Position numbers and translations under genes: made by a program. Below, piece by piece: positions 1 to 64,000 of a DNA stretch of 64,000 nucleotides. The number at the start of each line of letters is the position of its first letter. Positions within the stretch are counted from its first letter, which is position 1. This DNA comes from Bacteroidales bacterium (GTDB lineage: Bacteria > Bacteroidota > Bacteroidia > Bacteroidales > UBA932). Location of the stretch: positions 1 through 64,000 of the forward strand of contig JAGBAO010000001.1 in NCBI GenBank assembly GCA_017938925.1, given 5' to 3'. The notes below the pieces were generated by a model. The model ran no database searches. It was not told where the DNA came from and saw only the letters and a program-made list of their open reading frames with translations.

Positions 1-111
1 AACGCTTCAGCTGAATCTTTCAATGCCAAGATAAAGTCATTCAGAGCACAACTCAGAGGAGTGACTGATGTCAAATACTTCCTGTTCAGACTTACTAACA
101 TCTATGCCTAG
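1..111 (+). mobile_element. C-terminal end of an IS transposase (cut by window edge)
   Basis: The plus strand is open from base 1 and ends at TAG 109-111, giving 36 residues that begin NASAESFNAK and end FLFRLTNIYA. This ending resembles the C-terminus of DDE transposases common in Bacteroides (I believe the ISL3/ISAon1-like group; the exact family is from memory). The rest of the transposase lies outside the window, so it is not known whether the IS is complete. The 160-354 inverted-repeat segment just downstream may be the element's right end. Confidence 0.6.
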
Positions 112-458
112 ACACATACTTTTGCCGGTGATCCGATATAAGATATAATTGACAAAAATGGTTGGTAAAATCCCGGTTGTTTTGCGTTTCGAATATGCCA
201 GTTTCCTCAGACAAAAGGCACCGACAGGCATCTTTTCAGCCAAAACATTGCCTGTCGGTCCTGAATATCATGCATTTGGCACCTAAAACGGCACCATCAG
301 GCAGACTTTTGAACAAAACAGCGCCTGTCGGTCCAGCGAATGATTTTACCAACCGACTTTTCCCATTAATCATCAATATCTCTGTATCAAGACGAAAACA
401 TCCCGCCCAGTTTCGCAGGGAAACTGCACGGGATGCTAAGATTGAGGCGTCCGGATGA
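112..458. repeat. Non-coding repeat-rich segment after the transposase
   Basis: About 350 bases without a convincing gene. A perfect 13-bp inverted repeat bounds 160-354 (arms 160-172 and 342-354, GGTTGGTAAAATC and its complement). Inside, two imperfect direct copies lie about 73 bases apart (about 215-277 and 288-350), each with GGCACC, CAGGCA and GCCTGTCGGTCC. The first copy also carries a perfect 10-bp inverted repeat, CCGACAGGCA (221-230) against TGCCTGTCGG (249-258). This looks like an IS end or a small MITE-like element. No TAnnTTTG promoter element was seen inside on either strand. Confidence 0.6.
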
Positions 459-1310
459 CTATCTGTTCATCTTGCGGAGGAAGCACTCGATGGTGTTTTC
501 CATCAGACAGCAGATGGTCATAGGTCCCACGCCACCCGGAACCGGAGTGATTACGGAAGCCTTCGGCTCTATTGCAGCATAATCCACATCACCGCAAAGC
601 TTTCCGGTCTCAGAATCGCGGTTCACTCCTACATCGATGACAACTGCACCTTCTGAAACCATATCGGCAGTCACGAACTTAGGACGTCCGATGGCAACCA
701 CCAGGATCTCCGCATTGCGTGTCACCTCAGGAAGATTCACAGTACGGCTGTGCGCTATGGTTACTGTAGCATTCTCGTCAAGAAGGAGCTTGGACACAGG
801 AAGTCCGACGATATTGCTTCGGCCTATGACTACTGCACGCTTGCCCTTGATCTCCACACCGGCCTTCTTCAGGAGCTTGATGATACCCTTAGGGGTGCAT
901 GGAAGCACGCATTCCTGTTTCTGCCAGAGAGCTGCCACATTGAGGGGATGGAATCCGTCCACATCCTTGGACTTGTCGATGGCAGCGATGACCTTGTCCT
1001 CGCTGATATGCTTCGGCAAAGGAAGCTGCACGAGGATGCCATCCACTGAGTCATCTGCATTCAGTTCCGCTATCATCCCCAGAAGTTCTGCCTCGGAAAT
1101 GGTATCCGGCTTGCGGATCGTAGTGTTTCTGATACCCACGACCTCAGAAGCCTTTGCCTTGCCGGTGACATATGAGACACTGCCGGGATCCTCACCTACG
1201 AGAATTACCACAAGATGGGGCACACGGCCATATTTCTCAGGGAAGGTGGCGACCTGAGCCGCCATCTCCGCCTTGAGTTCTGCTGAAAGTTCTTTTCCTG
1301 ATATTATCAT
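459..1310 (-). CDS. folD: Bifunctional methylenetetrahydrofolate dehydrogenase/cyclohydrolase
   Basis: Cytosolic enzyme that oxidises 5,10-methylene-THF to methenyl-THF with NADP and hydrolyses it to 10-formyl-THF, supplying formyl groups for purine synthesis. The 283 aa match the family length. Visible motifs are Tyr47-Val-x-x-Lys51 (catalytic pair), DGILVQLPLP at 90-99, PCTPKG, the nucleotide-binding GRSNIVG near 165, and the C-terminal PGGVGPMTI. It starts 12 bases after the GH2 glycosidase stop on the same strand, so it is probably co-transcribed with the glycosidases. This is an odd partner; purH and purD are 30 kb away. Identification is secure. Confidence 0.96.
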   Translation of the reverse strand: MIISGKELSAELKAEMAAQVATFPEKYGRVPHLVVILVGEDPGSVSYVTGKAKASEVVGIRNTTIRKPDTISEAELLGMIAELNADDSVDGILVQLPLPKHISEDKVIAAIDKSKDVDGFHPLNVAALWQKQECVLPCTPKGIIKLLKKAGVEIKGKRAVVIGRSNIVGLPVSKLLLDENATVTIAHSRTVNLPEVTRNAEILVVAIGRPKFVTADMVSEGAVVIDVGVNRDSETGKLCGDVDYAAIEPKASVITPVPGGVGPMTICCLMENTIECFLRKMNR

Positions 1311-1322
1311 ATTACTTTTCCG

Positions 1323-3236
1323 TTATTCTGGCATAGACTCGATGACTGCCTTGTTGCCGGCAGCGATGCGAGGCATATCCACCTTGATGACCTTGCGGTC
1401 ATATGTTATAAGTCCGTTCACTTCGCCCTCCACGTCAGTTGTCTGGGTGTATACGGCAGCCGCACAGCCTGTCTGGACGAAGACCTTGAGCATGTCGAGA
1501 TACTCCTCGTACTGGGTCATGACCTCCTCGCTGTTGTTCTTGTTCTTACCATATCCCCACTTGCGGGCGATTTCCCAGGTATGTCCCTCAACAGGAAGAC
1601 CGATTCCTCCGTACTCTCCGAGAACATTGACGAACTTGCGCTCGAAGATGTTCATGGCAGGACATGGATAGTGGTGCACGTCAAGGATGTCACCGAAGCC
1701 TTCCACACCGGCAGACTGGTCATAGTTTCCGCCAGAAGCCGCATTGACAAGACGGGTTGGATCAAGCTCCCTGGTAAGTTTTACAGCTGCAGGTGTATCG
1801 AACTGACCCCATGCCTCATTGAACGGAACCCACACCACGATGCACTGGAAGTTCTTGAACGCATTGATGATGTTGGTCCACTCGCGGTAGTAGTTGTCCT
1901 TCCACTCCTGAGGGATGACGCAGTCTGTGCCACCGAAGAAGCTGTCGCTTGACCATTTGTTTAAGACTGCGGCAACGACTTCAGGATCACGTGCCGGCAT
2001 CTGCTTCTTGTTGTGATCTCCGATACAAGGCATGTCCTGCCATACGAGAAGGCCGTAAAGGTCGCAGTAATAGTACCACCTTGCAGGCTCAAGCTTGATA
2101 TGCTTGCGGATCATGTTGAATCCCATCTCCTTGGTCTTGATGATGTCGAACAGGAGAGCCTCGTCTGTAGGCGCTGTATAAAGACCGTCAGGCCACCATC
2201 CCTGGTCGAGAGGTCCGAACTGGAAGAGAGGCTCGTTGTTGAGAGCCATCCTCTTATATGTGTTCGGAGTCTTGTCCTTCACAATCGAGATCTTGCGCAT
2301 TGCTGTGTATCCATCCACGCTGTCCACGGTCTTGCCGTCACGCTCGATCCACACCCTGACGCCGTAAAGATATGGTGAATCAGGCGACCAGGTCTTCACA
2401 TCAGAAACCTTGATCTGAGCCTTGCCATTCTCAACAACCGCTTCAGAAAGAACAACCTGTGAAGGCTTCTCGGCCGAATATCCGACTCCACCTTCAAGAA
2501 GCGCAACCTTCACGAGGTCACCATCTGCTGTCTGGGCATCCACCTCGAAGTCAAGAGTACCGTTATCGATATCGCTTACGACATAGTAGTTGTTCACATG
2601 TGCAGGTGCCACCGGTTCGAGCCATACAGTCTGCCAGATGCCGCTGACAGGAGTGTACCAGATGCTTCTGTTGATAAGGCACTGCTTTCCGCGAGGCTGG
2701 AAGCCGTTGTCTGTGGAATCCTGAACCTTGACCTGGAGTGTCTGCTTGCCTGATTTCTTCAGGTATGGAGTCACGTCAAATGAGAACGGATCGAAACCTC
2801 CCTTGTGCTCACCGACAAGGACTCCGTTCACGAACACCTCGGCATGCCAGTCAACCGCACCGAAATGAAGAAGCACGTTCTTTCCCTTCCACTTCTTCGG
2901 AACCGTGAACTGACGCTCATACCAGACGGCATTTTCCTTGGTTATCCTCTTGCACACTCCTGAAAGAGAAGACTCGATGGCAAAAGGAACGAGAATCTTT
3001 CCCTCAGCCGTGAACGACTCTGCGGCAGCTTCTGTGACTGCATAGTTCCACAGGCCGTTCAGATTCTGCCAGTCGGCACGGACCATCTGAGGACGTGGAT
3101 ATTCAGGGAGAGGATTTGCAGGATCCACCTGATCTGCCCATGGAGACCTGATGTTTTCTCCCACAGGAGCCCACTGCTGGGCATAAGATGCAACGGCAAG
3201 AGCAGCCATGCATAAAGTTGCTGTTATGCGCTTCAT
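1323..3236 (-). CDS. Secreted glycoside hydrolase family 2 protein
   Basis: 637 aa from the ATG at 3236, chosen because it begins a clean signal peptide (MKRITATLCMAALAVASYAQ); the open frame runs 29 codons further upstream without one. Domain order is a GH2 sugar-binding jelly roll (about 50-210), an Ig-like domain (about 215-315) and a TIM barrel. Catalytic residues by motif are the acid/base Glu474 in NEAWGQ and the nucleophile Glu541 in LGEYGG. The family covers beta-galactosidases, beta-mannosidases and beta-glucuronidases; the substrate cannot be told from sequence. At 637 aa it lacks the C-terminal domains of LacZ. It lies 7 bases after the GH31 gene in the same operon. Confidence 0.88.
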   Translation of the reverse strand: MKRITATLCMAALAVASYAQQWAPVGENIRSPWADQVDPANPLPEYPRPQMVRADWQNLNGLWNYAVTEAAAESFTAEGKILVPFAIESSLSGVCKRITKENAVWYERQFTVPKKWKGKNVLLHFGAVDWHAEVFVNGVLVGEHKGGFDPFSFDVTPYLKKSGKQTLQVKVQDSTDNGFQPRGKQCLINRSIWYTPVSGIWQTVWLEPVAPAHVNNYYVVSDIDNGTLDFEVDAQTADGDLVKVALLEGGVGYSAEKPSQVVLSEAVVENGKAQIKVSDVKTWSPDSPYLYGVRVWIERDGKTVDSVDGYTAMRKISIVKDKTPNTYKRMALNNEPLFQFGPLDQGWWPDGLYTAPTDEALLFDIIKTKEMGFNMIRKHIKLEPARWYYYCDLYGLLVWQDMPCIGDHNKKQMPARDPEVVAAVLNKWSSDSFFGGTDCVIPQEWKDNYYREWTNIINAFKNFQCIVVWVPFNEAWGQFDTPAAVKLTRELDPTRLVNAASGGNYDQSAGVEGFGDILDVHHYPCPAMNIFERKFVNVLGEYGGIGLPVEGHTWEIARKWGYGKNKNNSEEVMTQYEEYLDMLKVFVQTGCAAAVYTQTTDVEGEVNGLITYDRKVIKVDMPRIAAGNKAVIESMPE

Positions 3237-3243
3237 TATATTT

Positions 3244-6039
3244 TTATTTTTCAAATTTTGTCTGTGCTGCCGCCTTGGCTTTGAAATCTGCTGAAAGGTT
3301 CTCCCAGCTTTCGATATTGGCAATCATTGCCGGTACATCGAGCGATTCAAGATACCTGCCCGCGTTGAACGGATCCTCATTGACATAGCTTCCGAACTGA
3401 GCCACATTCAGGAACTCCGTCGGGAGCTGGAAATTCTTGATCTTAAGAGCTGAAAATCTGAGCTTAGCCTCAGGAGTCATTGTCATGATTCTCTTCACGA
3501 CACCCTTCTGTCCCGAGACAATCATATTATCCTCTCCCTCATTATAGAGACATACCACTTCCAATGCCTCCGCTGCCGAAGTCTCAGGAAGGTAGATCTT
3601 CGTCTGAAGTTCATATCCGTCATATCCCCAGACCGGTTTGCCATCCTTCCTGTCATAAGCCGCATATCGGGAATACGGAACCTCTGTGCCATTGACAAGC
3701 ACTTTGACAGGAGCTACAGTAGCCTCAAGGACAACAGTCACCTTCCTTTCCGGAAGCATGCCCTTGAAAGATCCGCTGCGAGGAGCTACAGTAACCGTAG
3801 TCTTGCCGTTCTCAGCCTTCTTGGACACTTCTGTCCAGGCATATTCAGAACCATAGGCCTGGGATTCGCCTTCATCCTCATATATCATGGTCCTGCTCTC
3901 TCCAAGACCCGGCACCACAAATAGACGGATTTCCGGATCCTGCTTCTGGAGATTCATCACATCCTCTCCGGCCATTGGTATCACGGCTCCGGCCTTCACG
4001 AAATAAGGGTTCTCGTTGATGGTATAGAGAAGAGTATGCTCGCTTCCGCCCTTATACATGACACCTGTCGACACATCATACCAGTCGTATCCCTCTGGGA
4101 ACCACATCGTGCGCTCTGCCAGGCCTGTCACGGCATCCGCAGGCTTGCACACCGTGGTTGCAAGAATATCGTCTCCGAACATGAATTCCTCTTTCCATGA
4201 ATATGCCTCGTCAGCCTCCGGCCAGTAATAGTAGAGCGGACGGCAGAGCGATATACCGGTATCATAAGCCTGACGGGCGGCGGTATATATATAAGGAGAA
4301 AGGTCGTAACGCAGACGGATGGCCTCCCTCATAGGATCGAAGTGGTCTGGGAACACCCAGAACCTCTTCTCCATCGTCATGTCCTTCGTAGAGTGAGTCT
4401 TGAATATCGGAGTGAACACTCCCGACTGGATCCATCTTGTGTAGAGCTCCGGATCGGTTTCCTTTACTCCACTCGGCTGCATGTGGCCTCCGATATCGTG
4501 TCCCCAGTAGCCGTAACCCACGTTTGAGGCAGTATATGTGAAATATGGAAGATAGCTGAGCACCTGCCATGTAGCATAGGTGTCACCGGAAAATCCCACC
4601 TGATATCTGTGGCTGCCGATTCCACCCCAGCGATGATAGATCATAGGCCTTGGAGCAGCTGTGCCGAGAGATTCTGTCTGGCGGACCTTGTCATTGAAGA
4701 AGGTATAGTTGAGCCAGAATGTATTGCTGAGTCCCTTGGTATATCTGCTGTCAAGCCACTGCTGCCAGTCCAGCCACCAGAAATCCACTCCCTGACGCTC
4801 AAATGGACGAATCACCGAGTTGAAGAAGGCATCTGCCCACTCCATCTGGCAGATTCTGAACGGAACCGGAGCCTTCGCACCTTTTTCGCCTATCGTATAG
4901 TTGTTCCCCTCGAACTGATATGGAGCATCATATACATAGTCCTTCGGACCGTCATAATCCGAGGTGCGGGATGTGTAATCCTTGACAAACCTGTCATATG
5001 GTTCCTCGTAAGTCTGGATACCGTTGTTGAAATGAAGATTCAATGAATTCCTGATACCTCTTCTGTGGAGCTCTGCCAGGAAATTCTCCGGATTAGGGAA
5101 GAGTTCCTTCTTCCAGGTGAATCCGGTCCATCCTATAGACTGTCCGAACTCATCGCGACCTGCCTTGAAGCCGTTTCTGGCAGGAGTTGCAGCCGCAACC
5201 TTGTTCCATGTCTCATGCCAGTCCATGTCGATGATCATAACATCGATAGGGATATTATATGCCTCGAAATGATCTGCAAGATCAATGAACTCAAAGTCCG
5301 AGTACTCCCAGTAGCGGCACCACCAATATCCGAACGTGTATTTCGGAGGCAGAGGAATCCGACCGGCTATCTTGGTGAAATCCGTAATGGCTGCTGTGTA
5401 GTCGTGACCGTATCCGAAGAAATACAGGTCCTGACGGTCACCTTCTGCGCGACATTCTGTCCAGTATTTCCAGTCGTTCTCTACCGGCACGAAGACATGC
5501 CTGTCGCTCTCGTCCACGATCGCCCAACCGTCACGTGATATGATACCCTTGTCGTACGGATCTATGGTAGTCACACCGTCACACTTGTCCAAGGTGCGGC
5601 AGGTTCCGAGAAGATTGGCAGAATCATCCATTCCAGGGCGCCATGTAACTGTCCTGACACCTTTCTTTGCCTTCGGATCTGCCATCCTGAACGAGATGGA
5701 AAGGTTTTCTTCAGAGAATTTCCCCTGACCTGTATATGTGAGAGTCATGTCGGAAGTCCTGATGACGAGCTTTGACCTGGATTTCTTCACATCAAATGCC
5801 GGAACTTCCAGATTTCTGTTCACGACACCGAGAGTCGCCCTGTCTTCGAACTTTCCGTCCTCTGACCATTCCATGCGTACGAGTCTTGGAGTCAGGACGG
5901 TGAAACGTGCATTCCCGCTTACCACCTGAGCCTGCTCCGACGCCACAGGATGAAATTCAGACGCATCTGTCATCTGCCGGGCAGAAGAACTGACACATGC
6001 AAGGAGGGAAATACAAAACAATGAAAATAGTTTCTTCAT
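3244..6039 (-). CDS. Secreted glycoside hydrolase family 31 protein
   Basis: 931 aa from the ATG at 6039, which starts a signal peptide (MKKLFSLFCISLLACVSSSA); the 25-codon upstream extension has none. An N-terminal beta-sandwich (galactose mutarotase-like) is followed by a TIM barrel opening near PPKYTFGYWWCRYWE and a DUF5110-like C-terminal sandwich. Likely catalytic aspartates are Asp424 in FWWLDWQQW (nucleophile position) and Asp486 in GFSGDTYATW (acid). GH31 members are alpha-glucosidases, alpha-xylosidases or sulfoquinovosidases; WWLDWQQW departs from the usual WxDxxE, so specificity is open. It sits between an esterase and a GH2 enzyme in one operon. Confidence 0.88.
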   Translation of the reverse strand: MKKLFSLFCISLLACVSSSARQMTDASEFHPVASEQAQVVSGNARFTVLTPRLVRMEWSEDGKFEDRATLGVVNRNLEVPAFDVKKSRSKLVIRTSDMTLTYTGQGKFSEENLSISFRMADPKAKKGVRTVTWRPGMDDSANLLGTCRTLDKCDGVTTIDPYDKGIISRDGWAIVDESDRHVFVPVENDWKYWTECRAEGDRQDLYFFGYGHDYTAAITDFTKIAGRIPLPPKYTFGYWWCRYWEYSDFEFIDLADHFEAYNIPIDVMIIDMDWHETWNKVAAATPARNGFKAGRDEFGQSIGWTGFTWKKELFPNPENFLAELHRRGIRNSLNLHFNNGIQTYEEPYDRFVKDYTSRTSDYDGPKDYVYDAPYQFEGNNYTIGEKGAKAPVPFRICQMEWADAFFNSVIRPFERQGVDFWWLDWQQWLDSRYTKGLSNTFWLNYTFFNDKVRQTESLGTAAPRPMIYHRWGGIGSHRYQVGFSGDTYATWQVLSYLPYFTYTASNVGYGYWGHDIGGHMQPSGVKETDPELYTRWIQSGVFTPIFKTHSTKDMTMEKRFWVFPDHFDPMREAIRLRYDLSPYIYTAARQAYDTGISLCRPLYYYWPEADEAYSWKEEFMFGDDILATTVCKPADAVTGLAERTMWFPEGYDWYDVSTGVMYKGGSEHTLLYTINENPYFVKAGAVIPMAGEDVMNLQKQDPEIRLFVVPGLGESRTMIYEDEGESQAYGSEYAWTEVSKKAENGKTTVTVAPRSGSFKGMLPERKVTVVLEATVAPVKVLVNGTEVPYSRYAAYDRKDGKPVWGYDGYELQTKIYLPETSAAEALEVVCLYNEGEDNMIVSGQKGVVKRIMTMTPEAKLRFSALKIKNFQLPTEFLNVAQFGSYVNEDPFNAGRYLESLDVPAMIANIESWENLSADFKAKAAAQTKFEK

Positions 6040-6049
6040 ATAAAGATCT

Positions 6050-7483
6050 TTATTCCCAATTATCTGATCTGAAAGGAGTTGCAGGTATGCCGAAACAGTT
6101 GAAGAGTGTCGCAACAGACCAGTTCTTCATACCATAGCGGACAGCCACAGGATTTGGAACCTCCGGACACTGGTACACCTTGATCTGCTTGCGGTCTCCT
6201 CCGAGAAGACGACCCTTTGCAGGATAGAACACCTTGTCTTCGCCTGCCAGCTCGAAGCCGTCAAGATCTGTGCTGATCGGAGACAGACCGCGGCTGCAGA
6301 AGTCGAAGGTGACAATGGCCTCTCCATCCTTGAACTCGAACTTCACTGGAATAGGAGTCTTTGAGTCGATTCCCTTCACACCATAGTCGTTCTCAAGGGC
6401 CTGGAAAGCAAGTCTGTCACCCACAGCCTTCTTGTTGGCAGGGTGGATGCATGCATACTCGCCTGCATCGTGGAGGCATGCCATTCCGCTGTTAGGAATA
6501 AGTTCCAGAGTCTGAGCCTGAGCCCACATCATATATCCTGCATGCGGAAGGTTCGGATCCTCGTACTTGTATGGAGCGATCTGAGTGAAATAGAACGGCA
6601 TATCCTCGTTCTCCCACTCCTGGCGGAGCATCTTCACGAACGCAGGCTGAAGCCTCTTGTAGAGTTCGAATTTCTTGCGGTTGTCACATCCCTGGTACCA
6701 GATGAAGCCCTTTGCTGTGTATTTGGCAACTGAATGAAGCATACCGTTGTAAAGGACTCCGGGAACCTTGTGCGAATTCTTCTCCGGCCATACCTTTGAC
6801 TCAAGTGCGGTCAGGTTCACTTCACCGGCAAACTCCTTCTTGAGAAGTTCTGGGTTCATCCAGGCCTGGATAGGAGTTCCTCCCCATGACACATTGATGA
6901 TTCCTACTGGGATGCCAAGCACGTCATAAAGCCTCTTTGCGAAGAAATATGCAGTTGCGCTTGCCTCGGCAACGCCCTCCGGAGTGTGCTCGTACCATGT
7001 GGCCTCACACTCGTCCTGAGTCTCGAAAGACTTCACCCTCTTGAGGTTGCAGGAACGGATGAGAGTTGACGGCTTTGCTCCGAGAATCAGGTCAGTGGAG
7101 CCCTCCACAGGCTGACCCCTGAAACCCTTCATCTGCATCTCCATATTCGACTGGCCGGAGCATATCCACACCTCACCGATCAGGACATTCTTCAAAGTGA
7201 GCTTTTCACCGTCGCTGAAGGTGATTTCATATGGGCCGCCAGCTGTCGGAGTTGCGACACGTGCGAACCATTTGCCGTCAGCATCGGTGGAAACTACAGT
7301 CTTTGCTTTTGACCAGGAGGTTGTGATGGTCACCTTGGATTCAGGTTTTGCCTTACCCCAGAGGGCGGCATCTGTCTGCTGCTGCAGAACCATGTTGTCT
7401 GCAAAGATCGGTGGGAGTTCCACCTTTGCCTGCATAGCGAATACGCTTGCAAACAGGACACAAAGAGTCAGAATTTTTTTCAT
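6050..7483 (-). CDS. Sialate O-acetylesterase-type SGNH esterase, secreted
   Basis: 477 aa with a signal peptide (MKKILTLCVLFASVFAMQA). The SASA-type catalytic block GQSNM gives the nucleophile Ser112, and the C-terminal DAGEYACIHP block supplies the Asp/His pair. Family members remove acetyl groups from sialic acids or from acetylated plant xylan; given the xylan-type genes further along, a plant polysaccharide acetylesterase is at least as likely as a sialic acid one. It is the first gene of a four-gene operon (esterase, GH31, GH2, folD). A TATATTTG element lies just upstream at 7510-7517. Confidence 0.85.
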   Translation of the reverse strand: MKKILTLCVLFASVFAMQAKVELPPIFADNMVLQQQTDAALWGKAKPESKVTITTSWSKAKTVVSTDADGKWFARVATPTAGGPYEITFSDGEKLTLKNVLIGEVWICSGQSNMEMQMKGFRGQPVEGSTDLILGAKPSTLIRSCNLKRVKSFETQDECEATWYEHTPEGVAEASATAYFFAKRLYDVLGIPVGIINVSWGGTPIQAWMNPELLKKEFAGEVNLTALESKVWPEKNSHKVPGVLYNGMLHSVAKYTAKGFIWYQGCDNRKKFELYKRLQPAFVKMLRQEWENEDMPFYFTQIAPYKYEDPNLPHAGYMMWAQAQTLELIPNSGMACLHDAGEYACIHPANKKAVGDRLAFQALENDYGVKGIDSKTPIPVKFEFKDGEAIVTFDFCSRGLSPISTDLDGFELAGEDKVFYPAKGRLLGGDRKQIKVYQCPEVPNPVAVRYGMKNWSVATLFNCFGIPATPFRSDNWE

Positions 7484-7509
7484 GTTTTATCTGTTTTTCA
7501 TAAGAATCG

Positions 7510-7517
7510 CAAATATA
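7510..7517 (-). promoter_or_regulatory. -7 promoter element (TATATTTG) for the esterase/GH31/GH2/folD operon
   Basis: Exact match to the Bacteroidota TAnnTTTG element on the minus strand, ending 27 bases before the start codon at 7483. No convincing TTTG at -33 with 19-base spacing was found. Confidence 0.6.
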
Positions 7518-7588
7518 ACATAAAAAGTCGGTTTAGCCCTTTATGCCCGCAAGCTTTTTCCATATAGGTCAGTTTCCCGCCCCTGCAG

Positions 7589-7649
7589 AAAAAAAACAGT
7601 CGTCCTTCGGCCGGCATAAGAATACACGGTACCGGAAAAGGACGACTGT
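7589..7649 (-). terminator. Rho-independent terminator of nagB
   Basis: A perfect 12-bp stem (ACAGTCGTCCTT at 7596-7607 pairing with 7638-7649) carries a 30-base loop that can itself pair in part. Read on the minus strand it is followed by eight T residues (7589-7596 as A on the plus strand). It lies 34 bases past the nagB stop and isolates nagB from the next operon. Confidence 0.85.
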
Positions 7650-7682
7650 CAAAGTAAGTGAAAATATCTTCGCTAAGGACGC

Positions 7683-8477
7683 CTACAGAAGACTATCCTT
7701 CTCGATTTCCTTGAAGTAACGGTAGGTTGAAACCTTGATTTCAGAAGCTGCCTCATCGTCGCAGACCATGATGCCGGCCGGATGAGTCTGAAGGCTTGTG
7801 ATAGGCCATACATGGTTCACTGTGCCTTCCACACAGTTCTGGACTGCCTTTGCCTTCTTAGGTCCGAGAGCAAGGATCACCACTTCCTTGGCCTCAAGTA
7901 CAGTGGCGATACCCACAGACATAGCCTGCTTCGGAACCTTGTTCACATCGTTGTCGAAGAAACGTGAGTTCACCACGAGGGTGTCGTGTGTCAGCGTCTG
8001 TACATGAGTACGGGACTGAAGAGACGTGTAAGGCTCATTGAAAGCGAGGTGACCGTTCTCACCTACTCCGCCGAGGAAGAGGTCGATGCCGCCAGCCTTG
8101 CGGATCCTCTCTTCGTATTCAGCGCACTCAGCCTGAGGATCGGCAGCATTTCCGTTAAGGATGTTGACGTTCTCAGGGTTGATGTCCACATGGTTGAAGA
8201 AATTGTTCCACATGAAAGAGTGATAGCTTTCAGGGTGCTCTTCCGGAAGGTTGACGTATTCATCCATATTGAATGTCACGACATTCTTGAATGATACCTT
8301 TCCTGCCTTATAGAGTTCTATCAGTTCCTTATATGTCGAGAGCGGAGTTGATCCGGTAGGGAGTCCGAGTACGAAAGGCTTGTCTGTCTTTGCCTGGTGA
8401 GCGAGAATCTTGCCCACGATGTAGCGTGCAGTCCACTGACCTGCATGCTCGTTTGTGTCTTCAATAATGAATCTCAT
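7683..8477 (-). CDS. nagB: Glucosamine-6-phosphate deaminase
   Basis: 264 aa. Converts glucosamine-6-phosphate to fructose-6-phosphate and ammonia in amino-sugar catabolism. Motifs include the phosphate-binding LPTGSTP, the catalytic NMDEY segment and [14 protein letters not shown]. The start [13 protein letters not shown] (8477) matches the family N-terminus; the open frame continues 22 codons upstream through the promoter into the neighbouring gene and is rejected. It is a single-gene unit with its own -7 element and terminator. Its product, fructose-6-phosphate, is also the product of the nearby mtlD. Confidence 0.96.
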
Positions 8478-8503
8478 AACTTGTACTATTAAAAATATCG
8501 TAG

Positions 8504-8511
8504 CAAAAATA
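8504..8511 (-). promoter_or_regulatory. -7 promoter element (TATTTTTG) for nagB
   Basis: TAnnTTTG match on the minus strand, 27 bases before the nagB ATG and just after the stop of the upstream transporter gene. It shows that nagB can be transcribed separately and supports the start at 8477. Confidence 0.6.
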
Positions 8512-8529
8512 ATACATTTTTTACAAAAA

Positions 8530-9840
8530 TCAAGCCTCGGCACTACCCTCTTTCATTCCCCAAAGGGAAAGAATCAGGACTGCACCCACTACCGCAAGAC
8601 CTCCCATGGTGATGAATATCCAGCTCCAGCCGCCGAACCTGTCGGCAAGGGCACCGAATCCGACACCTGTGATGATGGTACTGAGATAGCTCATGAATCC
8701 GATGAGACCTACAGCGGAAGAAGCCGCCTTCTTTGTGGCTATATTGGCCGCAGTCACTCCCAGAAGTGCCTGAGGGCCATAGATGAGGAAGCCGGCAAGA
8801 GCCAGGAGTACAAGGAAAAATATAGGCTGTCCTGCATCCTGAAGGAAGTGAAGGCCAATTAGACATGCCGCGACGAGTCCCATTTCTATAGCACACACTC
8901 TCTGAGACTTGCTCTTGAAGAACTTGTCCGAGATATATCCGGCACAAAGCATTCCGGCACAGCCTGCGACTTCAAATATAGCTACCGTCCATCCTGTGAG
9001 TTCCTTGCTGAGCCCCATGTCCGAAAGCATCGACGGGCCCCAGTCGAGAATGGCGAAACGGACGATATAGACAAAGAGATCCGTAACTGCAAGCACCCAG
9101 ATGACCGGATTAAGGAAGACCTTCTTCATCAGGAACTGCTTGAAGGCTTTCGGATCTTTCTGCTCGCTGTCATCAAGTTCGCCTTTCACCTTCGGGAGTT
9201 CAGGCAGGCCGACTGACTTCGGCGTATCCCTCAGTGTGATGATTATAAAGAATATTCCCACAAATGCGATAGCCGCAGGCACCCAGAAGCAGAGCTGCCA
9301 CCTGGTGAGATATCCGCATATCACCGCCACCACAAATGCACCTACAGAGTGTGAGGTGTTCCAGATACTCATCTTCGTCGCGAGCTCCTTCGGTGGCACC
9401 CAGCTCACCATCAGATGGTTGCATGGAGCAAAGCCACAACCCTGGAATATCTGGTTTACGATATACAGCACGGCCATGACTATCACCATACCCCGGATGA
9501 AGCCCTCCCCTTCGGCAGAGCCGGTAAAGAAAGTGCTTATCTTGTCCGCAAATCCGAACAGAACACTTGTCAGGACACAGACAGAAAGGCCGATCACCAG
9601 ATGCCAACGGGCATTTGTACGGTCTGCAAGAATACCGTTGAGAAACTTGGACAAGCCATAGATAAGTCCGCCAAGGGTCATGATAATACCGAAGCTGGCG
9701 TTGGAAATGCCATACTCCTGATTGAGAAGCGGAATGGCGAAGGAGAAGTTCTTTCTGACGAAATAGAACATGGCATAACCTATCATCGAGCAGATGATGA
9801 CACGCCACTGCCAGTATTTGAATCGTTTTTCTGTCTGCAT
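8530..9840 (-). CDS. GlpT/UhpT-family organophosphate:phosphate antiporter
   Basis: 436 aa inner-membrane MFS protein with about 12 membrane segments. The N-terminus [20 protein letters not shown] and the DRTNARW loop after the third helix resemble GlpT, UhpT and UhpC. Family members exchange glycerol-3-phosphate or hexose-6-phosphate for inorganic phosphate. It is the last gene of an operon with mtlD and a GDPD lipoprotein (11-base gap), so the likely cargo is the phosphate ester released by the GDPD enzyme: glycerol-3-phosphate, or mannitol-1-phosphate if mtlD is a functional partner. Family is secure, substrate inferred. Confidence 0.85.
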
Positions 9841-9851
9841 GATATAAAGTT

Positions 9852-10826
9852 TCAGTTAGCTAAATCTCTCAATTCCTTCCTTGAAAGCGGAAGACCTATG
9901 AAGTTGGTGGGATAATCTGTCTCGATGATATCCGGCATGGCCATCAGGTCGTGAAGGTAGCCGGGCGTCCTGTCCTCTTCCTTCTTCAGCTTGTCAGTCG
10001 AGCCTGCGATAGAGGTCATGAGCATGACACCCTGCTCATGCAGTCTGTCATAGATTTCCTTCATCCTCGGATCCACATGCAGCCTGACATAGGCCATGAT
10101 ATAATTCCACGGGATAGGAGACTTGTCATATGCCTCATAATGTTCCGGCTTGCTTATCTCGACACAGAACATGACATTGCGAATACCCTTGTTCCAATAG
10201 AACTCCGCCTCCTCTATCGAGCGCACGCTCAGCATGATGTTGTTGTACATCGACCAGTCGCCGCCCGGGAGAAGCTGCCTTGCATAATATTCCAGAGCAC
10301 CTCTCTTCTCCTCTTCCGGAACTCCCTTGGTGTTGATATACTTGTTGTCAAAATTGAACACGCATCTGTCCTTTCCCCACTCAAGAATATCCTTCAGTTT
10401 CTGGATCTTATAAGGTGTCACATTCTTCTTCCTGTCGACAAGATTGAACTGCTGGAGCTCTTCATAAGTGTAATCGGACACCAGGCCCTTTCCGGTAGTC
10501 GTCCTGTCAAGCGTCAGATCGTGCATCAGGACAAGCACGCTGTCCTTGGTAAAGCTGAAATCCACTTCAAAGAATGAGTGCATCATCGAGAGAGTCTTCT
10601 CGCAGGACTCCAGGCAGTTTTCAGGATAGCCATCCATCATGCCTCCCCTGTGGCTGCTGATGATGATGTCACGTTCAGGGTGATATGTAAAATACGATTG
10701 CAGCTGTTCGATGGAATTGATATCCACCGTGTTATCCTCCTGTATCTGAAAGGAAGGCCTGTACTCGGATGATGTGCAGGCTCCTGCAAGAAGGGCTGCT
10801 GCAATAATGATTGCAGGAATTCTCAT
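9852..10826 (-). CDS. Glycerophosphodiester phosphodiesterase lipoprotein
   Basis: 324 aa with an N-terminal lipobox (ALLAGAC, Cys17), so anchored to a membrane outside the cytoplasm. GDPD-fold motifs are SSHRGG, PENCLES, the metal-binding FEVDF and LMHDLTLDRTTTG. The family hydrolyses glycerophosphodiesters to glycerol-3-phosphate and an alcohol, and some members act on teichoic acids. It lies 6 bases after mtlD and 11 before the antiporter, suggesting that the phosphate ester it frees outside the inner membrane is imported by the antiporter and oxidised in the cytoplasm. Confidence 0.9.
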   Translation of the reverse strand: MRIPAIIIAAALLAGACTSSEYRPSFQIQEDNTVDINSIEQLQSYFTYHPERDIIISSHRGGMMDGYPENCLESCEKTLSMMHSFFEVDFSFTKDSVLVLMHDLTLDRTTTGKGLVSDYTYEELQQFNLVDRKKNVTPYKIQKLKDILEWGKDRCVFNFDNKYINTKGVPEEEKRGALEYYARQLLPGGDWSMYNNIMLSVRSIEEAEFYWNKGIRNVMFCVEISKPEHYEAYDKSPIPWNYIMAYVRLHVDPRMKEIYDRLHEQGVMLMTSIAGSTDKLKKEEDRTPGYLHDLMAMPDIIETDYPTNFIGLPLSRKELRDLAN

Positions 10827-10832
10827 GACTAT

Positions 10833-11978
10833 TTATTTTAAAGCATCGTATGCACAAAGTATCTCTCCTACAAGCGGAGCACCTGATTCAAGTCCGGTGA
10901 ATTGCTCCACTGCCTTTTCCAGTCCCTGCTCTGCTATCACCTGGCGCATCTGCACGCTTTGAGGATCTTCTGGATTGTCATAATGCAGGGCGGCTGCAAT
11001 GCCCTTGACAAGGTTCCGGGTATCGAAGCCATACTGACGTGCTGTCAGGGTCGGCTTGATAAGCCTGTCATTTGCGGAGAGTTTTCTGAGCGGTTCGCGT
11101 CCGACACGGGTCACATCGTCCTGAAGATGAGGGTTCCTGAATCGACCAAGAATCTTGTCGATATATGCAAAATGAGCATCATGGTCAAAACCATATTTGG
11201 CGACAAGTCCTTCACCGCTTTCCTGCATGGCAGCCTTCACCACAGCCAGTATTTCAGGATCGGAGATGCTTTCCTCTATAGTCCTGTGTCCCTTGAGTCT
11301 GCCCAGGTATGCAGTGATTGCATGACCTGTATTCAATGTGAACAGCTTGCGCTCCACGTATGCAATCAGATTGTCCGCAAGGTTCATTCCGGCGATCTGC
11401 GGCATCTCTCCCTTGATTGAGGCACGCTCGACATTCCACTCATAAAATTTCTCCACGACGACATCGATCGGGTTCTCGCTCTTGATAGGCGGAACAATGC
11501 GGTCCACAGAGCAATCCGGGAATCCCACATATTCATCCGCGTACTGCTTCTGCAGGTCACTCAGATGTCCATAGACATGTTCCTTAAGCTGAGTGGAAGC
11601 GCGAAGACCGTTTTCGCATGCTATGACATTCAGACATTCCTTCACTCCGTCGCTGCAGCGCTGGGCGATACCAGCCGCAAGAGCTCCTGCTATACGAGGC
11701 AGTATCGTAAGGCCTACAGCCGTAGTTACAATCTGAGCCTGGGCGATTTCCTGCACAAGCTGAGGGCTGCGCGAATCCACAGCCGATATGTTGGTGATCT
11801 TGATTTCCGTGCACTCGGTATCCATGATACGCACCACATATTCCTTGTCTTCATTGATCTTTCCGACCACTGTCTCATTGACATCGGCAAAAACGACATG
11901 GTAGCCGTTTTCGGCGAGAACCGCCCCGATAAATCCGCGTCCGATATTTCCGGCGCCGAACTGAATTGCTTTCTTCAT
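10833..11978 (-). CDS. mtlD: Mannitol-1-phosphate 5-dehydrogenase
   Basis: 381 aa, the usual family length. Oxidises mannitol-1-phosphate to fructose-6-phosphate with NAD. The N-terminus MKKAIQFGAGNIGRGFIG carries the Rossmann motif; the catalytic region includes LFTLNTGHAITAYLGRLKG. The ATG at 11978 is preferred to the one at 11987, because the promoter at 12000-12030 places transcription start within a few bases of the latter. It leads an operon with the GDPD lipoprotein and the antiporter. In PTS bacteria the substrate comes from mannitol uptake through a PTS; no PTS or mannitol kinase gene is present in this window. Confidence 0.9.
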   Translation of the reverse strand: MKKAIQFGAGNIGRGFIGAVLAENGYHVVFADVNETVVGKINEDKEYVVRIMDTECTEIKITNISAVDSRSPQLVQEIAQAQIVTTAVGLTILPRIAGALAAGIAQRCSDGVKECLNVIACENGLRASTQLKEHVYGHLSDLQKQYADEYVGFPDCSVDRIVPPIKSENPIDVVVEKFYEWNVERASIKGEMPQIAGMNLADNLIAYVERKLFTLNTGHAITAYLGRLKGHRTIEESISDPEILAVVKAAMQESGEGLVAKYGFDHDAHFAYIDKILGRFRNPHLQDDVTRVGREPLRKLSANDRLIKPTLTARQYGFDTRNLVKGIAAALHYDNPEDPQSVQMRQVIAEQGLEKAVEQFTGLESGAPLVGEILCAYDALK

Positions 11979-11999
11979 AGTAATCATTATAAAATCTTA

Positions 12000-12030
12000 C
12001 AAAGATATTTATTTTTATATAACATTCAAA
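12000..12030 (-). promoter_or_regulatory. Full Bacteroidota promoter for mtlD (-33 TTTG, 19 bp, -7 TATCTTTG)
   Basis: On the minus strand TTTG (12027-12030) is followed after exactly 19 bases by TATCTTTG (12000-12007), the textbook Bacteroides -33/-7 arrangement. Transcription would start near 11993, about 15 bases before the mtlD ATG at 11978. Confidence 0.8.
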
Positions 12031-12044
12031 TCCCTGATTATCTG

Positions 12045-12071
12045 AAAAGAGGACAGCCATCGCCATCCTCT
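12045..12071 (-). terminator. Possible weak terminator after the Big2 lipoprotein gene
   Basis: On the minus strand AGAGGA (12066-12071) pairs with TCCTCT (12048-12053) and is followed by a short T run. The stem is only 6 bp, so this is tentative. It falls 11 bases after the last gene of the SusC/D locus and just before the mtlD promoter, where a terminator is expected. Confidence 0.4.
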
Positions 12072-12081
12072 CGAAAAAACA

Positions 12082-13641
12082 CTACTGTATTTCGCCGTCA
12101 TATACCAGGACATTGGCATAACGCCTGGTGCCTGGGCCGTTATGACAGGCGAAACCCAGATACAGTCTTCCGTTCTTGATCTTGAGACTTTCCGCTTCCG
12201 CATATCCCTTGTCAGTAAGTCCGAAGGTCTTCAGATCTGCCTTATCGGACACCGCCATGACTTCTGTACGCGGCACCACTATGTCGCCACCATAAGTAAA
12301 TGTAGTCAGATAGGCTTTCGAATAATATTCACTTCCATCCTCGACTGCATTTCCTTCGTAGAAATATATGTAGTCACCTACAACCTCATGTCCCTGATGA
12401 GAATAGGAATACACATCCGTGTCCTTGTTCACGCCGGCCGGGATGGAGAAGCCGGCAAGAGGCTCACACTCGCTCAGATCGCGCGACTCAGGCACTGTCT
12501 TATCCAGAGTCTGGCCTTCGACTTTCATCGTGACATCAATATTCTTTTCCGGAAGAGCCATGACCTGATCGAGGTCAAATACCCGGAAATTTCTATTGCC
12601 GCCCTTGCGCGTACCCAAAAGCAATCTCTTCGATTCAAAATCCACAGACACCTGAAGGTCATATTCTCCGGTACCGGTGAGGAAGAATGTCTGTCCCGCA
12701 GAATGCTCAAAAAGAGTACCCGCAGCAAACTTCACACGAGAGAACGAAAGGTTGTCTCCGTATTCACCGTTGGTCTCGACACCGTTGCTTCCAAGCCAGA
12801 TATAGTCCCCGTCGGCAGCTCTTTCTACAGAAAATTGAGTACCATGTCCGAAATATCTCATGGTCATATACTGAGTTCCGGCGGATTGTCCGGCTCCATC
12901 AGCACGACATATCACAACATCTTTTCCGTCAGGAGACACCTGAGAATAATACATCACTCCATCAGGCATTATGTCAAATCCCTGCATGATCCTATACTCG
13001 TGACACAACAGGACATTCTTACTGTATATCAATGAGTTGGACAGCGGATTAGCCAACGCGTTCCTGAAATCCCAAGGATTTTTGCCCACACAGCTGATCC
13101 TGCAGCTTGCCGAGTAGGTCTTGTAGGATACCGTGATTGCAGCCTCGCCTTCCGACACATAAGACACCTTGCCTGACTCATCCACAACAGCGATATCATC
13201 ATCTGATGAGCTCCACTGCAACACAGCTGACTCATCGGCCGGCTGAAGTGTCGCCGTAAGCACGGTCTCCGATCCCGGTGTCATGAACACCTTGTTCCTG
13301 TCCAGCTTGATGCCGGCCGTGGAGACAACACAGGAGCGGCGGTAGCTTCCCCACATTGCAGTGACCGTGGCCGTGCCGTCAGACACCAGCATAACCAGTC
13401 CGTCCTGACTGACAGTGGCAATGCTTTCGTCCGAGGAGAACCACCGGAATGTGACCGGTGCATCTTCAGGACGCACCGACGCCACGAGCTGATGAGACTC
13501 ACCCACATCCAGATACAGTTCCATGGTATCAAGGTAGAGTGCGGTGATCTGTATCTTTTCCTCGACGCAGGAGGTCAGGGCAGACACCGCAAATGCGATG
13601 ACTGCCAGGACCGGAATATTTTTCAAATTCAAAGACTTCAT
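12082..13641 (-). CDS. Surface lipoprotein with two bacterial Ig-like (Big2) domains
   Basis: 519 aa. Signal peptide and lipobox ALTSC put the lipid on Cys25. Two Big2-type repeats follow (about 30-105 and 110-190), each with the WSSDDxIAxV / GxATVT pattern. The C-terminal 320 residues (from about DFRNALANPLSN) contain repeated YYSQVSPDG- and LLLGTRKGGN-like strands that suggest a beta-propeller, perhaps of the helveticin J type; that reading is tentative. As the last gene of the SusC/D locus it occupies the place of a surface glycan-binding protein. It has no recognised catalytic motif. Confidence 0.8.
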   Translation of the reverse strand: MKSLNLKNIPVLAVIAFAVSALTSCVEEKIQITALYLDTMELYLDVGESHQLVASVRPEDAPVTFRWFSSDESIATVSQDGLVMLVSDGTATVTAMWGSYRRSCVVSTAGIKLDRNKVFMTPGSETVLTATLQPADESAVLQWSSSDDDIAVVDESGKVSYVSEGEAAITVSYKTYSASCRISCVGKNPWDFRNALANPLSNSLIYSKNVLLCHEYRIMQGFDIMPDGVMYYSQVSPDGKDVVICRADGAGQSAGTQYMTMRYFGHGTQFSVERAADGDYIWLGSNGVETNGEYGDNLSFSRVKFAAGTLFEHSAGQTFFLTGTGEYDLQVSVDFESKRLLLGTRKGGNRNFRVFDLDQVMALPEKNIDVTMKVEGQTLDKTVPESRDLSECEPLAGFSIPAGVNKDTDVYSYSHQGHEVVGDYIYFYEGNAVEDGSEYYSKAYLTTFTYGGDIVVPRTEVMAVSDKADLKTFGLTDKGYAEAESLKIKNGRLYLGFACHNGPGTRRYANVLVYDGEIQ

Positions 13642-13660
13642 ATGATTCTCAACTTAATGA

Positions 13661-14965
13661 TTATTCAACTGCCGACACTTTCCACGTTCCTTTCAGACGG
13701 GTTGAACCTCCGCCACCTGTCGTGATTGTATTGTTAAGTGTTATACGGACATCTGCACAAACTCTTGCGCGTATGTAAAGATTGCCGTCTGAAATTCTCG
13801 AAGGCATAGTGAAGGTTGACGAGAAATCTCCCTTGGTGCTGTCGTCCACCGCATCCTGAGCCTGGACATGATATGAGACATTCATCTCCACCCCGTCAAT
13901 TGTCACTGACTTGGTCTGACTGCCGCCACAAGTGGTCCATGATTCACCATCTGCGGAATACTCGATAAGGAAGAATGCAGCAGACGAGCCGGAACCGTTG
14001 ATACTTCCCTCGACCTTGATTGTCCTTCCTTCCTGAAGGTTCTTGACAGGAATGGTCATAAGCCAACAGTCATCCATGTAGAAGCCCTTGATGTAGATAT
14101 GTCCGTTGTTATATCCCCATCCGTTCATAGCCGCCGCTGTCTTGCCTGCCGCTTCCACGGCGGTAATCCGCGCAGCACCATCCTGATTGTCAGATTTTAC
14201 ATAATGTTCTGCCCCTTTCCACTCCGGCTTTGCCGCTTCAAGAGCAGCCACATCGTCGGCACTTCCCTTGGCATCCTTGAAGGTCCACACCACAGGAAGT
14301 CCTTCCAGAACCTTTTCGTCTGCTCCGTAGACCTTTGCACCGGCAGAGGCCACCTGAACTCCATCCACACTTGCGCTTATCGTTATATTTCCATTCCCGG
14401 AAGGTGTTCCTGAAACCGGTATCTCAATATTTCCGGCATCCTCACCAAGCTGAACTGAAACAGGACTGATTTCAAGTCCCGATACAGTGCCAGACACCTC
14501 GCATGTCACCTCCACGTTTTCGTCACCGATCGTATTGGAATATGGGAGATTCAGCATCGCACTGACGATTTCATTCTCCACAAGATCACCGGTCAATGTC
14601 AGCTCTCCCCACACAACGGTTCCGTCGGCCTGAGATACCGTTATCGGATACTGCTTCCCACCGTTTTCAAGATATATGGTTGCAGTGCGCTCCGCCCCTC
14701 TGTTTACGGCAGCATTCACGGATATGAATTCCATACTTCCGTCGCCAACTCCTTCAGAAGGGGTCGTGGACACCCACTCGGAACCCTCAGGCACCACTGT
14801 CTTCCAGGCTCCCAGACACCTGAGAGTGATCTTTCTGTTATTTTCCCTCGGCGTATCAAATCTTACCACATCGGTTTCCCTTACCAGATATTCTTCCTCA
14901 TTCTGGCAGGATCCGACTGATATGACAGCAGCCAAAGCACAGATAGCTATCAATATTCTTTTCAT
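13661..14965 (-). CDS. BACON-like surface lipoprotein following SusD
   Basis: 434 aa from the ATG at 14965, giving MKRILIAICALAAVISVGSC with the lipidated Cys at 20; a second ATG lies three codons upstream. An N-terminal BACON-like Ig module (about 25-110, with the W-x-x-x-x-P-x-x-x-x-x-G pattern and VSQADG) precedes a further Ig-like module and a C-terminal beta-sandwich of about 190 residues rich in Trp and Gly. Genes just after SusD typically encode surface glycan-binding proteins; that is the inferred role. No enzyme motif is seen. Confidence 0.78.
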   Translation of the reverse strand: MKRILIAICALAAVISVGSCQNEEEYLVRETDVVRFDTPRENNRKITLRCLGAWKTVVPEGSEWVSTTPSEGVGDGSMEFISVNAAVNRGAERTATIYLENGGKQYPITVSQADGTVVWGELTLTGDLVENEIVSAMLNLPYSNTIGDENVEVTCEVSGTVSGLEISPVSVQLGEDAGNIEIPVSGTPSGNGNITISASVDGVQVASAGAKVYGADEKVLEGLPVVWTFKDAKGSADDVAALEAAKPEWKGAEHYVKSDNQDGAARITAVEAAGKTAAAMNGWGYNNGHIYIKGFYMDDCWLMTIPVKNLQEGRTIKVEGSINGSGSSAAFFLIEYSADGESWTTCGGSQTKSVTIDGVEMNVSYHVQAQDAVDDSTKGDFSSTFTMPSRISDGNLYIRARVCADVRITLNNTITTGGGGSTRLKGTWKVSAVE

Positions 14966-14984
14966 GATTTCCATTATTTATGAT

Positions 14985-16781
14985 TTACCAACCAGGATTC
15001 TGCCCGAGAGCAGGATTGTCATTTATCGCACTTGTAGGGATCGGACGGACATATTTCTTGTCATCCCATTTGCGGATCATGTTCACATAACAGTTGAGAT
15101 AGCCCTGAGTTCCACCTGTGAGAAGATTCTCTGTTCCCACCTCTATATATGTCACACCTGCTTTTCCTGAAGAAGGTTTCTGTTCCACAAAGCAGACATC
15201 ATCCTTTCCGTTCCCGTCAAGGTCATAAGTCTTGCCTAATTCTCCCACATATATTCCATACCAAGGCTGTTCGAAAAGCTTGCCCATGGACCATCTCATG
15301 ACATCATCATAGCGAAGGTCTTCGAGAAGAAGCTCGACTCCTCTTTCCCTGCGTACCTCAAGGACATACATATCCGTCACTGTGTCAAGGAAATACTGCT
15401 GCATATACGGATCGGCAGAAGTCGGCATATCTCCGGAGACTCCAGCTCTTTCACGCAGAGGACGTATTGTCCTGTTCCATACTTCCGCATCCATTTCTCC
15501 AAGTTCCGCCTTGGCCTCCGCATAGTCAAGAAGCACTTCAGCATATCTGATGATCGGGATGCAGGTACCGCAAGGGGAAGTGTTCTTGTCAAGCGAAGCA
15601 TCATCAATCACCCATTTGATCGGATGATATCCTGTCACGCAGTAAACAAAGTCTGGAGCGTAATTGACAGTCTTTCCTGACTCATTCTTCCTGGTATATC
15701 CCGGATGACGGACACTTTGTGCCAGACGCAGGTCGCGGCCTGCAAACTCTGAGGTAAAGGGAACCTTGTCATAACCTTCCTTATCAGTGAAACGGCTGCC
15801 GTCGAGATTGAGATAGGTGTTTACAAACTGCTTTGTAAGCGACAAGCTGCCGTACTGCATGTTGGTAAAGGTGTTGTTCAATGTATGGGTGACATTCAGA
15901 GCCGTATTATAGACCCGAGCCCAGATGACCTCGTCAGTATGCACCCTTTCGCTGATGAACAGTTCCCTGTACTGACTTGCCTTGTCATCTGATTTATGCA
16001 GGCCATACAGGCCGCTGCCCATCAAAGCTTCGCAGGCGCTGATGCACTCACGGAGATAATTCCTGCTCTCATCCTTGGTCCAAGGCTGGCCGGTGGACGG
16101 ATCAAAGGCATGGTACTTCCTGAATGTTCCTTCATACAAGCATATACGGGCCTTCATGGCCAAAGCTATGTTCTTTGTAATCCTTACGGAATTGACCGCC
16201 AGCTTTTCGTCATACAGGCAATGTTCGCAGGCATAATTGATGTCCTCCAGTACCTTCTGCATGACAAACTCGCGGGAATCCCTGCCTTTGTAAAGAGCCT
16301 CCTTGTCGCTCTCGTCTATCAGACTGTCATAAAAAGGCACTGCACCAAAGGTCTTCACCTTGTTCCAATAGAAATAAGCCCTCCAGAAACGTGCGACACC
16401 CTCATAGTGGGCAAGCACCTCCTCGCTTACCTCTGCCTGACGGAAATTGGCAAGGAAGTAGTTTATATTGCGCAGGTCCTCCCAGCTTCCGACGCTCCAG
16501 CCGCTCTGATCGTCTGCATCATAATTGTCAGTCAGATATTGCCACTCGCCACGCCATGCCATGTAGTCCGACTTGTCATCTCCGGTAGCTACGCTTTCCG
16601 CTGTCGGGATCATGGTCTGAAGGAAGCCGTTCGCATAGGTTTCCAGGTCATTTTCTGTTTTGAAATATGACGGGGCATCGATGGCATTCGGATTTCCCTT
16701 GGACAGGAAGTCCTCGCAGGAAGTCATTGCCGCCACCATCAGCACTATTGTGATCACATATTTATTCATAGTCATCTTCAT
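14985..16781 (-). CDS. SusD-family nutrient-binding outer-membrane lipoprotein
   Basis: 598 aa with lipobox AMTSC and the typical SusD opening CEDFLSKGNPNAID. The N-terminal TPR helices (EGVARFWRAYFYWNKVKTFG) and the SusD/RagB C-terminal region (IPIIRYAEVLLDYAEAKAELG, then LRYDDVMRW) are clear. SusD proteins form the lid of the SusC transporter and bind the incoming ligand at the cell surface. The start codon is one base past the SusC stop, so the pair is translationally linked. The ligand cannot be read from sequence. Confidence 0.95.
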   Translation of the reverse strand: MKMTMNKYVITIVLMVAAMTSCEDFLSKGNPNAIDAPSYFKTENDLETYANGFLQTMIPTAESVATGDDKSDYMAWRGEWQYLTDNYDADDQSGWSVGSWEDLRNINYFLANFRQAEVSEEVLAHYEGVARFWRAYFYWNKVKTFGAVPFYDSLIDESDKEALYKGRDSREFVMQKVLEDINYACEHCLYDEKLAVNSVRITKNIALAMKARICLYEGTFRKYHAFDPSTGQPWTKDESRNYLRECISACEALMGSGLYGLHKSDDKASQYRELFISERVHTDEVIWARVYNTALNVTHTLNNTFTNMQYGSLSLTKQFVNTYLNLDGSRFTDKEGYDKVPFTSEFAGRDLRLAQSVRHPGYTRKNESGKTVNYAPDFVYCVTGYHPIKWVIDDASLDKNTSPCGTCIPIIRYAEVLLDYAEAKAELGEMDAEVWNRTIRPLRERAGVSGDMPTSADPYMQQYFLDTVTDMYVLEVRRERGVELLLEDLRYDDVMRWSMGKLFEQPWYGIYVGELGKTYDLDGNGKDDVCFVEQKPSSGKAGVTYIEVGTENLLTGGTQGYLNCYVNMIRKWDDKKYVRPIPTSAINDNPALGQNPGW

Positions 16782-16782
16782 A

Positions 16783-19700
16783 TCAGAATTTAAGATTTAC
16801 ACCGAATGTGAATGTCTTGAGCATCGGGTAGCTGTATCCGTCACCCTCCGATGTCCTGAAGTCTGCGTCTCCTGCCTGGATCACCTCAGGATCATAGTTG
16901 TCGCAATACTCGAACATAGGAGACCATGTCCAGAGGTTCTCACCTGACACGAACAGCTTAAGCCCCTTTATACGCATCCTGCTGCACAGTTCCGGAGAGA
17001 ACGTATAGTCTATGGTCAGGTTCTTGAGACGGACATAGGCGACATTCTGGAGATACCTGTCATTAGGAGTCGTCAACACCCTGTTGTTCGACTTCTCATG
17101 GGTCTGGTATGAGGAGTAGCGGGGCCAATAGGCTGTATCCCAGTTGTCCAGCTCTTCACGATACACATCATTTCCGGTATGAGCCTTCAGCATGTAGCCG
17201 AAAGGACGGTTGTACTGTCCCCAGAAATATCCCGAATCGTAGCGCGGATACCAGTCCTTCCTGCCGACTCCCTGGAAGAAAGCAGAAATGCCTATTCCGT
17301 TCCAGCTTACTCCGAGATTGATACCGAACTGATAGCGTGCACTTGTATTTCCTATGATATCCAGGTCACCGTGATCTGCCAGGGTCTCTGCCCCCTTGTC
17401 AATCTTGCCGTCCTGATTGAGGTCCGCGAACTTGACCTGTCCGGGACGGGTGACCTTGTCAGAAGACTGCAGAAAGGACTGGGTTGCATGTGAGTCGATG
17501 TCATCCTGATCACGGAAAAGTCCTTCCACACGATAGCCCCAGATGTCACCCACAGTCATGCCTTCATAATAGTCTCCGATGTCACCTGTCGGATTGATAT
17601 ATTTGGTTATGACAGTGGTGTTGTCCCACAGCATGGCCTTTACATTATATGAAAAGTCCTTTCCTCCCAGCTTGAAGTCATCTCTCCATCCTACCGAGAG
17701 TTCCCAACCGTCAGTTCGGAGCGAGGCGTTGTTTCCCTTAGGAGAGGATGTTCCATACACTGCCGGGAGGCTGACTCCTACCGTGTACATGTCCGTAGTG
17801 TTCCTGCGATAGAAATCGAATGATGCGCTCAGACGGTTTCTCAGGAAGTCCAGATCTGCTCCGACATCATAAGTCGTGGAGGTTTCCCATGTCAGCGAGA
17901 GAGGTATCGCACCCGGTGCGGTGACATAGCTCTGGAAATTATCCCCGATCACCACAGAAGAGGTCTTTACATCCATATAATCGATATATTGGTACGGAGT
18001 GATGTTTCCGTTACCCATGGAACCGGCAGAGAGACGTAGCTTGAAGTTGTCCAGCCAGCTGTCAGACCAGTCCATCCATCTTTCTTCCGACAGTCTCCAC
18101 GCAAAAGAAGCCGATGGGAAGAAGCCCCACTTGGAATTTTCAGGGAACTTTGAAGAACCGTCATATCTGGCACTCACTTCCAGCAGATACCTGCTCCTGT
18201 AGCTGTAGTTGATTCGTCCGAAGAAACCCACATAACTCCAGTCGTAACCGTCAGCCACCGGGTTGTCGGTAACACCGTTCATAAGGCCGAAGCTCGGCTT
18301 GTCCGGGACATTGAGACCTGTTCTCCTTATGGTCTGCGTCCTGTAGGACTTGGTTTCAAGATTCCATCCTGCAAGGACTTTCAGCATGTGGTCTTCCCCG
18401 AGCTTAGGAGTATATTCCGCAAAAATATTGCTTGACAGATAGTTTGTGTCGTATCTTACATTCTGCAAGGTGCTTCCCTGACTCTGATTCACTGTGGTCG
18501 TGGAAGTCGGAGAGGTATAGCCTGTGTACATGTTGGTCACGCGGTCACGTGAGTTGCGGCCGTAAAGATATGACAGGTCTCCCTGAAGCTTGAGTACATC
18601 CTTGATGATGTCTGCCTGAAGACTGAAACTCTCCGTGAGCGTGAACTTGTCCTCCTGCTGATAACTTGTACCTTCAGAGAAAGCAGCATAACCGTTCAGC
18701 ACCGCTGCATAGGTCCACGTCCCGTCCGGATTGACAGGAACACTGACAGGCTGACCGGCATGCTCAAGCATACGGGGCACAAGCTGCTGGCTGTAATAAA
18801 GCATAGGCTGATGATAATCCACCACCACAAAATTGAGGTTATTGCTTATCTTGAGCCAGTCCGTCACCTGTATATCTCCCTTAGCACGCACATTATACTG
18901 ACGGAAACGCTCGTCACCCACCTTATAGATTCCATCCTGATCATAAAAACGTCCGGACACATAATATCTGGCCTTGCTGTTGCCTCCGGATACACTTATG
19001 TTGTGCTCGTGAGAGATGTTGCTGTCCTTGAAAAAGAGTCGTGTCCAGTCTGTGTTGCCGAAATACTCATATATGCCGGCATCATTTATCCTGATGCGCT
19101 CCAATGAACCGTCTACATTACGGCGTCCCAGCTCTGTGTACCACTCTGTCGAATACGGCACAATGTTATTGATATGGGTATTCAGTTCCTTGGAACCGTT
19201 GTAGTATCCGTTCCACGCATCCATATATCCTGTAGTCCACTCATATCCGTTCGTGACCAGTTCCGGCCATACGGTGCGGCTGTGGACTGACACGCTTCCG
19301 TTGTAGGAGATGGAGACATCCCCGTCCTTGGCCGATTTCGTAGTCACGAGAATGACTCCGAATGCACCTCTGGCTCCATAAATGGCAGCAGATGAAGCAT
19401 CCTTCAGAACAGACACGCTGGCAATATCCTGAGGATTGACGGTTTCGAGATTACCTTCCACTCCGTCAATGAGTATAAGGGCCCCGCCGCCTGAGCCTAT
19501 AGAGCTCGCGCCACGGATATCGATGGTAGCCGAACGCGAAGGCTTTCCGTCCCTCATGGATATGTTGAGGTTAGGAACAGATCCCTGGAGGGAACGTGAA
19601 ATGCTCGGATTGGAACGGTCCTCGAACACTTCGCTGTCAATCTTATCAACAGCACCCACAAGGTCGCGTTTCTTCATGGAACCGTAACCCACGACAACCA

Positions 19701-20295
19701 CATCATCCAGAAGCTCGGATGAAGGTTTCATAAGTATATCTATCTTGCCCTTGTTTCCTACAGCAATTTCAACTGACTCGAAGCCAAGACAATCCACCTG
19801 AAGTACGGGAGCTGAAGATGAAGACGGTATCTCAATGGAATAGAAGCCGTCAATGTCCGTAATGGCACCTATGGAGGTACCCTTAAGGATCACAGCCGCA
19901 CCTATGACAGGCACCCCGTCGGCATCAGCCACCACGCCCTTCACAACAAGCGGTCCCCTTGCAGGTGCCGCCTTGAGGCGTCTGGTGAGAATGACACTGC
20001 CGCCTTCTACCCTATAGGCAATATCCGTATCGGAAAATACAATATCAAGAGCCCTCTTCAGCGTCTCATTATTGATGGAAACTGAAACTTTAGTCTGAAG
20101 GTTGCACTCATCGTTATATACAAAAAGGTATCTCGTCTGCCTTTCTATGGCATCGATACACTCTTTCAGCGGGGCATCCTTCAGCACCAGCGACACCTTG
20201 CTGTCCTGAGCATATGCCCCTCCCGGCAATCCCAGCAGGACGACCAGAAGCAGGGCATAGGCACACCGCATAAATAAAGTCCGGTTTTTAGTCAT
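16783..20295 (-). CDS. SusC-family TonB-dependent transporter with STN signalling domain
   Basis: 1170 aa. A signal peptide ends near AYAQDS; then a secretin/TonB short N-terminal (STN) domain (about 32-105), a carboxypeptidase regulatory-like domain (about 115-195), a TonB box and plug (DDVVVVGYGSMKKRDLVGAV) and the beta-barrel, ending in Phe. The STN domain is the part that talks to a FecR anti-sigma factor, and such a factor with its sigma factor heads this locus. This fits outer-membrane sensing of the imported ligand. It pairs with the SusD one base downstream. Length is normal for SusC with STN. Confidence 0.96.
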   Translation of the reverse strand: MTKNRTLFMRCAYALLLVVLLGLPGGAYAQDSKVSLVLKDAPLKECIDAIERQTRYLFVYNDECNLQTKVSVSINNETLKRALDIVFSDTDIAYRVEGGSVILTRRLKAAPARGPLVVKGVVADADGVPVIGAAVILKGTSIGAITDIDGFYSIEIPSSSSAPVLQVDCLGFESVEIAVGNKGKIDILMKPSSELLDDVVVVGYGSMKKRDLVGAVDKIDSEVFEDRSNPSISRSLQGSVPNLNISMRDGKPSRSATIDIRGASSIGSGGGALILIDGVEGNLETVNPQDIASVSVLKDASSAAIYGARGAFGVILVTTKSAKDGDVSISYNGSVSVHSRTVWPELVTNGYEWTTGYMDAWNGYYNGSKELNTHINNIVPYSTEWYTELGRRNVDGSLERIRINDAGIYEYFGNTDWTRLFFKDSNISHEHNISVSGGNSKARYYVSGRFYDQDGIYKVGDERFRQYNVRAKGDIQVTDWLKISNNLNFVVVDYHQPMLYYSQQLVPRMLEHAGQPVSVPVNPDGTWTYAAVLNGYAAFSEGTSYQQEDKFTLTESFSLQADIIKDVLKLQGDLSYLYGRNSRDRVTNMYTGYTSPTSTTTVNQSQGSTLQNVRYDTNYLSSNIFAEYTPKLGEDHMLKVLAGWNLETKSYRTQTIRRTGLNVPDKPSFGLMNGVTDNPVADGYDWSYVGFFGRINYSYRSRYLLEVSARYDGSSKFPENSKWGFFPSASFAWRLSEERWMDWSDSWLDNFKLRLSAGSMGNGNITPYQYIDYMDVKTSSVVIGDNFQSYVTAPGAIPLSLTWETSTTYDVGADLDFLRNRLSASFDFYRRNTTDMYTVGVSLPAVYGTSSPKGNNASLRTDGWELSVGWRDDFKLGGKDFSYNVKAMLWDNTTVITKYINPTGDIGDYYEGMTVGDIWGYRVEGLFRDQDDIDSHATQSFLQSSDKVTRPGQVKFADLNQDGKIDKGAETLADHGDLDIIGNTSARYQFGINLGVSWNGIGISAFFQGVGRKDWYPRYDSGYFWGQYNRPFGYMLKAHTGNDVYREELDNWDTAYWPRYSSYQTHEKSNNRVLTTPNDRYLQNVAYVRLKNLTIDYTFSPELCSRMRIKGLKLFVSGENLWTWSPMFEYCDNYDPEVIQAGDADFRTSEGDGYSYPMLKTFTFGVNLKF

Positions 20296-20313
20296 AATAT
20301 AGAGTTTGTTTAT

Positions 20314-23300
20314 TTATTCTTCAAGCCATGCTCCGAGCTCGTCATAGATCTTTGCCGCCATGAAGGCCATTGCTTCGGAACCAGGATGGCAACCACCTGT
20401 AGCACCGGAATAGTCATGCTTAGGCATGTTCGGCTGCGTTCCCTTGTTGGCAAGAGTTGTCGGTGAATATCCACCGAGATCATTGAATCCGTTCACTCTG
20501 AAAAGGTTCACCGTCCGGGCTCCGTAATGTTCCGCCATCTGGATTATTGACTGCTCGATAGCGGAGTTGAGATAATCACCGATGATGCATACCACCTTGC
20601 ACTGAGGATAGCGCTCGCGTATCTGGCACATCAGTTTGCAATATGCCTGGCAGAAAGTACCGTCTGGAAGAGCATTTATTTCGGTGCGTGTCTTCGCGGC
20701 ATCCGCCTCTGCATATATTCCGTTCATTATATCTTCGGACGGAGCTGATCCTCCATATATGTTGGACGCATCATTACGGATAGCCACACCTGGAGCAAGC
20801 GGGTCACAGTCATGAGCCCAGTCGTTGGTACCTCCGTGAACGATGATGATGTCAGGATTGCCCACGCCGCCACAGGCAGCAAAGCGTTCCGAGAATGAGT
20901 TATGCCACCATGCATTGTTTGCATCGCCATACTTGGCCGTGTAGTTTTCCTCTGTCGTATTGGTTACTGTCGAGCCGGAGAAAGCTATGTTGACCTCCAC
21001 CTGAGCCGACTCCATATAATCATGGATAAGACGGTACCAGTATGTCTCATTGACCAGTGTGAGAGTGCCGTCCGTAGCCGGATAATGAGCGGAATGTCCT
21101 CCAGGAATCCAGCCTTTGAACGTAGAGATGGAGTCGCCTATGATACTCACTCTCTTCTTTGCCACCGGCTTCACATTCGGATCTGCCGGAAGTCCGGAAA
21201 CAGTAGGATAGCCATCAGCACCAGCCGTCCAGACCGTACCGGTGCTTCCGCTCTGAAGCGCAGCCAGAAGTGTTCCGTCGACCATCTGCGTCACATTATA
21301 CTGGCAGCATCCTGTCTCTTCGCCGTAGTTCTGGCTTCCCACTGGGAGTGAAGTGTCAGAATAGCAGTTACGTATCGCGGAAGTCGCGCAGCTGCGCACA
21401 TGCACGCCGGCCACCCACCTCGAACCGTCTGCTGCCTGTTCCGAGCACACCAGCATGTCAGTATTGGTAAAGGAACTGTAGCAGTTTTCTATGACAGCTG
21501 TGACATTGTGCTGGAAGGCGCTGATGCCCGCCAGTACTCCATTGACATTCGAACCGTAGGTCGTCTGGATGAGTCCCGGACGGGAATAACATCCTGCAAC
21601 CGTTATGCTCTGCGAATTGTTGCCATAACCCCAGCCGATGATTCCACCTGCGAGAGCATACCCCTTGCTGAAAGCAGAGGTCGCTGTCACAGAGCCTCGG
21701 ACAAATGCACAATCACGGATTGTCACATCACCTGAGGCATTGAGCATAAGGTCTTTATCCGAATCGGCACCCTGACCTATGCCTGCATATCCGACAATGC
21801 CGCCGACACTGTAAGCTCCACGGATAGTTCCATATGAGGCGCAGTTCTTCACCGTGATGTCGTTCAAAGGCTGAGCCGATCCCACGATTCCGCCCACGGC
21901 ATGCTTGTCGGCACCGAAGTATGCATAGCTTCCAAGCACGCAATCTTCAACAGCACCTCCAAGAAGCTGGCCGACAATACCACCGGAACAATATCCTACA
22001 GAAGTGAAGTTACCCTCGAACGAGCATCCCTTGATCATATTGTCAGCTCCCATTGCACGTCCGACCACACCACCGCTGAAATGATAGTAAACATTCACGG
22101 TGCTTTCCTTCTCTACGGCGCAGTTTTCGATTACAGAATCATAGCTTACGCCCACAACACCACCGCTGAACTTGCCGTAGAAATTGACGGTACCGTCATA
22201 ACGGCAGTTCCTCACGGTAGAATTCATCGCAAGTCCGACAACGCCGCCGTTATATCCGGAATTGTTTGTCCTTACCGGAGCATATTCACATGCTTCCACT
22301 GCAATGCCTGAGGTATATGCACGGATCTTTCCTTTTACCCTGATGTCCTCTATGACAGAGTTCCGGACATGTCCGGCTATGCTTCCGCAGAATATGTAAT
22401 CACTTTCCACGTCTGAATTCTCAAGCACGACATCACGAATGGCAGCATCTTCAACATATCCGAAAAGACCGGAAGCCGAAGTGCCGGCATGATCTACCTG
22501 CAGATTGGAAATCGTGTTCGTGTTTCCATCAAACACACCTTTGAACGGTCTTGAGGCCACAGCACCGACAGGAGTCACCGGAGTGTCCTTCAAGTCTATC
22601 GATGCCATCAGACTATAATGGCAGCCGGCATATCTTTCGTATGCACGCTCCGTGTTCAGGACCCTGACGAACGTCATGAATCCCTGTGCGTCGGAGATAA
22701 GATACGGAGATGCCTCCGTTCCGTCACCCTCCCAAAGACTCTCATAAACGAACCTGTCTTCGGGAATCTCCATATCAGACACCACAGTCACAGTGTTGCT
22801 CTCCACGACCAAAGGGTCTTCCGAAGTATATACGGCTGTGCCATAAAGTTCATCTGTGAATGTAAGGGTCAGGTGTGAATATTCCCCGGGGAAGACAGCC
22901 ATATAATATGTCTTTCCCTTTTCAAAATCCCCTGAAAGCACGACAGAGCCTTCTGCAGAGGTCACGGCCTCCACCCGGGGAGCACCGGCAGCTTCCATGG
23001 AAACCACAGCTGTCCCGCACAAAGCACCCGAAGCCTTTTCAGCAGCCTTGAGTTCTATCTTGCGGATACCCTCATTCTTCACGGTGAACGCGAGAAGTCC
23101 GCATACATTCTTGAAATTCAAGCCATCTTCAGCGTTCCTGGTATAGGCCACAGCAAGATTCATATCGGCAGCAAAGGAACCTGCCCTTGCGTTCTGCTGC
23201 GAAGGAAGGACAACGGTCATTTTCCCGTCATCATCAATACCTTCTGCAGCAGATGCAGGATATACTCCATACCACCAGGCACTTTCAGGCTTGCACTCAC

Positions 23301-23571
23301 CCGAGAAATATGCTATCCCTGGATCGCCCGGATGAATCTTCATGTCAGACATTGTCCACTTACGGCAGTCATCGTCAAAGACAGCGACAGCATCTCCCTC
23401 CTCCCATGCTACAGACATGTCATCCTGCAGCATTGTCCTTGTGCTGACATGCTCCTGTCCACGGGCGCCAAAGGTCATATATGTTCCGGAAACTGGCATT
23501 TCCGGTTCTGTCATATCGGTACATGCCACGGCAAGGATACCTAAAGACAGCAGAATTATGTTTTTTCGCAT
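20314..23571 (-). CDS. Lipoprotein: fimbrillin-like domain, GLUG repeats and SGNH hydrolase
   Basis: 1085 aa. Lipobox LAVAC puts the lipid on Cys17. Residues about 30-265 form a fimbrillin-like domain shared with the two preceding lipoproteins (NVCGLLAFTVKNEG; FPGEYSHLTLTF). Residues about 285-800 hold some nine GLUG motifs (GGVVGxx/GGIVGxx), predicted to form a beta-helix. Residues 805-1085 are an SGNH/GDSL hydrolase with Ser814 (GDSIS), Gly866, Asn916 (GGTND) and His1062 (CHPG). The aspartate expected three residues before that His is Gly1059, so it may use a dyad or Asp1053. An esterase acting on a surface polymer is inferred. Confidence 0.85.
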   Translation of the reverse strand: MRKNIILLSLGILAVACTDMTEPEMPVSGTYMTFGARGQEHVSTRTMLQDDMSVAWEEGDAVAVFDDDCRKWTMSDMKIHPGDPGIAYFSGECKPESAWWYGVYPASAAEGIDDDGKMTVVLPSQQNARAGSFAADMNLAVAYTRNAEDGLNFKNVCGLLAFTVKNEGIRKIELKAAEKASGALCGTAVVSMEAAGAPRVEAVTSAEGSVVLSGDFEKGKTYYMAVFPGEYSHLTLTFTDELYGTAVYTSEDPLVVESNTVTVVSDMEIPEDRFVYESLWEGDGTEASPYLISDAQGFMTFVRVLNTERAYERYAGCHYSLMASIDLKDTPVTPVGAVASRPFKGVFDGNTNTISNLQVDHAGTSASGLFGYVEDAAIRDVVLENSDVESDYIFCGSIAGHVRNSVIEDIRVKGKIRAYTSGIAVEACEYAPVRTNNSGYNGGVVGLAMNSTVRNCRYDGTVNFYGKFSGGVVGVSYDSVIENCAVEKESTVNVYYHFSGGVVGRAMGADNMIKGCSFEGNFTSVGYCSGGIVGQLLGGAVEDCVLGSYAYFGADKHAVGGIVGSAQPLNDITVKNCASYGTIRGAYSVGGIVGYAGIGQGADSDKDLMLNASGDVTIRDCAFVRGSVTATSAFSKGYALAGGIIGWGYGNNSQSITVAGCYSRPGLIQTTYGSNVNGVLAGISAFQHNVTAVIENCYSSFTNTDMLVCSEQAADGSRWVAGVHVRSCATSAIRNCYSDTSLPVGSQNYGEETGCCQYNVTQMVDGTLLAALQSGSTGTVWTAGADGYPTVSGLPADPNVKPVAKKRVSIIGDSISTFKGWIPGGHSAHYPATDGTLTLVNETYWYRLIHDYMESAQVEVNIAFSGSTVTNTTEENYTAKYGDANNAWWHNSFSERFAACGGVGNPDIIIVHGGTNDWAHDCDPLAPGVAIRNDASNIYGGSAPSEDIMNGIYAEADAAKTRTEINALPDGTFCQAYCKLMCQIRERYPQCKVVCIIGDYLNSAIEQSIIQMAEHYGARTVNLFRVNGFNDLGGYSPTTLANKGTQPNMPKHDYSGATGGCHPGSEAMAFMAAKIYDELGAWLEE

Positions 23572-23584
23572 TTCAGGTCAGTTA

Positions 23585-26056
23585 TTAGTTTGTAAACCAC
23601 ACTTCCGCAGAGTTTTCACCTGTCATGGAAGCAAAAGCAGATGATGCATACACGTTTCCGAACGGATCTTCAACCCGCACTTCGATGTTTTTGCCTTCGA
23701 TACCGTCACTGAACCCGGTATCGAAATAGAAGAGATGGTTGCATGTCACCTGATAGTGGGAGTTGTCATGGCGTCCTGACCAGTAGGTCCTGTCATAGAC
23801 ACAGTCATAGATGCCCTTCCTGTATTCTATAAGCTGATTCCAGGTCCACCAGTCCCTGTTGTTTCCGGCAGCCTCGCCTGCAGTAAGCGATGAGATGCGG
23901 TTATTGGAAGGGATGACAACGGTACCGACAGTCTCGACATCGGCCTTGAGATGTTTCATCTGTCCCACCTTGATGCCGTCCACATACACATACGGATACC
24001 ATTTGAAATTAGAATTAGCACTCGCATGGAACACATTTGCCACGATGTATCCCTTCGGCATCCCCCATGTATAAGGATCCAGATATGGACCGGTCAGGAA
24101 ACCCTGGGTGCTGCCTGGAATCTCCTTGCTTGCATCATAAAGCCTCATCTGGTATGTATCCGGCTGTCCCATTGACTTGTACACCATATTGCTGTAACCA
24201 TACTTTTCCATCATGGAAGTCTTGCTCTCATCAAATTCATAGACAGAATAGCCGGCAGGAGAGCCATCCGAGCAAAGCTTGTTGTACCAGAAAGAACCGC
24301 AAGCCGCAGGATGGACTATCTCCCTGATCATCGTCCCACCATGGTCTGTATGGAATCTATAAAGTGAATAATGGGAGTGGCCGGCAAGATTCATCACTGA
24401 GCTGAATTGTCCCAGCAAGGTCCTGACCTTAGCGTAGTTGGCATCGTTCCTACATGTTGTAAGAGGTATATGAGTACAGAATATGAGAGCTGCCGATCTG
24501 TCAACTGCAGCAAGGTCTGCTTCAAGCCAGCTGACATCCTCCGGTGAAAAACCAGCGGAATAATTGTCTGCATCCGCTGTTCCGTCCGGCAGAACGTTAT
24601 TCATGCATACTATATGGGCATTGCCTCTGTTCCATGAATAATTGAGCGGGCCGAAGTATTTCCTGAATGTCTCTGAGCTCGGCACTGCATTGTCCCCCGA
24701 ATACCAGTCATGGTTACCTATGACCGGAAAGAAATGCACACCTGTTGAAGCATGGTTCAATGCCGGTTTCATTTTCTGCCACACAGACTCTTCGCTGTTG
24801 AACAGAAGGTCACCGAGAATGACCCCATAGAGGTTTTCCTTTCCTGCCGTATAAGCCTTCACATCGCTTGCTCCATACCGGCTGAAATACGAGACGGCAT
24901 TGGCATTCTTGGTCTGAGGGTCGGCCAGTACGCAGAGACTCCATTTCTCTTCCCTGCCACCGGGAAGAGCTTTGAGTGTGAAATCATAGCGTCTTACAGA
25001 TGTCTCGTATCTTGAGTATATTGCCGGGAATCCGTCTGAATCATAAGGGATTTCATACTCTGACGGAACGGATACGGTCACAAACTCGATTCCCTCGCTT
25101 GCCGGCATGCTGTAGAACCCGTTGGCATCTGTCACAGACACACTGCGGCAATCACTCACCGCCACACCAGAAACGGGATTGCCGTCTGCATCCTTCACAT
25201 ATCCGTAGATATCCCCCTCCGTGAGGAACTTCTCTCCTTCAACCGCCATTCCTGCGACAAAGGTCACTGAATTTCTCTGCACCACAAGAGGATCATCAGA
25301 AGTATAGCTGGCAGATCTTCCGTTGACATCGGTGTATGTCAGGGTCATATCCGAATATTCTCCCGGAAACACCGTCATATAATATGTCTGTCCGTACTCA
25401 AAATCACCTTTCAGTTCCACTTCGCCACTGCCGGAGACAACACTTTCCACCTCAGGAAGACTGTCTTCATTCATGACAATGACTGCCGTTCCGCAGAGAG
25501 AACCGCCTTTCTTCTCCGAAGCCGAAAGAGTGATTGAAGCAATGCCTTCATTCTTCACCGTTATGGCCAGAAGACCGCATACATTCTGAAACTGCAGATC
25601 ATTTTCTTCTCCTTCCGCATAAGCAACCGTGAGATTGGTCTCACTTGCGAACGAACCGTTCCTTAATGCCTGAGAAGAAGACAGGGTTGCCGTAAGCTTG
25701 CCGTCTTCGTCAAGACTGACAGCAGAAGAAGCCGGATAGGCGGCATAATAGCACGCACTGGCCGGGTTGCAAAGTCCGGAAAACACGGCCTTGCTCGGGT
25801 TGGATGGATCGACAGCTATCTCAGACAGCGTCCAGGCTTTCTGCCTGTCATCAAACACCTTTATGGCATCGTCTGTCTCCCACTCCACATAACGGCCATC
25901 TTTCAGAACCGTCCTGCTGACCGGCTCTGTCTGATGAGAAACACAGAAGGACATGCGTTCCCCTGAAACTTCCTCAAACTGTTCTTCCGGCTGTATATTG
26001 GCAGTACAAGCTGCCGCCATGAGACACAGCGGCAGCAGATATCTTCCTAATTCCAT
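23585..26056 (-). CDS. Lipoprotein: fimbrillin-like domain fused to calcineurin-like phosphoesterase
   Basis: 823 aa. Lipobox MAAAC puts the lipid on Cys17. Residues about 30-270 are the same fimbrillin-like domain as in the neighbours; 280-365 form a carboxypeptidase-regulatory-like (MetallophosN) module; 370-575 are the metallophosphatase core with Asp379 (ADPQ), Asp416 (GD), GNHD 447-450, His529 (THIP) and GHSH 559-562; the remainder is a C-terminal beta domain. The first motif has Gln where DxH is usual, which I recall being common in this subfamily. Substrate unknown; a phosphodiester or phosphomonoester on a surface glycan is a guess. It overlaps the preceding gene by 10 bases. Confidence 0.87.
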   Translation of the reverse strand: MELGRYLLPLCLMAAACTANIQPEEQFEEVSGERMSFCVSHQTEPVSRTVLKDGRYVEWETDDAIKVFDDRQKAWTLSEIAVDPSNPSKAVFSGLCNPASACYYAAYPASSAVSLDEDGKLTATLSSSQALRNGSFASETNLTVAYAEGEENDLQFQNVCGLLAITVKNEGIASITLSASEKKGGSLCGTAVIVMNEDSLPEVESVVSGSGEVELKGDFEYGQTYYMTVFPGEYSDMTLTYTDVNGRSASYTSDDPLVVQRNSVTFVAGMAVEGEKFLTEGDIYGYVKDADGNPVSGVAVSDCRSVSVTDANGFYSMPASEGIEFVTVSVPSEYEIPYDSDGFPAIYSRYETSVRRYDFTLKALPGGREEKWSLCVLADPQTKNANAVSYFSRYGASDVKAYTAGKENLYGVILGDLLFNSEESVWQKMKPALNHASTGVHFFPVIGNHDWYSGDNAVPSSETFRKYFGPLNYSWNRGNAHIVCMNNVLPDGTADADNYSAGFSPEDVSWLEADLAAVDRSAALIFCTHIPLTTCRNDANYAKVRTLLGQFSSVMNLAGHSHYSLYRFHTDHGGTMIREIVHPAACGSFWYNKLCSDGSPAGYSVYEFDESKTSMMEKYGYSNMVYKSMGQPDTYQMRLYDASKEIPGSTQGFLTGPYLDPYTWGMPKGYIVANVFHASANSNFKWYPYVYVDGIKVGQMKHLKADVETVGTVVIPSNNRISSLTAGEAAGNNRDWWTWNQLIEYRKGIYDCVYDRTYWSGRHDNSHYQVTCNHLFYFDTGFSDGIEGKNIEVRVEDPFGNVYASSAFASMTGENSAEVWFTN

Positions 26057-29019
26057 GTTCCGGTCCAGTTAGAAGCCGGCTGAAAAGCTGACGTCGTCGA
26101 GCCGCTGTCTGTAGGGAGAGAATTGACGAATTCGACATACTCCGAATTGACTGTAAGCTGAAACTCAGTATTATTTATCCTTCCTACAAGAGGGGTTGTA
26201 TCCTTGCTTACAACTGCTCCTACAAATTTTGAAGTATTCAATACCTTCAAGGTCTTGCCCGACTGTCCCAATGTAATCGTACATGCCTTTGTCGGATCAT
26301 ATTGTCCGCCATAGATCAATCCGTTATATCCTGAAGCATTTGCCGCCTTCAGGTCTACACTCAGATACGTATCAGAGATAGTGGGATTATCCTTTCCGCG
26401 AACAGCTGCGACCAAGCCACCTGTATACGTAGCGGTTGTTGACTGATTGTCAACGATACCTGAAAATCCTGACGCGGATATATTTGCATTACAATAAGCC
26501 GCAAAACCACCGACTTCACTATCTTTCACGGCATTCTTAAGAGTAACAGCACAATTCAACACAAAGCAACCTGTTATAGTTGATGCCGCCTGACCCGCTA
26601 AGCCTCCTAATCTTACCTTCTTGTTTGTCGTGGTAACGTTTCCGCTGTTAGTGCAATTATCCAATGCATTGCTGATACCGGCAATTCCTCCTACATAATT
26701 ATAGCCAGTTGCGGAATTTTCACCTAACACAACAGAAATGGCTCCACTATTGCTGCTGCCTGAAATCTTCTTGTCAATGCGACTGGTAATACCACCGACA
26801 CAAGCCGCGTTGTTCTGGTTTGTTGCCGTACCTGATGTAGTCAGAGTCAAGGCAGCTGCATTAGTACTTGTTTCTATTGCAGTACCTCCCCATGGTCTTC
26901 CGATAACACCACCGAGACAAGTATAATATGCAGTAGTGTTTACGGTGATTTTACCTGATGCAAGATTATCACAACCGGACACAGCAACTCTGGCATAACC
27001 TGCGATGCCACCAAAAAGAGGCTCTGCCTTATTGCCAGACACCATGTAGCATGTAATCTCCACTTCTCCCTCATTGTCACAATTCTGAAGAACACTGCCT
27101 GCAACATCTGTTGCATCTCCGATGACTCCTACCACGCCTCCGAAGGCCGGCTTCGGATAACCACCTGCAAAGTCGACTCCAGCTGTACCGTTTCCGGCAT
27201 ATCCAGTATATACGACCTTTCCGCTATTGCTACAGTTTCTCATAGAATAGCCCACACACCCGGCAACTCCACCGACAGCTGGTCTTGTACATGCTTTAGA
27301 AGCGTCTGTCGTACTGTTTGTATATGTAACTGCACCTGAATTGGTGCAAGACTCCAGATCTCCTTCGCAATATCCGATGACACCACCCATATTGGTATAT
27401 GAGCCACTGCCGTTCACACCCACAGTGTAGGTTATATCTCCAGAATTGACACAGCCTGTAAAAAGACCGGTATTTACAAAAGCACTCGGATTTGACTCAT
27501 CCTTATAGGACGCATGCACAGGAGTCGCACCTGCAACACCACCTATGCTGTTCTGCTTGACCGTACTTTTTGCATCGAATACAATATTTCCGAAGTTCAT
27601 GCAATTCTTGGCCACAGCCTTTCCGGGTTCCCTGTCTCCTTTGCAATAGCCGACCACTCCTCCGACGATAATATTTTCAGTCTGAGCATCATTGAGAGTG
27701 ATTGTGATGTTTCCGTGATTCTCGCAGCCTTCGATATAGCCCTCATCATTCTGCCCGATAAGCGGTGCAAATCTCCAGGTTGTGCTCATAGAAGTCGGAG
27801 CCACCGATATGTCCGCATAGTTCTTGCAGCCGATACATTTGCCGACATCTCCCTGCTTGGTTATCAGCACTCCGAAATCAGGGACATCAAGCTCGGACGG
27901 TGCAGTAAGAGTACAAGACTTATCTATGAAAACGTTTTTCACTGTGCCGTTGTTCTCAGCGATGAGGGTGCCTGCATTGTTCTTCCAGTTCTTGATGGAA
28001 TGTTTCCTTCCATCAAGTTCACCATAAAGAACAGTTGCCGCAGTCACTGTGGCACCTGAAAGATCCAGGTCATTAAGGATGACACCTCTCACCGGAGCAT
28101 CGGCTGTTGATTCCGAAGCCTTAGCAAGGAATGCATTGAGGGACTCCACATCAGTGATGTAACCGTTATACACATATTCATTCTCGGTACTCTTGCCGAC
28201 ACTGCGAACTACAGAGCGGCTGACTACGATGTCATTGGGAACCGTATATACCACTGTCTTTCCCTCGCCCTTGGTGATGGTCATAGTCAGACCTTTAATA
28301 GTACCAGGAAGGACTGAAACATAGTATGTTCCTACAGCGAAAGTCTCTCCTTCCGGCTGAATGGTCACCTTGTTGCTCGCTTCAGCTACCGACTCGACAG
28401 AAGGCTTGTCCGAATAAGCTACGACAGCCTTTCCTGCTAGAGCATTATCTGCCCCCCCCTGCAAGCAGACTTCAGTAACGGTCGCATCCTCAATCTCGAT
28501 TGCAAGCATACCGCATACATTATAGAAATATATGGCATTTTCTTCATCAGCCATGCCCACAGCCACCAAAGATGCCGGATCCACATTTCCCTTGGCTGCT
28601 ATCGGAGTCTGTTCTGCAGGGACAACCACCTGAAGTTTTCCAGTTGAGGTCAGTGCGTTTGCCTCGTTATGCGGAGTTACCGCATAATACGGTCCGACCG
28701 ACTCGACAGAGCCACTGAACTGCGCCACATTTTCTGTTATACTGCCCGCTTCCAGGACACCGTGGGCTCCTGTATTTCCAAAGACACTGATTCTGTCATC
28801 CTCAGTCCATTGCACTTTAGTAGCATCGCTGTTAAGAGACGACTTCGCCTCCGGTTCAGTTCCTTCCTCTGCAAGAGCTGAGAAGGTCATAGGAACCATC
28901 ACCACCTCGCCTGAAGGCAGTTCATCCTGCCCCTGCTGAGGGTCGGTAATTTCTTTTGCACATGACATGATTGCCGCAAATCCCAGAGCAATCAAAAACA
29001 GGTTGTAAATTTTTCTCAT
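26047..29019 (-). CDS. Large GLUG-repeat lipoprotein with fimbrillin-like domain
   Basis: 990 aa. Lipobox AIMSC puts the lipid on Cys20. An N-terminal fimbrillin-like domain (about 35-275, with NVCGMLAIEIED and SVLPGTIKGLTMTI) is followed by about twelve GLUG-type motifs (GGVVGYC, GGVIGRP, GGIAGIS and so on) from about 430 to 960, predicting a long right-handed beta-helix. No catalytic motif is visible, so a binding or adhesion role is inferred. A run of eight G residues in the coding strand (28452-28459, near codons 187-190) is a possible slippage site. It follows the 44-aa peptide gene. Confidence 0.82.
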   Translation of the reverse strand: MRKIYNLFLIALGFAAIMSCAKEITDPQQGQDELPSGEVVMVPMTFSALAEEGTEPEAKSSLNSDATKVQWTEDDRISVFGNTGAHGVLEAGSITENVAQFSGSVESVGPYYAVTPHNEANALTSTGKLQVVVPAEQTPIAAKGNVDPASLVAVGMADEENAIYFYNVCGMLAIEIEDATVTEVCLQGGADNALAGKAVVAYSDKPSVESVAEASNKVTIQPEGETFAVGTYYVSVLPGTIKGLTMTITKGEGKTVVYTVPNDIVVSRSVVRSVGKSTENEYVYNGYITDVESLNAFLAKASESTADAPVRGVILNDLDLSGATVTAATVLYGELDGRKHSIKNWKNNAGTLIAENNGTVKNVFIDKSCTLTAPSELDVPDFGVLITKQGDVGKCIGCKNYADISVAPTSMSTTWRFAPLIGQNDEGYIEGCENHGNITITLNDAQTENIIVGGVVGYCKGDREPGKAVAKNCMNFGNIVFDAKSTVKQNSIGGVAGATPVHASYKDESNPSAFVNTGLFTGCVNSGDITYTVGVNGSGSYTNMGGVIGYCEGDLESCTNSGAVTYTNSTTDASKACTRPAVGGVAGCVGYSMRNCSNSGKVVYTGYAGNGTAGVDFAGGYPKPAFGGVVGVIGDATDVAGSVLQNCDNEGEVEITCYMVSGNKAEPLFGGIAGYARVAVSGCDNLASGKITVNTTAYYTCLGGVIGRPWGGTAIETSTNAAALTLTTSGTATNQNNAACVGGITSRIDKKISGSSNSGAISVVLGENSATGYNYVGGIAGISNALDNCTNSGNVTTTNKKVRLGGLAGQAASTITGCFVLNCAVTLKNAVKDSEVGGFAAYCNANISASGFSGIVDNQSTTATYTGGLVAAVRGKDNPTISDTYLSVDLKAANASGYNGLIYGGQYDPTKACTITLGQSGKTLKVLNTSKFVGAVVSKDTTPLVGRINNTEFQLTVNSEYVEFVNSLPTDSGSTTSAFQPASNWTGTWN

Positions 29020-29042
29020 GACTACTTGACTTTTAATTGTTC

Positions 29043-29177
29043 TTAGGAAAAGATAGATTCATCCTGGGACCATGTGAAGCCTTCACGTTCAGCCTCAACT
29101 GAACCAGACAGGACACATTGTTCCATCTGGATTTCTAACAAAACTGTCATTGGTGAGACATAATCTGATAATTTCAT
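29043..29177 (-). CDS. 44-aa peptide gene between FecR and the GLUG lipoprotein
   Basis: ATG 29177 to TAA 29043. The peptide starts MKLSDYVSPM, continues as an amphipathic stretch with CVLSGSVEAE, and ends in an acidic tail with one Trp (FTWSQDESIFS). It resembles a class of very short Bacteroidales proteins of the pattern MKKxYxxPxxxVxxxE...(L/C)xxSG followed by an acidic tail, often next to surface-protein operons; that class is recalled, not searched. It stands alone in the 190-base gap between the anti-sigma gene and the first lipoprotein gene, in the direction of the operon. No function is known to me. Confidence 0.55.
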   Translation of the reverse strand: MKLSDYVSPMTVLLEIQMEQCVLSGSVEAEREGFTWSQDESIFS

Positions 29178-29209
29178 GTTGATTAATTTTAGTATTTGTT
29201 AATAATTGA

Positions 29210-30139
29210 TTATCTGATGGTTATCATGCTGTTGTCAACATCATACTCGTACTCGAAACCGATGAGTATCTTGAGTACATTCAGCGAGTGCACCACACCG
29301 TCCGTATTACGGAATTTACCTGTACACCTTCTGTCTGCCAGTGCAGGATTCTTCAATTCGATGGTGACATCGTAGTATTTGCCAAACTCGGCAATGAGTT
29401 CACTGAAAGTCACATCTGCCAGACTCAACACGCCATCCTTCCAGCTGAACTGTTCAAAATCGGACAGTGGTGCCATCTGAAGCGAACCGTCTGCAGTCTC
29501 TACGACATACTGATTGTCCTTGAGCACTATCGCTTCAGTCTTTCCACTGTCTGAAGAAATCATTACCGAACCACTTATCAATGATGTTTCAAAAGGAATA
29601 TCCGAATTATCGTATGAGACAACATTGAAGACTGTTCCCAACACCTCCACATCATATTTCTTCGTATGGACAACGAATGGAAGGTCCTCATTACGAGCAA
29701 CATCGAAATAGCCTTCTCCATACAATGTGACTTCCCTTCTTTCAGTCCCGAAAGAGGTGGGATACTCAAGGCGTGTTCCGGAATTCAGCCACACCTTGGT
29801 TCCGTCAGAAAGAATGAGCTCAGTCCTTTGACCGGACGGGACATTGATCACCTGGACTCCATCGGTAACATTGGCGTTATGAGAAAGGGAAAACAGGCCG
29901 AACATGAGCAGCGCGACTGCGGCAGCACTTGCCACTCCAAAAAGAACACGGCGTACGAAAGGTTTTGCCTGAGCCTTAGTCTGCGGCCTTGAATACATCA
30001 TGAGTGCCAGCCAGGTCAGTCTTTCCTGCTCCAGTCTGTTTCTGTTTTCCTGTGAAGCCTCAGCCCATTCCATAACCAGCACATCTTCTTCTTTACTGGT
30101 ATGACCGTTAAAATATCGGTAAAGCAGCTCTTTTTCCAT
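29210..30139 (-). CDS. FecR-family anti-sigma factor
   Basis: 309 aa from the ATG at 30139 (MEKELLYRYFNGHTSKEE); the 14-codon extension upstream is Phe-rich and unlikely. A cytoplasmic N-terminal sigma-binding helix bundle (about 1-75) is followed by a single membrane helix (VLFGVASAAAVALLMFGLF), a periplasmic FecR domain (VPSGQRTELILSDGTKVWLN) and a C-terminal STN-like DUF4974 domain. It would hold the adjacent ECF sigma factor until the STN domain of the SusC protein signals ligand binding. The gene order sigma, anti-sigma, operon is the standard Bacteroides arrangement. Confidence 0.93.
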   Translation of the reverse strand: MEKELLYRYFNGHTSKEEDVLVMEWAEASQENRNRLEQERLTWLALMMYSRPQTKAQAKPFVRRVLFGVASAAAVALLMFGLFSLSHNANVTDGVQVINVPSGQRTELILSDGTKVWLNSGTRLEYPTSFGTERREVTLYGEGYFDVARNEDLPFVVHTKKYDVEVLGTVFNVVSYDNSDIPFETSLISGSVMISSDSGKTEAIVLKDNQYVVETADGSLQMAPLSDFEQFSWKDGVLSLADVTFSELIAEFGKYYDVTIELKNPALADRRCTGKFRNTDGVVHSLNVLKILIGFEYEYDVDNSMITIR

Positions 30140-30214
30140 AAAAAAAATAAATGCTATTAATGAAAACTCATCATATAGCACTTAACCCTTTCTTACCCCT
30201 AAAGAAAACGAGAA

Positions 30215-30817
30215 CTATTTCAGAAAAAATATCAAAAAGACCAGGATATAATCCTGCAAGGATATCCTCAAGACTTTCAACACCTTGGTAATGTGATATT
30301 CGACCGCCTTGACGGATATGCCCATAATCTGGGCAATCTCGGAGTTCATCTTGTTGGAAAAACGGCTCAACTCAAAGACCGTTCTTGTCTGCTCCGGCAT
30401 TTTGGAGAGAACCTCGTTGACGATTGCGCGAATCTCATCAGTAAAAAGAGAATGGATCGTAAAGTTCTCAAGAGAATTGACACGAAACTCAAGCTCTTTC
30501 TTCATAGTCTGGGACATCTTGTCTGATATCTTGTGATGAGTGAGCTCGTTCCGAAGATAATTCAACGACTTATGACGCAGCGTCATAAGAATGTAGGCCG
30601 CGACATTACAGTCGCTCGGCAAGGTTTCTCTGCGGACCCAATAATCCATAAAGGCATCTGCAGACAAGTTTTCCGCAACAGCATAGTCACGTACAAACGA
30701 GTTTGCAAACTTTATGAATGGCTCCCTATAAGTTTCATATACTTCAACAAAAAGAGCCGTCTGTTTCTTCAATTTCAGGTCCACCCCGCAAATATATAAA
30801 ATAAATTGAATACGCAT
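30215..30817 (-). CDS. ECF RNA polymerase sigma factor (Bacteroidota expansion family)
   Basis: Sigma2 region at YREPFIKFANSFVRDYAVAENLSADAF, sigma4 helix-turn-helix at MPEQTRTVFELSRFSNKMNSE and IAQIMGISVKAVEYHITKVL. It should direct transcription of the SusC/D locus downstream when released by FecR. The end given is the longest ATG frame (200 aa). A TATATTTG promoter element lies inside the first codons (30789-30796), so the true start is probably the TTG at 30772 (LKKQTALFVEVYETYREPF, matching usual family N-termini) or the GTG at 30784. Confidence 0.92.
   Translation of the reverse strand: MRIQFILYICGVDLKLKKQTALFVEVYETYREPFIKFANSFVRDYAVAENLSADAFMDYWVRRETLPSDCNVAAYILMTLRHKSLNYLRNELTHHKISDKMSQTMKKELEFRVNSLENFTIHSLFTDEIRAIVNEVLSKMPEQTRTVFELSRFSNKMNSEIAQIMGISVKAVEYHITKVLKVLRISLQDYILVFLIFFLK
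30789..30796 (-). promoter_or_regulatory. -7 promoter element (TATATTTG) overlapping the 5' end of the sigma gene
   Basis: TAnnTTTG match on the minus strand within the first ten codons of the longest frame. If used, transcription starts near 30783, so the ATG at 30817 is not in the message and a non-ATG start downstream is needed. Confidence 0.5.
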
Positions 30818-30871
30818 GCCAGATTTCCCCTATTGAAATCCGACATGCGCAATAACATTCATGTATGATTA

Positions 30872-32125
30872 TCAGAGCACTCTCCAGCCTATGTCGCGGC
30901 GGTAGAAGAGGTTCTCGCATTCGATGGACTCAACCGCCTTGAGAGCCTTGTCGTGAGCCTCCTGGAGATCTGAGCCGGTGCCCACTACCATCAGGACGCG
31001 GCCTCCGGCGGTATGGAATCTGCCGTCCTTGCATGATGTACCCATGTGGAAGACACGGATATCTTCAGGAAGGGAGTCGAGCCCCTTGATCTCATAGCCT
31101 TTTTCATAGTCGCCCGGGTAACCCTTGGATGCCATCACAAAGCCCATTGTGACCTCTTTCTTCCAGAGAATCTCAGGCATCGGAGTGTGATCGGCAACCG
31201 CCGAGAAGATGTCATATATGTCCGACTCAAGCCTTGGAAGCACGACCTCGGTCTCAGGATCTCCGAAACGGCAGTTGAACTCGATGACCTTCACTCCGCT
31301 TGGGGTCTTCATAAGTCCGCCGTACAGCACACCGGTGAAAGGACATCCCTCTGCAACCATGCCTGCCGCAGTCGGCTTCATGACCTTCTCCATCGCATAC
31401 TCAAGGTCCTCGTCAGAGATAAGCGGAACCGGAGAGTATGCTCCCATTCCACCTGTGTTAGGTCCCTTGTCACCTTCGTAAGCACGCTTATGGTCCTGCG
31501 AGAGGGTCATAGGATAGACATCAAGTCCGTCCACAAAGCACATGAACGAGAATTCCGGACCGGTCAGAAACTCCTCCACGACCACCTTGCCCTTGCCGAA
31601 CTTGTCGTCAAGCAGCATATCCTTGAGTGTTTCCTCAGCCTCTTGGAGAGTCTCCGGGATAACCACACCCTTTCCTGCTGCAAGTCCGTCATACTTCAGA
31701 ACGACCGGGAAGGAGCCCTTCTTCACATACTCAAGAGCGGCATCATAGTCCTCGAATGTTGCGAAATCCGCTGTCGGAATATCATATTTCGCCATCAGCT
31801 GTTTTGCAAAATCCTTGCTCGCCTCGATAGTGGCCGCCGCCTTCGACGGTCCGAATATTCTCAGACCCGCCTCCTTGAAGGCATCCACGACACCTGCAGC
31901 CAGAGCCACCTCCGGGCCCACCACAGTGAGGTCTATACCGTTCTCAAGGGCAAATTCCTTGAGCTGCTCCACCTGCGTCTCCTTAAAAGGAAGACACTCC
32001 GCCTGCCGGGCAATGCCGGCATTTCCGGGAGCACAATAGATCTTTCCTACCTGAGGACTGCGGCTGAGAGCATCCACAATCGCATGTTCACGGCCACCGC
32101 CGCCCAATACCAATACTTTCTTCAT
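30872..32125 (-). CDS. purD: Phosphoribosylamine-glycine ligase (GAR synthetase)
   Basis: 417 aa, normal length. Joins glycine to phosphoribosylamine with ATP in purine synthesis step 2. ATP-grasp enzyme: N-terminal MKKVLVLGGGGREHAI, the lid/ATP site region SFPVVLKYDGLAAGKGV, the family signature NCRFGDPETEVVLPRL and a C-terminal GGRVL segment. It lies 17 bases after the GH109-like gene, in one unit with purH. Confidence 0.97.
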   Translation of the reverse strand: MKKVLVLGGGGREHAIVDALSRSPQVGKIYCAPGNAGIARQAECLPFKETQVEQLKEFALENGIDLTVVGPEVALAAGVVDAFKEAGLRIFGPSKAAATIEASKDFAKQLMAKYDIPTADFATFEDYDAALEYVKKGSFPVVLKYDGLAAGKGVVIPETLQEAEETLKDMLLDDKFGKGKVVVEEFLTGPEFSFMCFVDGLDVYPMTLSQDHKRAYEGDKGPNTGGMGAYSPVPLISDEDLEYAMEKVMKPTAAGMVAEGCPFTGVLYGGLMKTPSGVKVIEFNCRFGDPETEVVLPRLESDIYDIFSAVADHTPMPEILWKKEVTMGFVMASKGYPGDYEKGYEIKGLDSLPEDIRVFHMGTSCKDGRFHTAGGRVLMVVGTGSDLQEAHDKALKAVESIECENLFYRRDIGWRVL

Positions 32126-32142
32126 GTGTTTATAGTTTACAT

Positions 32143-33513
32143 TTATTCAGCAAAGGAATATGAATATCCGTCCAGCCTGTCCCATTCACCACGCGTGAAG
32201 TCAGGGATTTCCACAGGCATGCTTCCGTTCTCAAGCGAGAGTCTGGACAGATCGCTTATGCAGCACCACTCTGCCATGTCATATACGTCCATATCCAGCG
32301 GCAGACCGTTGTGCAGGCAGTATATAAGCCTGTAGTCCATGATAAAGTCCATTCCTCCATGACCCCCTACCATCTTTGCGACCTCGACGAATTCAGGATT
32401 CATAAGAGGATTCGGGCAGGACTTCTGGAGCTCTCTGAGTTCATTTCCGGAATATATCTTTTCAGTGCCCAGGGCATCATAGCCGGCCTCAAGCCCCGCA
32501 TTTTCGCGAAGGCAGTAGAGTTCCACCGGATATTTCCCGGCATATCCGTCCGTGCCCACCACCTGGTACATCCTGTCGTAAGGACGAGGGGTCATCACAT
32601 CGTGCTGGATGAGCATGGTCTTGCCCTTCTCAGTCCTGATCAGCGTGCTTGTCTGGTCGGCGTTCCTGAAGTCCGGACAAGGGACTCCGTTCTTGAGTTC
32701 ATAGATTTTCGGGCCGTTGAAAGGCTTTGTGTCCATCGAGACAAGAGTCTTCATGCGGTCTCCTCTGTGGATGCCGAGTACCTGACAAACAGGGCCTATT
32801 CCGTGAGTAGGATAGACGTCTCCCCGGTGGTCCTTGTTATATTCAAGCCTCCAGCTGTTCCAGTATTCCCCCCAATACGGATCAAGGCAGTGATGGTAGG
32901 CACCCTCAACATGAATCACTTCTCCGAACACACCTGCCTGGGCCATCGAAAGCGTGGACATCTCGAAGAAGTCATAGACGCAGTTCTCAAGCATCATGCA
33001 GTGCCTGCGGGTCCTCTCCGACATGTCGATCAGAGCCCAGATCTCTTCCAGGGTGTTCGCTGCAGGGACCTCGATCGCGACGTGCTTTCCGCACTCCATG
33101 GCATAAAGGGCTATAGGAGTGTGAGTGAGCCAGTCAGTGCATATATATACAAGGTCAACGTCCTCACTTTCGCAAAGCTGTTTCCATGAATCGGCTTCAC
33201 CTCCGAACAGCTGTGCACCCGGCACACCACGGCTATCCAGAATACGGGCGCTGCGTTCCACCCTCGGCATCTCGATATCGCAAAGGGCAGTAACACGGCA
33301 ATCCGGAACATATGTGAGGCGATCGACAGCACTCACACCCCTCATGCCGAGACCCACGATGCCGACCCTTACAGTGTCAAGCGGCTCAGTCCTGAGACCA
33401 AGCACGCTTTCCTGTCCTGCAGGACGTTCGGGCACATCTACACTTATGACATTCTTCTGTACGCAGGAGAATGTCATAAACGTTGCTGCCAGAGCAAGGA
33501 GGATTCTTTTCAT
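32143..33513 (-). CDS. GH109-like / Gfo-Idh-MocA family lipoprotein
   Basis: 456 aa from the ATG at 33513, chosen because it begins a lipoprotein signal (MKRILLALAATFMTFSC). An NAD-binding Rossmann motif VGIVGLGMRG follows, then the C-terminal Gfo/Idh/MocA domain with HHCLDPYWGEYWNSWRL and HRGDVYPTHG. The last two motifs are typical of glycosidase family 109, whose members use bound NAD to cleave alpha-N-acetylgalactosaminides by oxidation-elimination. A plain sugar dehydrogenase is the alternative. It sits between purH (8-base gap) and purD (17-base gap), with no obvious functional link. Confidence 0.85.
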   Translation of the reverse strand: MKRILLALAATFMTFSCVQKNVISVDVPERPAGQESVLGLRTEPLDTVRVGIVGLGMRGVSAVDRLTYVPDCRVTALCDIEMPRVERSARILDSRGVPGAQLFGGEADSWKQLCESEDVDLVYICTDWLTHTPIALYAMECGKHVAIEVPAANTLEEIWALIDMSERTRRHCMMLENCVYDFFEMSTLSMAQAGVFGEVIHVEGAYHHCLDPYWGEYWNSWRLEYNKDHRGDVYPTHGIGPVCQVLGIHRGDRMKTLVSMDTKPFNGPKIYELKNGVPCPDFRNADQTSTLIRTEKGKTMLIQHDVMTPRPYDRMYQVVGTDGYAGKYPVELYCLRENAGLEAGYDALGTEKIYSGNELRELQKSCPNPLMNPEFVEVAKMVGGHGGMDFIMDYRLIYCLHNGLPLDMDVYDMAEWCCISDLSRLSLENGSMPVEIPDFTRGEWDRLDGYSYSFAE

Positions 33514-33521
33514 ATGAGATT

Positions 33522-35072
33522 CTAATGTTTGAAATGACGCATTCCCGTGCAGAGCATTGTGATTCCGCACTCGTCCGACTTCTTCACGGAGTCCTCGTCA
33601 CGCACGCTTCCGCCCGGCTGGACGATGGCCTTGACTCCATATTCAGCGGCGAGGGTCACGGTGTCGTCAAATGGGAAGAATCCGTCTGAACCGAGAACAA
33701 GAGCCTCGTTGCGGATGTCCTTTCCTGCTTCCTTGAGCGCAGCTTCAGCCTGCTCCAGGGCAATCTTTGCAGAGCCCACACGGTTCATCTGGCCAGCTCC
33801 CACTCCGAGGGTCGCACCGTCCTTCACGACCACGATGGCGTTGGACTTGACATGCTTTACGATCCTCCATGCAAAGTCGAGGTCAGTGAGCTGAGCCTCA
33901 GAAGGTTTCGCTGCAGTCACGCACATGTCTGCCACCACGGTCTTTGTGTCAATATCCTGTTCCTGAACGAGGATGCCGCCGTTCATGCTGACATACATGT
34001 TGTGTCCACCCTCTTCCTTTCTCATGTCCACCTTGAGAAGACGGAGATTCTTCTTGGTGCAGAGCACTTCAAGAGCCTCGTCAGTGAAGCTTGGAGCCAT
34101 GATGATCTCAAGGAAGATCGGCTTCATGAGTTCGGCAACCTCCTTGTTGATCTCGCGGTTCACCGCCACGATACCTCCGAAGATGCTGACCTTGTCCGCC
34201 TCGTATGCCTTCTTCCATGCGTCCACAACGTCTGTTCCTATCGCCGCACCGCAAGGGTTCATATGCTTGAGACCCACGCAGAACGGAGCATCGAACTCGC
34301 GGACTATGTTCAGAGCCGCATTGGCGTCCTGTATGTTGTTGTATGAGAGTTCCTTTCCGTTCAGCTGCTCTGCTGTCGCGAGAGAGTACGGAACCTTGTC
34401 GGGAGTCGCGTAGAACTTTGCGCTCTGATGAGGATTCTCACCATAGCGAAGGCTCTGCTTGAGGTCATATTCGAGGAAAAGCTTCTCGTTCAGACCAGCT
34501 GCCTTGCGCATATAGGTAGCGATCATCATGTCGTATTCCGCAGTGTGGGTATATGCCTCGGCAGACAGCTGGAGACGGGTCTCCCTGGTTGTGTTGCCGT
34601 TCTCACGGATCTCCGCGATGATCTTAGCATAGTTCTCAGGGTTGCATACCACTGTCACTGCGCTCCAGTTCTTTGCAGCGGAGCGGAGCATTGAAGGTCC
34701 TCCTATGTCGATGTTCTCGATTGCGTCCTCCATGGTCACGTCAGGCTTTGCGATTGTCTGCTTGAAAGGATAGAGGTTCACGCAGACCATGTCGATGAAC
34801 TCGATGCCGTTCTCCTTGAGCTGGGCTATGTGGCTGTCGAGGTCACGACGTCCGAGAAGTCCTCCGTGCACCTTCGGATGAAGGGTCTTCACACGGCCGT
34901 CACAGATCTCAGGGAATCCTGTTATCTCACTGATGTTGATCACTTTAAGTCCTGCATCCTGCAGAAGTTTCATCGTACCTCCGGTCGCGATGATCTCCCA
35001 GCCGAGGTCCACTAACTGACTGGCGAATTCTACCACGCCGGTCTTATCACTTACTGAAAATAATGCTCTCAT
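33522..35072 (-). CDS. purH: AICAR transformylase / IMP cyclohydrolase
   Basis: 516 aa, normal length. Performs the last two steps to IMP, using the 10-formyl-THF that FolD makes. The N-terminal MGS-like cyclohydrolase domain has SVSDKTG, ATGGT and GRVKTLHPKVHGG; the C-terminal transformylase domain has the signature KHMNPCGAAIG. First gene of a purH, GH109-like, purD unit. The 208-base region upstream holds REP-like palindromes, and no TAnnTTTG element was seen there. Confidence 0.97.
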   Translation of the reverse strand: MRALFSVSDKTGVVEFASQLVDLGWEIIATGGTMKLLQDAGLKVINISEITGFPEICDGRVKTLHPKVHGGLLGRRDLDSHIAQLKENGIEFIDMVCVNLYPFKQTIAKPDVTMEDAIENIDIGGPSMLRSAAKNWSAVTVVCNPENYAKIIAEIRENGNTTRETRLQLSAEAYTHTAEYDMMIATYMRKAAGLNEKLFLEYDLKQSLRYGENPHQSAKFYATPDKVPYSLATAEQLNGKELSYNNIQDANAALNIVREFDAPFCVGLKHMNPCGAAIGTDVVDAWKKAYEADKVSIFGGIVAVNREINKEVAELMKPIFLEIIMAPSFTDEALEVLCTKKNLRLLKVDMRKEEGGHNMYVSMNGGILVQEQDIDTKTVVADMCVTAAKPSEAQLTDLDFAWRIVKHVKSNAIVVVKDGATLGVGAGQMNRVGSAKIALEQAEAALKEAGKDIRNEALVLGSDGFFPFDDTVTLAAEYGVKAIVQPGGSVRDEDSVKKSDECGITMLCTGMRHFKH

Positions 35073-35179
35073 GCTCGTATATTATTTCTTTAATTTATGT
35101 TATCTGTTTACGAATGTCATCTCCCGATAGAAGGGCAACCAATGCATTCGAGCATTTAATACGTTACCCTATCCCTAAA

Positions 35180-35200
35180 TCCCTTTCCTCGGGAAAGGGA
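35180..35200. repeat. Perfect hairpin upstream of purH
   Basis: A 9-bp perfect stem TCCCTTTCC / GGAAAGGGA with a 3-base loop, in the intergenic stretch between purM and purH. No T run follows on the minus strand, so it is not a clear terminator. It lies 20 bases from the REP-like units. Confidence 0.5.
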
Positions 35201-35220
35201 CTTACCTTCGCCAAATCGTC

Positions 35221-35280
35221 ATTGCCGGCTTGACCGGCAATCTCCATATCATCAGATGCCCGATCAGGTCGGGCATGACG
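35221..35280. repeat. Pair of REP-like palindromes after purM
   Basis: Two 8-5-8 palindromes in opposite orientation. Unit A (35221-35241) is ATTGCCGG-loop-CCGGCAAT with loop CTTGA, i.e. TCAAG on the minus strand. Unit B (35256-35276) is ATGCCCGA-TCAGG-TCGGGCAT. Both are followed, in their own orientation, by GACG. A third unit of the same design lies at 38098-38118. The last base of the flanking GACG touches the purM stop codon, so the pair may also end or stabilise the purM message. Confidence 0.7.
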
Positions 35281-36450
35281 TCAATAAACGAACTCTCCGA
35301 ATTCTGATCTGATGATGAGTTCCTTATGGTCGGACTCCTCTACCCTTCCGACCACCTGCGCGTCTATGCCGAAGCTCTTTGAGATAGCGATGACTTCCTG
35401 GGCATGCTCCGGCGAAAGGTACACCTCAAGACGATGACCCATGTTGAACACCTTGTACATCTCAGCCCAATCGGTTCCGCTCTGCTGGTGAATGGTCCTG
35501 AAAAGAGGCGGTACCGGGAAGAGGTTATCCTTGATGACACGGATATTGTCACCGACGAAGTGCAGGATCTTGGTCTGGGCACCACCCGAGCAGTGAACCA
35601 TGCCATGGATCTGAGGTCTGAGTGCGTCAAGCAGTTTCTTCACAACCGGAGCATATGTCCTGGTAGGAGAAAGCACCAGCTTTCCGGCATCTATCGGCGA
35701 GCCCTCCACAGCATCTGTCAGCTTGAGACCTCCGCTGTACACAAGGTCCTCAGGAACCCCCTTGTCATAACTCTCAGGATATTTCTCCGCAAGATACTTC
35801 GAGAACACGTCGTGGCGCGCGCTTGTCAGTCCGTTGCTTCCCATACCTCCGTTGTACTCCTTCTCATACGTTGCCTGTCCATAGGATGCAAGTCCCACGA
35901 TCACGTCTCCAGGACGGATGTTGGCGTTGTCGATCACGTCGCTGCGCTTCATTCGGCAGGTCACCGTAGAGTCCACGATTATAGTGCGCACAAGGTCTCC
36001 CACATCTGCTGTCTCACCGCCTGTGGCATATACGCCCACACCCATCTCACGCAGTTCCGCAAGAAGTTCGTCGGTTCCGTTGATGATTGCGCTGATCACC
36101 TCGCCCGGCACAAGCAGCTTGTTGCGGCCAATCGTCGAAGACACAAGGATATTGTCCACCGCACCCACACAGAGAAGGTCGTCTATATTCATTATCAGAG
36201 CATCCTGCGCGATGCCCTTCCACACTGAAAGATCGCCGGTCTCCTTCCAATAAAGATATGCCAGTGAAGACTTGGTGCCGGCTCCGTCCGCATGCATGAT
36301 GTTGCAGTACTCCGGGTCTCCGCCCAGAATGTCAGGAATGATCTTGCAGAATGCCTTTGGGAAAATGCCTTTGTCGATGTTCTTGATAGCGTTGTGCACG
36401 TCCTCCTTCGATGCCGAGACGCCACGCTGCATGTACCTTTGGTTGCTCAT
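35281..36450 (-). CDS. purM: Phosphoribosylformylglycinamidine cyclo-ligase (AIR synthetase)
   Basis: 389 aa, somewhat longer than the 345-aa E. coli enzyme but of the PurM/ThiL fold. Closes the imidazole ring of AIR using ATP. Motifs are MHADGAGTKS, the metal- and phosphate-binding INIDDLLCVGA-like segment, GGETADVGD, GLASYGQATYE, and the C-terminal CSGGAQTKILHF with FNMGHRLEVYL. The Bacteroidota form is this longer version. It has its own TATCTTTG promoter element at 36476-36483 and ends at a REP-like repeat. Confidence 0.93.
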   Translation of the reverse strand: MSNQRYMQRGVSASKEDVHNAIKNIDKGIFPKAFCKIIPDILGGDPEYCNIMHADGAGTKSSLAYLYWKETGDLSVWKGIAQDALIMNIDDLLCVGAVDNILVSSTIGRNKLLVPGEVISAIINGTDELLAELREMGVGVYATGGETADVGDLVRTIIVDSTVTCRMKRSDVIDNANIRPGDVIVGLASYGQATYEKEYNGGMGSNGLTSARHDVFSKYLAEKYPESYDKGVPEDLVYSGGLKLTDAVEGSPIDAGKLVLSPTRTYAPVVKKLLDALRPQIHGMVHCSGGAQTKILHFVGDNIRVIKDNLFPVPPLFRTIHQQSGTDWAEMYKVFNMGHRLEVYLSPEHAQEVIAISKSFGIDAQVVGRVEESDHKELIIRSEFGEFVY

Positions 36451-36475
36451 TGGTAGTGTATTTAAAATCCAGGCG

Positions 36476-36483
36476 CAAAGATA
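36476..36483 (-). promoter_or_regulatory. -7 promoter element (TATCTTTG) for purM
   Basis: TAnnTTTG match 26 bases before the purM start. No TTTG was found at the ideal 19-base spacing. The rest of the gap to xylE (36451-36596) shows nothing else of note. Confidence 0.6.
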
Positions 36484-36596
36484 GCATTTTTATGTTAACT
36501 TCACACCTGGAAAACAAACTTGGGGAAATATGCAGGATACGATCGGACCTTCAGACAGAATTGAGATGCCGCTCGTAGGAACAGGGATTCTGACCT

Positions 36597-38087
36597 CTAT
36601 TCCTTCTTCCAGAGTCTGGTCATGTCTTCGAGGGTCTTTCCCTTCGTTTCCGGAACAAGCTTCCAGACGAATACGGCAGCGAGAATGCAGATGACTCCGT
36701 ACAGGCCGTAGGTGAAGGCGTGACCGAAATTCTCCATCGAACCGAGGCTCATGTTGTAGAGAGGAAGGAAGGTCGAAGATACGATGAAGTTGAATATCCA
36801 CTGGAAAGCCACTGCGATGGCTACAGCTGCGCCACGGATGGTGTTAGGGAAGATCTCCGAGATCAGCACCCAGCAGATCGGTCCCCAGCTGAACATGAAT
36901 GAGGCACTATAGACCATTATGCTGATGACCGCCACAACCGGTGGCAGTGACGAAACCACGCTGGTCACAGCCACACCGGCTGCACCGAGAGCCATACCGA
37001 GCGATCCCCAGATCAGAAGAGGCTTGCGGCCCCAGCGCTCGACTGTGAATATGGCCACGAGGGTGAATGTTATGTTCACTATACCCATCAGCACGGTCTG
37101 CATCATAGGGTTGCCCATTCCGAGAGATTCGAATATTCGCGGTGCAAAATACAGGACGGCATTGATTCCTACAGCCTGCTGGAAGACGCTGAGCATTATG
37201 CCGACAAAGATCACCAGCCAGCCGTAGGTGAAGAGTTTCTCTGTCTTCTCCGTGACGGTAGCCTTGATCTCTGCCAGGATTTCCGAAGCCTTTGCACTTC
37301 CGTTGATCTTGGTCAGGACCTGAAGAGCCTGCCGGTCGTTGCCAGTCATGGCAAGATAGCGCGGAGTCTCAGGTACGAGGAACAGAAGCACCGTAAACAG
37401 TCCTGCCGGAACAGCCTCGCTTACGAACATATATCTCCATCCTTTTTCGATGACCCACTGTGCGTCGCCCGGATTCATGATCTGGTTGATTCCCTCGGCC
37501 ATCTTCTGGATTACCGGGGCGATGTGGTCACCGAGAATGATGAAGTTGACGAAATACACGACCAGCTGGCCGAAGATGATGGCGAACTGGTTCCATGAAA
37601 CGAGGGTTCCGCGGAGATTACTTGGAGCGACCTCTGCGATATACATCGGACAGATTGCAGAAGCCAGTCCGACTCCCACGCCACCAAGGACACGGTAGAG
37701 GTTGAAGGCTATAAGAAGAGAGAATGAAGGGTGTCCCTTCTCGAAGAACAGGAACTCAGGAAGATACGACCCCAGAGCTGAAAGGAAGAAGAAGACTCCT
37801 GCCATGATGAGGGATTTCTTTCTTCCGAGCCTTGATGCACATATTCCGGACAAAGCCGCTCCGATGACGCAACCTATGAGCGCGCTGGAAGAGGTTATGC
37901 CGTGCATGAAGTCAGTGTACACAAAGTCTGAGGCACCCATGAAGAATGCCTGCAGGCCTTTTTCCGCACCGGAAATTACCGCCGTGTCGTATCCGAACAG
38001 CAGTCCGCCTATAACGGCCACAAGGACTATCGAAAAGAGATAGCCCTTGCTGCCTTTATTATTTGAATTAGTATTTGTCATAATCAA
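36597..38087 (-). CDS. xylE: Sugar:H+ symporter, XylE-like MFS transporter
   Basis: 496 aa inner-membrane protein, 12 predicted helices. Sugar-porter signatures are GGLLFGYDTAVISGAEKGL in helix 1, GRKKSL after helix 2, RVLGGVGVGLAS, PETPRYLAM, QQAVGINAVLYFAPRIF in helix 7, and the closing PETKGKTLED. Being next to xylA and xylB makes D-xylose the likely cargo. An ATG two codons in (38081) is an equally good start. Last gene of the xylB-xylA-xylE operon. Confidence 0.93.
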   Translation of the reverse strand: MIMTNTNSNNKGSKGYLFSIVLVAVIGGLLFGYDTAVISGAEKGLQAFFMGASDFVYTDFMHGITSSSALIGCVIGAALSGICASRLGRKKSLIMAGVFFFLSALGSYLPEFLFFEKGHPSFSLLIAFNLYRVLGGVGVGLASAICPMYIAEVAPSNLRGTLVSWNQFAIIFGQLVVYFVNFIILGDHIAPVIQKMAEGINQIMNPGDAQWVIEKGWRYMFVSEAVPAGLFTVLLFLVPETPRYLAMTGNDRQALQVLTKINGSAKASEILAEIKATVTEKTEKLFTYGWLVIFVGIMLSVFQQAVGINAVLYFAPRIFESLGMGNPMMQTVLMGIVNITFTLVAIFTVERWGRKPLLIWGSLGMALGAAGVAVTSVVSSLPPVVAVISIMVYSASFMFSWGPICWVLISEIFPNTIRGAAVAIAVAFQWIFNFIVSSTFLPLYNMSLGSMENFGHAFTYGLYGVICILAAVFVWKLVPETKGKTLEDMTRLWKKE

Positions 38088-38097
38088 TGGTATATAG

Positions 38098-38143
38098 ATC
38101 CCCGGTCAAGCCGGGGATGACTGTGGGTCAAGCCAGGATGACG
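38098..38143. repeat. REP-like palindrome between xylA and xylE
   Basis: Unit ATCCCCGG-TCAAG-CCGGGGAT (38098-38118) followed by GACTG, with a degenerate second copy (GGTCAAGCCAGGATGACG) at about 38126-38143. It has the same 8-5-8 layout and loop as the purM units. Located in the intergenic gap of the xyl operon, it could lower xylE expression relative to xylA or protect the xylA message. Confidence 0.7.
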
Positions 38144-38144
38144 A

Positions 38145-39461
38145 CTAGCAATACATGTTAAGGATTGCCTCGTAGAGTTCCTGCTTGCCGGATGTCTGCT
38201 TAGGCTCGTTTACTTCCTTGCCATAAGCGTATACATCCTCAAGAGTGAGTTCTCCGTCCTCGAACTTCTTTCCGAGACCGCCGTCGAAACTTGAATAACG
38301 CTCCTTCACCATCGCGCAGAGAGGAGACTCCTCAAGAAGAGCGGCAGCGTTCTCAAGAGCACGTGCCATTGCATCCATCGCTGCGATATGAGCGATGAAG
38401 ATATCCTCAAGGTCTGTAGAGTTGCGGCGTGTCTTCGCGTCGAAGTTTGTACCTCCGTTGCCGAGACCTCCGTTGCGGATGATCTGCATCATTGCCTGAG
38501 TGAGGTCGAACGAGTCGATCGGGAACTGGTCTGTGTCCCATCCGTTCTGGTAGTCACCGCGGTTTGCGTCGATAGAGCCGAGCATTCCTGCGTCAACTGC
38601 ACAAGCGAGTTCGTGCTCGAATGTGTGACCGGCGAGAGTCGCGTGGTTCACCTCGATGTTCACCTTGAAGTCCTTGTCGAGACCATGAGCCTTGAGGAAG
38701 CCGATGACTGTCTCAGTATCAACATCATACTGATGCTTTGTAGGTTCCATAGGCTTAGGCTCGATGAGGAATGTTCCTGTAAATCCCTTTGAACGGGCAT
38801 AGTCACGAGCAAGGGTGAGCATCATTGCAAGGTGCTCCTTCTCGCGCTTCTGGTCTGTGTTCAGAAGTGACATATAACCCTCACGACCGCCCCAGAACAC
38901 ATAGTTTGTTCCTCCGAGCTCGATGGTCGCGTCGATAGCGTTCTTGATCTGGACTGCAGCACGTGCCACGACGTCGAAATCAGGGTTTGTCGCAGCACCG
39001 TTCATATAGCGCTTGTGACCGAACACATTCGCAGTTCCCCAGAGAAGCTTGATGCCTGTCTGAGCCTGCTTCTCCTTGAGGTATGCAACGATCTCCTTGA
39101 GACGTGCCTCATATTCCTCAACATCTGCACCCTCGGCAACGAGGTCGACATCGTGGAAGCAGTAGTATTCGATTCCCATCTTCTGCATGAACTCGAATCC
39201 GGCATCCACCTTGTCCTTTGCAGCCTGAATCGGACATTCTGCTGCATTCCAAGGGAAGGTCTTTGTTCCGCCGCCAAACTGGTCAGCACCCTCTGCACAG
39301 AGAGTGTGCCACCATGCCATAGAGAACTTGAGCCACTCGGCCATGGTCTTGCCGAGGACTACCTTTTTCGCGTCATAATAGCGGAAAGCCATCGGATTTC
39401 TACTTTCCTTGCCTTCGAAACGGACCTTTTCGATTCCAGGGAAAAATTCTTTTGTTGCCAT
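38145..39461 (-). CDS. xylA: Xylose isomerase
   Basis: 438 aa, as in E. coli XylA. Interconverts D-xylose and D-xylulose with divalent metals. Motifs are the catalytic His in [22 protein letters not shown], the metal-binding Glu/His stretch [18 protein letters not shown], and [17 protein letters not shown]. The ATG at 39461 ([13 protein letters not shown]) is the family start; the 10-codon extension upstream would overlap the end of xylB and is rejected. Middle gene of the xyl operon, 11 bases after xylB. Confidence 0.98.
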
Positions 39462-39472
39462 TGTCTTATGTT

Positions 39473-40939
39473 TTATAGATTTGATTTCCAAAGTTCGTAT
39501 GCCTCGGTGTATTCGTCCTGACGTGCAGGTTCGATGACCGCCAGCTTCTCAAGGGTAGAGAATGCTTCATTGTTGTCCTTATATATGCCTGCACCGATTC
39601 CTGCTCCCTTTGCGGCACCGACCGAACCGTCAGTATCATAAAGTTCTATGACAGCTCCGGTCACTCCGGCCAGAGTTTCACGGAAGATCGGGCTGAGGAA
39701 CATATTGGCGTGGCCGGCGTGTATCCTGCTCACATCCATTCCCATCTGCTCCATCACCTCGATTCCGTACTTGAAGGAGAACACGATTCCCTCCTGGGCG
39801 GCACGAAGAAGATGTGCCTTCGAATGCACGTTGAAATTCACTCCATGGATGGAGCTGCCCACTTCCCTGTTTTCCAGCATACGCTCAGCACCGTTTCCGA
39901 AAGGCATAATGCTGACTCCGGCGCTGCCTATAGGCGCTGTCGCCGCAAGCTCGTTCATCTGGGCATATGAGATGCCTTCCGGTGCAACATTGCGTTTCAT
40001 CCATGAATTCAGGATACCCGTGCCGTTGATGCACAGAAGCACTCCGAGACGAGGGTTATCTGCCGTATGGTTCACATGAGCGAAAGTGTTCACACGCGAC
40101 TTCGGATCATAATTCACGTCTCCGAGAACGCCGTACACCACTCCGGAAGTACCGGCTGTGGAGGCAATTTCACCAGGGTTGAACACATTGAGTGACAGTG
40201 CATTATTAGGCTGGTCTCCTGCACGGTAGGTCACAGGGATGCCCTCGGCAAGCCCAAGCTCCGCAGCTGCCGCAGCCGTCACACGCCCCTGCTCCGAGAA
40301 TGTAGGACATATGTCTGCCAGAAGAGATGGGTCTATTCCATAATGATCCAGAAGAATCTGAGCCGGAGAGTTCTCGGCGAAGTCCCAGAACATACCCTCA
40401 GAAAGTCCTGACACCGTAGTGCGTATCTCTCCGGTCAGTTTCATCGCTATATAGTCTCCCGGGAGCATTATCTTATATATCTTCCCATACAGTTCAGGCT
40501 CGTTTTCCTTCACCCATGCGAGTTTTGATGCTGTGAAGTTGCCCGGCGAATTCAGAAGATGGGACAGGCAGCGCTCATGTCCTATCGCGTCAAAGGCCTT
40601 CTGGCCATAAGGGACAGCACGTGAGTCGCACCATATTATAGATGGACGCAGGACATTTCCATCCTTGTCCACACACACCAGACCGTGCATCTGATATGAG
40701 ATTCCTACCGCCTTGATGTCTTTCGGGCAGGCCTCTGATGCAGACATCACATCTTTAGTTGCCAGCTTGAGGTTTTCCCACCATGAAGCCGGTTCCTGCT
40801 CGGCCCACCCCGGTTTCACAGCGATGATTGCCGCCTCGGACTTCGGATAAAACGAAGTCGCCACACATCTGCCGGTCTGGGCATCCACGAGACTCGCCTT
40901 CACTGACGAGCTTCCTATGTCATAACCTAAGAGATACAT
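39473..40939 (-). CDS. xylB: Xylulokinase
   Basis: 488 aa FGGY-family kinase that phosphorylates D-xylulose to xylulose-5-phosphate, which the transketolase 6 kb away can use. N-terminal [22 protein letters not shown]-site residues in [11 protein letters not shown], and the C-terminal signature [14 protein letters not shown]-like region before [11 protein letters not shown]. The ATG at 40939 is chosen because the -7 element at 40971-40978 lies inside the longer frame that begins at 40993. First gene of xylB-xylA-xylE. Confidence 0.94.
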
Positions 40940-40970
40940 ATATGATTGCTTTAGTGTCATTAAACTTCTG

Positions 40971-40978
40971 CAAAAATA
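40971..40978 (-). promoter_or_regulatory. -7 promoter element (TATTTTTG) for the xyl operon
   Basis: TAnnTTTG match on the minus strand, 31 bases before the xylB ATG at 40939. It rules out the upstream ATG at 40993, which precedes the promoter. Confidence 0.6.
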
Positions 40979-41019
40979 GCAGATATGGGCCATGTTCGGA
41001 AACTTTGTTCCAGGTTCAC

Positions 41020-41832
41020 TTACATCGCAAATACATTGAAACCGCCGTCCACGACAGCCACTGTGCCGGTGACGAACTTCGATGCGTCAGACATCAGATA
41101 GTGGATGGTTCCGCAGAGTTCCTCCGGTTCTCCCATACGGCCGAACGGTGTCTGGCGGATCACATCCTGACCACGCTGGGTGTAGGTTCCATCGGGATTC
41201 GTGAGGAGGGAACGGTTCTGCTCGGTCAGGAAAAATCCCGGAGCAATGGCGTTCACACGGATTCCCTCGCCGAACTTCCTGGCGCACTCCGTTGCCATGT
41301 AAGCTGTGAAGTTAGAAATTCCTGCCTTGGCTGCTGCGTATCCGGCCACACGTGTCAAGGGGCGGAACGCAGCCATCGAAGAGAAGTTGATGATCGAACC
41401 CTTGCCCTGCTTCACCATAGGCTCAAGGAAGACCTGGGTCGGGATGACAGTTCCGGTGAGATTCAGATTCAGAACTGTCTGGAACTGATCCACCTGCAGG
41501 TCGAACACCGTCTTGTCTGGCGGGATGGTCGCACCAGGCATATTGCCGCCTGCCGCATTGAGGAGGGTGTCCACACGTCCATATTTCGCAAGAATATCCT
41601 CGCAGTTCTTCTTAACGACCTCGACGCTCAGCACGTCTGTCTTCATGAATTCGCACTCGCCTCCCTCGGCACGGATTTCAGCCACTATGGTATTGCCGAC
41701 TTCCTCCTTGCGGCCGAGGATGATGACTTTTGCGCCGTTGAGGGCGAGATACTTTGCTATTGCGCGTCCAAGCACGCCTGTGCCGCCCGTGATGACGGTC
41801 ACGTTTCCCTTGATGTCAAAAAGATTATTCAT
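41020..41832 (-). CDS. SDR-family D-fructuronate reductase (mannonate oxidoreductase type)
   Basis: 270 aa. Short-chain dehydrogenase with the NAD site TGGTGVLGRAIA, NAAGG, catalytic Ser in INFSS and the Tyr-x-x-x-Lys motif YAAAK, ending VVDGGFNVFAM. Its start overlaps the end of uxuA by 8 bases, so the pair is translationally coupled. UxuA dehydrates mannonate, and the preceding step needs a fructuronate reductase. This SDR is the usual Bacteroidota form, unrelated to E. coli UxuB. The alternative is another sugar-acid SDR. Confidence 0.87.
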   Translation of the reverse strand: MNNLFDIKGNVTVITGGTGVLGRAIAKYLALNGAKVIILGRKEEVGNTIVAEIRAEGGECEFMKTDVLSVEVVKKNCEDILAKYGRVDTLLNAAGGNMPGATIPPDKTVFDLQVDQFQTVLNLNLTGTVIPTQVFLEPMVKQGKGSIINFSSMAAFRPLTRVAGYAAAKAGISNFTAYMATECARKFGEGIRVNAIAPGFFLTEQNRSLLTNPDGTYTQRGQDVIRQTPFGRMGEPEELCGTIHYLMSDASKFVTGTVAVVDGGFNVFAM

Positions 41833-43054
41833 AAAAACCTGTAATCTTATATTTCAAACCTAATTCCCTGTCGACAGTGGCCATTATGCCCTGCACCTGA
41901 CCCATAGCGAACATGCGGCCGAGGAAGGCATAGCCGGCATTATAGCCCCTGGTCTCGTCTCCGAGCATGGTCATTCCGTGGTCGACACGCATCGGAAGCT
42001 CCGGATTGGTCTTCTCGAAGATGCGGACAAGCTCGATGATGTCTGCACGGCCACCGAGATGACTCGCTTCCGTGAAGTCGCCGTTCTCGAAGATATGGCA
42101 GGACCTCAAATGGACGAAGTGAGTGCGGGAAGCATATTTGCGGGCAAGCTCCACGACATTGTTCTGGGCACCTGCGGAAAGGGAGCCAGCGCAGAAGGTC
42201 AGGCCGTTGTGAGGATTGTCCACGGCATTGAGGAACCATTCGATATCCTCGTCAGAGGTCACGATACGGGGAAGTCCGAGCACCGGGAACGGTGGGTCGT
42301 CCGGATGGACGCACATGTTCATCCCGCACTCCTCGCAAACAGGCATGATGGCACTCAGGAAGTACTTCATGTTCTCACGGAGCTGTTCCTTTGTAATGCC
42401 GTCGTAGAGCGAAAGCAGCTGACGGAAGAGTTCTACAGGCTTCTCGTCGTCTTCGCGGATGTTGCCGCTTACAAAACCCTGGGTCTTCACGATTATGTTC
42501 TCCACAAGCTTATGCTCGGCCTCGGGGGTCATCTTCTCCCGAAGGGCATCGACCTCGGCAAGGATGTCGCGGTCAGAAGTCATGCCTGGAACCTTGAACC
42601 CGGCCCATTCCTCACGGGCACCCTCACGGCCGACTATATATATGTCGAAATAGGCAAATTCCGAATAAGAGAAATACAGATTCGTGGTTCCGTTGGGATT
42701 CGGGTGCTCAAGATCGGTGCGGGCCCAGTCGAGCACCGGCATGAAGTTGTAGCAGATCGTGTTGATGCCTTCTGCCGAGAGATTACGCAGGCTTTCCTTG
42801 TAGTTCTCTATCAGCTGATCCCTGTCAGGACCGCCGTACTTTATGCTTTCGCACACCGGCAGGGACTCCACCACAGACCAGCGCATGCCGTAGCCCTCTA
42901 TATATTCACGAAGGTCACGGATCTTTTCACGCGACCACACCTCGCCGTTAGGCACGTCATGAAGGGCCGTCACAATGCCCTCGACGCCTATCTGGCGAAG
43001 CATATCCAAGGTTATACGGTCCTTGCGACCGAACCATCTCCAGGTCTTTTCCAT
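41825..43054 (-). CDS. uxuA: Mannonate dehydratase
   Basis: 409 aa. Converts D-mannonate to 2-keto-3-deoxygluconate in glucuronate catabolism. N-terminal MEKTWRWFGRKDRITLDMLR is diagnostic; the TIM-barrel metal ligands lie in MCVHPDDPPFPVLGLPRIV, HLRSCH and MRVDHGMTM. Second gene of an operon: GH31-PA14 enzyme, uxuA, SDR reductase (11-base gap upstream, 8-base overlap downstream). This links the glycosidase to uronate use, as in glucuronoxylan breakdown. Confidence 0.97.
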   Translation of the reverse strand: MEKTWRWFGRKDRITLDMLRQIGVEGIVTALHDVPNGEVWSREKIRDLREYIEGYGMRWSVVESLPVCESIKYGGPDRDQLIENYKESLRNLSAEGINTICYNFMPVLDWARTDLEHPNPNGTTNLYFSYSEFAYFDIYIVGREGAREEWAGFKVPGMTSDRDILAEVDALREKMTPEAEHKLVENIIVKTQGFVSGNIREDDEKPVELFRQLLSLYDGITKEQLRENMKYFLSAIMPVCEECGMNMCVHPDDPPFPVLGLPRIVTSDEDIEWFLNAVDNPHNGLTFCAGSLSAGAQNNVVELARKYASRTHFVHLRSCHIFENGDFTEASHLGGRADIIELVRIFEKTNPELPMRVDHGMTMLGDETRGYNAGYAFLGRMFAMGQVQGIMATVDRELGLKYKITGFYE

Positions 43055-43065
43055 AATTATAAAGA

Positions 43066-45981
43066 TTATTTAAATACCAAACTATTAAGTACACAAATCG
43101 ACGTATCCGGCTCATCCGACTCAAACTTCAGGTCCACTGTCAACGCTTCACCCGTATATCTTACGGTCCTGACAGCAGCCTTGCCTGCCTTGGAAACAGG
43201 AATCACGTTGAAAGTCCTTTTCTTGAGCATTCCAGGGAACTCACCACAGCGCTTTCCTATTTTCAGAGTCCTGGAAGCCTCGTCGTAATTGAAATCAATT
43301 ACTGCATACGCTCCCTTTTCATAATTATAGTTCACGTTTTCATCCTCGTAAAGAGTGAACGAGCCGTCTGCACCCTGATAGACATAAAGGTCGATGATTT
43401 CAGCCGGTTTCTCATCCGACCACTGCATATCCGGTCCCACTGGAAGAATCGAGCCTGCACGCACGTACAGAGGCATCCGTCCATACGGTGCCGGCACCTT
43501 TTCGAAGATTCCACCTTCATGGAAGGCATTGCTGTAGAAATCGTACCAGCCCTCGCACTCAGGGAAATAGACCTGACGGCTGCGGGCACCGTATTCATAT
43601 ACAGGAGCCACAAGAAAGGATGGTCCGAACATATATGTATCCCCTATGTTGCGCACATTCTCATCTGACATGAAATCCATGACCAGAGGTCGCATGATAG
43701 TATAATCCTCATGATATGTCATTCCCGCAAGAGAATATATATACGGCATCAGACGATAGCGAAGCTTCGTGTAATATACGATAGACTCATAGGCAGGATG
43801 TCCTTCAGGCGCGATTTCCCAAGGCTCGCGGAACGGGAACTGTCCGTGCGCACGATACAGAGGGCAGAATGCACCGAACTGGAACCAGCGGGTGTTGAGC
43901 TCACGCCATTCCTTATAGTCGGCATTCTCCTTTCCTGTACTCTCCCACATCTGCTGAGCCGCCACATAACGGTTCTCCACGCAGAATCCTCCTATGTCCA
44001 TAGTCCAATATGGGATTCCGCTGACCGCGAAGTTGAGTCCAGCTGAGATCTGAGCCTTCATATCCTCCCATCTGGTGGCGATGTCGCCGCTCCATGTGGC
44101 TGTGGAGTATCTCTGAAGGCCTGCAAATCCGCTGCGGGTGAGAAGGAAGACACGTCTGTCAGGATCCACTCCACGCTGTCCGTTATATATGGCATCCGCA
44201 TTGACAAGCGCATAGGCATTGAAGAACTCGGTCGAAGAGCCGAGGGCTGTAGGGCCGCAGAGTGCCTTGCGGTATTCCATATTCGTGCAGTCACGGATAT
44301 TCGGCTCCGAGGCGTCCATCCACCATGCATCGATTCCGAGAGGATAGTAGTGCTCGTACATCTGATTCCAGAAAAGTTCACGGGCCTGGGGATCATAGGC
44401 ATCATAGAAGCCGTAGAGATAGCCCTGGCCGATCCAGTCACGCACTCCGTCCTCATAAGCCCTCGTGTACATCCAGCCTTTCTCGTCGAATTCCTTATAG
44501 TGTTCGGTGCCGACATAGAACTTCGGCCACACAGATATCATCATACGGCCGTTCATCGCATGTATGGAGTCCACCATGGCCTTAGGATCAGGAAAACGCT
44601 CCGGGTCGAACTCGTGTCCGCCCCAGTTGTCCTCACGCCAGTGACTCCAGTCCATCACTATATTATCAATAGGAATATTCCTCCGGCGGAATTCCTGAAG
44701 GGCCTGGATCATCTCTGTGGAGGTCTTGTAGCGTTCGCGGCTCTGCCAGTATCCCATCGCCCACTTAGGCATGACGGGCGCCTTGCCTGTCAGAGTCCTG
44801 TAGCCGCTTATGATTTCGTCAACGTCCTCACCGGCAATGAAGTACCAGTCCATCTGCTTTGACATCTCGCTCCACCAGCGATGCTTCGCCTGCTGCTCGG
44901 GATCCACAACGTCATAGACGCGGAGACCGCAGTAAGAAACCCATCCGTCAGGCTTCCAGCTGACTTTCAGAGGGACTCTCTTCCCTGCCTCCATATGCAC
45001 TGTGAACTTGTACGCATTAGGATTCCAGGCCGTGCGCCAGCGCTCCGGGACCACTTCCACGCCATCGATTGTGACCGTGGTGTAGCCGGCATAGTACAGA
45101 ATGAACTGATAGTCACCTGTTTCAGGAGCTTCGATGCTTCCTTCATAGGTGACGTCGGAATTATAGAACACGAAGTCCTCCGGAAGATTCACCACCTTCT
45201 CCATCTTCGGCTCGATAAGGTGCTCAAAATAGAGCTTCGGCTCGTCACGGACGATGGCCTCACCGTTTTCAGGGACATAGGTTCCTGTCAGGCAGCCTTC
45301 CTTGCCCTGGGCATCATAAAGTCTGAACACATCTCCAAGCTGTCTGTAATCAGCCGGATTTCCGAAACGCATCATGGAATAGCTGTCCATCAGGACGCCA
45401 TATCCCTTGCTGGACACGACGAAAGGCACAGAGACCTTGGTGTTGTACTGAAAGAGTTCCTCGTTCCTTCCCTTATAATTGAATTCGTCAGCCTGGTGCT
45501 GGCCAAGGCCGTAGAAATCCTCATCTTCAGGAGATTCGAAGACCTGTGTGAAGGTATATCCCCTGGTTCCTTCCACTTCTATCGGGGTGAAGGTCTTTCC
45601 TCCGCCTGCTTCCTCTGCCAGAAGGAGGTTGCCCTCATCATCAACGAACCTCACCTCTCCTGTGGCAAGAGTGACCTCAGCAGTAAGTTCTGATGTCCTG
45701 AGGGTCAATATTCCGTCATTCTCGCTCAGAGTGAATTCCGGAGCCGACGGCTGCGGCACGATGACGAGACTCTGAGGATCGGCGAATCGTCGCTCAGGAG
45801 TGGCGGAAACACGTATAAGTTTCTCTCCCAAGACCTTCAGCCTCACAAGACGTGGTCCATTTTCAACTGGATCTTGCACTTTGACGGTCACGCCGTCTGC
45901 ATTCTGAATGAAAGGGGCATTACAACATGCATGAAATACAATTAATGCCACCACTACAATAAGACTGGTCCTAATATTCAT
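43066..45981 (-). CDS. GH31 alpha-xylosidase-like lipoprotein with PA14 domain
   Basis: 971 aa from the ATG at 45981. The signal ends at FHACC, so it is probably a lipoprotein. An N-terminal beta-sandwich is followed by a PA14 module at about 277-357 (YEGSIEAPETGDYQFILYYAG, ERWRTAWNP), the GH31 barrel with nucleophile Asp556 (WWMDASEPNI) and acid Asp633 (WSGDIATRW), then DUF5110-like sandwiches. A PA14 insertion at this site is the hallmark of xyloglucan alpha-xylosidases such as BoGH31A, as I recall. An alternative in-frame ATG at 46005 adds 8 residues. The start lies within a long inverted repeat. Confidence 0.9.
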   Translation of the reverse strand: MNIRTSLIVVVALIVFHACCNAPFIQNADGVTVKVQDPVENGPRLVRLKVLGEKLIRVSATPERRFADPQSLVIVPQPSAPEFTLSENDGILTLRTSELTAEVTLATGEVRFVDDEGNLLLAEEAGGGKTFTPIEVEGTRGYTFTQVFESPEDEDFYGLGQHQADEFNYKGRNEELFQYNTKVSVPFVVSSKGYGVLMDSYSMMRFGNPADYRQLGDVFRLYDAQGKEGCLTGTYVPENGEAIVRDEPKLYFEHLIEPKMEKVVNLPEDFVFYNSDVTYEGSIEAPETGDYQFILYYAGYTTVTIDGVEVVPERWRTAWNPNAYKFTVHMEAGKRVPLKVSWKPDGWVSYCGLRVYDVVDPEQQAKHRWWSEMSKQMDWYFIAGEDVDEIISGYRTLTGKAPVMPKWAMGYWQSRERYKTSTEMIQALQEFRRRNIPIDNIVMDWSHWREDNWGGHEFDPERFPDPKAMVDSIHAMNGRMMISVWPKFYVGTEHYKEFDEKGWMYTRAYEDGVRDWIGQGYLYGFYDAYDPQARELFWNQMYEHYYPLGIDAWWMDASEPNIRDCTNMEYRKALCGPTALGSSTEFFNAYALVNADAIYNGQRGVDPDRRVFLLTRSGFAGLQRYSTATWSGDIATRWEDMKAQISAGLNFAVSGIPYWTMDIGGFCVENRYVAAQQMWESTGKENADYKEWRELNTRWFQFGAFCPLYRAHGQFPFREPWEIAPEGHPAYESIVYYTKLRYRLMPYIYSLAGMTYHEDYTIMRPLVMDFMSDENVRNIGDTYMFGPSFLVAPVYEYGARSRQVYFPECEGWYDFYSNAFHEGGIFEKVPAPYGRMPLYVRAGSILPVGPDMQWSDEKPAEIIDLYVYQGADGSFTLYEDENVNYNYEKGAYAVIDFNYDEASRTLKIGKRCGEFPGMLKKRTFNVIPVSKAGKAAVRTVRYTGEALTVDLKFESDEPDTSICVLNSLVFK

Positions 45982-46031
45982 ATTTGCGGTATCGAACAGT
46001 GTCATTATTCTGTGTCAATACCGCAAATATA
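45980..46031 (-). promoter_or_regulatory. Inverted repeat spanning the promoter and start codon of the GH31-PA14 gene
   Basis: Perfect 13-bp arms ATATTTGCGGTAT at 45980-45992 (plus strand) and its complement at 46018-46030, with 25 bases between. The upstream arm contains the TATATTTG -7 element (46024-46031, minus strand); the downstream arm covers two bases of the ATG. It could be a two-half-site operator, or a hairpin that hides the start codon only in read-through messages. Confidence 0.6.
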
Positions 46032-46115
46032 ACCAATAAATGCTACTAAAACTTCACATATTATTGCAAATATCACATACAATCCTACTATTTCAGCAGC
46101 ATCACCTCTGATTCA

Positions 46116-46697
46116 TCAGTCAAAGGTCTCATGAATTCTCCTCAGAAGAACCGACTCTCCGCAAAGGAGAAATCCAAAGACTATCAAAGCGACTCCTGTC
46201 AGTACAATCACTGTGGCTATGCCCACGCTGAATGGATTCACGAGCACGAGGAATGATAGAACAAGAAGGAGGATTCCTCCCATCATCACCCATCCGCTTC
46301 CATTGATGCGGAATGTATCCAGGTCCCCTCCGAAGGCGATGATCATGAAACTGTGGTACATCATCCATATCCCCAGCATGATAGGAAGAAGGACAACTGT
46401 CACTGCAGGATAGACGCACAGGAAGATACCGAGAAGCAGGTCCAGGACACCACCAACGACCACATACCCTTTCATGGCGAGATAGTTACCGCTGGTGGAT
46501 GCGATGATGAGCTGAGCTGCACCGGTAATAAGCATAAGAACTCCGAAAATGATGGAGAGAGTCATATAGCTTTCCATCGGGAACACAAATACAGCAATTC
46601 CAGCTGCAACACAGAGGATGCCCGCAAGCATCAGAAGCCACCAATGTCTGATGACACGGCCGGCTTTCGCTGTCAGATTTTCAAAATGACGTTTCAT
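46116..46697 (-). CDS. HdeD/DUF308-family inner-membrane protein
   Basis: 193 aa from the ATG at 46697 (MKRHFENLTAKAGRVIRHWW). Six predicted membrane helices in pairs, e.g. WLLMLAGILCVAAGIAVFVF and VLMLITGAAQLIIASTS, the repeat pattern of HdeD proteins (acid-stress membrane proteins in enterics; role in Bacteroidota unknown). The frame is open for 27 more codons upstream, but that stretch has no membrane character. The start codon is buried in a perfect 14-bp inverted repeat and overlaps the stop of an 11-codon upstream frame. Confidence 0.85.
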   Translation of the reverse strand: MKRHFENLTAKAGRVIRHWWLLMLAGILCVAAGIAVFVFPMESYMTLSIIFGVLMLITGAAQLIIASTSGNYLAMKGYVVVGGVLDLLLGIFLCVYPAVTVVLLPIMLGIWMMYHSFMIIAFGGDLDTFRINGSGWVMMGGILLLVLSFLVLVNPFSVGIATVIVLTGVALIVFGFLLCGESVLLRRIHETFD

Positions 46698-46732
46698 AAC
46701 ACTTGTATTAAGTTCGTTTGAAACGTCATTTT
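46683..46732 (-). promoter_or_regulatory. Leader hairpin with an 11-codon upstream reading frame before the HdeD-like gene
   Basis: Perfect 14-bp arms at 46683-46696 and 46719-46732 with a 22-base loop. In RNA the 3' arm takes in the UG of the start codon and the next codons. A short frame runs ATG 46729 to TGA 46694 (MTFQTNLIQVL); its first codons form the 5' arm and its stop overlaps the gene start as ATGA. Layout suggests control by translation of the short frame or by melting of the stem. Confidence 0.55.
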
Positions 46733-46773
46733 TCAATAACCGTGCTAATGCAGTGACTTCATAAACTGCACCC

Positions 46774-46810
46774 AGCAAAAGAATTCGAGCAGCCTGAAAG
46801 GCCGCTCGAA
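46774..46810 (-). terminator. Probable terminator after transketolase
   Basis: On the minus strand TTCGAGC (46804-46810) pairs with 46784-46790, continued after one mismatch by a 4-bp inner stem and a 3-base loop, then TTCTTTTG follows. It lies 51 bases past the tkt stop, before the HdeD-like gene, and marks these as separate units. Confidence 0.65.
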
Positions 46811-46861
46811 GAACTTAAAGCTATAAAGCTGAATATGTTGCATCACAATTAGAGTGAAGGC

Positions 46862-48877
46862 CTAGAACATGGCCTTCACCTGATTGTATACGTTCTGGGC
46901 AGTAAAGCCGAGCTTCTCGTCAAGCACCTTGTATGGAGCCGAGAAGCCGAAGCTTTCGAGTCCGAACACCTTGCCGTTGCAGCCCACAAGTCCCTGAAGA
47001 TTCACAGGGAGACCTGCTGTGAGGCCGAATATCTTAGCACCGTTCGGAAGGACGGCGTTCTGATATTCTGCAGGCTGGCTGCGGAAGAGTCCCTCTGACG
47101 GGCAGCTTACGATCTTGACCTTCATTCCGTCCTTGCGCAGAAGCTCTGCACCTGCCACCAGAGTAGAGACCTCTGAACCGGAAGCCACGAGGATCACATC
47201 CGGATCTGCGTCAGAACCGGCAACCTCATAGGCACCCTTGACAGCCTGGGTGTAATCGTTTCCTGCAGGAAGCATCTCTATATTCTGTCTTGAAAGGATG
47301 AGTCCCGTAGGTGATGTCATGTTCTCCATCGCCATCTTCCAGCACACTGTGGTCTCTTCCACGTCAGCCGGGCGAAGCACGAGCATCGAGTTCTTTCCGC
47401 TGTGGTTCTTGAGCTTCTCCATCAGACGGATCTGTGCCTCCTGCTCCACCGGTTCATGGGTCGGTCCGTCCTCACCCACACGGAAGGCATCATGTGTCCA
47501 GATGAACTTCACAGGAAGTTCCATCAGGGCAGCCATACGCACAGCCGGCTTCATATAATCAGAGAACACGAAGAATGTTCCGCATGCTGCGATAACACCG
47601 CCGTGAAGAGTCATACCGATGCAGATGCAGGCCATTGTGAGCTCTGCAACTCCAGCCTGGAAGAATGCACCGCTGAAGTCGCCGCGGACAAACGACGTGG
47701 TCTTCTTGAGGAAGCCGTCTGTCTTGTCCGAGTTCGACAAGTCTGCAGAAGAGCATATCATGTTAGGCACCTGCTCGGCAAGCACTCCAAGAACTGCAGC
47801 AGATGCGTTTCTCGTGGCATCGCCTGCCTTCTGCTGAACCTTGCTCCAGTCCACCTGAGGAGCCTTTCCGCTGAACCAGTCAGCCTGTGCGGCAGCCTTT
47901 TCAGGATTGGCGGCTGCCCACTCGGCCTCCTCGGCACGACGGGCCTTTACAATCTCCTTGAGCTCAGCCTCACGTCTTGCATAGAGTTCCTTGACCTGAT
48001 CCATGATCACGAACGGATCGTCAGGGTTTCCTCCGAGGTTGATGATGGTGTTTCTATATGCATCTCCACCGAGAGGGGCACCATGGGTCTTGCAGTTACG
48101 CTCGTAGGAAGCATTGTCTGCTGTTCTTGCACCCTTGCCCATCACACATTTTCCTATGATGAGGGTCGGACGCTTTGTCTCAGCCTTTGCTGCATCAAGG
48201 GCCTGTCGGATCTGGTCGCAGTCATTGCCGTCAATCTCGATCACATTCCAACCCCATGCACGATACTTCATTGCCGTATCCTCTGACATGACTTCATCGC
48301 ACTCGGTAGAAAGCTGGATCTCGTTCGCATCATAGAACATCACGAGATTGTCCAGTCCGAGGTGACCTGCCACACGGCCTGCTCCCTGGGAAATCTCCTC
48401 CTGCACGCCGCCGTCCGATATATAGGCATAAATTGTCTCCTTGCCGAAAGTAGGGTTTCCTGTGCGGGTCGCAAGGAACTTTGCAGCGATTGCCGCACCT
48501 ACTGCGAACACATGTCCCTGACCGAGAGGTCCTGATGTGTTCTCGATTCCTCGCATCACATCCACCTCAGGGTGTCCCGGAGTCGGAGATCCCCACTGGC
48601 GGAGCTGCTGAAGTTCGTCAAGAGTGAACTTTCCTGTCAATGCCAGCTGAGCATAAAGCATAGGGGCCATATGTCCCGGGTCAAGGAAGAAACGGTCACG
48701 ACCCACCCATTTCGGATCAGCAGGATCATAGTTCAGGAACTCAGAATAGAGGACATTGATGAAATCTGCTCCACCCATGGCACCACCAGGATGTCCTGAT
48801 TTAGCCTTTTCCACCATTGAGGCTGCCAGGATCCGGATGTTGTCGGCAGCAAGATTCATTACTTTTGTATCGTTCAT
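46862..48877 (-). CDS. tkt: Transketolase
   Basis: 671 aa. Thiamine-diphosphate enzyme of the pentose phosphate pathway, moving two-carbon units between xylulose-5-phosphate and aldoses. Motifs are MVEKAKSGHPGGAMGGAD, the ThDP/Mg stretch SDGGVQEEISQGAG to MFYDANEIQLS, and THDAFRVGEDGPTHEPVEQ. The start MNDTKVMNLAADNIR (48877) matches homologues; ten extra codons upstream are rejected. It complements the xyl operon, which feeds it xylulose-5-phosphate. It has its own leader with a palindrome and its own terminator. Confidence 0.97.
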   Translation of the reverse strand: MNDTKVMNLAADNIRILAASMVEKAKSGHPGGAMGGADFINVLYSEFLNYDPADPKWVGRDRFFLDPGHMAPMLYAQLALTGKFTLDELQQLRQWGSPTPGHPEVDVMRGIENTSGPLGQGHVFAVGAAIAAKFLATRTGNPTFGKETIYAYISDGGVQEEISQGAGRVAGHLGLDNLVMFYDANEIQLSTECDEVMSEDTAMKYRAWGWNVIEIDGNDCDQIRQALDAAKAETKRPTLIIGKCVMGKGARTADNASYERNCKTHGAPLGGDAYRNTIINLGGNPDDPFVIMDQVKELYARREAELKEIVKARRAEEAEWAAANPEKAAAQADWFSGKAPQVDWSKVQQKAGDATRNASAAVLGVLAEQVPNMICSSADLSNSDKTDGFLKKTTSFVRGDFSGAFFQAGVAELTMACICIGMTLHGGVIAACGTFFVFSDYMKPAVRMAALMELPVKFIWTHDAFRVGEDGPTHEPVEQEAQIRLMEKLKNHSGKNSMLVLRPADVEETTVCWKMAMENMTSPTGLILSRQNIEMLPAGNDYTQAVKGAYEVAGSDADPDVILVASGSEVSTLVAGAELLRKDGMKVKIVSCPSEGLFRSQPAEYQNAVLPNGAKIFGLTAGLPVNLQGLVGCNGKVFGLESFGFSAPYKVLDEKLGFTAQNVYNQVKAMF

Positions 48878-48905
48878 AATATTAAGTGAGTTGTTGTTTC
48901 GGACC

Positions 48906-48933
48906 ATTATTAAAATCTCGCGAATTTAATAAT
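48906..48933. promoter_or_regulatory. Palindromic site upstream of transketolase
   Basis: ATTATTAAA (48906-48914) and TTTAATAAT (48925-48933) flank a GC-rich centre containing TCGCGA. It is 29 bases upstream of the tkt ATG. The form is that of a repressor or activator site; no matching -7 element was found beside it, so the role is open. Confidence 0.4.
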
Positions 48934-48999
48934 TTTTCGGGACATATTTCATCACAGGACCTCATATATGCAACAATAAAAACACGACATTACTCCAAA

Positions 49000-49021
49000 T
49001 AGCAAATATTTGCTAATTTTG
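49000..49021 (+). promoter_or_regulatory. 16-bp perfect palindrome overlapping a plus-strand promoter element
   Basis: TAGCAAATATTTGCTA (49000-49015) is a perfect palindrome. Its last two bases begin TAATTTTG (49014-49021), a TAnnTTTG match for the plus-strand CotH lipoprotein gene, which would then have a leader of about 97 bases. A regulator bound here would block that promoter. The region 48934-49124 holds no gene that I can see. Confidence 0.5.
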
Positions 49022-49124
49022 CGTTAATAACACTTTGCCAGACATGCAGGGACGGGAAAAAAGGAACGACACAGATACGTAACAACATGTCCGGAAGACC
49101 ATAGCCAATAATTTTTTTACAAAC

Positions 49125-50726
49125 ATGAAGCATCGAATTATTTTATTTCTGTTTGCAGTCCTGACGGTCATCGCAGCCTGTACACCTGACTGCATACTTC
49201 CTGAAGAACCGGAAACAGAGGACACCGAGCAGAATGATTCCACGGAGGTCGAGACCGGAAAGGAAGAAGAGAAACCAGACCAGGAGGATCCAGACAAGGA
49301 AGAGGAAGAAGACAAGAAGGAAGATACTGGTGACGGAACTGATGAAGGAACTGGCGACGGGACTGATGAAGGGCTCATCACTCCTTTCACGACTGCATCA
49401 CTCGGTCACGAAGGTATTTCATATATATGGGATGAGAATGTCATTCCTGAAATCACCATACATATGACTTCCGACGAGTGGAATGCCCTGCTGAGAAGAT
49501 ATGATGAATTCTCACATAACGTCGACTATTTCCATGCCGATTTCACCTACAGGAAAGGCTCTGAGACCATATTCATAGAAGACGGAGGTGTAAGACTCCG
49601 CGGAAACACATCACGTCGCAGGCCCGAAGGGAACGGTGGGGAGGTTCACAACAGCACACATCCTGACTGGCACCACTGCCATTTTGGAATAAACTTCCGC
49701 AAATTCCACAAGGATGACGCTCATCAGATCAAGGGAATCCGCAAGATCAATCTGAAATGGTTCAAGGATGATCCATGCTATGTCAGGGAGCTATATTGCT
49801 ACGACCTGTTCAGACGCTATGGAATATGGACAAGTGCATTCTCCACCTACTGCCGCCTGTGGCTTCAGATAGACAATGAGACGCCTGCCTACTACGGTAT
49901 CTACAACATGATCGAACCTATAGACGACAAGTTCATATCCAAAAGGGTGAACGGCATGTTCGAAAGTGACGGAGGTTTTCTATGGAAATGTGTCTATGGA
50001 GAAGGAGGGATGGCAGATCTCAAGACAGACGGAGGCAACTCGGTTCCCGAATGGAAGATGAACTGGGATCAGGACAACGGAATAAACTACACGTATGAGT
50101 TCAAAGGAGATGAAGAGGACTTCTCAGCTGCACGTACCCAGCTGGGAGATTTCATGCAGAAGCTCAATGGCAAGGGAGAAGAGAGTTTCTACCAGTGGAT
50201 AAACGAGGTTTGCGATGTGGAGTTCCTGCTCAAGACCTACGCAGTGAACGTGGCAGTGGGAATGTGGGACGACCATTGGGGCAACGGAAACAATTTCTAC
50301 CTGTATTTCAACACCACAGACCAATACAGCTACAAGGTGTTCTTCCTGCCATACGACTACGACAACACTCTGGGAACGAGCAGCATCGTATCAGACGCAG
50401 GACGTCAGGATCCGTATGATTGGGGTTCTTCCGGCCTTCTTATGGAAAGGCTGATGAGATTCGAAGAGTTCAGGAACATCTACAGAGACGCACTCAAGGA
50501 ACTTGCAGATCCTGCAAACTCACTCTTTCACATGGATGCAAGCGTTCCGAGAATCAAAGCATGGCAGAACAGGATCAGTCCATATATATCCAATGACACA
50601 GGCGAAGACATGAGCATATATGACGAGCCCGCATCGTGGGGTAACTGCCACTTCTACCGTCTGATGGACACCGGCAGCAACAATTTCTTCCGTGTCAAGA
50701 CCGAAACCATCAACAACATGCAGTAA
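49125..50726 (+). CDS. CotH-kinase-family lipoprotein with acidic linker
   Basis: 533 aa. Lipobox VIAAC puts the lipid on Cys19. A very acidic, Glu/Asp-rich linker (about 25-85) includes a 24-bp tandem repeat (49326-49373) encoding TGDGTDEG twice. The CotH domain follows: VRLRGNTSRR, RKINLKW, YGIYNMIEPIDDKF, and the later DDHWGNGNNFYLYFN and FLPYDYDNTLG. CotH proteins are atypical kinases; in Bacteroidota they are often surface proteins of unknown target. Single-gene unit on the plus strand, convergent with rplI and ending in a shared terminator. Confidence 0.88.
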   Translation: MKHRIILFLFAVLTVIAACTPDCILPEEPETEDTEQNDSTEVETGKEEEKPDQEDPDKEEEEDKKEDTGDGTDEGTGDGTDEGLITPFTTASLGHEGISYIWDENVIPEITIHMTSDEWNALLRRYDEFSHNVDYFHADFTYRKGSETIFIEDGGVRLRGNTSRRRPEGNGGEVHNSTHPDWHHCHFGINFRKFHKDDAHQIKGIRKINLKWFKDDPCYVRELYCYDLFRRYGIWTSAFSTYCRLWLQIDNETPAYYGIYNMIEPIDDKFISKRVNGMFESDGGFLWKCVYGEGGMADLKTDGGNSVPEWKMNWDQDNGINYTYEFKGDEEDFSAARTQLGDFMQKLNGKGEESFYQWINEVCDVEFLLKTYAVNVAVGMWDDHWGNGNNFYLYFNTTDQYSYKVFFLPYDYDNTLGTSSIVSDAGRQDPYDWGSSGLLMERLMRFEEFRNIYRDALKELADPANSLFHMDASVPRIKAWQNRISPYISNDTGEDMSIYDEPASWGNCHFYRLMDTGSNNFFRVKTETINNMQ

Positions 50727-50732
50727 TTTTCA

Positions 50733-50783
50733 GACACAATAAAAAATCCCGAACCGCAATGGTCCGGGATTTTTTATTGTGTC
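50733..50783. terminator. Bidirectional terminator between the CotH gene and rplI
   Basis: Perfect 19-bp stem (50733-50751 with 50765-50783) and a 13-base loop with inner ACC/GGT pairing. The GC core CCCG/CGGG is flanked by A and T runs on both sides, so it works in either direction. It starts 7 bases after the CotH stop and ends 10 bases before the rplI stop. Confidence 0.93.
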
Positions 50784-50792
50784 GTTCTGAAA

Positions 50793-51236
50793 TTACTCAG
50801 CTACGATCTCATACTTGAAAGTACCCTTGATATCCTTGTAGCACTTTACGCTTGCCTCGTAAACTCCGAGTTCCTTGGCAGCCTCTGCTACAGTGATGTC
50901 CTTCTTGTCAACCTCGATACCAGCTGCTACGAGAGCCTCAGCGAGCTGAGCTGTAGTAACTGAACCGTAGATCTTGCCAGCCTCGCTTACCTTAGCTGAA
51001 ACCTTCACAGTAGTCTCAGCAAGCTTAGCTGCGAGAGCCTCTGCGTCAGCAACGAACTTGGCGATCTTGTGAGCCCTCTGACGGAGGTTCTCAGCAAGCA
51101 CCTTCTTTGCAGAAGGAGTCGCCATGATAGCGTAGCCCTGTGGGATAAGGTAGTTGACAGCGTATCCTGTCTTTACATTGACGATATCGTCTGCGTGGCC
51201 AAGGTTAGCCACATCTTTCTTAAGAATAATCTCCAT
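50793..51236 (-). CDS. rplI: 50S ribosomal protein L9
   Basis: 147 aa, normal length. Begins MEIILKKDVANLGHADDIV and carries the L9 N-terminal signature GYAVNYLIPQGYA, then the long helix and the rRNA-binding C-terminal domain. It is preceded by a strong AGGAGG 8 bases before the ATG, unusual in this phylum. Third gene of rpsF-rpsR-rplI. Confidence 0.98.
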   Translation of the reverse strand: MEIILKKDVANLGHADDIVNVKTGYAVNYLIPQGYAIMATPSAKKVLAENLRQRAHKIAKFVADAEALAAKLAETTVKVSAKVSEAGKIYGSVTTAQLAEALVAAGIEVDKKDITVAEAAKELGVYEASVKCYKDIKGTFKYEIVAE

Positions 51237-51252
51237 ATTGCTGTCCTCCTTA

Positions 51253-51519
51253 TTATTTCAAAAGGTCTGTTACGTATGGAAGAAGTGCAAGATGTCTTGC
51301 TCTCTTCACTGCCTGAGCCACCTTTCTCTGGAACTTGAGTGAAGTACCTGTGAGACGACGAGGAAGGATCTTACCCTGCTCGTTGAGGAATCTCTTGAGG
51401 AACTCAGCGTCCTTGTAATCTACATACTTGATACCAGCCTTCTTGAAACGGCAGTATTTCTTCTTTCTAACCTCTACTGTAGGAGGGTTGAGATAACGGA
51501 TTTCATTGTTCTGTGCCAT
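51253..51519 (-). CDS. rpsR: 30S ribosomal protein S18
   Basis: 88 aa. Motifs are [16 protein letters not shown] and [29 protein letters not shown] (typical S18 core). It binds S6 in the ribosome platform. AGGAGG lies 8 bases before the ATG. Middle gene of the rpsF-rpsR-rplI operon with 13- to 16-base gaps. Confidence 0.98.
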
Positions 51520-51532
51520 AATTCAGTCCTCC

Positions 51533-51871
51533 TTATTTAGCCTGTTTGTTAGCCCTTCTCTTCTCAGCGTAAGCAACTGCGTGCTTGTCCATAGCGAAAG
51601 TGAGGAATCGCATGATTCTCTCATCGCGACGATACTGAGTCTCGAGTCTTGCGATCACCTGAGTGTCAGCCTTGAACTCGATCATGTAATAGAATCCTGT
51701 GGTCTTCTTCTGGATAGGGTAAGCGAGCTGACGCAGACCCCAATCCTCCTCGTACACGATCTCACCGCCCTTTGAAACGATGTAGTCAGTGTACTTCTTT
51801 ACCGCTTCCTTCATCTGAGCTTCAGACAAAACGGGAGTTGCAATGAAAACGGTTTCGTACTGTTTGATCAT
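51533..51871 (-). CDS. rpsF: 30S ribosomal protein S6
   Basis: 112 aa with the S6 signatures [33 protein letters not shown] and [10 protein letters not shown]. First gene of the operon. In other bacteria the S6:S18 pair represses its own mRNA by binding the rpsF leader; a hairpin at the very 5' end of this leader could serve that purpose. Promoter element at 51942-51949. Confidence 0.98.
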
Positions 51872-51905
51872 TTTGTTTGTAATTAATTGTTTAATAATAA
51901 TTTGC

Positions 51906-51949
51906 GCCCATCCGCGAAAACAAAATTCCGCAAATGGGCTGCAAATATA
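51906..51949 (-). promoter_or_regulatory. rpsF promoter element and 5' leader hairpin
   Basis: TATATTTG (51942-51949, minus strand) is followed at once by a hairpin: GCCCAT pairs with ATGGGC (51934-51939 and 51906-51911), extended after a mismatch by GCG/CGC, with an AT-rich loop. The hairpin begins near transcription start, 35 bases before the rpsF ATG. Possible autoregulatory leader; the bulged CCG of the known S6:S18 motif is not obvious. Confidence 0.5.
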
Positions 51950-52007
51950 GGAATAAATCTTTAATTATCAAAGCCTTTCCGGAAATTTCCGGACCGGCCT
52001 CTGTAGG

Positions 52008-52529
52008 CTACTCAGCCGTAGCAAGAGGTGAAGGAGTGTTGTAGGTACGGGCTGCAAGCTCCTTATCGAGCATATACATGCCATACTTGTTTCCTTCCAC
52101 AGCTTCGGTAGCCGCGATCATGTCGCGTGCAGACTCTTCTTCCTCGACCTGCTCGTCGATGAACCAGTTCAGACGGCTGATCGAAGCATAGTCCTTGTCG
52201 TCGTTTGCGATGACTGCAAGATTGTGGATCAGCGCCGTCACCTTCTTCTCGTGCTCAAGAGTCTGCTTGAACATGTCCAGAACAGAGTCCCATGTCGAAG
52301 GGACAGCCTCGATAGGAAGGAGTTCCACCTTCGCGTCACGTGAATTCAGATAGTTCATGAAGATGCGTGCATGATCCTGCTCCTCCTTGAACTGGACGAA
52401 GAACCAGTTTGCCACTCCCTTATATCCCTTTGCCTCTGCATCGAGAGACATTGCGAGGTAAAGATATGCTGACCAGAGCTCGGCATTCACCTGAGCATTG
52501 ATCGCCTGATGTAATTTTGTACTCAACAT
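52008..52529 (-). CDS. Ferritin
   Basis: 173 aa from the ATG at 52529 (MLSTKLHQAINAQVNAELWS), supported by GGAGG 10 bases upstream. Iron-storage ferritin of the bacterial FtnA type: ferroxidase residues Glu17, Tyr24, Glu50 and His53 in ELWSAYLYLAM and FKEEQDHARIF, and the second helix pair with DEQVEEEESARD. It lies 52 bases after the pepD stop; a 6-bp hairpin (GTTGCT/AGCAAC) falls in between. Confidence 0.95.
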   Translation of the reverse strand: MLSTKLHQAINAQVNAELWSAYLYLAMSLDAEAKGYKGVANWFFVQFKEEQDHARIFMNYLNSRDAKVELLPIEAVPSTWDSVLDMFKQTLEHEKKVTALIHNLAVIANDDKDYASISRLNWFIDEQVEEEESARDMIAATEAVEGNKYGMYMLDKELAARTYNTPSPLATAE

Positions 52530-52581
52530 AATTTTGTCCTCCAATTTTGATTTTAACGGTTGCTGCTTAGCAACAATCATA

Positions 52582-54063
52582 CTATTTCACAGGAATGTTT
52601 TCAAGGACCGCCTTGAGGAACTCCCAGCATTTTGCAACAGAAGGGATATTTGCACGCTCGTCAGGGCTGTGAGGGCTCATGAGGGTAGGACCGCATGAAA
52701 CCATGTCCCAGTGCGGATATGCTCCGCTGAGGATACCGCACTCAAGTCCCGCGTGGATAGCCATGACGGCCGGCTCCTTGCCGTAGAGGTCGTTATACAC
52801 CTTCTTCATTGTGGCGAGGATCGCTGAATCCGGATTCGGAGCCCAGCCTGAATATCCGCCTGCAAATGAGGTCTGGATTCCGGCAAGTGCAAACACCGCC
52901 TCGAACTTCTGAGCAAGAGCCTCCTTTGCAGTGTCCACAGAACTTCTCATGAGAGTCTTGACAGAGAACTCACCTCCTTCTATCTTGACCATCGCGAGGT
53001 TGTTCGAAGTCTCCACGAGGCCAGCCATCTCGCTGCTCATGCGCTCCACTCCGTCAGGACATGCGATTATAGCACGTACAAATCTGAGGGCATCCGCCTC
53101 AGGAACATACTTGCACTCGTCACCACCGCAGCAGCACTCGCCTTCCGCGCATTCGTAAGGCTTGAAGATGAATTCCGAATCAGGATCGGTACCGGCATAC
53201 TCAGCCTTGATTTCCGCAGCAACGCGGTCGAACACCTTCTGAGCATCAGCAAGTTTCTCTGCAGGAACATATACCGTAGCGAATGCCTCTCGAGGAATCG
53301 CATTGCGGAGTGTACCGCCTTCCAGGTCGAGGAGCTTCACGTCGGCCTCGGTCATAAGAGCGTAAAGGATGCGGGCAGCAAGCTTGTTGGCGTTGCCTCT
53401 GTAAAGAATGATATCCATACCCGAGTGACCGCCCTTGAATCCCTTCACTGCAAGCGAGTAGCAGAGCCAGCTCTTGTCATATTCAGCAGGAACGTAAGTC
53501 GCGGTTGCCGAAGCGTCCAGACCGCCGGCACAGCCCACATAAAGCTCTCCCTCTGTCTCCGAGTCGAGGTTGATGAGGATGTCACCCTGGAGAAGGCCTG
53601 GCTTGAGGGCGTTAGCACCTGTCATTCCGGTCTCTTCGTCCACTGTGATGAGGAGTTCTACAGGTCCGTGCTTGAGATTGTCGGACTCAAGGACAGCCAT
53701 ACCCATGGCCACGCCAAGTCCGTTGTCGGCACCGAGGGTGGTACCCTTGGCCTTCACCCACTCGCCGTCGATCCATGTCTGGATAGGGTCCTTCTCGAAA
53801 TCATGGACAGTGTCGGCATTCTTCTGAGGGACCATGTCGATATGGCCCTGAAGGATTACACCCTTCATGTTCTCGCAGCCAGGGGTTGCAGGCTTGCGGA
53901 TGACGATGTTTCCGATCTCGTCCTTGATGGTCTCAAGTCCATGGGACACGCCCCAGTTATACATATATTCAACTGCAAGTTCCTCGTGCTTTGACGGACG
54001 AGGGATCTGAGTCAATGCGTAAAAGTTCTTCCACACTATCTGTGGATCAAGATTCTGAATCAT
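52582..54063 (-). CDS. pepD: Aminoacyl-histidine dipeptidase (PepD-type M20 peptidase)
   Basis: 493 aa cytosolic zinc peptidase that cleaves Xaa-His dipeptides. M20 motifs are LQGHIDMVP (His/Asp), the bridging Asp in GTTLGADNGLG, VDEETGMTGA (Glu-Glu), NLDSETEG, and the C-terminal HAGLECG. Unusual is a Cys-rich stretch at residues 305-317 with five cysteines (C305, C310-312, C317), in a region that is normally a plain loop. It is 12 bases after the DUF4831 gene, in one unit with it. Confidence 0.94.
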   Translation of the reverse strand: MIQNLDPQIVWKNFYALTQIPRPSKHEELAVEYMYNWGVSHGLETIKDEIGNIVIRKPATPGCENMKGVILQGHIDMVPQKNADTVHDFEKDPIQTWIDGEWVKAKGTTLGADNGLGVAMGMAVLESDNLKHGPVELLITVDEETGMTGANALKPGLLQGDILINLDSETEGELYVGCAGGLDASATATYVPAEYDKSWLCYSLAVKGFKGGHSGMDIILYRGNANKLAARILYALMTEADVKLLDLEGGTLRNAIPREAFATVYVPAEKLADAQKVFDRVAAEIKAEYAGTDPDSEFIFKPYECAEGECCCGGDECKYVPEADALRFVRAIIACPDGVERMSSEMAGLVETSNNLAMVKIEGGEFSVKTLMRSSVDTAKEALAQKFEAVFALAGIQTSFAGGYSGWAPNPDSAILATMKKVYNDLYGKEPAVMAIHAGLECGILSGAYPHWDMVSCGPTLMSPHSPDERANIPSVAKCWEFLKAVLENIPVK

Positions 54064-54075
54064 AATGGTTATTGT

Positions 54076-55152
54076 TTATTTAAGTATCACATTCACCGGA
54101 AGGGAACTTTCCTGACCGAGCTGATATACAGGAATACGGGTCTGAAGTACAGCATTGCCGGAATCGATCAGTTTCACAGAGCATATCGCCGGAATACGGA
54201 AATACGCCTCCACAGGCTTCGCTACGGCCTTCACTTCCTCCGCCGTCACCTGGGGCTGCATGAACTTCTGAGGCACAAGTTCCAGCACGACCGGCCTTCC
54301 GGACATATTGTCGGCCGGCACAAGACCGGCAGTGTCAGACAGGCGGAAAGCTATATACATCTGGCTTTCACGTTTCGGATCCGGCACAATCTCGAATCTC
54401 TTGACCTGGGTCTGATATTCCGAATAGCCGGTGAACAAGGTCATATATTCCTTTTCCAGCCTTGTAAGTTCTTCAATGGCAGCACCCATGGCCTCGCCGC
54501 TATACGTCGCATCCGTGTCTCCTGTCACTATCTGCAGCCTCTTCTCGCGAAGCTTGAGGATCATGTCGGCAGTCTCGGCCGCTCTTTTCTCAGGGGACTT
54601 TTCCACCACCATATTCTGCTGCACCGACACCTTATTATACATAGATTCCTTCTTTTCGTTACGGTACAGCGTGGTGGATTCCGACGTCAGGTTGGAAGTC
54701 ACGCCGTTTGCAGAGAAATCCCCCCTGGTCTCCACAGGGAAACGCCAGATGGATTCGTCCGCGAAATTGGCATCAGCAAATGAAATGAGTCCTTCGGCAG
54801 AGAGTTTAAGGAAGGTCGCGTCAATTGTTCCCTTCTTCACATTCACGGTATACCTTCGGCTCTGGTCAGCCTCCACATAAGGAGCGATCTTCACCTGAGT
54901 GAGCTGGAAGGTGGTTTCATCCTTCTGACCTGCCTTGATTCCGAGATATTTCTCCGCATATTTCGCATACGGGCCTGCATAGAATTTCTCCTGGACAGCC
55001 TCCACCTCAAGAGTGATGGTTGTCGAAGGTAGTGAATAGGTCAGAAATCCCTGAGGGTCCTCACCCTTCTTCTGTGCAGCCGCCGACAGGGAAACCGTCA
55101 GCACGGCAGCAAGAGTAAAAAGTCTTGAAAGCATATTCATATTCTTCATCAT
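54076..55152 (-). CDS. DUF4831-family secreted protein
   Basis: 358 aa from the ATG at 55152 (a second ATG follows at once). A signal peptide ends at SLSAAAQ. The family is a Bacteroidota protein of unknown function; features are LTYSLPSTTITLEVEAV near the N-terminus, GLISFAD, a helical KRAAETADMILKLREKRL segment with AMGAAIEELTRLEKEYMTLF, and a C-terminal beta region. It is 7 bases after the acyltransferase gene and 12 before pepD, which suggests co-transcription but not a shared role. Confidence 0.8.
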   Translation of the reverse strand: MMKNMNMLSRLFTLAAVLTVSLSAAAQKKGEDPQGFLTYSLPSTTITLEVEAVQEKFYAGPYAKYAEKYLGIKAGQKDETTFQLTQVKIAPYVEADQSRRYTVNVKKGTIDATFLKLSAEGLISFADANFADESIWRFPVETRGDFSANGVTSNLTSESTTLYRNEKKESMYNKVSVQQNMVVEKSPEKRAAETADMILKLREKRLQIVTGDTDATYSGEAMGAAIEELTRLEKEYMTLFTGYSEYQTQVKRFEIVPDPKRESQMYIAFRLSDTAGLVPADNMSGRPVVLELVPQKFMQPQVTAEEVKAVAKPVEAYFRIPAICSVKLIDSGNAVLQTRIPVYQLGQESSLPVNVILK

Positions 55153-55159
55153 ATTTTCC

Positions 55160-56080
55160 TTATTTCCAACGTTTATGAGACCACAGCCAGTTTGCAGGAG
55201 TCTCATTCAGTTCCTCCTGCAGGAGGTCGTAATACTTCCTGAGAATCTCCTCCGGAGTCATCCTGGAGGCATCCTCGCAGATAGGGATGAAAGTCATCTC
55301 GTAATGTCCGCGCTCCACCCTCTTCATCTTCATATATACCACAGCATGAGCCAGCTTGCATGCCACTCCCATACTTCCTATCATGGCATTTGTCGGCTGA
55401 TGCATGAACTCTCCTATCGGATACTTTCCGGCGCCCTTGTACGGTGCCTGATCTGCAGGATATATGTACAGGCACTTGCGGTCCTTGTTCGCAATGGAGA
55501 AACGGAGGATGTTCTTCGACTCCACTTCACATTCCGTACCCACGAGCTCCAGCGGAGCGATCCTGTTCAGGGCAAACACCCTGTCTGATATCTCGCTGGA
55601 CATCTTCTTATAGACCACATATATCTCCTTTTCCGAAAAGGCCAGCCTGCCACCGTCCTCCGAATCATAGCCCGGAAGGCCACCGAGGAGTTCCCAGTTG
55701 CCGCAGTGGGTGCTCAGGAGGGTCACGCTCGGAGCCTTGTCATACAGCTCGGACAGAGCATTGATGTTGGTCAGCCTCACGATTCCCTGCTTTCTCAGAC
55801 GGTCATACGAACTGCCGCCAAACCATATGAACTCGGCGACAAGCTCACCGAGATGGCGGTAGAAGTCCTTGTATATCTGCTTTATCTCCTTGTATTTCTT
55901 ATCGGGGAAGGCACGTGAAAGATTGACCCACACGACATCGGACCTGTAACGCAACACACTGCCGGCCAGCCACGAAAGCACATCACCCATAAAGTAATGG
56001 AATCGTAGCGGCAACTTCGACAGAAGCACTATAAGCACTCTGAATGTCTTCACCCAAAACGTCTTCATATCCGTTTTCAT
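55160..56080 (-). CDS. LpxL/HtrB-type lipid A (lysophospholipid) acyltransferase
   Basis: 306 aa from the ATG at 56080; a second ATG at 56068 is equally possible given the promoter at 56092-56099. One N-terminal membrane segment (VLIVLLSKLPLRFHYFMG), then the acyltransferase motif STHCGNWELLGG (His/Glu pair) and YPADQAPYKG. Family members add secondary acyl chains to lipid A at the inner membrane. First gene of a likely unit with DUF4831, pepD and ferritin. Confidence 0.9.
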   Translation of the reverse strand: MKTDMKTFWVKTFRVLIVLLSKLPLRFHYFMGDVLSWLAGSVLRYRSDVVWVNLSRAFPDKKYKEIKQIYKDFYRHLGELVAEFIWFGGSSYDRLRKQGIVRLTNINALSELYDKAPSVTLLSTHCGNWELLGGLPGYDSEDGGRLAFSEKEIYVVYKKMSSEISDRVFALNRIAPLELVGTECEVESKNILRFSIANKDRKCLYIYPADQAPYKGAGKYPIGEFMHQPTNAMIGSMGVACKLAHAVVYMKMKRVERGHYEMTFIPICEDASRMTPEEILRKYYDLLQEELNETPANWLWSHKRWK

Positions 56081-56091
56081 ATTCAAACAAG

Positions 56092-56099
56092 CAAATATA
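56092..56099 (-). promoter_or_regulatory. -7 promoter element (TATATTTG) for the acyltransferase operon
   Basis: TAnnTTTG match on the minus strand, 11 bases before the ATG at 56080 and 23 before the one at 56068. It is only 11 bases from the divergent element at 56111-56118, so the two promoters must compete for polymerase. Confidence 0.55.
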
Positions 56100-56110
56100 A
56101 GAATTTTTCT

Positions 56111-56118
56111 TATCTTTG
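56111..56118 (+). promoter_or_regulatory. -7 promoter element (TATCTTTG) for the POT transporter
   Basis: TAnnTTTG match on the plus strand, 41 bases before the transporter ATG at 56160. Divergent from, and nearly overlapping, the acyltransferase promoter. Confidence 0.55.
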
Positions 56119-56159
56119 CCAGCTGTGGAATTACTAACAACTAAATAATCTATCACATT

Positions 56160-57830
56160 ATGTTCAAAGGTCAACCAAAAGGACTCTTCGCCCTGGCCCT
56201 TGCCAACACAGGTGAGCGCTTCGGCTACTACACAATGCTGGCCATCTTCCTCCTGTTCATCCAGGCGAAATTCGGCTTCAGTGCGGCAGCAGCCACCCAG
56301 ATTTATTCAATATTCCTTGCAGGAGTATATTTCATGCCTCTGATCGGAGGTATCCTCGCTGACAAGATCGGCTATGGAAAGTGCGTCACCCTCGGTATCG
56401 GCGTGATGTTCCTCGGCTACCTCTGTCTGGCAATCCCTACCGGAGCCAACACAGCTGGTCTGATGCTCATGTTCGGCGCCCTGACGCTGATCGCAATCGG
56501 AACAGGTCTGTTCAAGGGTAACCTCCAGGTTATGGTAGGTAACCTCTATGATGATCCTAAGTATGCAGCAAAGCGAGACTCTGCATTCAGCCTCTTCTAC
56601 ATGGCAATCAACATCGGAGCGATGTTCGCCCCTTCCATGGCAAAGGCGATGACCAACTTCGCTCTCGGCAAGGCAAATCTCGTGTATAACGCAAACATCC
56701 CTGCTCTGGCTCATCAGGTGATGGACGGCACCATTTCTGCTGAAAACCTCACAAGACTTGAGGGACTCGCAGCCACAATGCCGGGTGCTGCAGGAATGGA
56801 CATGGCGACTTTCGCTCCATTCTACATCGAGAAACTTTCTACCGCATACAACTACGGATTCGCTGTGGCTTGCGTATCCCTGATCCTTTCAGTGGCAATC
56901 TACTTCTGCTGCCGTCCTTGGTTCAAGCACACTGAGGCAAGCGCAAAGCAGGCCAAGGCAGCAAACCCTGCAGCTGAGGTTGTGGAACTCACTCCAGCTC
57001 AGACAAAGAGCCGTGTGACAGCCCTCCTCTTCGTCTTCGCAGTGGTTATCTTCTTCTGGATGGCATTCCATCAGAACGGTGCGACCATGACACTCTTCGC
57101 ACGCGACTACACTGCCAATGCAGTTGAAGGCGGACTCAGAATCGGATTCAACATCTGGTGCCTCGCCCTCATCGCGATTTCAATCTACACCCTCTTCAGC
57201 ACATTCCAGTCTGAGACAAAGAAGGGCAAGCTCACCTCAGGCATCGCAACCCTCGTTCTCTGGGGACTTGCAGCGGCACTCTACCTCAGAATGCCGGCGG
57301 TTGTGAACATCCTCCCTTCTGACTTCCAGCAGTTCAACCCGTTCTATGTGGTGGCACTGACTCCGGTTTCACTTGCAATCTTCAGCGCCCTGGCAAACAA
57401 GGGCAAGGAGCCTTCTGCACCTCGCAAGATAGGTCTCGGAATGTTCGTAGCGGCGGCAGGATTCCTTATCCTTACCCTCGGCTCGATGGGACTTGCTTCA
57501 CCTAAGGAACTCGGCGGAACAGTAAGCCCTGACCTCGTGTCACCATCATGGCTGATATCGACTTACCTCGTGCTCACATTCGCAGAGCTTCTCCTTTCTC
57601 CGATGGGTATCTCATTCGTGTCAAAGGTGGCTCCTCCTAAGTACAAGGGTATGATGATGGGTGGCTGGTTCGCTGCAACCGCAATCGGAAACTACCTCGT
57701 ATCCGTTCCTGGCCTCCTTTGGATGAGAATTCCGCTCTGGTCTATCTGGACAGTGCTCATCGCTATCTGCGTCGTATCAGGAGTCTTCATGTTCGCTAAC
57801 ATGAAAAAGATCGAGGCTGCTACGGAGTAG
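56160..57830 (+). CDS. POT-family (PTR2) peptide:H+ symporter
   Basis: 556 aa inner-membrane MFS protein with about 14 helices. Motifs are ANTGERFGYYTMLAIFLLF in helix 1, GGILADKIGYGKCV, and the POT signature region FSLFYMAINIGAMFAPS. In most POT proteins helix 1 has ExxERFxYY; here the first Glu is Asn (NTGER), as I recall for a Bacteroidota subgroup. That Glu takes part in proton coupling. Imports di- and tripeptides by family. Single gene with its own promoter and terminator. Confidence 0.93.
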   Translation: MFKGQPKGLFALALANTGERFGYYTMLAIFLLFIQAKFGFSAAAATQIYSIFLAGVYFMPLIGGILADKIGYGKCVTLGIGVMFLGYLCLAIPTGANTAGLMLMFGALTLIAIGTGLFKGNLQVMVGNLYDDPKYAAKRDSAFSLFYMAINIGAMFAPSMAKAMTNFALGKANLVYNANIPALAHQVMDGTISAENLTRLEGLAATMPGAAGMDMATFAPFYIEKLSTAYNYGFAVACVSLILSVAIYFCCRPWFKHTEASAKQAKAANPAAEVVELTPAQTKSRVTALLFVFAVVIFFWMAFHQNGATMTLFARDYTANAVEGGLRIGFNIWCLALIAISIYTLFSTFQSETKKGKLTSGIATLVLWGLAAALYLRMPAVVNILPSDFQQFNPFYVVALTPVSLAIFSALANKGKEPSAPRKIGLGMFVAAAGFLILTLGSMGLASPKELGGTVSPDLVSPSWLISTYLVLTFAELLLSPMGISFVSKVAPPKYKGMMMGGWFAATAIGNYLVSVPGLLWMRIPLWSIWTVLIAICVVSGVFMFANMKKIEAATE

Positions 57831-57876
57831 TACACCAGCGCAACACATAACAGTTTGTATATCAGACTGTTCGCAG

Positions 57877-57915
57877 CATGTCCTGCCTTCCACGGAAGGC
57901 AGGACATGTCTTTAT
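57877..57915 (+). terminator. Terminator after the POT transporter
   Basis: Perfect 15-bp inverted repeat (57877-57891 with 57894-57908), CATGTCCTGCCTTCC and its complement, followed by TCTTTATT. It lies 46 bases past the transporter stop. Confidence 0.85.
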
Positions 57916-57970
57916 TCAACTCACCATCAACGACTTACGCACCACGCTTTTTTCATTGCAACGATTTTCC

Positions 57971-57978
57971 TATCTTTG
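57971..57978 (+). promoter_or_regulatory. -7 promoter element (TATCTTTG) for the TIGR02757 gene
   Basis: TAnnTTTG match with TTTT 19 bases upstream (one mismatch to TTTG). It ends only 9 bases before the ATG at 57988, so the message has almost no leader. Confidence 0.6.
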
Positions 57979-57987
57979 TAGGTTACT

Positions 57988-58689
57988 ATGGAAGAAGCAT
58001 TGAAAGAAACCCTGATCGGATGGGCGGAAGAATATAACCATCCCAAGTATTTCCAGGAAGACCCGATAATCTTCCCCACCGAGTTTGCGCGCAGGCTACA
58101 GGCTGGGCAGGCGTCGCTGGCTGACGTGGAGATTGCCGCACTCCTGGCCGCACATCTGGCATGGGGGCGCAGGGCGATGATCGTGCGGGACTGCGGAAGG
58201 ATGTTCGACGAGATGCAGTGGCGGCCGTATGACTATGTGATGAGCGGAGAGTACAGGAATGAGGATGTCAGCCTGCACAGGACCATCAAGTGGAGCGAGT
58301 TTGCCGGAATCTGCGGAAGACTCCGCGGAATATATTCCGAGATGGAGAGTTTGGAAGGTCTGTCGGACATGGATTTCAGATGCAGGGTCTTCGGGCAGAA
58401 GGAAGACAGGAAGGCCCCTAACAAGAAGATAAGCATGATGCGAAGATGGATGGTCAGGGACGACGGCAAGGTGGATCTGGGACTATGGAGGAATTCGCAG
58501 AAGACCGACCTGATCCTGCCGCTGGACGTGCATGTGTATGATCAGGCAACTGCGCTCGGACTGACGGAAAGGAAGCAGAAGGACATCGTGACGGCGCGTC
58601 AGATCACGGATGTCTTCAAGGAAATATGGCCGGAGGACCCCTGCAAGGGCGACTTTGCCCTTTTCGGATACGGAGTGACACATATGTAA
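57988..58689 (+). CDS. TIGR02757-family (DUF2400) protein
   Basis: 233 aa. Matches the Bacteroidota TIGR02757 family of unknown function by DDPIxxPxxF-type N-terminus (here EDPIIFPTEFARR), EIAALLAAHLAWGRR, MMRRWMVRDDGKVDLGLW and a C-terminal LDVHVYDQATALGL with FGYGVTHM. The LxxHVxxxxxxLGL and closing pattern recall helix-hairpin-helix DNA glycosylases, but no catalytic Lys/Asp pair is clear. Length is slightly below the usual 250 aa. Confidence 0.85.
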   Translation: MEEALKETLIGWAEEYNHPKYFQEDPIIFPTEFARRLQAGQASLADVEIAALLAAHLAWGRRAMIVRDCGRMFDEMQWRPYDYVMSGEYRNEDVSLHRTIKWSEFAGICGRLRGIYSEMESLEGLSDMDFRCRVFGQKEDRKAPNKKISMMRRWMVRDDGKVDLGLWRNSQKTDLILPLDVHVYDQATALGLTERKQKDIVTARQITDVFKEIWPEDPCKGDFALFGYGVTHM

Positions 58690-58820
58690 CCATTAAAAAT
58701 TTCCAGAAATTTTGGGAGAGCAAGGCGTGAGAGGAGGATGAACAGCAGCAACCTGTTGGTTGTGAGGATTCAGACGACAAGCGACAACGCAGCTATCGCA
58801 AAATTTATAAATTTTTGATT
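58690..58820 (+). other. Unexplained intergenic segment with AT palindromes and a 26-codon frame
   Basis: The 131 bases before the P-loop gene contain two AT palindromes, AAATTTCCAGAAATTT-like at 58696-58713 and a perfect 16-bp AAAATTTATAAATTTT at 58800-58815. Between them a frame runs ATG 58738 to TGA 58818 (MNSSNLLVVRIQTT and so on, 26 aa), with GGAGG directly against its ATG and its stop three bases before the next gene. Coding status is doubtful. Confidence 0.25.
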
Positions 58821-59438
58821 ATGCCAAGACTATATATAATATCAGGATGCAACGGAGCCGGAAAGACCACCGCCTCCTACACAATGCTGCCGGAAATGCT
58901 GGATTGCAGCGAATTCGTGAACTCGGACGAGTTCGCGAAGGGTCTGTCACCTTTCCAGCCGGAAAAGGCCTCCATCCAGGCCGGAAGATACATGATTGCC
59001 AAGACCAGATATCTTCTCAAGAAGAGACTCGATTTCGGAATCGAGACAACTCTTGCGACCAGGACCATTCTCAAGACAGTGAAGATGGCCCAGGCTGCGG
59101 GATACACCGTGACTCTGCTGTATTTCTGGCTGAACTCCCCGGAACTTGCAATAGAAAGGGTCAAGGCCAGAGTGGAGGCAGGAGGGCATAACATTCCGGA
59201 GGAGACCATAAGGAGAAGATATAAGGTCGGCATTGATTATTTCTTCCATGACTATGCTCCGATCTGCGAGAGATGGATCCTGGCAGACAATTCGCAGATA
59301 CCTTTCCGCGTGATAGCAGAGGGTTCAAAACTGGACCTGATCAACATCAAGGACAGGGAGACATACGAGAAGATCAGAAAGATCGCCCAGGAGACCCACA
59401 GATATGCAGAGGAAAAAGGAGAGATGCTTTCTCTCTAA
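58821..59438 (+). CDS. Zeta-toxin-like P-loop kinase
   Basis: 205 aa from the ATG at 58821. Walker A ISGCNGAGKTT; NSDEFAKGLSPF and the helix with QAGRYM; ETTLATRT; and a later Arg-rich segment (ETIRRRYKVGIDYFF). This is the zeta toxin / AAA_33 pattern, whose toxins phosphorylate UDP-N-acetylglucosamine. No epsilon-type antitoxin gene lies beside it; stand-alone relatives in Bacteroidota may be housekeeping small-molecule kinases. It is 30 bases before tldD and may be co-transcribed. Confidence 0.8.
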   Translation: MPRLYIISGCNGAGKTTASYTMLPEMLDCSEFVNSDEFAKGLSPFQPEKASIQAGRYMIAKTRYLLKKRLDFGIETTLATRTILKTVKMAQAAGYTVTLLYFWLNSPELAIERVKARVEAGGHNIPEETIRRRYKVGIDYFFHDYAPICERWILADNSQIPFRVIAEGSKLDLINIKDRETYEKIRKIAQETHRYAEEKGEMLSL

Positions 59439-59468
59439 GGAGGCGGGCGTGAACAACACATTGAAGGC

Positions 59469-60884
59469 ATGAACGGAAATCAATATTATCTGAATATATT
59501 CAAGGTAACGGAGAATCAGCTCAAGATGCTGACTGACACAGCATTGGCTCACGGAGGTGATTTTTCTGACCTGTACTTCGAATACACCACATATTTCAAT
59601 CTGCTTCTTAAGGACGAAGTCGTGTCCTCTGGAGGATTTCACACCGATTACGGAGTCGGAATCAGAGTCCTGAAGGGAGAAAAGACGGGGTATGCATATT
59701 CCGAGAACACAGAGATGGCGGATATGATGCAGGCCGCCAAGGCAGCGTCAGCGATAGCGCTGGGCACTTCCGGCAGCTGCACATATGCGCCTGTGCGGGA
59801 CAAGACATATGACCTCTACCCTATGGCCGCCAACTGGCGTGCACGCAGCGCCGAAGCATTTCTTCCTTTTCTCAAGGAACTGGAAAAGGAAGTATTCTCC
59901 AGGGACACGAGGATCATCAAGGTCATTGCACGAATGTCTGATTCGGTCAGTGACGTGATGATGTTCAACTCTCTTGGAGAGCTCACATGCGACACAAGAC
60001 CGATGGGCAGCGTGACGGTTACCGCTGTGTTCCAGCAGGGAGGCAAGACTGAGAACAAGACAGCTTCACGCAGTTTCAGGATGGGTGCGGAACTTATTGG
60101 TCCAGACCTGGTCCGAGAACTGTCTGATGAGGTGGTAAAGGGCATTGACGAGAGATTTGAAGCCACAAGGCCCAAGGGCGGGCAGATGCCGGTCGTGATG
60201 GGAGCCGGTGCATCAGGCATACTTCTCCACGAGGCAATGGGACATGCCTTCGAGGCAGATTTCAACAGAAAGGGACAGTCAATATTCTCTGACAGGATGG
60301 GCCGGCAGGTGTGTCCGAAGGGTGTGAATGTCGTGGACGACGGAACAGTCGCCTTCAACAGAGGCTCCGGGAATTATGACGACGAAGGCGTACCGGCTCA
60401 GAAGACCTATATGGTCGAGGACGGAATACTCCGCTCGTACCTCCACGACAGGATAAGTGCCAGCTGGTACGGAGTGCCGTCCACAGGCAACGGCAGAAGG
60501 GAGAACTTCAGATACAACCCTATCCCTCGAATGAGGGCCACATATATGGAAAGCGGCGAGGCAGACCCTCAGGGAATCATTGCGGATGTGAAGCAGGGGA
60601 TATATGTGGACGAGTTTTCAAACGGTCAGGTCAAGATAGGAGAAGGAGACTTCACATTCTTTGTCAAGAGCGGATTCCTCATCGAGAACGGCAGACTGAC
60701 CGCACCTGTAAAGGATATAAACATCATCGGAAACGGCCCTCAGGCACTTGCAGACATCGTGGCTGTGGGTAACGACCTTAAGATTGACAACGGAACATGG
60801 ACCTGCGGAAAGGAGCAGAGCGTGCCGGTTTCATGCGGCATGCCGACCGTCCTTGTCAGCAGCCTGACCGTTGGGGGCGAATAA
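59469..60884 (+). CDS. tldD: TldD-type metalloprotease
   Basis: 471 aa. Active partner of the TldD/TldE heterodimer, which degrades unfolded peptides and matures some modified peptides. The zinc motif HExxxH is His254-Glu255-Ala-Met-Gly-His259 (ILLHEAMGHAFE), with the later Cys-containing C-terminal segment CGMPTVLVSSLTVGG. Followed after 25 bases by its partner pmbA/tldE. Confidence 0.95.
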   Translation: MNGNQYYLNIFKVTENQLKMLTDTALAHGGDFSDLYFEYTTYFNLLLKDEVVSSGGFHTDYGVGIRVLKGEKTGYAYSENTEMADMMQAAKAASAIALGTSGSCTYAPVRDKTYDLYPMAANWRARSAEAFLPFLKELEKEVFSRDTRIIKVIARMSDSVSDVMMFNSLGELTCDTRPMGSVTVTAVFQQGGKTENKTASRSFRMGAELIGPDLVRELSDEVVKGIDERFEATRPKGGQMPVVMGAGASGILLHEAMGHAFEADFNRKGQSIFSDRMGRQVCPKGVNVVDDGTVAFNRGSGNYDDEGVPAQKTYMVEDGILRSYLHDRISASWYGVPSTGNGRRENFRYNPIPRMRATYMESGEADPQGIIADVKQGIYVDEFSNGQVKIGEGDFTFFVKSGFLIENGRLTAPVKDINIIGNGPQALADIVAVGNDLKIDNGTWTCGKEQSVPVSCGMPTVLVSSLTVGGE

Positions 60885-60892
60885 GCGGAACA

Positions 60893-60900
60893 TATCTTTG
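60893..60900 (+). promoter_or_regulatory. -7 promoter element (TATCTTTG) before pmbA/tldE
   Basis: TAnnTTTG match in the short gap after the tldD stop, ending 9 bases before the ATG at 60910. It would give a near-leaderless message and independent expression of the second subunit. Confidence 0.5.
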
Positions 60901-60909
60901 TAATTTGAA

Positions 60910-62313
60910 ATGATTGACAACAACGAAATATCAATAGCGAAATTCTGCATTGACTCAGCTCTCAGACAAGGTGCCTCAGGAGCCAGGGTTTCCCTGACAC
61001 AGAGCATCATCGACAGTTGCATGATGCTGAACGGAGAGCTCGACAAGGTGACTCACTCTGCCGACAGATCCATATATATGTATATCTATGCAGACGGCCG
61101 CTACGGCACATTTTCCACCAACCGTCTGGAAAGGGACGAACTGGAGGACTTCATCGGCAAGGCCATTTCCATGGTCAGGATGCTGGGAGAAGACCTGTGC
61201 AGGACCCTTCCTGAAGCCGGGCGTACAGCAAAAGATGCAAGAACAGGGCTGGAACTGGACCTTTATGATGCAACAATTGCCGAGAGCGAATCGGGCACAA
61301 GGCTGGAAAGGACAGATAGAATTTCCATATACAGGGATCTCACGCGAAAGTGGGAGCAGGACGGCTATCTCATTGCAGACGGCACGGGCCATGAATACCG
61401 TCTCATATCGGAAGAATGCGAATACACTGAGTCTTTCGAGGACAATTACGTGTGCGATTCCAACGGATTTGAAGGAAGGCACACCGAGACCTCTTTCAGT
61501 GCCTTCTGCGAAATGACCATAGAAGACAGCGAAGGGAACAAATACAGCGGTTTCTGGTGGGACGCAACTCCTAAATTCAGCGAACTGGACCTGAAAGGAT
61601 GCAGCGCAAGGGCCCTTGACAAGGCTGTCAGGCAGATCGGGCCGAAGTCCCGCCGTGGCGGACACTACAGGATGGTGGTTGACTGCAACGCAGCATCGCG
61701 TCTGGTCTCTCCCCTTTTCACGGCCCTCAACGCCTCATCCATCCAGCAGAAGATGTCCTTCATGGATGACACCCTCGGCAAGCGCATGTTCCCGGAGGGA
61801 TTCACAATAATGGACATGGCAAGAACAGCAGGCAAGGCAGGATCGAGGCTGTTCGACACGGAGGGAGTCGCAACCAAGGACGCCCCGATCATTGAGGATG
61901 GAGTGGTCAAGCAATATTTCATCAACACATATATGTCGAACAAGACGGGACTCGAGCCGACAGTCGAAGACATATCCCGCCCGTGCGTCATGCCATATCT
62001 GAAAGATGAAGTGTTGTCTTTGGCAGAAAAAGACCTATCTTTGGAGGTTATTATGAAGCATTGCGGCAGCGGAGTGCTGGTGACAGGTTTCAACGGAGGC
62101 AACTGCAATCCGGCCACAGGAGACTTCTCCTTCGGTGTGGAAGGCTTTGCGTTCAGCAGGGGCAAGGTCACTCATCCGGTGCGCGAGATGCTGATAACAG
62201 GAAACATGATCGAGTTGTGGAACAACCTCATCGCAGCAGGAACTGATGCACGCAGCAGCGCGCGCTGGCAGATTCCTTCGCTTGCCTTTGAAGGGGTTTC
62301 ATTCTCAGCATAA
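60910..62313 (+). CDS. pmbA: TldE/PmbA-type metalloprotease subunit
   Basis: 467 aa. Belongs to the PmbA/TldE branch: the region matching the HExxxH helix of TldD reads AASRLVSPLFTALNASSIQQ, so it lacks the zinc ligands, as expected of the non-catalytic partner. The C-terminal FNGGNCNPATGDFSFGVEGF is typical. Forms a pair with the tldD just upstream. Confidence 0.93.
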   Translation: MIDNNEISIAKFCIDSALRQGASGARVSLTQSIIDSCMMLNGELDKVTHSADRSIYMYIYADGRYGTFSTNRLERDELEDFIGKAISMVRMLGEDLCRTLPEAGRTAKDARTGLELDLYDATIAESESGTRLERTDRISIYRDLTRKWEQDGYLIADGTGHEYRLISEECEYTESFEDNYVCDSNGFEGRHTETSFSAFCEMTIEDSEGNKYSGFWWDATPKFSELDLKGCSARALDKAVRQIGPKSRRGGHYRMVVDCNAASRLVSPLFTALNASSIQQKMSFMDDTLGKRMFPEGFTIMDMARTAGKAGSRLFDTEGVATKDAPIIEDGVVKQYFINTYMSNKTGLEPTVEDISRPCVMPYLKDEVLSLAEKDLSLEVIMKHCGSGVLVTGFNGGNCNPATGDFSFGVEGFAFSRGKVTHPVREMLITGNMIELWNNLIAAGTDARSSARWQIPSLAFEGVSFSA

Positions 62314-62340
62314 GAATTAAAATATTAAAACAGACTACAT

Positions 62341-62934
62341 ATGAAAATTGGACAGAACAAGGTAGTGGAATTCTGCTACGAACTTGAAGTGGACGGCCAG
62401 GTGGTGGACAAGACCTCAAAGGAAAGACCTCTGGACTATATACACGGCACAGGCTGCCTCCTTCCTAAACTCGAAGAGCACATCGATGGCATGGAGCCGG
62501 GTGCAACATTTGACGTAACGCTTTCACCGGCAGACGGATACGGCGAGGTGGACCCAGACAGGATCATAGACCTTCCAAAGGCAGCATTCGAGGTGAACGG
62601 CGAGGTGCGCGAGGACCTTCTGGTTCCTGGCAACACGATTCCTATGCTCAACGGCTCCGGAGCTGTGATTCCGGGCGTCGTTCTTGAGGTCAGCGAGGAC
62701 AGCGTGAAGATGGACCTGAACCATCAGATGGCAGGAAAGACTCTCCATTTCAAGGGTGAGATCCTCACAGTGCGCGAAGCCACTGAAAAAGAGCTGACAG
62801 AGGGCCTGCATGGCGAATATGTGCACACCTGTGGCGGATGTGGCGGCGGATGCCACGGTCACGGTGACGGAGAGTGCGGAGGATGCGGCCACGAAGGCGG
62901 ATGCGAGGACGAAGGCTGCTGCGGCTGTCATTAA
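62341..62934 (+). CDS. slyD: SlyD-type FKBP peptidyl-prolyl isomerase with His/Cys-rich tail
   Basis: 197 aa. FKBP core with the SlyD insert-in-flap: ELEVDGQVVDKTSKERPLDY, GLLPKLEEHIDGM-like strand, LSPADGYGEVDPD, and the insert to about residue 150. The last 35 residues are almost only Gly, Cys, His, Glu and Asp (CGGCGGGCHGHGDGE and so on), a metal-binding tail as in E. coli SlyD that serves nickel delivery. It lies 27 bases after pmbA and 3 before the glycosyltransferase gene. Confidence 0.94.
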   Translation: MKIGQNKVVEFCYELEVDGQVVDKTSKERPLDYIHGTGCLLPKLEEHIDGMEPGATFDVTLSPADGYGEVDPDRIIDLPKAAFEVNGEVREDLLVPGNTIPMLNGSGAVIPGVVLEVSEDSVKMDLNHQMAGKTLHFKGEILTVREATEKELTEGLHGEYVHTCGGCGGGCHGHGDGECGGCGHEGGCEDEGCCGCH

Positions 62935-62937
62935 TAT

Positions 62938-64000
62938 ATGAAGACTGCGATCGTCATATTGAACTGGAACACGGAAGGCTTCCTCAGGGAGTTCCTTCCC
63001 GGACTTCTTCGTTCCGTCGCTGATGAGGACGGGGCGGAAGTCATCGTGGCTGACAACGGATCCACTGACGGATCGCTGAAGGTCATGAGCGAGGAGTTTC
63101 CGCAGGTGAGGACAATCGCATTCAACCGGAACCACGGCTTCACAGGAGGCTACAACAAGGCCTTCGAGGAAATATACGGCACAGCAGAAGCACCATTGGA
63201 AAACGCTCCGGAATATTTCCTGCTGATCAACTCCGACATAGAAGTCACGGAAGGATGGCTCAGGCCACTGACGCAATGGATGGACTCGCACCAGGACTGC
63301 GGGGCATGCGCGCCCAAGCTGCACAGCTGGCAGGACAGGGATATGTTCGAATACGCCGGTGCTGCAGGAGGATATATCGACAGCTTCGGCTACCCTTTCT
63401 GTAGAGGCAGGATACTCAAAAGGCTTGAAAAGGACGAAGGACAGTATGACACTCCCAGAAATGTATTCTGGGCGACAGGTGCATGTCTGCTGGTAAGGAG
63501 CAGTGTCTATGCCGGTCTTCACGGACTTGACGAGAGATTCTTCGCCCACATGGAGGAGATAGACCTGTGCTGGAGGATGCAGCTTCAGGGATGGAAGGTG
63601 ACGGTGGTGCCGCAATCGACGGTATATCATGTCGGAGGAGGGACTCTGCCTGCCGAATCACCGTTCAAGCTATTTCTGAACTACAGGAACAATCTCCTCA
63701 TGCTGGACAACAATCTGGCAAGGACATATGCCCTGAAACTCTACAGGCAGGGGCGATCTGCTGAAGAAGCGGCAAGAAAAGGAATCTGCTGCGCCCGTCT
63801 GAGGACGTTTCTGAGAAGGGATCTTGACGGATTCTCAGCTGTAGTGTACTTGCTTACATTCAGGTGGAAGAACGTAAGCTCAGTACTGAGGGCACACCGG
63901 GAATATCTCAGTCTGAGACACGGTTCAGAAACACAGGACATCATCGCATACCTGCAGAATTACGGCGGAAAGGCCGAAATGAACGGAATGTACAGAAAAT
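62938..64000 (+). CDS. Family 2 glycosyltransferase (truncated by window end)
   Basis: ATG at 62938, open to the window end (354 residues so far, no stop reached). GT-A fold: MKTAIVILNWNTEGFL, VADNGSTDGSL, the Mn/nucleotide motif INSDIEV, then VFWATGACLLVRSSVY and DERFFAHMEEIDLCWRM. This is the rhamnosyltransferase-like GT2 branch used for cell-surface polysaccharides. The C-terminal 100 residues are helical and basic. The gene begins 3 bases after slyD. Donor and acceptor are unknown. Confidence 0.92.
   Translation, partial: MKTAIVILNWNTEGFLREFLPGLLRSVADEDGAEVIVADNGSTDGSLKVMSEEFPQVRTIAFNRNHGFTGGYNKAFEEIYGTAEAPLENAPEYFLLINSDIEVTEGWLRPLTQWMDSHQDCGACAPKLHSWQDRDMFEYAGAAGGYIDSFGYPFCRGRILKRLEKDEGQYDTPRNVFWATGACLLVRSSVYAGLHGLDERFFAHMEEIDLCWRMQLQGWKVTVVPQSTVYHVGGGTLPAESPFKLFLNYRNNLLMLDNNLARTYALKLYRQGRSAEEAARKGICCARLRTFLRRDLDGFSAVVYLLTFRWKNVSSVLRAHREYLSLRHGSETQDIIAYLQNYGGKAEMNGMYRK

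Follow-up and report, generated by a model that had tools for sequence, protein, structure and literature searches.

To our knowledge, most SusCD systems of the Bacteroidales are interpreted as importers of carbohydrates, with their CAZymes as the basis for assignment. Classical ECF/FecR-controlled PULs of this order contain an STN-SusC transporter, SusD, surface lipoproteins, FecR and an ECF sigma factor, and the signal passes from STN-SusC through FecR to the sigma factor. In E. coli, glycerophosphodiesters and glycerol-3-phosphate are utilised through GlpQ-GlpT-GlpABC. The PUSI and PUSII clusters (PusCD) of Flavobacterium johnsoniae place a SusCD-like pair beside phosphodiesterases or a phosphatase and lack CAZymes; they are induced by phosphate depletion and have been proposed to take up organic phosphorus across the outer membrane for phosphate scavenging (PMC8115612). 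Among the matches listed for open-access literature on teichoic-acid, glycerophosphate, phospholipid and mannitol-phosphate PULs, this paper was the only close one.

The window analysed here, a 64,000-nucleotide stretch of a Bacteroidales contig (JAGBAO010000001.1), carries a locus that shares STN-SusC, SusD, surface lipoproteins, FecR and an ECF sigma factor with the classical PULs, but its operon encodes one phosphoesterase and one esterase as hydrolases, and glycosidases occur only in a separate downstream unit. Its glycerophosphodiester phosphodiesterase (GDPD) lies beside a GlpT-like transporter and a polyol-phosphate dehydrogenase, as in GlpQ-GlpT-GlpABC, but these are coupled to a SusCD importer and a surface metallophosphoesterase (MPE), and the dehydrogenase is MtlD. 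The operon has the Pus layout of SusCD with a phosphoesterase and no CAZyme, and differs in gene content from the published Pus clusters in its ECF sigma/FecR control, SGNH esterase, OPA-like transporter and polyol-phosphate dehydrogenase (PMC8115612). The initial annotation had named, as a refuting find, published PULs that already describe this set; in concept the Pus clusters do so in part, whereas ECF/FecR control and polyol-phosphate catabolism set the present locus apart.

Layout of the ECF/FecR operon

From position 30817 to 12082 on the minus strand, the window contains one tight operon running from the ECF sigma factor to a Big_2 lipoprotein. The sigma factor (30215–30817; TIGR02985, 143.5 bits, cut-off 126.4) is followed by an anti-sigma factor with FecR and FecR_C domains (29210–30181), a 44-aa ORF of unassigned role (29043–29177), a GLUG-repeat lipoprotein of 990 aa (26047–29019), the 823-aa MPE lipoprotein (23585–26056), in which MetallophosN, Metallophos and MetallophosC all exceed their cut-offs, and a 1085-aa GLUG and SGNH/GDSL esterase lipoprotein (20314–23571; PF16255 33.0, cut-off 29.2). 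Next come a 1170-aa SusC/RagA TonB-dependent transporter with an STN signalling domain (16783–20295; TIGR04056 852, cut-off 368), the adjoining SusD lipoprotein of 598 aa (14985–16781), a BACON-domain lipoprotein of 437 aa (13661–14974) and the Big_2 lipoprotein of 519 aa (12082–13641), which also has a sub-threshold beta-propeller match. Lipoprotein assignments are our reading of the N-terminal cysteine. With ORF starts as listed, gaps are at most 33 bp and one gene pair overlaps by 10 bp, and we thus read the ten genes as one operon; if FecR instead began at the later ATG, position 30136, one gap would grow to 78 bp. The 44-aa ORF has weak look-alikes in other loci, the best at 44–46% over 25–26 aa (E 0.24 and 1.2). 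Behind the operon lies a hairpin with an 11-pair stem, the 3' arm of which continues into UUUU (12047–12072, minus strand; z -2.47; absent from the terminator scan list).

All parts that the initial annotation had placed on one strand with short gaps are therefore present, and domain matches bear out the components of its proposed ECF/FecR/STN-SusC control. The pairing of susC with susD and a dedicated regulator (ECF sigma, FecR, STN domain) are those of a PUL. The nine operon proteins scanned gave no Pfam match to a glycoside hydrolase (E up to 0.1), and the claimed lack of a glycosidase holds for the operon, but not for the same-strand run, which continues to base 1323 and includes GH31 and GH2 in a separate unit ~6–11 kb further on.

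The MPE begins with a domain related to that of the SGNH protein (~300 aa, 50% identity; C31:22684-23556), followed by MetallophosN-Metallophos-MetallophosC. Motifs D, GD, GNHD, H and GHxH are retained and motif I reads DPQ, not DxH; with this variant, the three domains and the metal-ligand motifs are those of a calcineurin-like phosphoesterase with MetallophosN/C, and its PDB profile relatives are phosphatases and phosphodiesterases. The nearest solved structure for the GLUG-SGNH protein is 4m8k (E 7.5e-16). MPE adjoins SGNH in the window, in L091 (a paralogous locus within the same genome) and in L118 (G157:C55), and the two are fused in a single polypeptide in three proteins from Bacteroidales assemblies (L190, L195, L207), in support of the earlier suggestion that phosphoesterase and esterase work as a pair on a single substrate. 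SGNH had no match in the Proteiniphilum genome or two Maribellus genomes.

Putative polyol-phosphate genes behind the operon

Past the hairpin, the minus strand carries mtlD, a GDPD lipoprotein, a GlpT-like transporter and nagB. The product of mtlD (10833–11987), mannitol-1-phosphate 5-dehydrogenase, passes the MtlD equivalog cut-off (NF002646, 502.4 bits, cut-off 368) and has a solved relative in 3h2z (E 1.8e-122). The GDPD lipoprotein (9852–10826; Pfam 64.1 bits, cut-off 23.6) has 3mz2 as its nearest solved structure. The MFS transporter (8530–9840), a relative of GlpT and UhpC, scores 309.1 bits against TIGR00881 (organophosphate:phosphate antiporter), under the curated cut-off of 407.75, and is therefore named OPA-like. 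GlpT residues R45, K46, K80, H165 and R269 are conserved in it; its R29, K65, H164 and R261 align with GlpT R45, K80, H165 and R269, which we take to be substrate-site residues. Last in this group come nagB, for glucosamine-6-phosphate deaminase (7683–8543, likely start 8477), and a strong terminator-like hairpin with a U-tract (7595–7650; z -4.47; also absent from the terminator scan list).

A promoter-like TTTG-N19-TATCTTTG, of the Bacteroides-type consensus, lies ~12 bp before mtlD (12000–12030, minus strand); the pattern has three matches in the window against 0.49 expected, and at least three in 1 of 100 shuffles. This box and the hairpin after the sigma operon count against assuming co-regulation. 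At E 1e-60, mtlD is present in just 25 of the 151 genomes, and at E 1e-50 another 4 of the 151 have close relatives of the GDPD, so neither is a housekeeping gene. As in a mannitol PTS operon (mtlA-mtlD), mtlD is above its curated cut-off, and related loci carry MtlA and PtsI, but the permease PTS_EIIC (PF02378) had no match in the ~92% complete assembly of the window's genome at E up to 10 (8 of 14 controls had one), which argues that mtlD is not fed there by a known mannitol PTS. At this completeness a PTS could be absent from the assembly alone.

Related loci and co-occurrence

The same gene order had been proposed as a check in other Bacteroidales, and related clusters do join several of the parts. 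In Proteiniphilum UBA5384 (L152), one strand carries ECF-FecR-SusC-SusD-MPE-BACON/fn3-fn3-mtlD-MtlA-PtsI-GDPD-OPA, and in genome G223 (L097) the co-directional order is SusC-SusD-MPE-x-mtlD(64%)-OPA(79%)-GDPD(70%)-GDPD-MtlA-PtsI, with genes labelled by BLAST to seeds and, for some, by family scans. The stretches covered of both contain no CAZyme, and so the refuting find named in the initial annotation, a CAZyme in every homologous locus, did not materialise. In Maribellus luteus (L223), a GDPD fragment, SusCD and MPE are followed co-directionally by G1PDH-like, HAD and OPA genes. In G157, which has the nearest SusD relative among the matches listed (63%), SusC is preceded by a G3PDH-like gene and OPA and followed by genes for Exo_endo_phos and S1/P1 nuclease. 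In L152, L097, L131 and others mtlD occurs together with a mannitol PTS, and there it could serve free mannitol. L055 is a GDPD-GlpT-type cluster, a relative of glycerophosphodiester utilisation, in which the names GlpB, GlpC and histidine phosphatase are our reading of the sequences with no family match behind them. A scan of the named genomes with MPE alone gave no relative, and an alignment query did. The named MPE loci (at least 79) were chosen by MPE itself and yield no system frequencies; only 17 of the 79 bear a SusD label among the matches listed.

For the transporter, at least 49 places apart from the window's own reach 56%; six of those listed were lost to a longer antisense ORF or to truncation, and the remaining 43 relatives were analysed. 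Of these, 29 have a polyol-phosphate-dehydrogenase relative within 9 kb, and 18 within 100 bp, as against none of 40 control SusD-centred loci, and 14 of 21 mtlD orthologs (at least 53%) have an OPA match within 10 kb. The partner dehydrogenases track the OPA tree, with 16 changes versus 25.6 in shuffles, none of 200 being as low. At SusD loci, OPA is found in 8 of 16 with MPE versus 5 of 46 without (p 0.0024, kinship not corrected for). On the other hand, only 4 of the 43 OPA relatives have MPE within 9 kb and 16 have SusC/SusD, by our own estimate roughly as many as the abundance of these genes would give.

SusD relatedness was rejected as a guide to function. Close loci (22 of 24 SusD places at 44% or more among the matches listed, the window's excluded; mean DNA covered 14.9 kb) and farther control loci (40 SusD places at 36–42%, hand-picked among the matches listed; 18.9 kb) were similar in MPE (8/22 versus 8/40, p 0.23), OPA (6/22 versus 7/40, p 0.52) and GDPD (3/22 versus 2/40, p 0.34). 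The control loci also include MPE+OPA clusters, and thus the theme is wider than the window's SusD clade. Polyol-phosphate dehydrogenase and PAP (each 3/22 versus 0/40, p 0.041) and SGNH/DUF4886 (5/22 versus 1/40, p 0.018) differed at p values uncorrected for 14 classes; the SGNH/DUF4886 and EEP classes were left unused because their seeds contain BACON-like regions and are contaminated. Seed artefacts account for the GDPD label of some BACON proteins (L076_10) and for cross-labelling between PtsI and nagB. The ORF caller keeps the longest ORF, and a longer antisense ORF can mask a gene.

Proposed function and alternative explanations

On balance, we lean towards a TonB-dependent locus that senses and takes up its substrate, a glycoconjugate with phosphodiester linkages and acyl esters that carries alditol or glycerol phosphates. 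We infer this substrate class from the neighbouring GDPD, OPA-like transporter and MtlD, which are more readily explained by a phosphorylated polymer than by a neutral glycan. The BACON, Big_2 and GLUG lipoproteins and SusD would bind the polymer at the cell surface, where the SGNH esterase would strip ester groups and the MPE would cleave phosphate diesters, activities in keeping with their families. STN-SusC, which has the requisite domains, would import the pieces and signal via FecR to the ECF sigma factor. The GDPD lipoprotein, probably periplasmic, would then free alditol phosphates, and the OPA-like antiporter may import these still phosphorylated, as its conserved phosphate-site residues and gene pairing suggest. 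MtlD would oxidise mannitol-1-phosphate to fructose-6-phosphate, its slot in related loci being taken by G3P- or G1P-dehydrogenase relatives.

Judged by gene content, the foremost candidates for the substrate are envelope polymers of Gram-positive bacteria, of the teichoic-acid type. We suggest only tentatively that TonB-dependent loci for such polymers form a family in the Bacteroidales, in which surface phosphoesterase-esterase pairs release alditol phosphates, and these enter the cell still phosphorylated and are oxidised by a dehydrogenase matched to the polymer. By stereochemistry, G3P belongs to wall teichoic acid and G1P to lipoteichoic acid or lipoglycans; in such a family, a G3P dehydrogenase would point to the former, a G1P dehydrogenase to the latter and MtlD to mannitol phosphate, and the envelopes of Gram-positive neighbours would be a dedicated food source. 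The GH2, as a relative of a beta-galactofuranosidase, would suit lipoglycans that bear galactofuranose, provided that it is part of the system. Were the substrate a Gram-positive envelope polymer, Bacteroidales would have a testable way of living on other bacteria and recovering both carbon and phosphate, and Maribellus luteus strain XSD2, a cultured relative, puts such a test within reach. The locus and its relatives suggest a class that prediction from CAZymes would overlook and that is assigned instead by its phosphoesterases, phosphate-ester transporter and polyol-phosphate dehydrogenases. They also suggest a hardly described use of SusCD machinery, in which sugar alcohols enter with their phosphate still attached and are burned.

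Beyond the second hairpin, the same strand continues with a SASA-family carbohydrate esterase (6050–7483), a GH31 (3244–6114) and a GH2 glycosidase (1323–3323), whose membership of the system is uncertain. With GDPD, they correct the earlier statement that the only enzymes here cut phosphate and acyl esters, as do the GH78, GH31 or GH2 genes of several related SusCD-MPE loci (L186, L262, L175, L185, L223 and L072/L157, one contig seen twice). The downstream unit and the glycosidases of these related loci, together with the hairpin between the sigma operon and mtlD, favour an ordinary PUL for a neutral or lightly phosphorylated polysaccharide (e.g. with beta-galactofuranose and alpha-glucosyl units), in which the SASA-GH31-GH2 unit supplies the glycosidases, MPE only trims decorations and mtlD-GDPD-OPA-nagB is an unrelated neighbour; solved relatives of the GH2 are 7sf2 and the beta-D-galactofuranosidase 9j6n (E 7.9e-139 for the latter type). 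We nevertheless consider this explanation unlikely: the sigma operon itself has no glycosidase, and L152 and L097 join SusCD-MPE with mtlD-OPA-GDPD in glycosidase-free stretches. Moreover, the GH31/GH2 unit looks generic and may be a chance neighbour, given the broad occurrence of its genes (GH2 orthologs in 95 and GH31 orthologs in 65 of 151 genomes) and the rarity of OPA within 10 kb (1 of 99 GH2 and 2 of 69 GH31 places), which equally weakens its tie to a phosphorylated polymer; GH31 is within 5 kb of GH2 at 4 of 69 places. On these counts SASA, GH31 and GH2 were not accepted as core parts, even though L122, L186 and L262 do link genes of this kind.

Less probable again is organic-phosphorus scavenging as in the Flavobacterium Pus clusters, with phospholipid head groups or nucleic acids taken up mainly for phosphate. 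SusCD beside phosphodiesterases without CAZymes is the layout described for Pus (PMC8115612), genes for Exo_endo_phos, S1/P1 nuclease and nucleoside hydrolase occur in relatives, and SGNH together with GDPD could deacylate phospholipids and split them. The ECF/FecR control is, however, substrate-sensing, no control by a phosphate regulon is apparent from the gene content of the locus, and the passage of imported polyol phosphates to dehydrogenases speaks for their use as carbon. A nucleic-acid substrate ranks low, as the scanned proteins of the run 1323-30817 gave neither a nuclease nor a nucleoside match, and polyol phosphates are the substrates of the linked dehydrogenases. Finally, we give little credence to two independent modules, a PUL of undefined ligand and an mtlD-GDPD-OPA-nagB cluster for mannitol and glycerophosphodiester turnover, despite their separate transcription signals and the several genomes in which mtlD lies near a mannitol PTS and OPA with no MPE nearby (e.g. 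L099, L100, L103-L105, L107), since mtlD and close GDPD relatives are too rare for housekeeping and both join SusCD-MPE in G223 and Proteiniphilum.

Layout of the locus and its genome

The nine proteins and the 44-aa open reading frame described in the initial annotation were all confirmed at 30817-12082 on the minus strand (ECF sigma, FecR, the 44-aa ORF, GLUG, a metallophosphoesterase lipoprotein (MPE), GLUG-SGNH, STN-SusC, SusD, BACON and Big_2), and no more than 33 bp separates successive ORFs, as listed, across this sigma operon. None of the nine proteins gave a glycoside hydrolase match. The claim that a phosphoesterase and an esterase are the only enzymes holds within the operon and is not supported as worded for the longer run, given the GDPD, SASA, GH31 and GH2 genes downstream, which belong to a same-strand continuation of mtlD (mannitol-1-phosphate dehydrogenase), a glycerophosphodiester phosphodiesterase (GDPD) lipoprotein, an MFS transporter resembling organophosphate:phosphate antiporters (OPA), nagB, a SASA-family carbohydrate esterase, GH31, GH2 and folD. 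The region is flanked by folD at one end and purD at the other. An 11-pair hairpin (z -2.47) lies 3' of the sigma operon, a TTTG-N19-TATCTTTG box about 12 bp 5' of mtlD, and a stronger hairpin with a U-tract (z -4.47) 3' of nagB; neither hairpin was reported by a terminator scan. From the two hairpins and the box we infer, on sequence features, that the run is divided into at least three transcription units.

The source genome (2.67 Mb, 34 contigs, 92% complete) contains 46 TonB-plug matches. MetallophosC is found at six places, and at four of these the coordinates put a plug match within 10 kb. Base 1 of the window is the terminus of its 114,816-base contig, and the open frame at 1-111 resembles the C-terminal end of a transposase, at the contig break. 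Two SusD places elsewhere in this genome (G000:C5:281529-283244 and G000:C13:21032-22747) have identical scores and are likely a duplicated stretch or an assembly duplicate.

Enzymes, transporter and their neighbourhoods

MtlD and NagB exceed curated cut-offs, and the GDPD exceeds its Pfam cut-off, with 3mz2 as its nearest solved structure (E 1.1e-54). The transporter scores under the curated OPA cut-off; its nearest solved structure is GlpT (E 2.9e-62), of which R45, K46, K80, H165 and R269 are all conserved. Across 16 aligned MPE sequences, one of them the window's, no metal-ligand motif column varies except in motif I, where the Asp is invariant and DPQ occurs in 14; in a second set, DPQ occurs in all 29. 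The MPE profile matched the dimetal phosphatase 2nxf (E 2.9e-8), purple acid phosphatases and SMPDL3A in the PDB and, weakly, the phosphohydrolase 2zo9/3d03.

The association of the transporter with polyol-phosphate metabolism was examined in 43 distinct loci carrying an OPA relative of the window's clade; one duplicate was dropped, and truncation or the ORF caller removed 6 of 49 places. A polyol-phosphate-dehydrogenase relative lies within 9 kb in 29 of these and within 100 bp in 18, compared with 0/40 control loci, the two sets being centred on different genes (OPA and SusD). SusC/SusD occur within the same 9 kb in 16/43, and an MPE in 4/43. Conversely, 14 of 21 mtlD orthologs (at least 53%) have an OPA match within 10 kb; three of the other seven are on contigs shorter than 8 kb, and in one of the seven (G236) a short OPA-like ORF lies at a distance of 5.6 kb. 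Close GDPD relatives were found in four other genomes, adjoining an OPA match in three. An OPA tree of 57 rows, which drew long-branch warnings, needs 16 changes of the partner dehydrogenase (within 4 kb) versus 25.6 for shuffled labels, with none of 200 shuffles as low, a clustering to which near-copies contribute; the G3PDH and G1PDH labels denote homology, as they pass Pfam and miss NCBIfam cut-offs. The 16-row clade of the window's transporter holds seven of the eight mtlD-labelled rows, including its own.

OPA is present at 8/16 SusD loci with an MPE versus 5/46 without (p 0.0024; 62 loci, shared descent uncorrected); among the eight, several seem to be clusters related to one another. 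Closeness of SusD did not predict MPE, OPA or GDPD. Across 151 genomes of the genus, the closest SusD among the matches listed is 63% identical (G157), all others being at or below 52%; upstream of SusC, G157 carries an OPA relative together with a G3P-dehydrogenase-like gene, with BACON, Big_2, GLUG, DUF4886, Exo_endo_phos, S1/P1 nuclease and GLUG-SGNH genes downstream of SusD. In G096 (L131), a run of GDPD, GLUG, Exo_endo_phos, S1/P1, GDPD, a PtsI-labelled ORF, mtlD, MtlA and OPA is convergent with MPE-SusD-SusC. In G204 (L055), histidine phosphatase, GDPD, GlpA, GlpB, GlpC and GlpT-like genes (as read; GlpA above its cut-off, GDPD and GlpT below theirs) precede SusC-SusD-MPE, with an opposite-strand BACON/fn3 gene between.

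The gene order sought in other Bacteroidales recurs in part: SusCD-MPE accompanies mtlD-OPA-GDPD on a single strand in G223 (L097; SusC-SusD-MPE-x-mtlD-OPA-GDPD-GDPD-MtlA-PtsI) and in Proteiniphilum UBA5384 (L152; ECF-FecR-SusC-SusD-MPE-...-mtlD-MtlA-PtsI-GDPD-OPA). Two Maribellus loci (L223, L227) read SusC-SusD-770-aa gene-MPE-Big2, then G1PDH-like-HAD-OPA; the 770-aa gene of L223 is GH78-like. These come from 79 named-record loci fetched with the MPE alignment as query, of which, among the matches listed, 17 carry a SusD label; the MPE family itself is therefore not tied to SusCD. A Proteiniphilum-like SusCD-MPE-GH78-mtlD-MtlA locus in a record titled Spirochaetia (L185) is probably mis-binned. 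A second recurrent cluster type (L241, L259, L262, L242; SusD places at 36-38% identity) comprises a GlpT-like transporter, MPE, SusC and SusD, some members adding BACON, a metallo-beta-lactamase-like protein (seed below the Pfam cut-off) and a second MPE.

Pairing of phosphoesterase and esterase

The N-terminal domains of the MPE and GLUG-SGNH proteins are related (50% identity). The genes for the two proteins are adjacent in the window, in G157:C55 (L118) and in a paralogous SusC-SusD-MPE-GLUG-SGNH locus of the window's own genome (L091), where MPE and SGNH adjoin. Three proteins of 1570-1690 aa from Bacteroidales assemblies combine the two in one chain (L190:11584-16563; L195:10415-15487; L207:10389-15101, from a record titled sheep rumen), with GNHD in the MPE region and GDSIST and GTND in the SGNH region. 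These adjacencies and fusions support the view that the phosphoesterase and esterase belong together. No SusCD label lies near these fusions in the stretch mapped, and each fusion adjoins a second large MPE protein. A search run without a positive control found no SGNH match in Proteiniphilum or two Maribellus genomes, and the SGNH protein therefore seems to be an optional component.

Proposed substrate and alternatives

The best reading is a locus for a phosphodiester-linked, sugar-alcohol-phosphate polymer, whose transport steps and specificity we infer. The locus would de-esterify and depolymerise this polymer, pieces would be imported via SusCD, and phosphorylated polyols would enter central metabolism through the OPA-like transporter. 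Among published ideas found, the closest is that of the Flavobacterium phosphate utilisation systems, which combine SusCD with phosphodiesterases or a phosphatase, have no CAZymes and are induced when phosphate is depleted (PMC8115612). No utilisation locus for teichoic acid or polyol phosphate appeared among the open-access matches listed.

MtlD may instead serve free mannitol, as the mannitol PTS near mtlD in several relatives allows; no PTS_EIIC was found in the window's genome, at 92% completeness. The nearest solved entry to GH31 is 7wj9, annotated as an alpha-xylosidase, and those to GH2 are 7sf2 and then the beta-D-galactofuranosidase 9j6n (E 7.9e-139); GH2 shares with its solved relatives the NE and GE(Y/F)GG motifs, which have catalytic roles. 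Orthologs of GH2 and GH31 are widespread (95 and 65 of 151 genomes) and rarely have an OPA match within 10 kb (1/99 and 2/69 of their places); the two genes may therefore lie here by chance.

Elsewhere in the window, a separate minus-strand run at 35281-46005 suggests a sugar-acid operon, with an AIRS-domain protein, a sugar porter, a xylose-isomerase-like TIM barrel, an FGGY kinase, an SDR, UxuA mannonate dehydratase and a second GH31 of 979 aa with a sub-threshold PA14. A GH109-type Gfo/Idh/MocA oxidoreductase (32143-33570) is flanked by purD and a purH-type gene, and a 533-aa protein with a CotH-kinase domain is encoded at 49125-50726.
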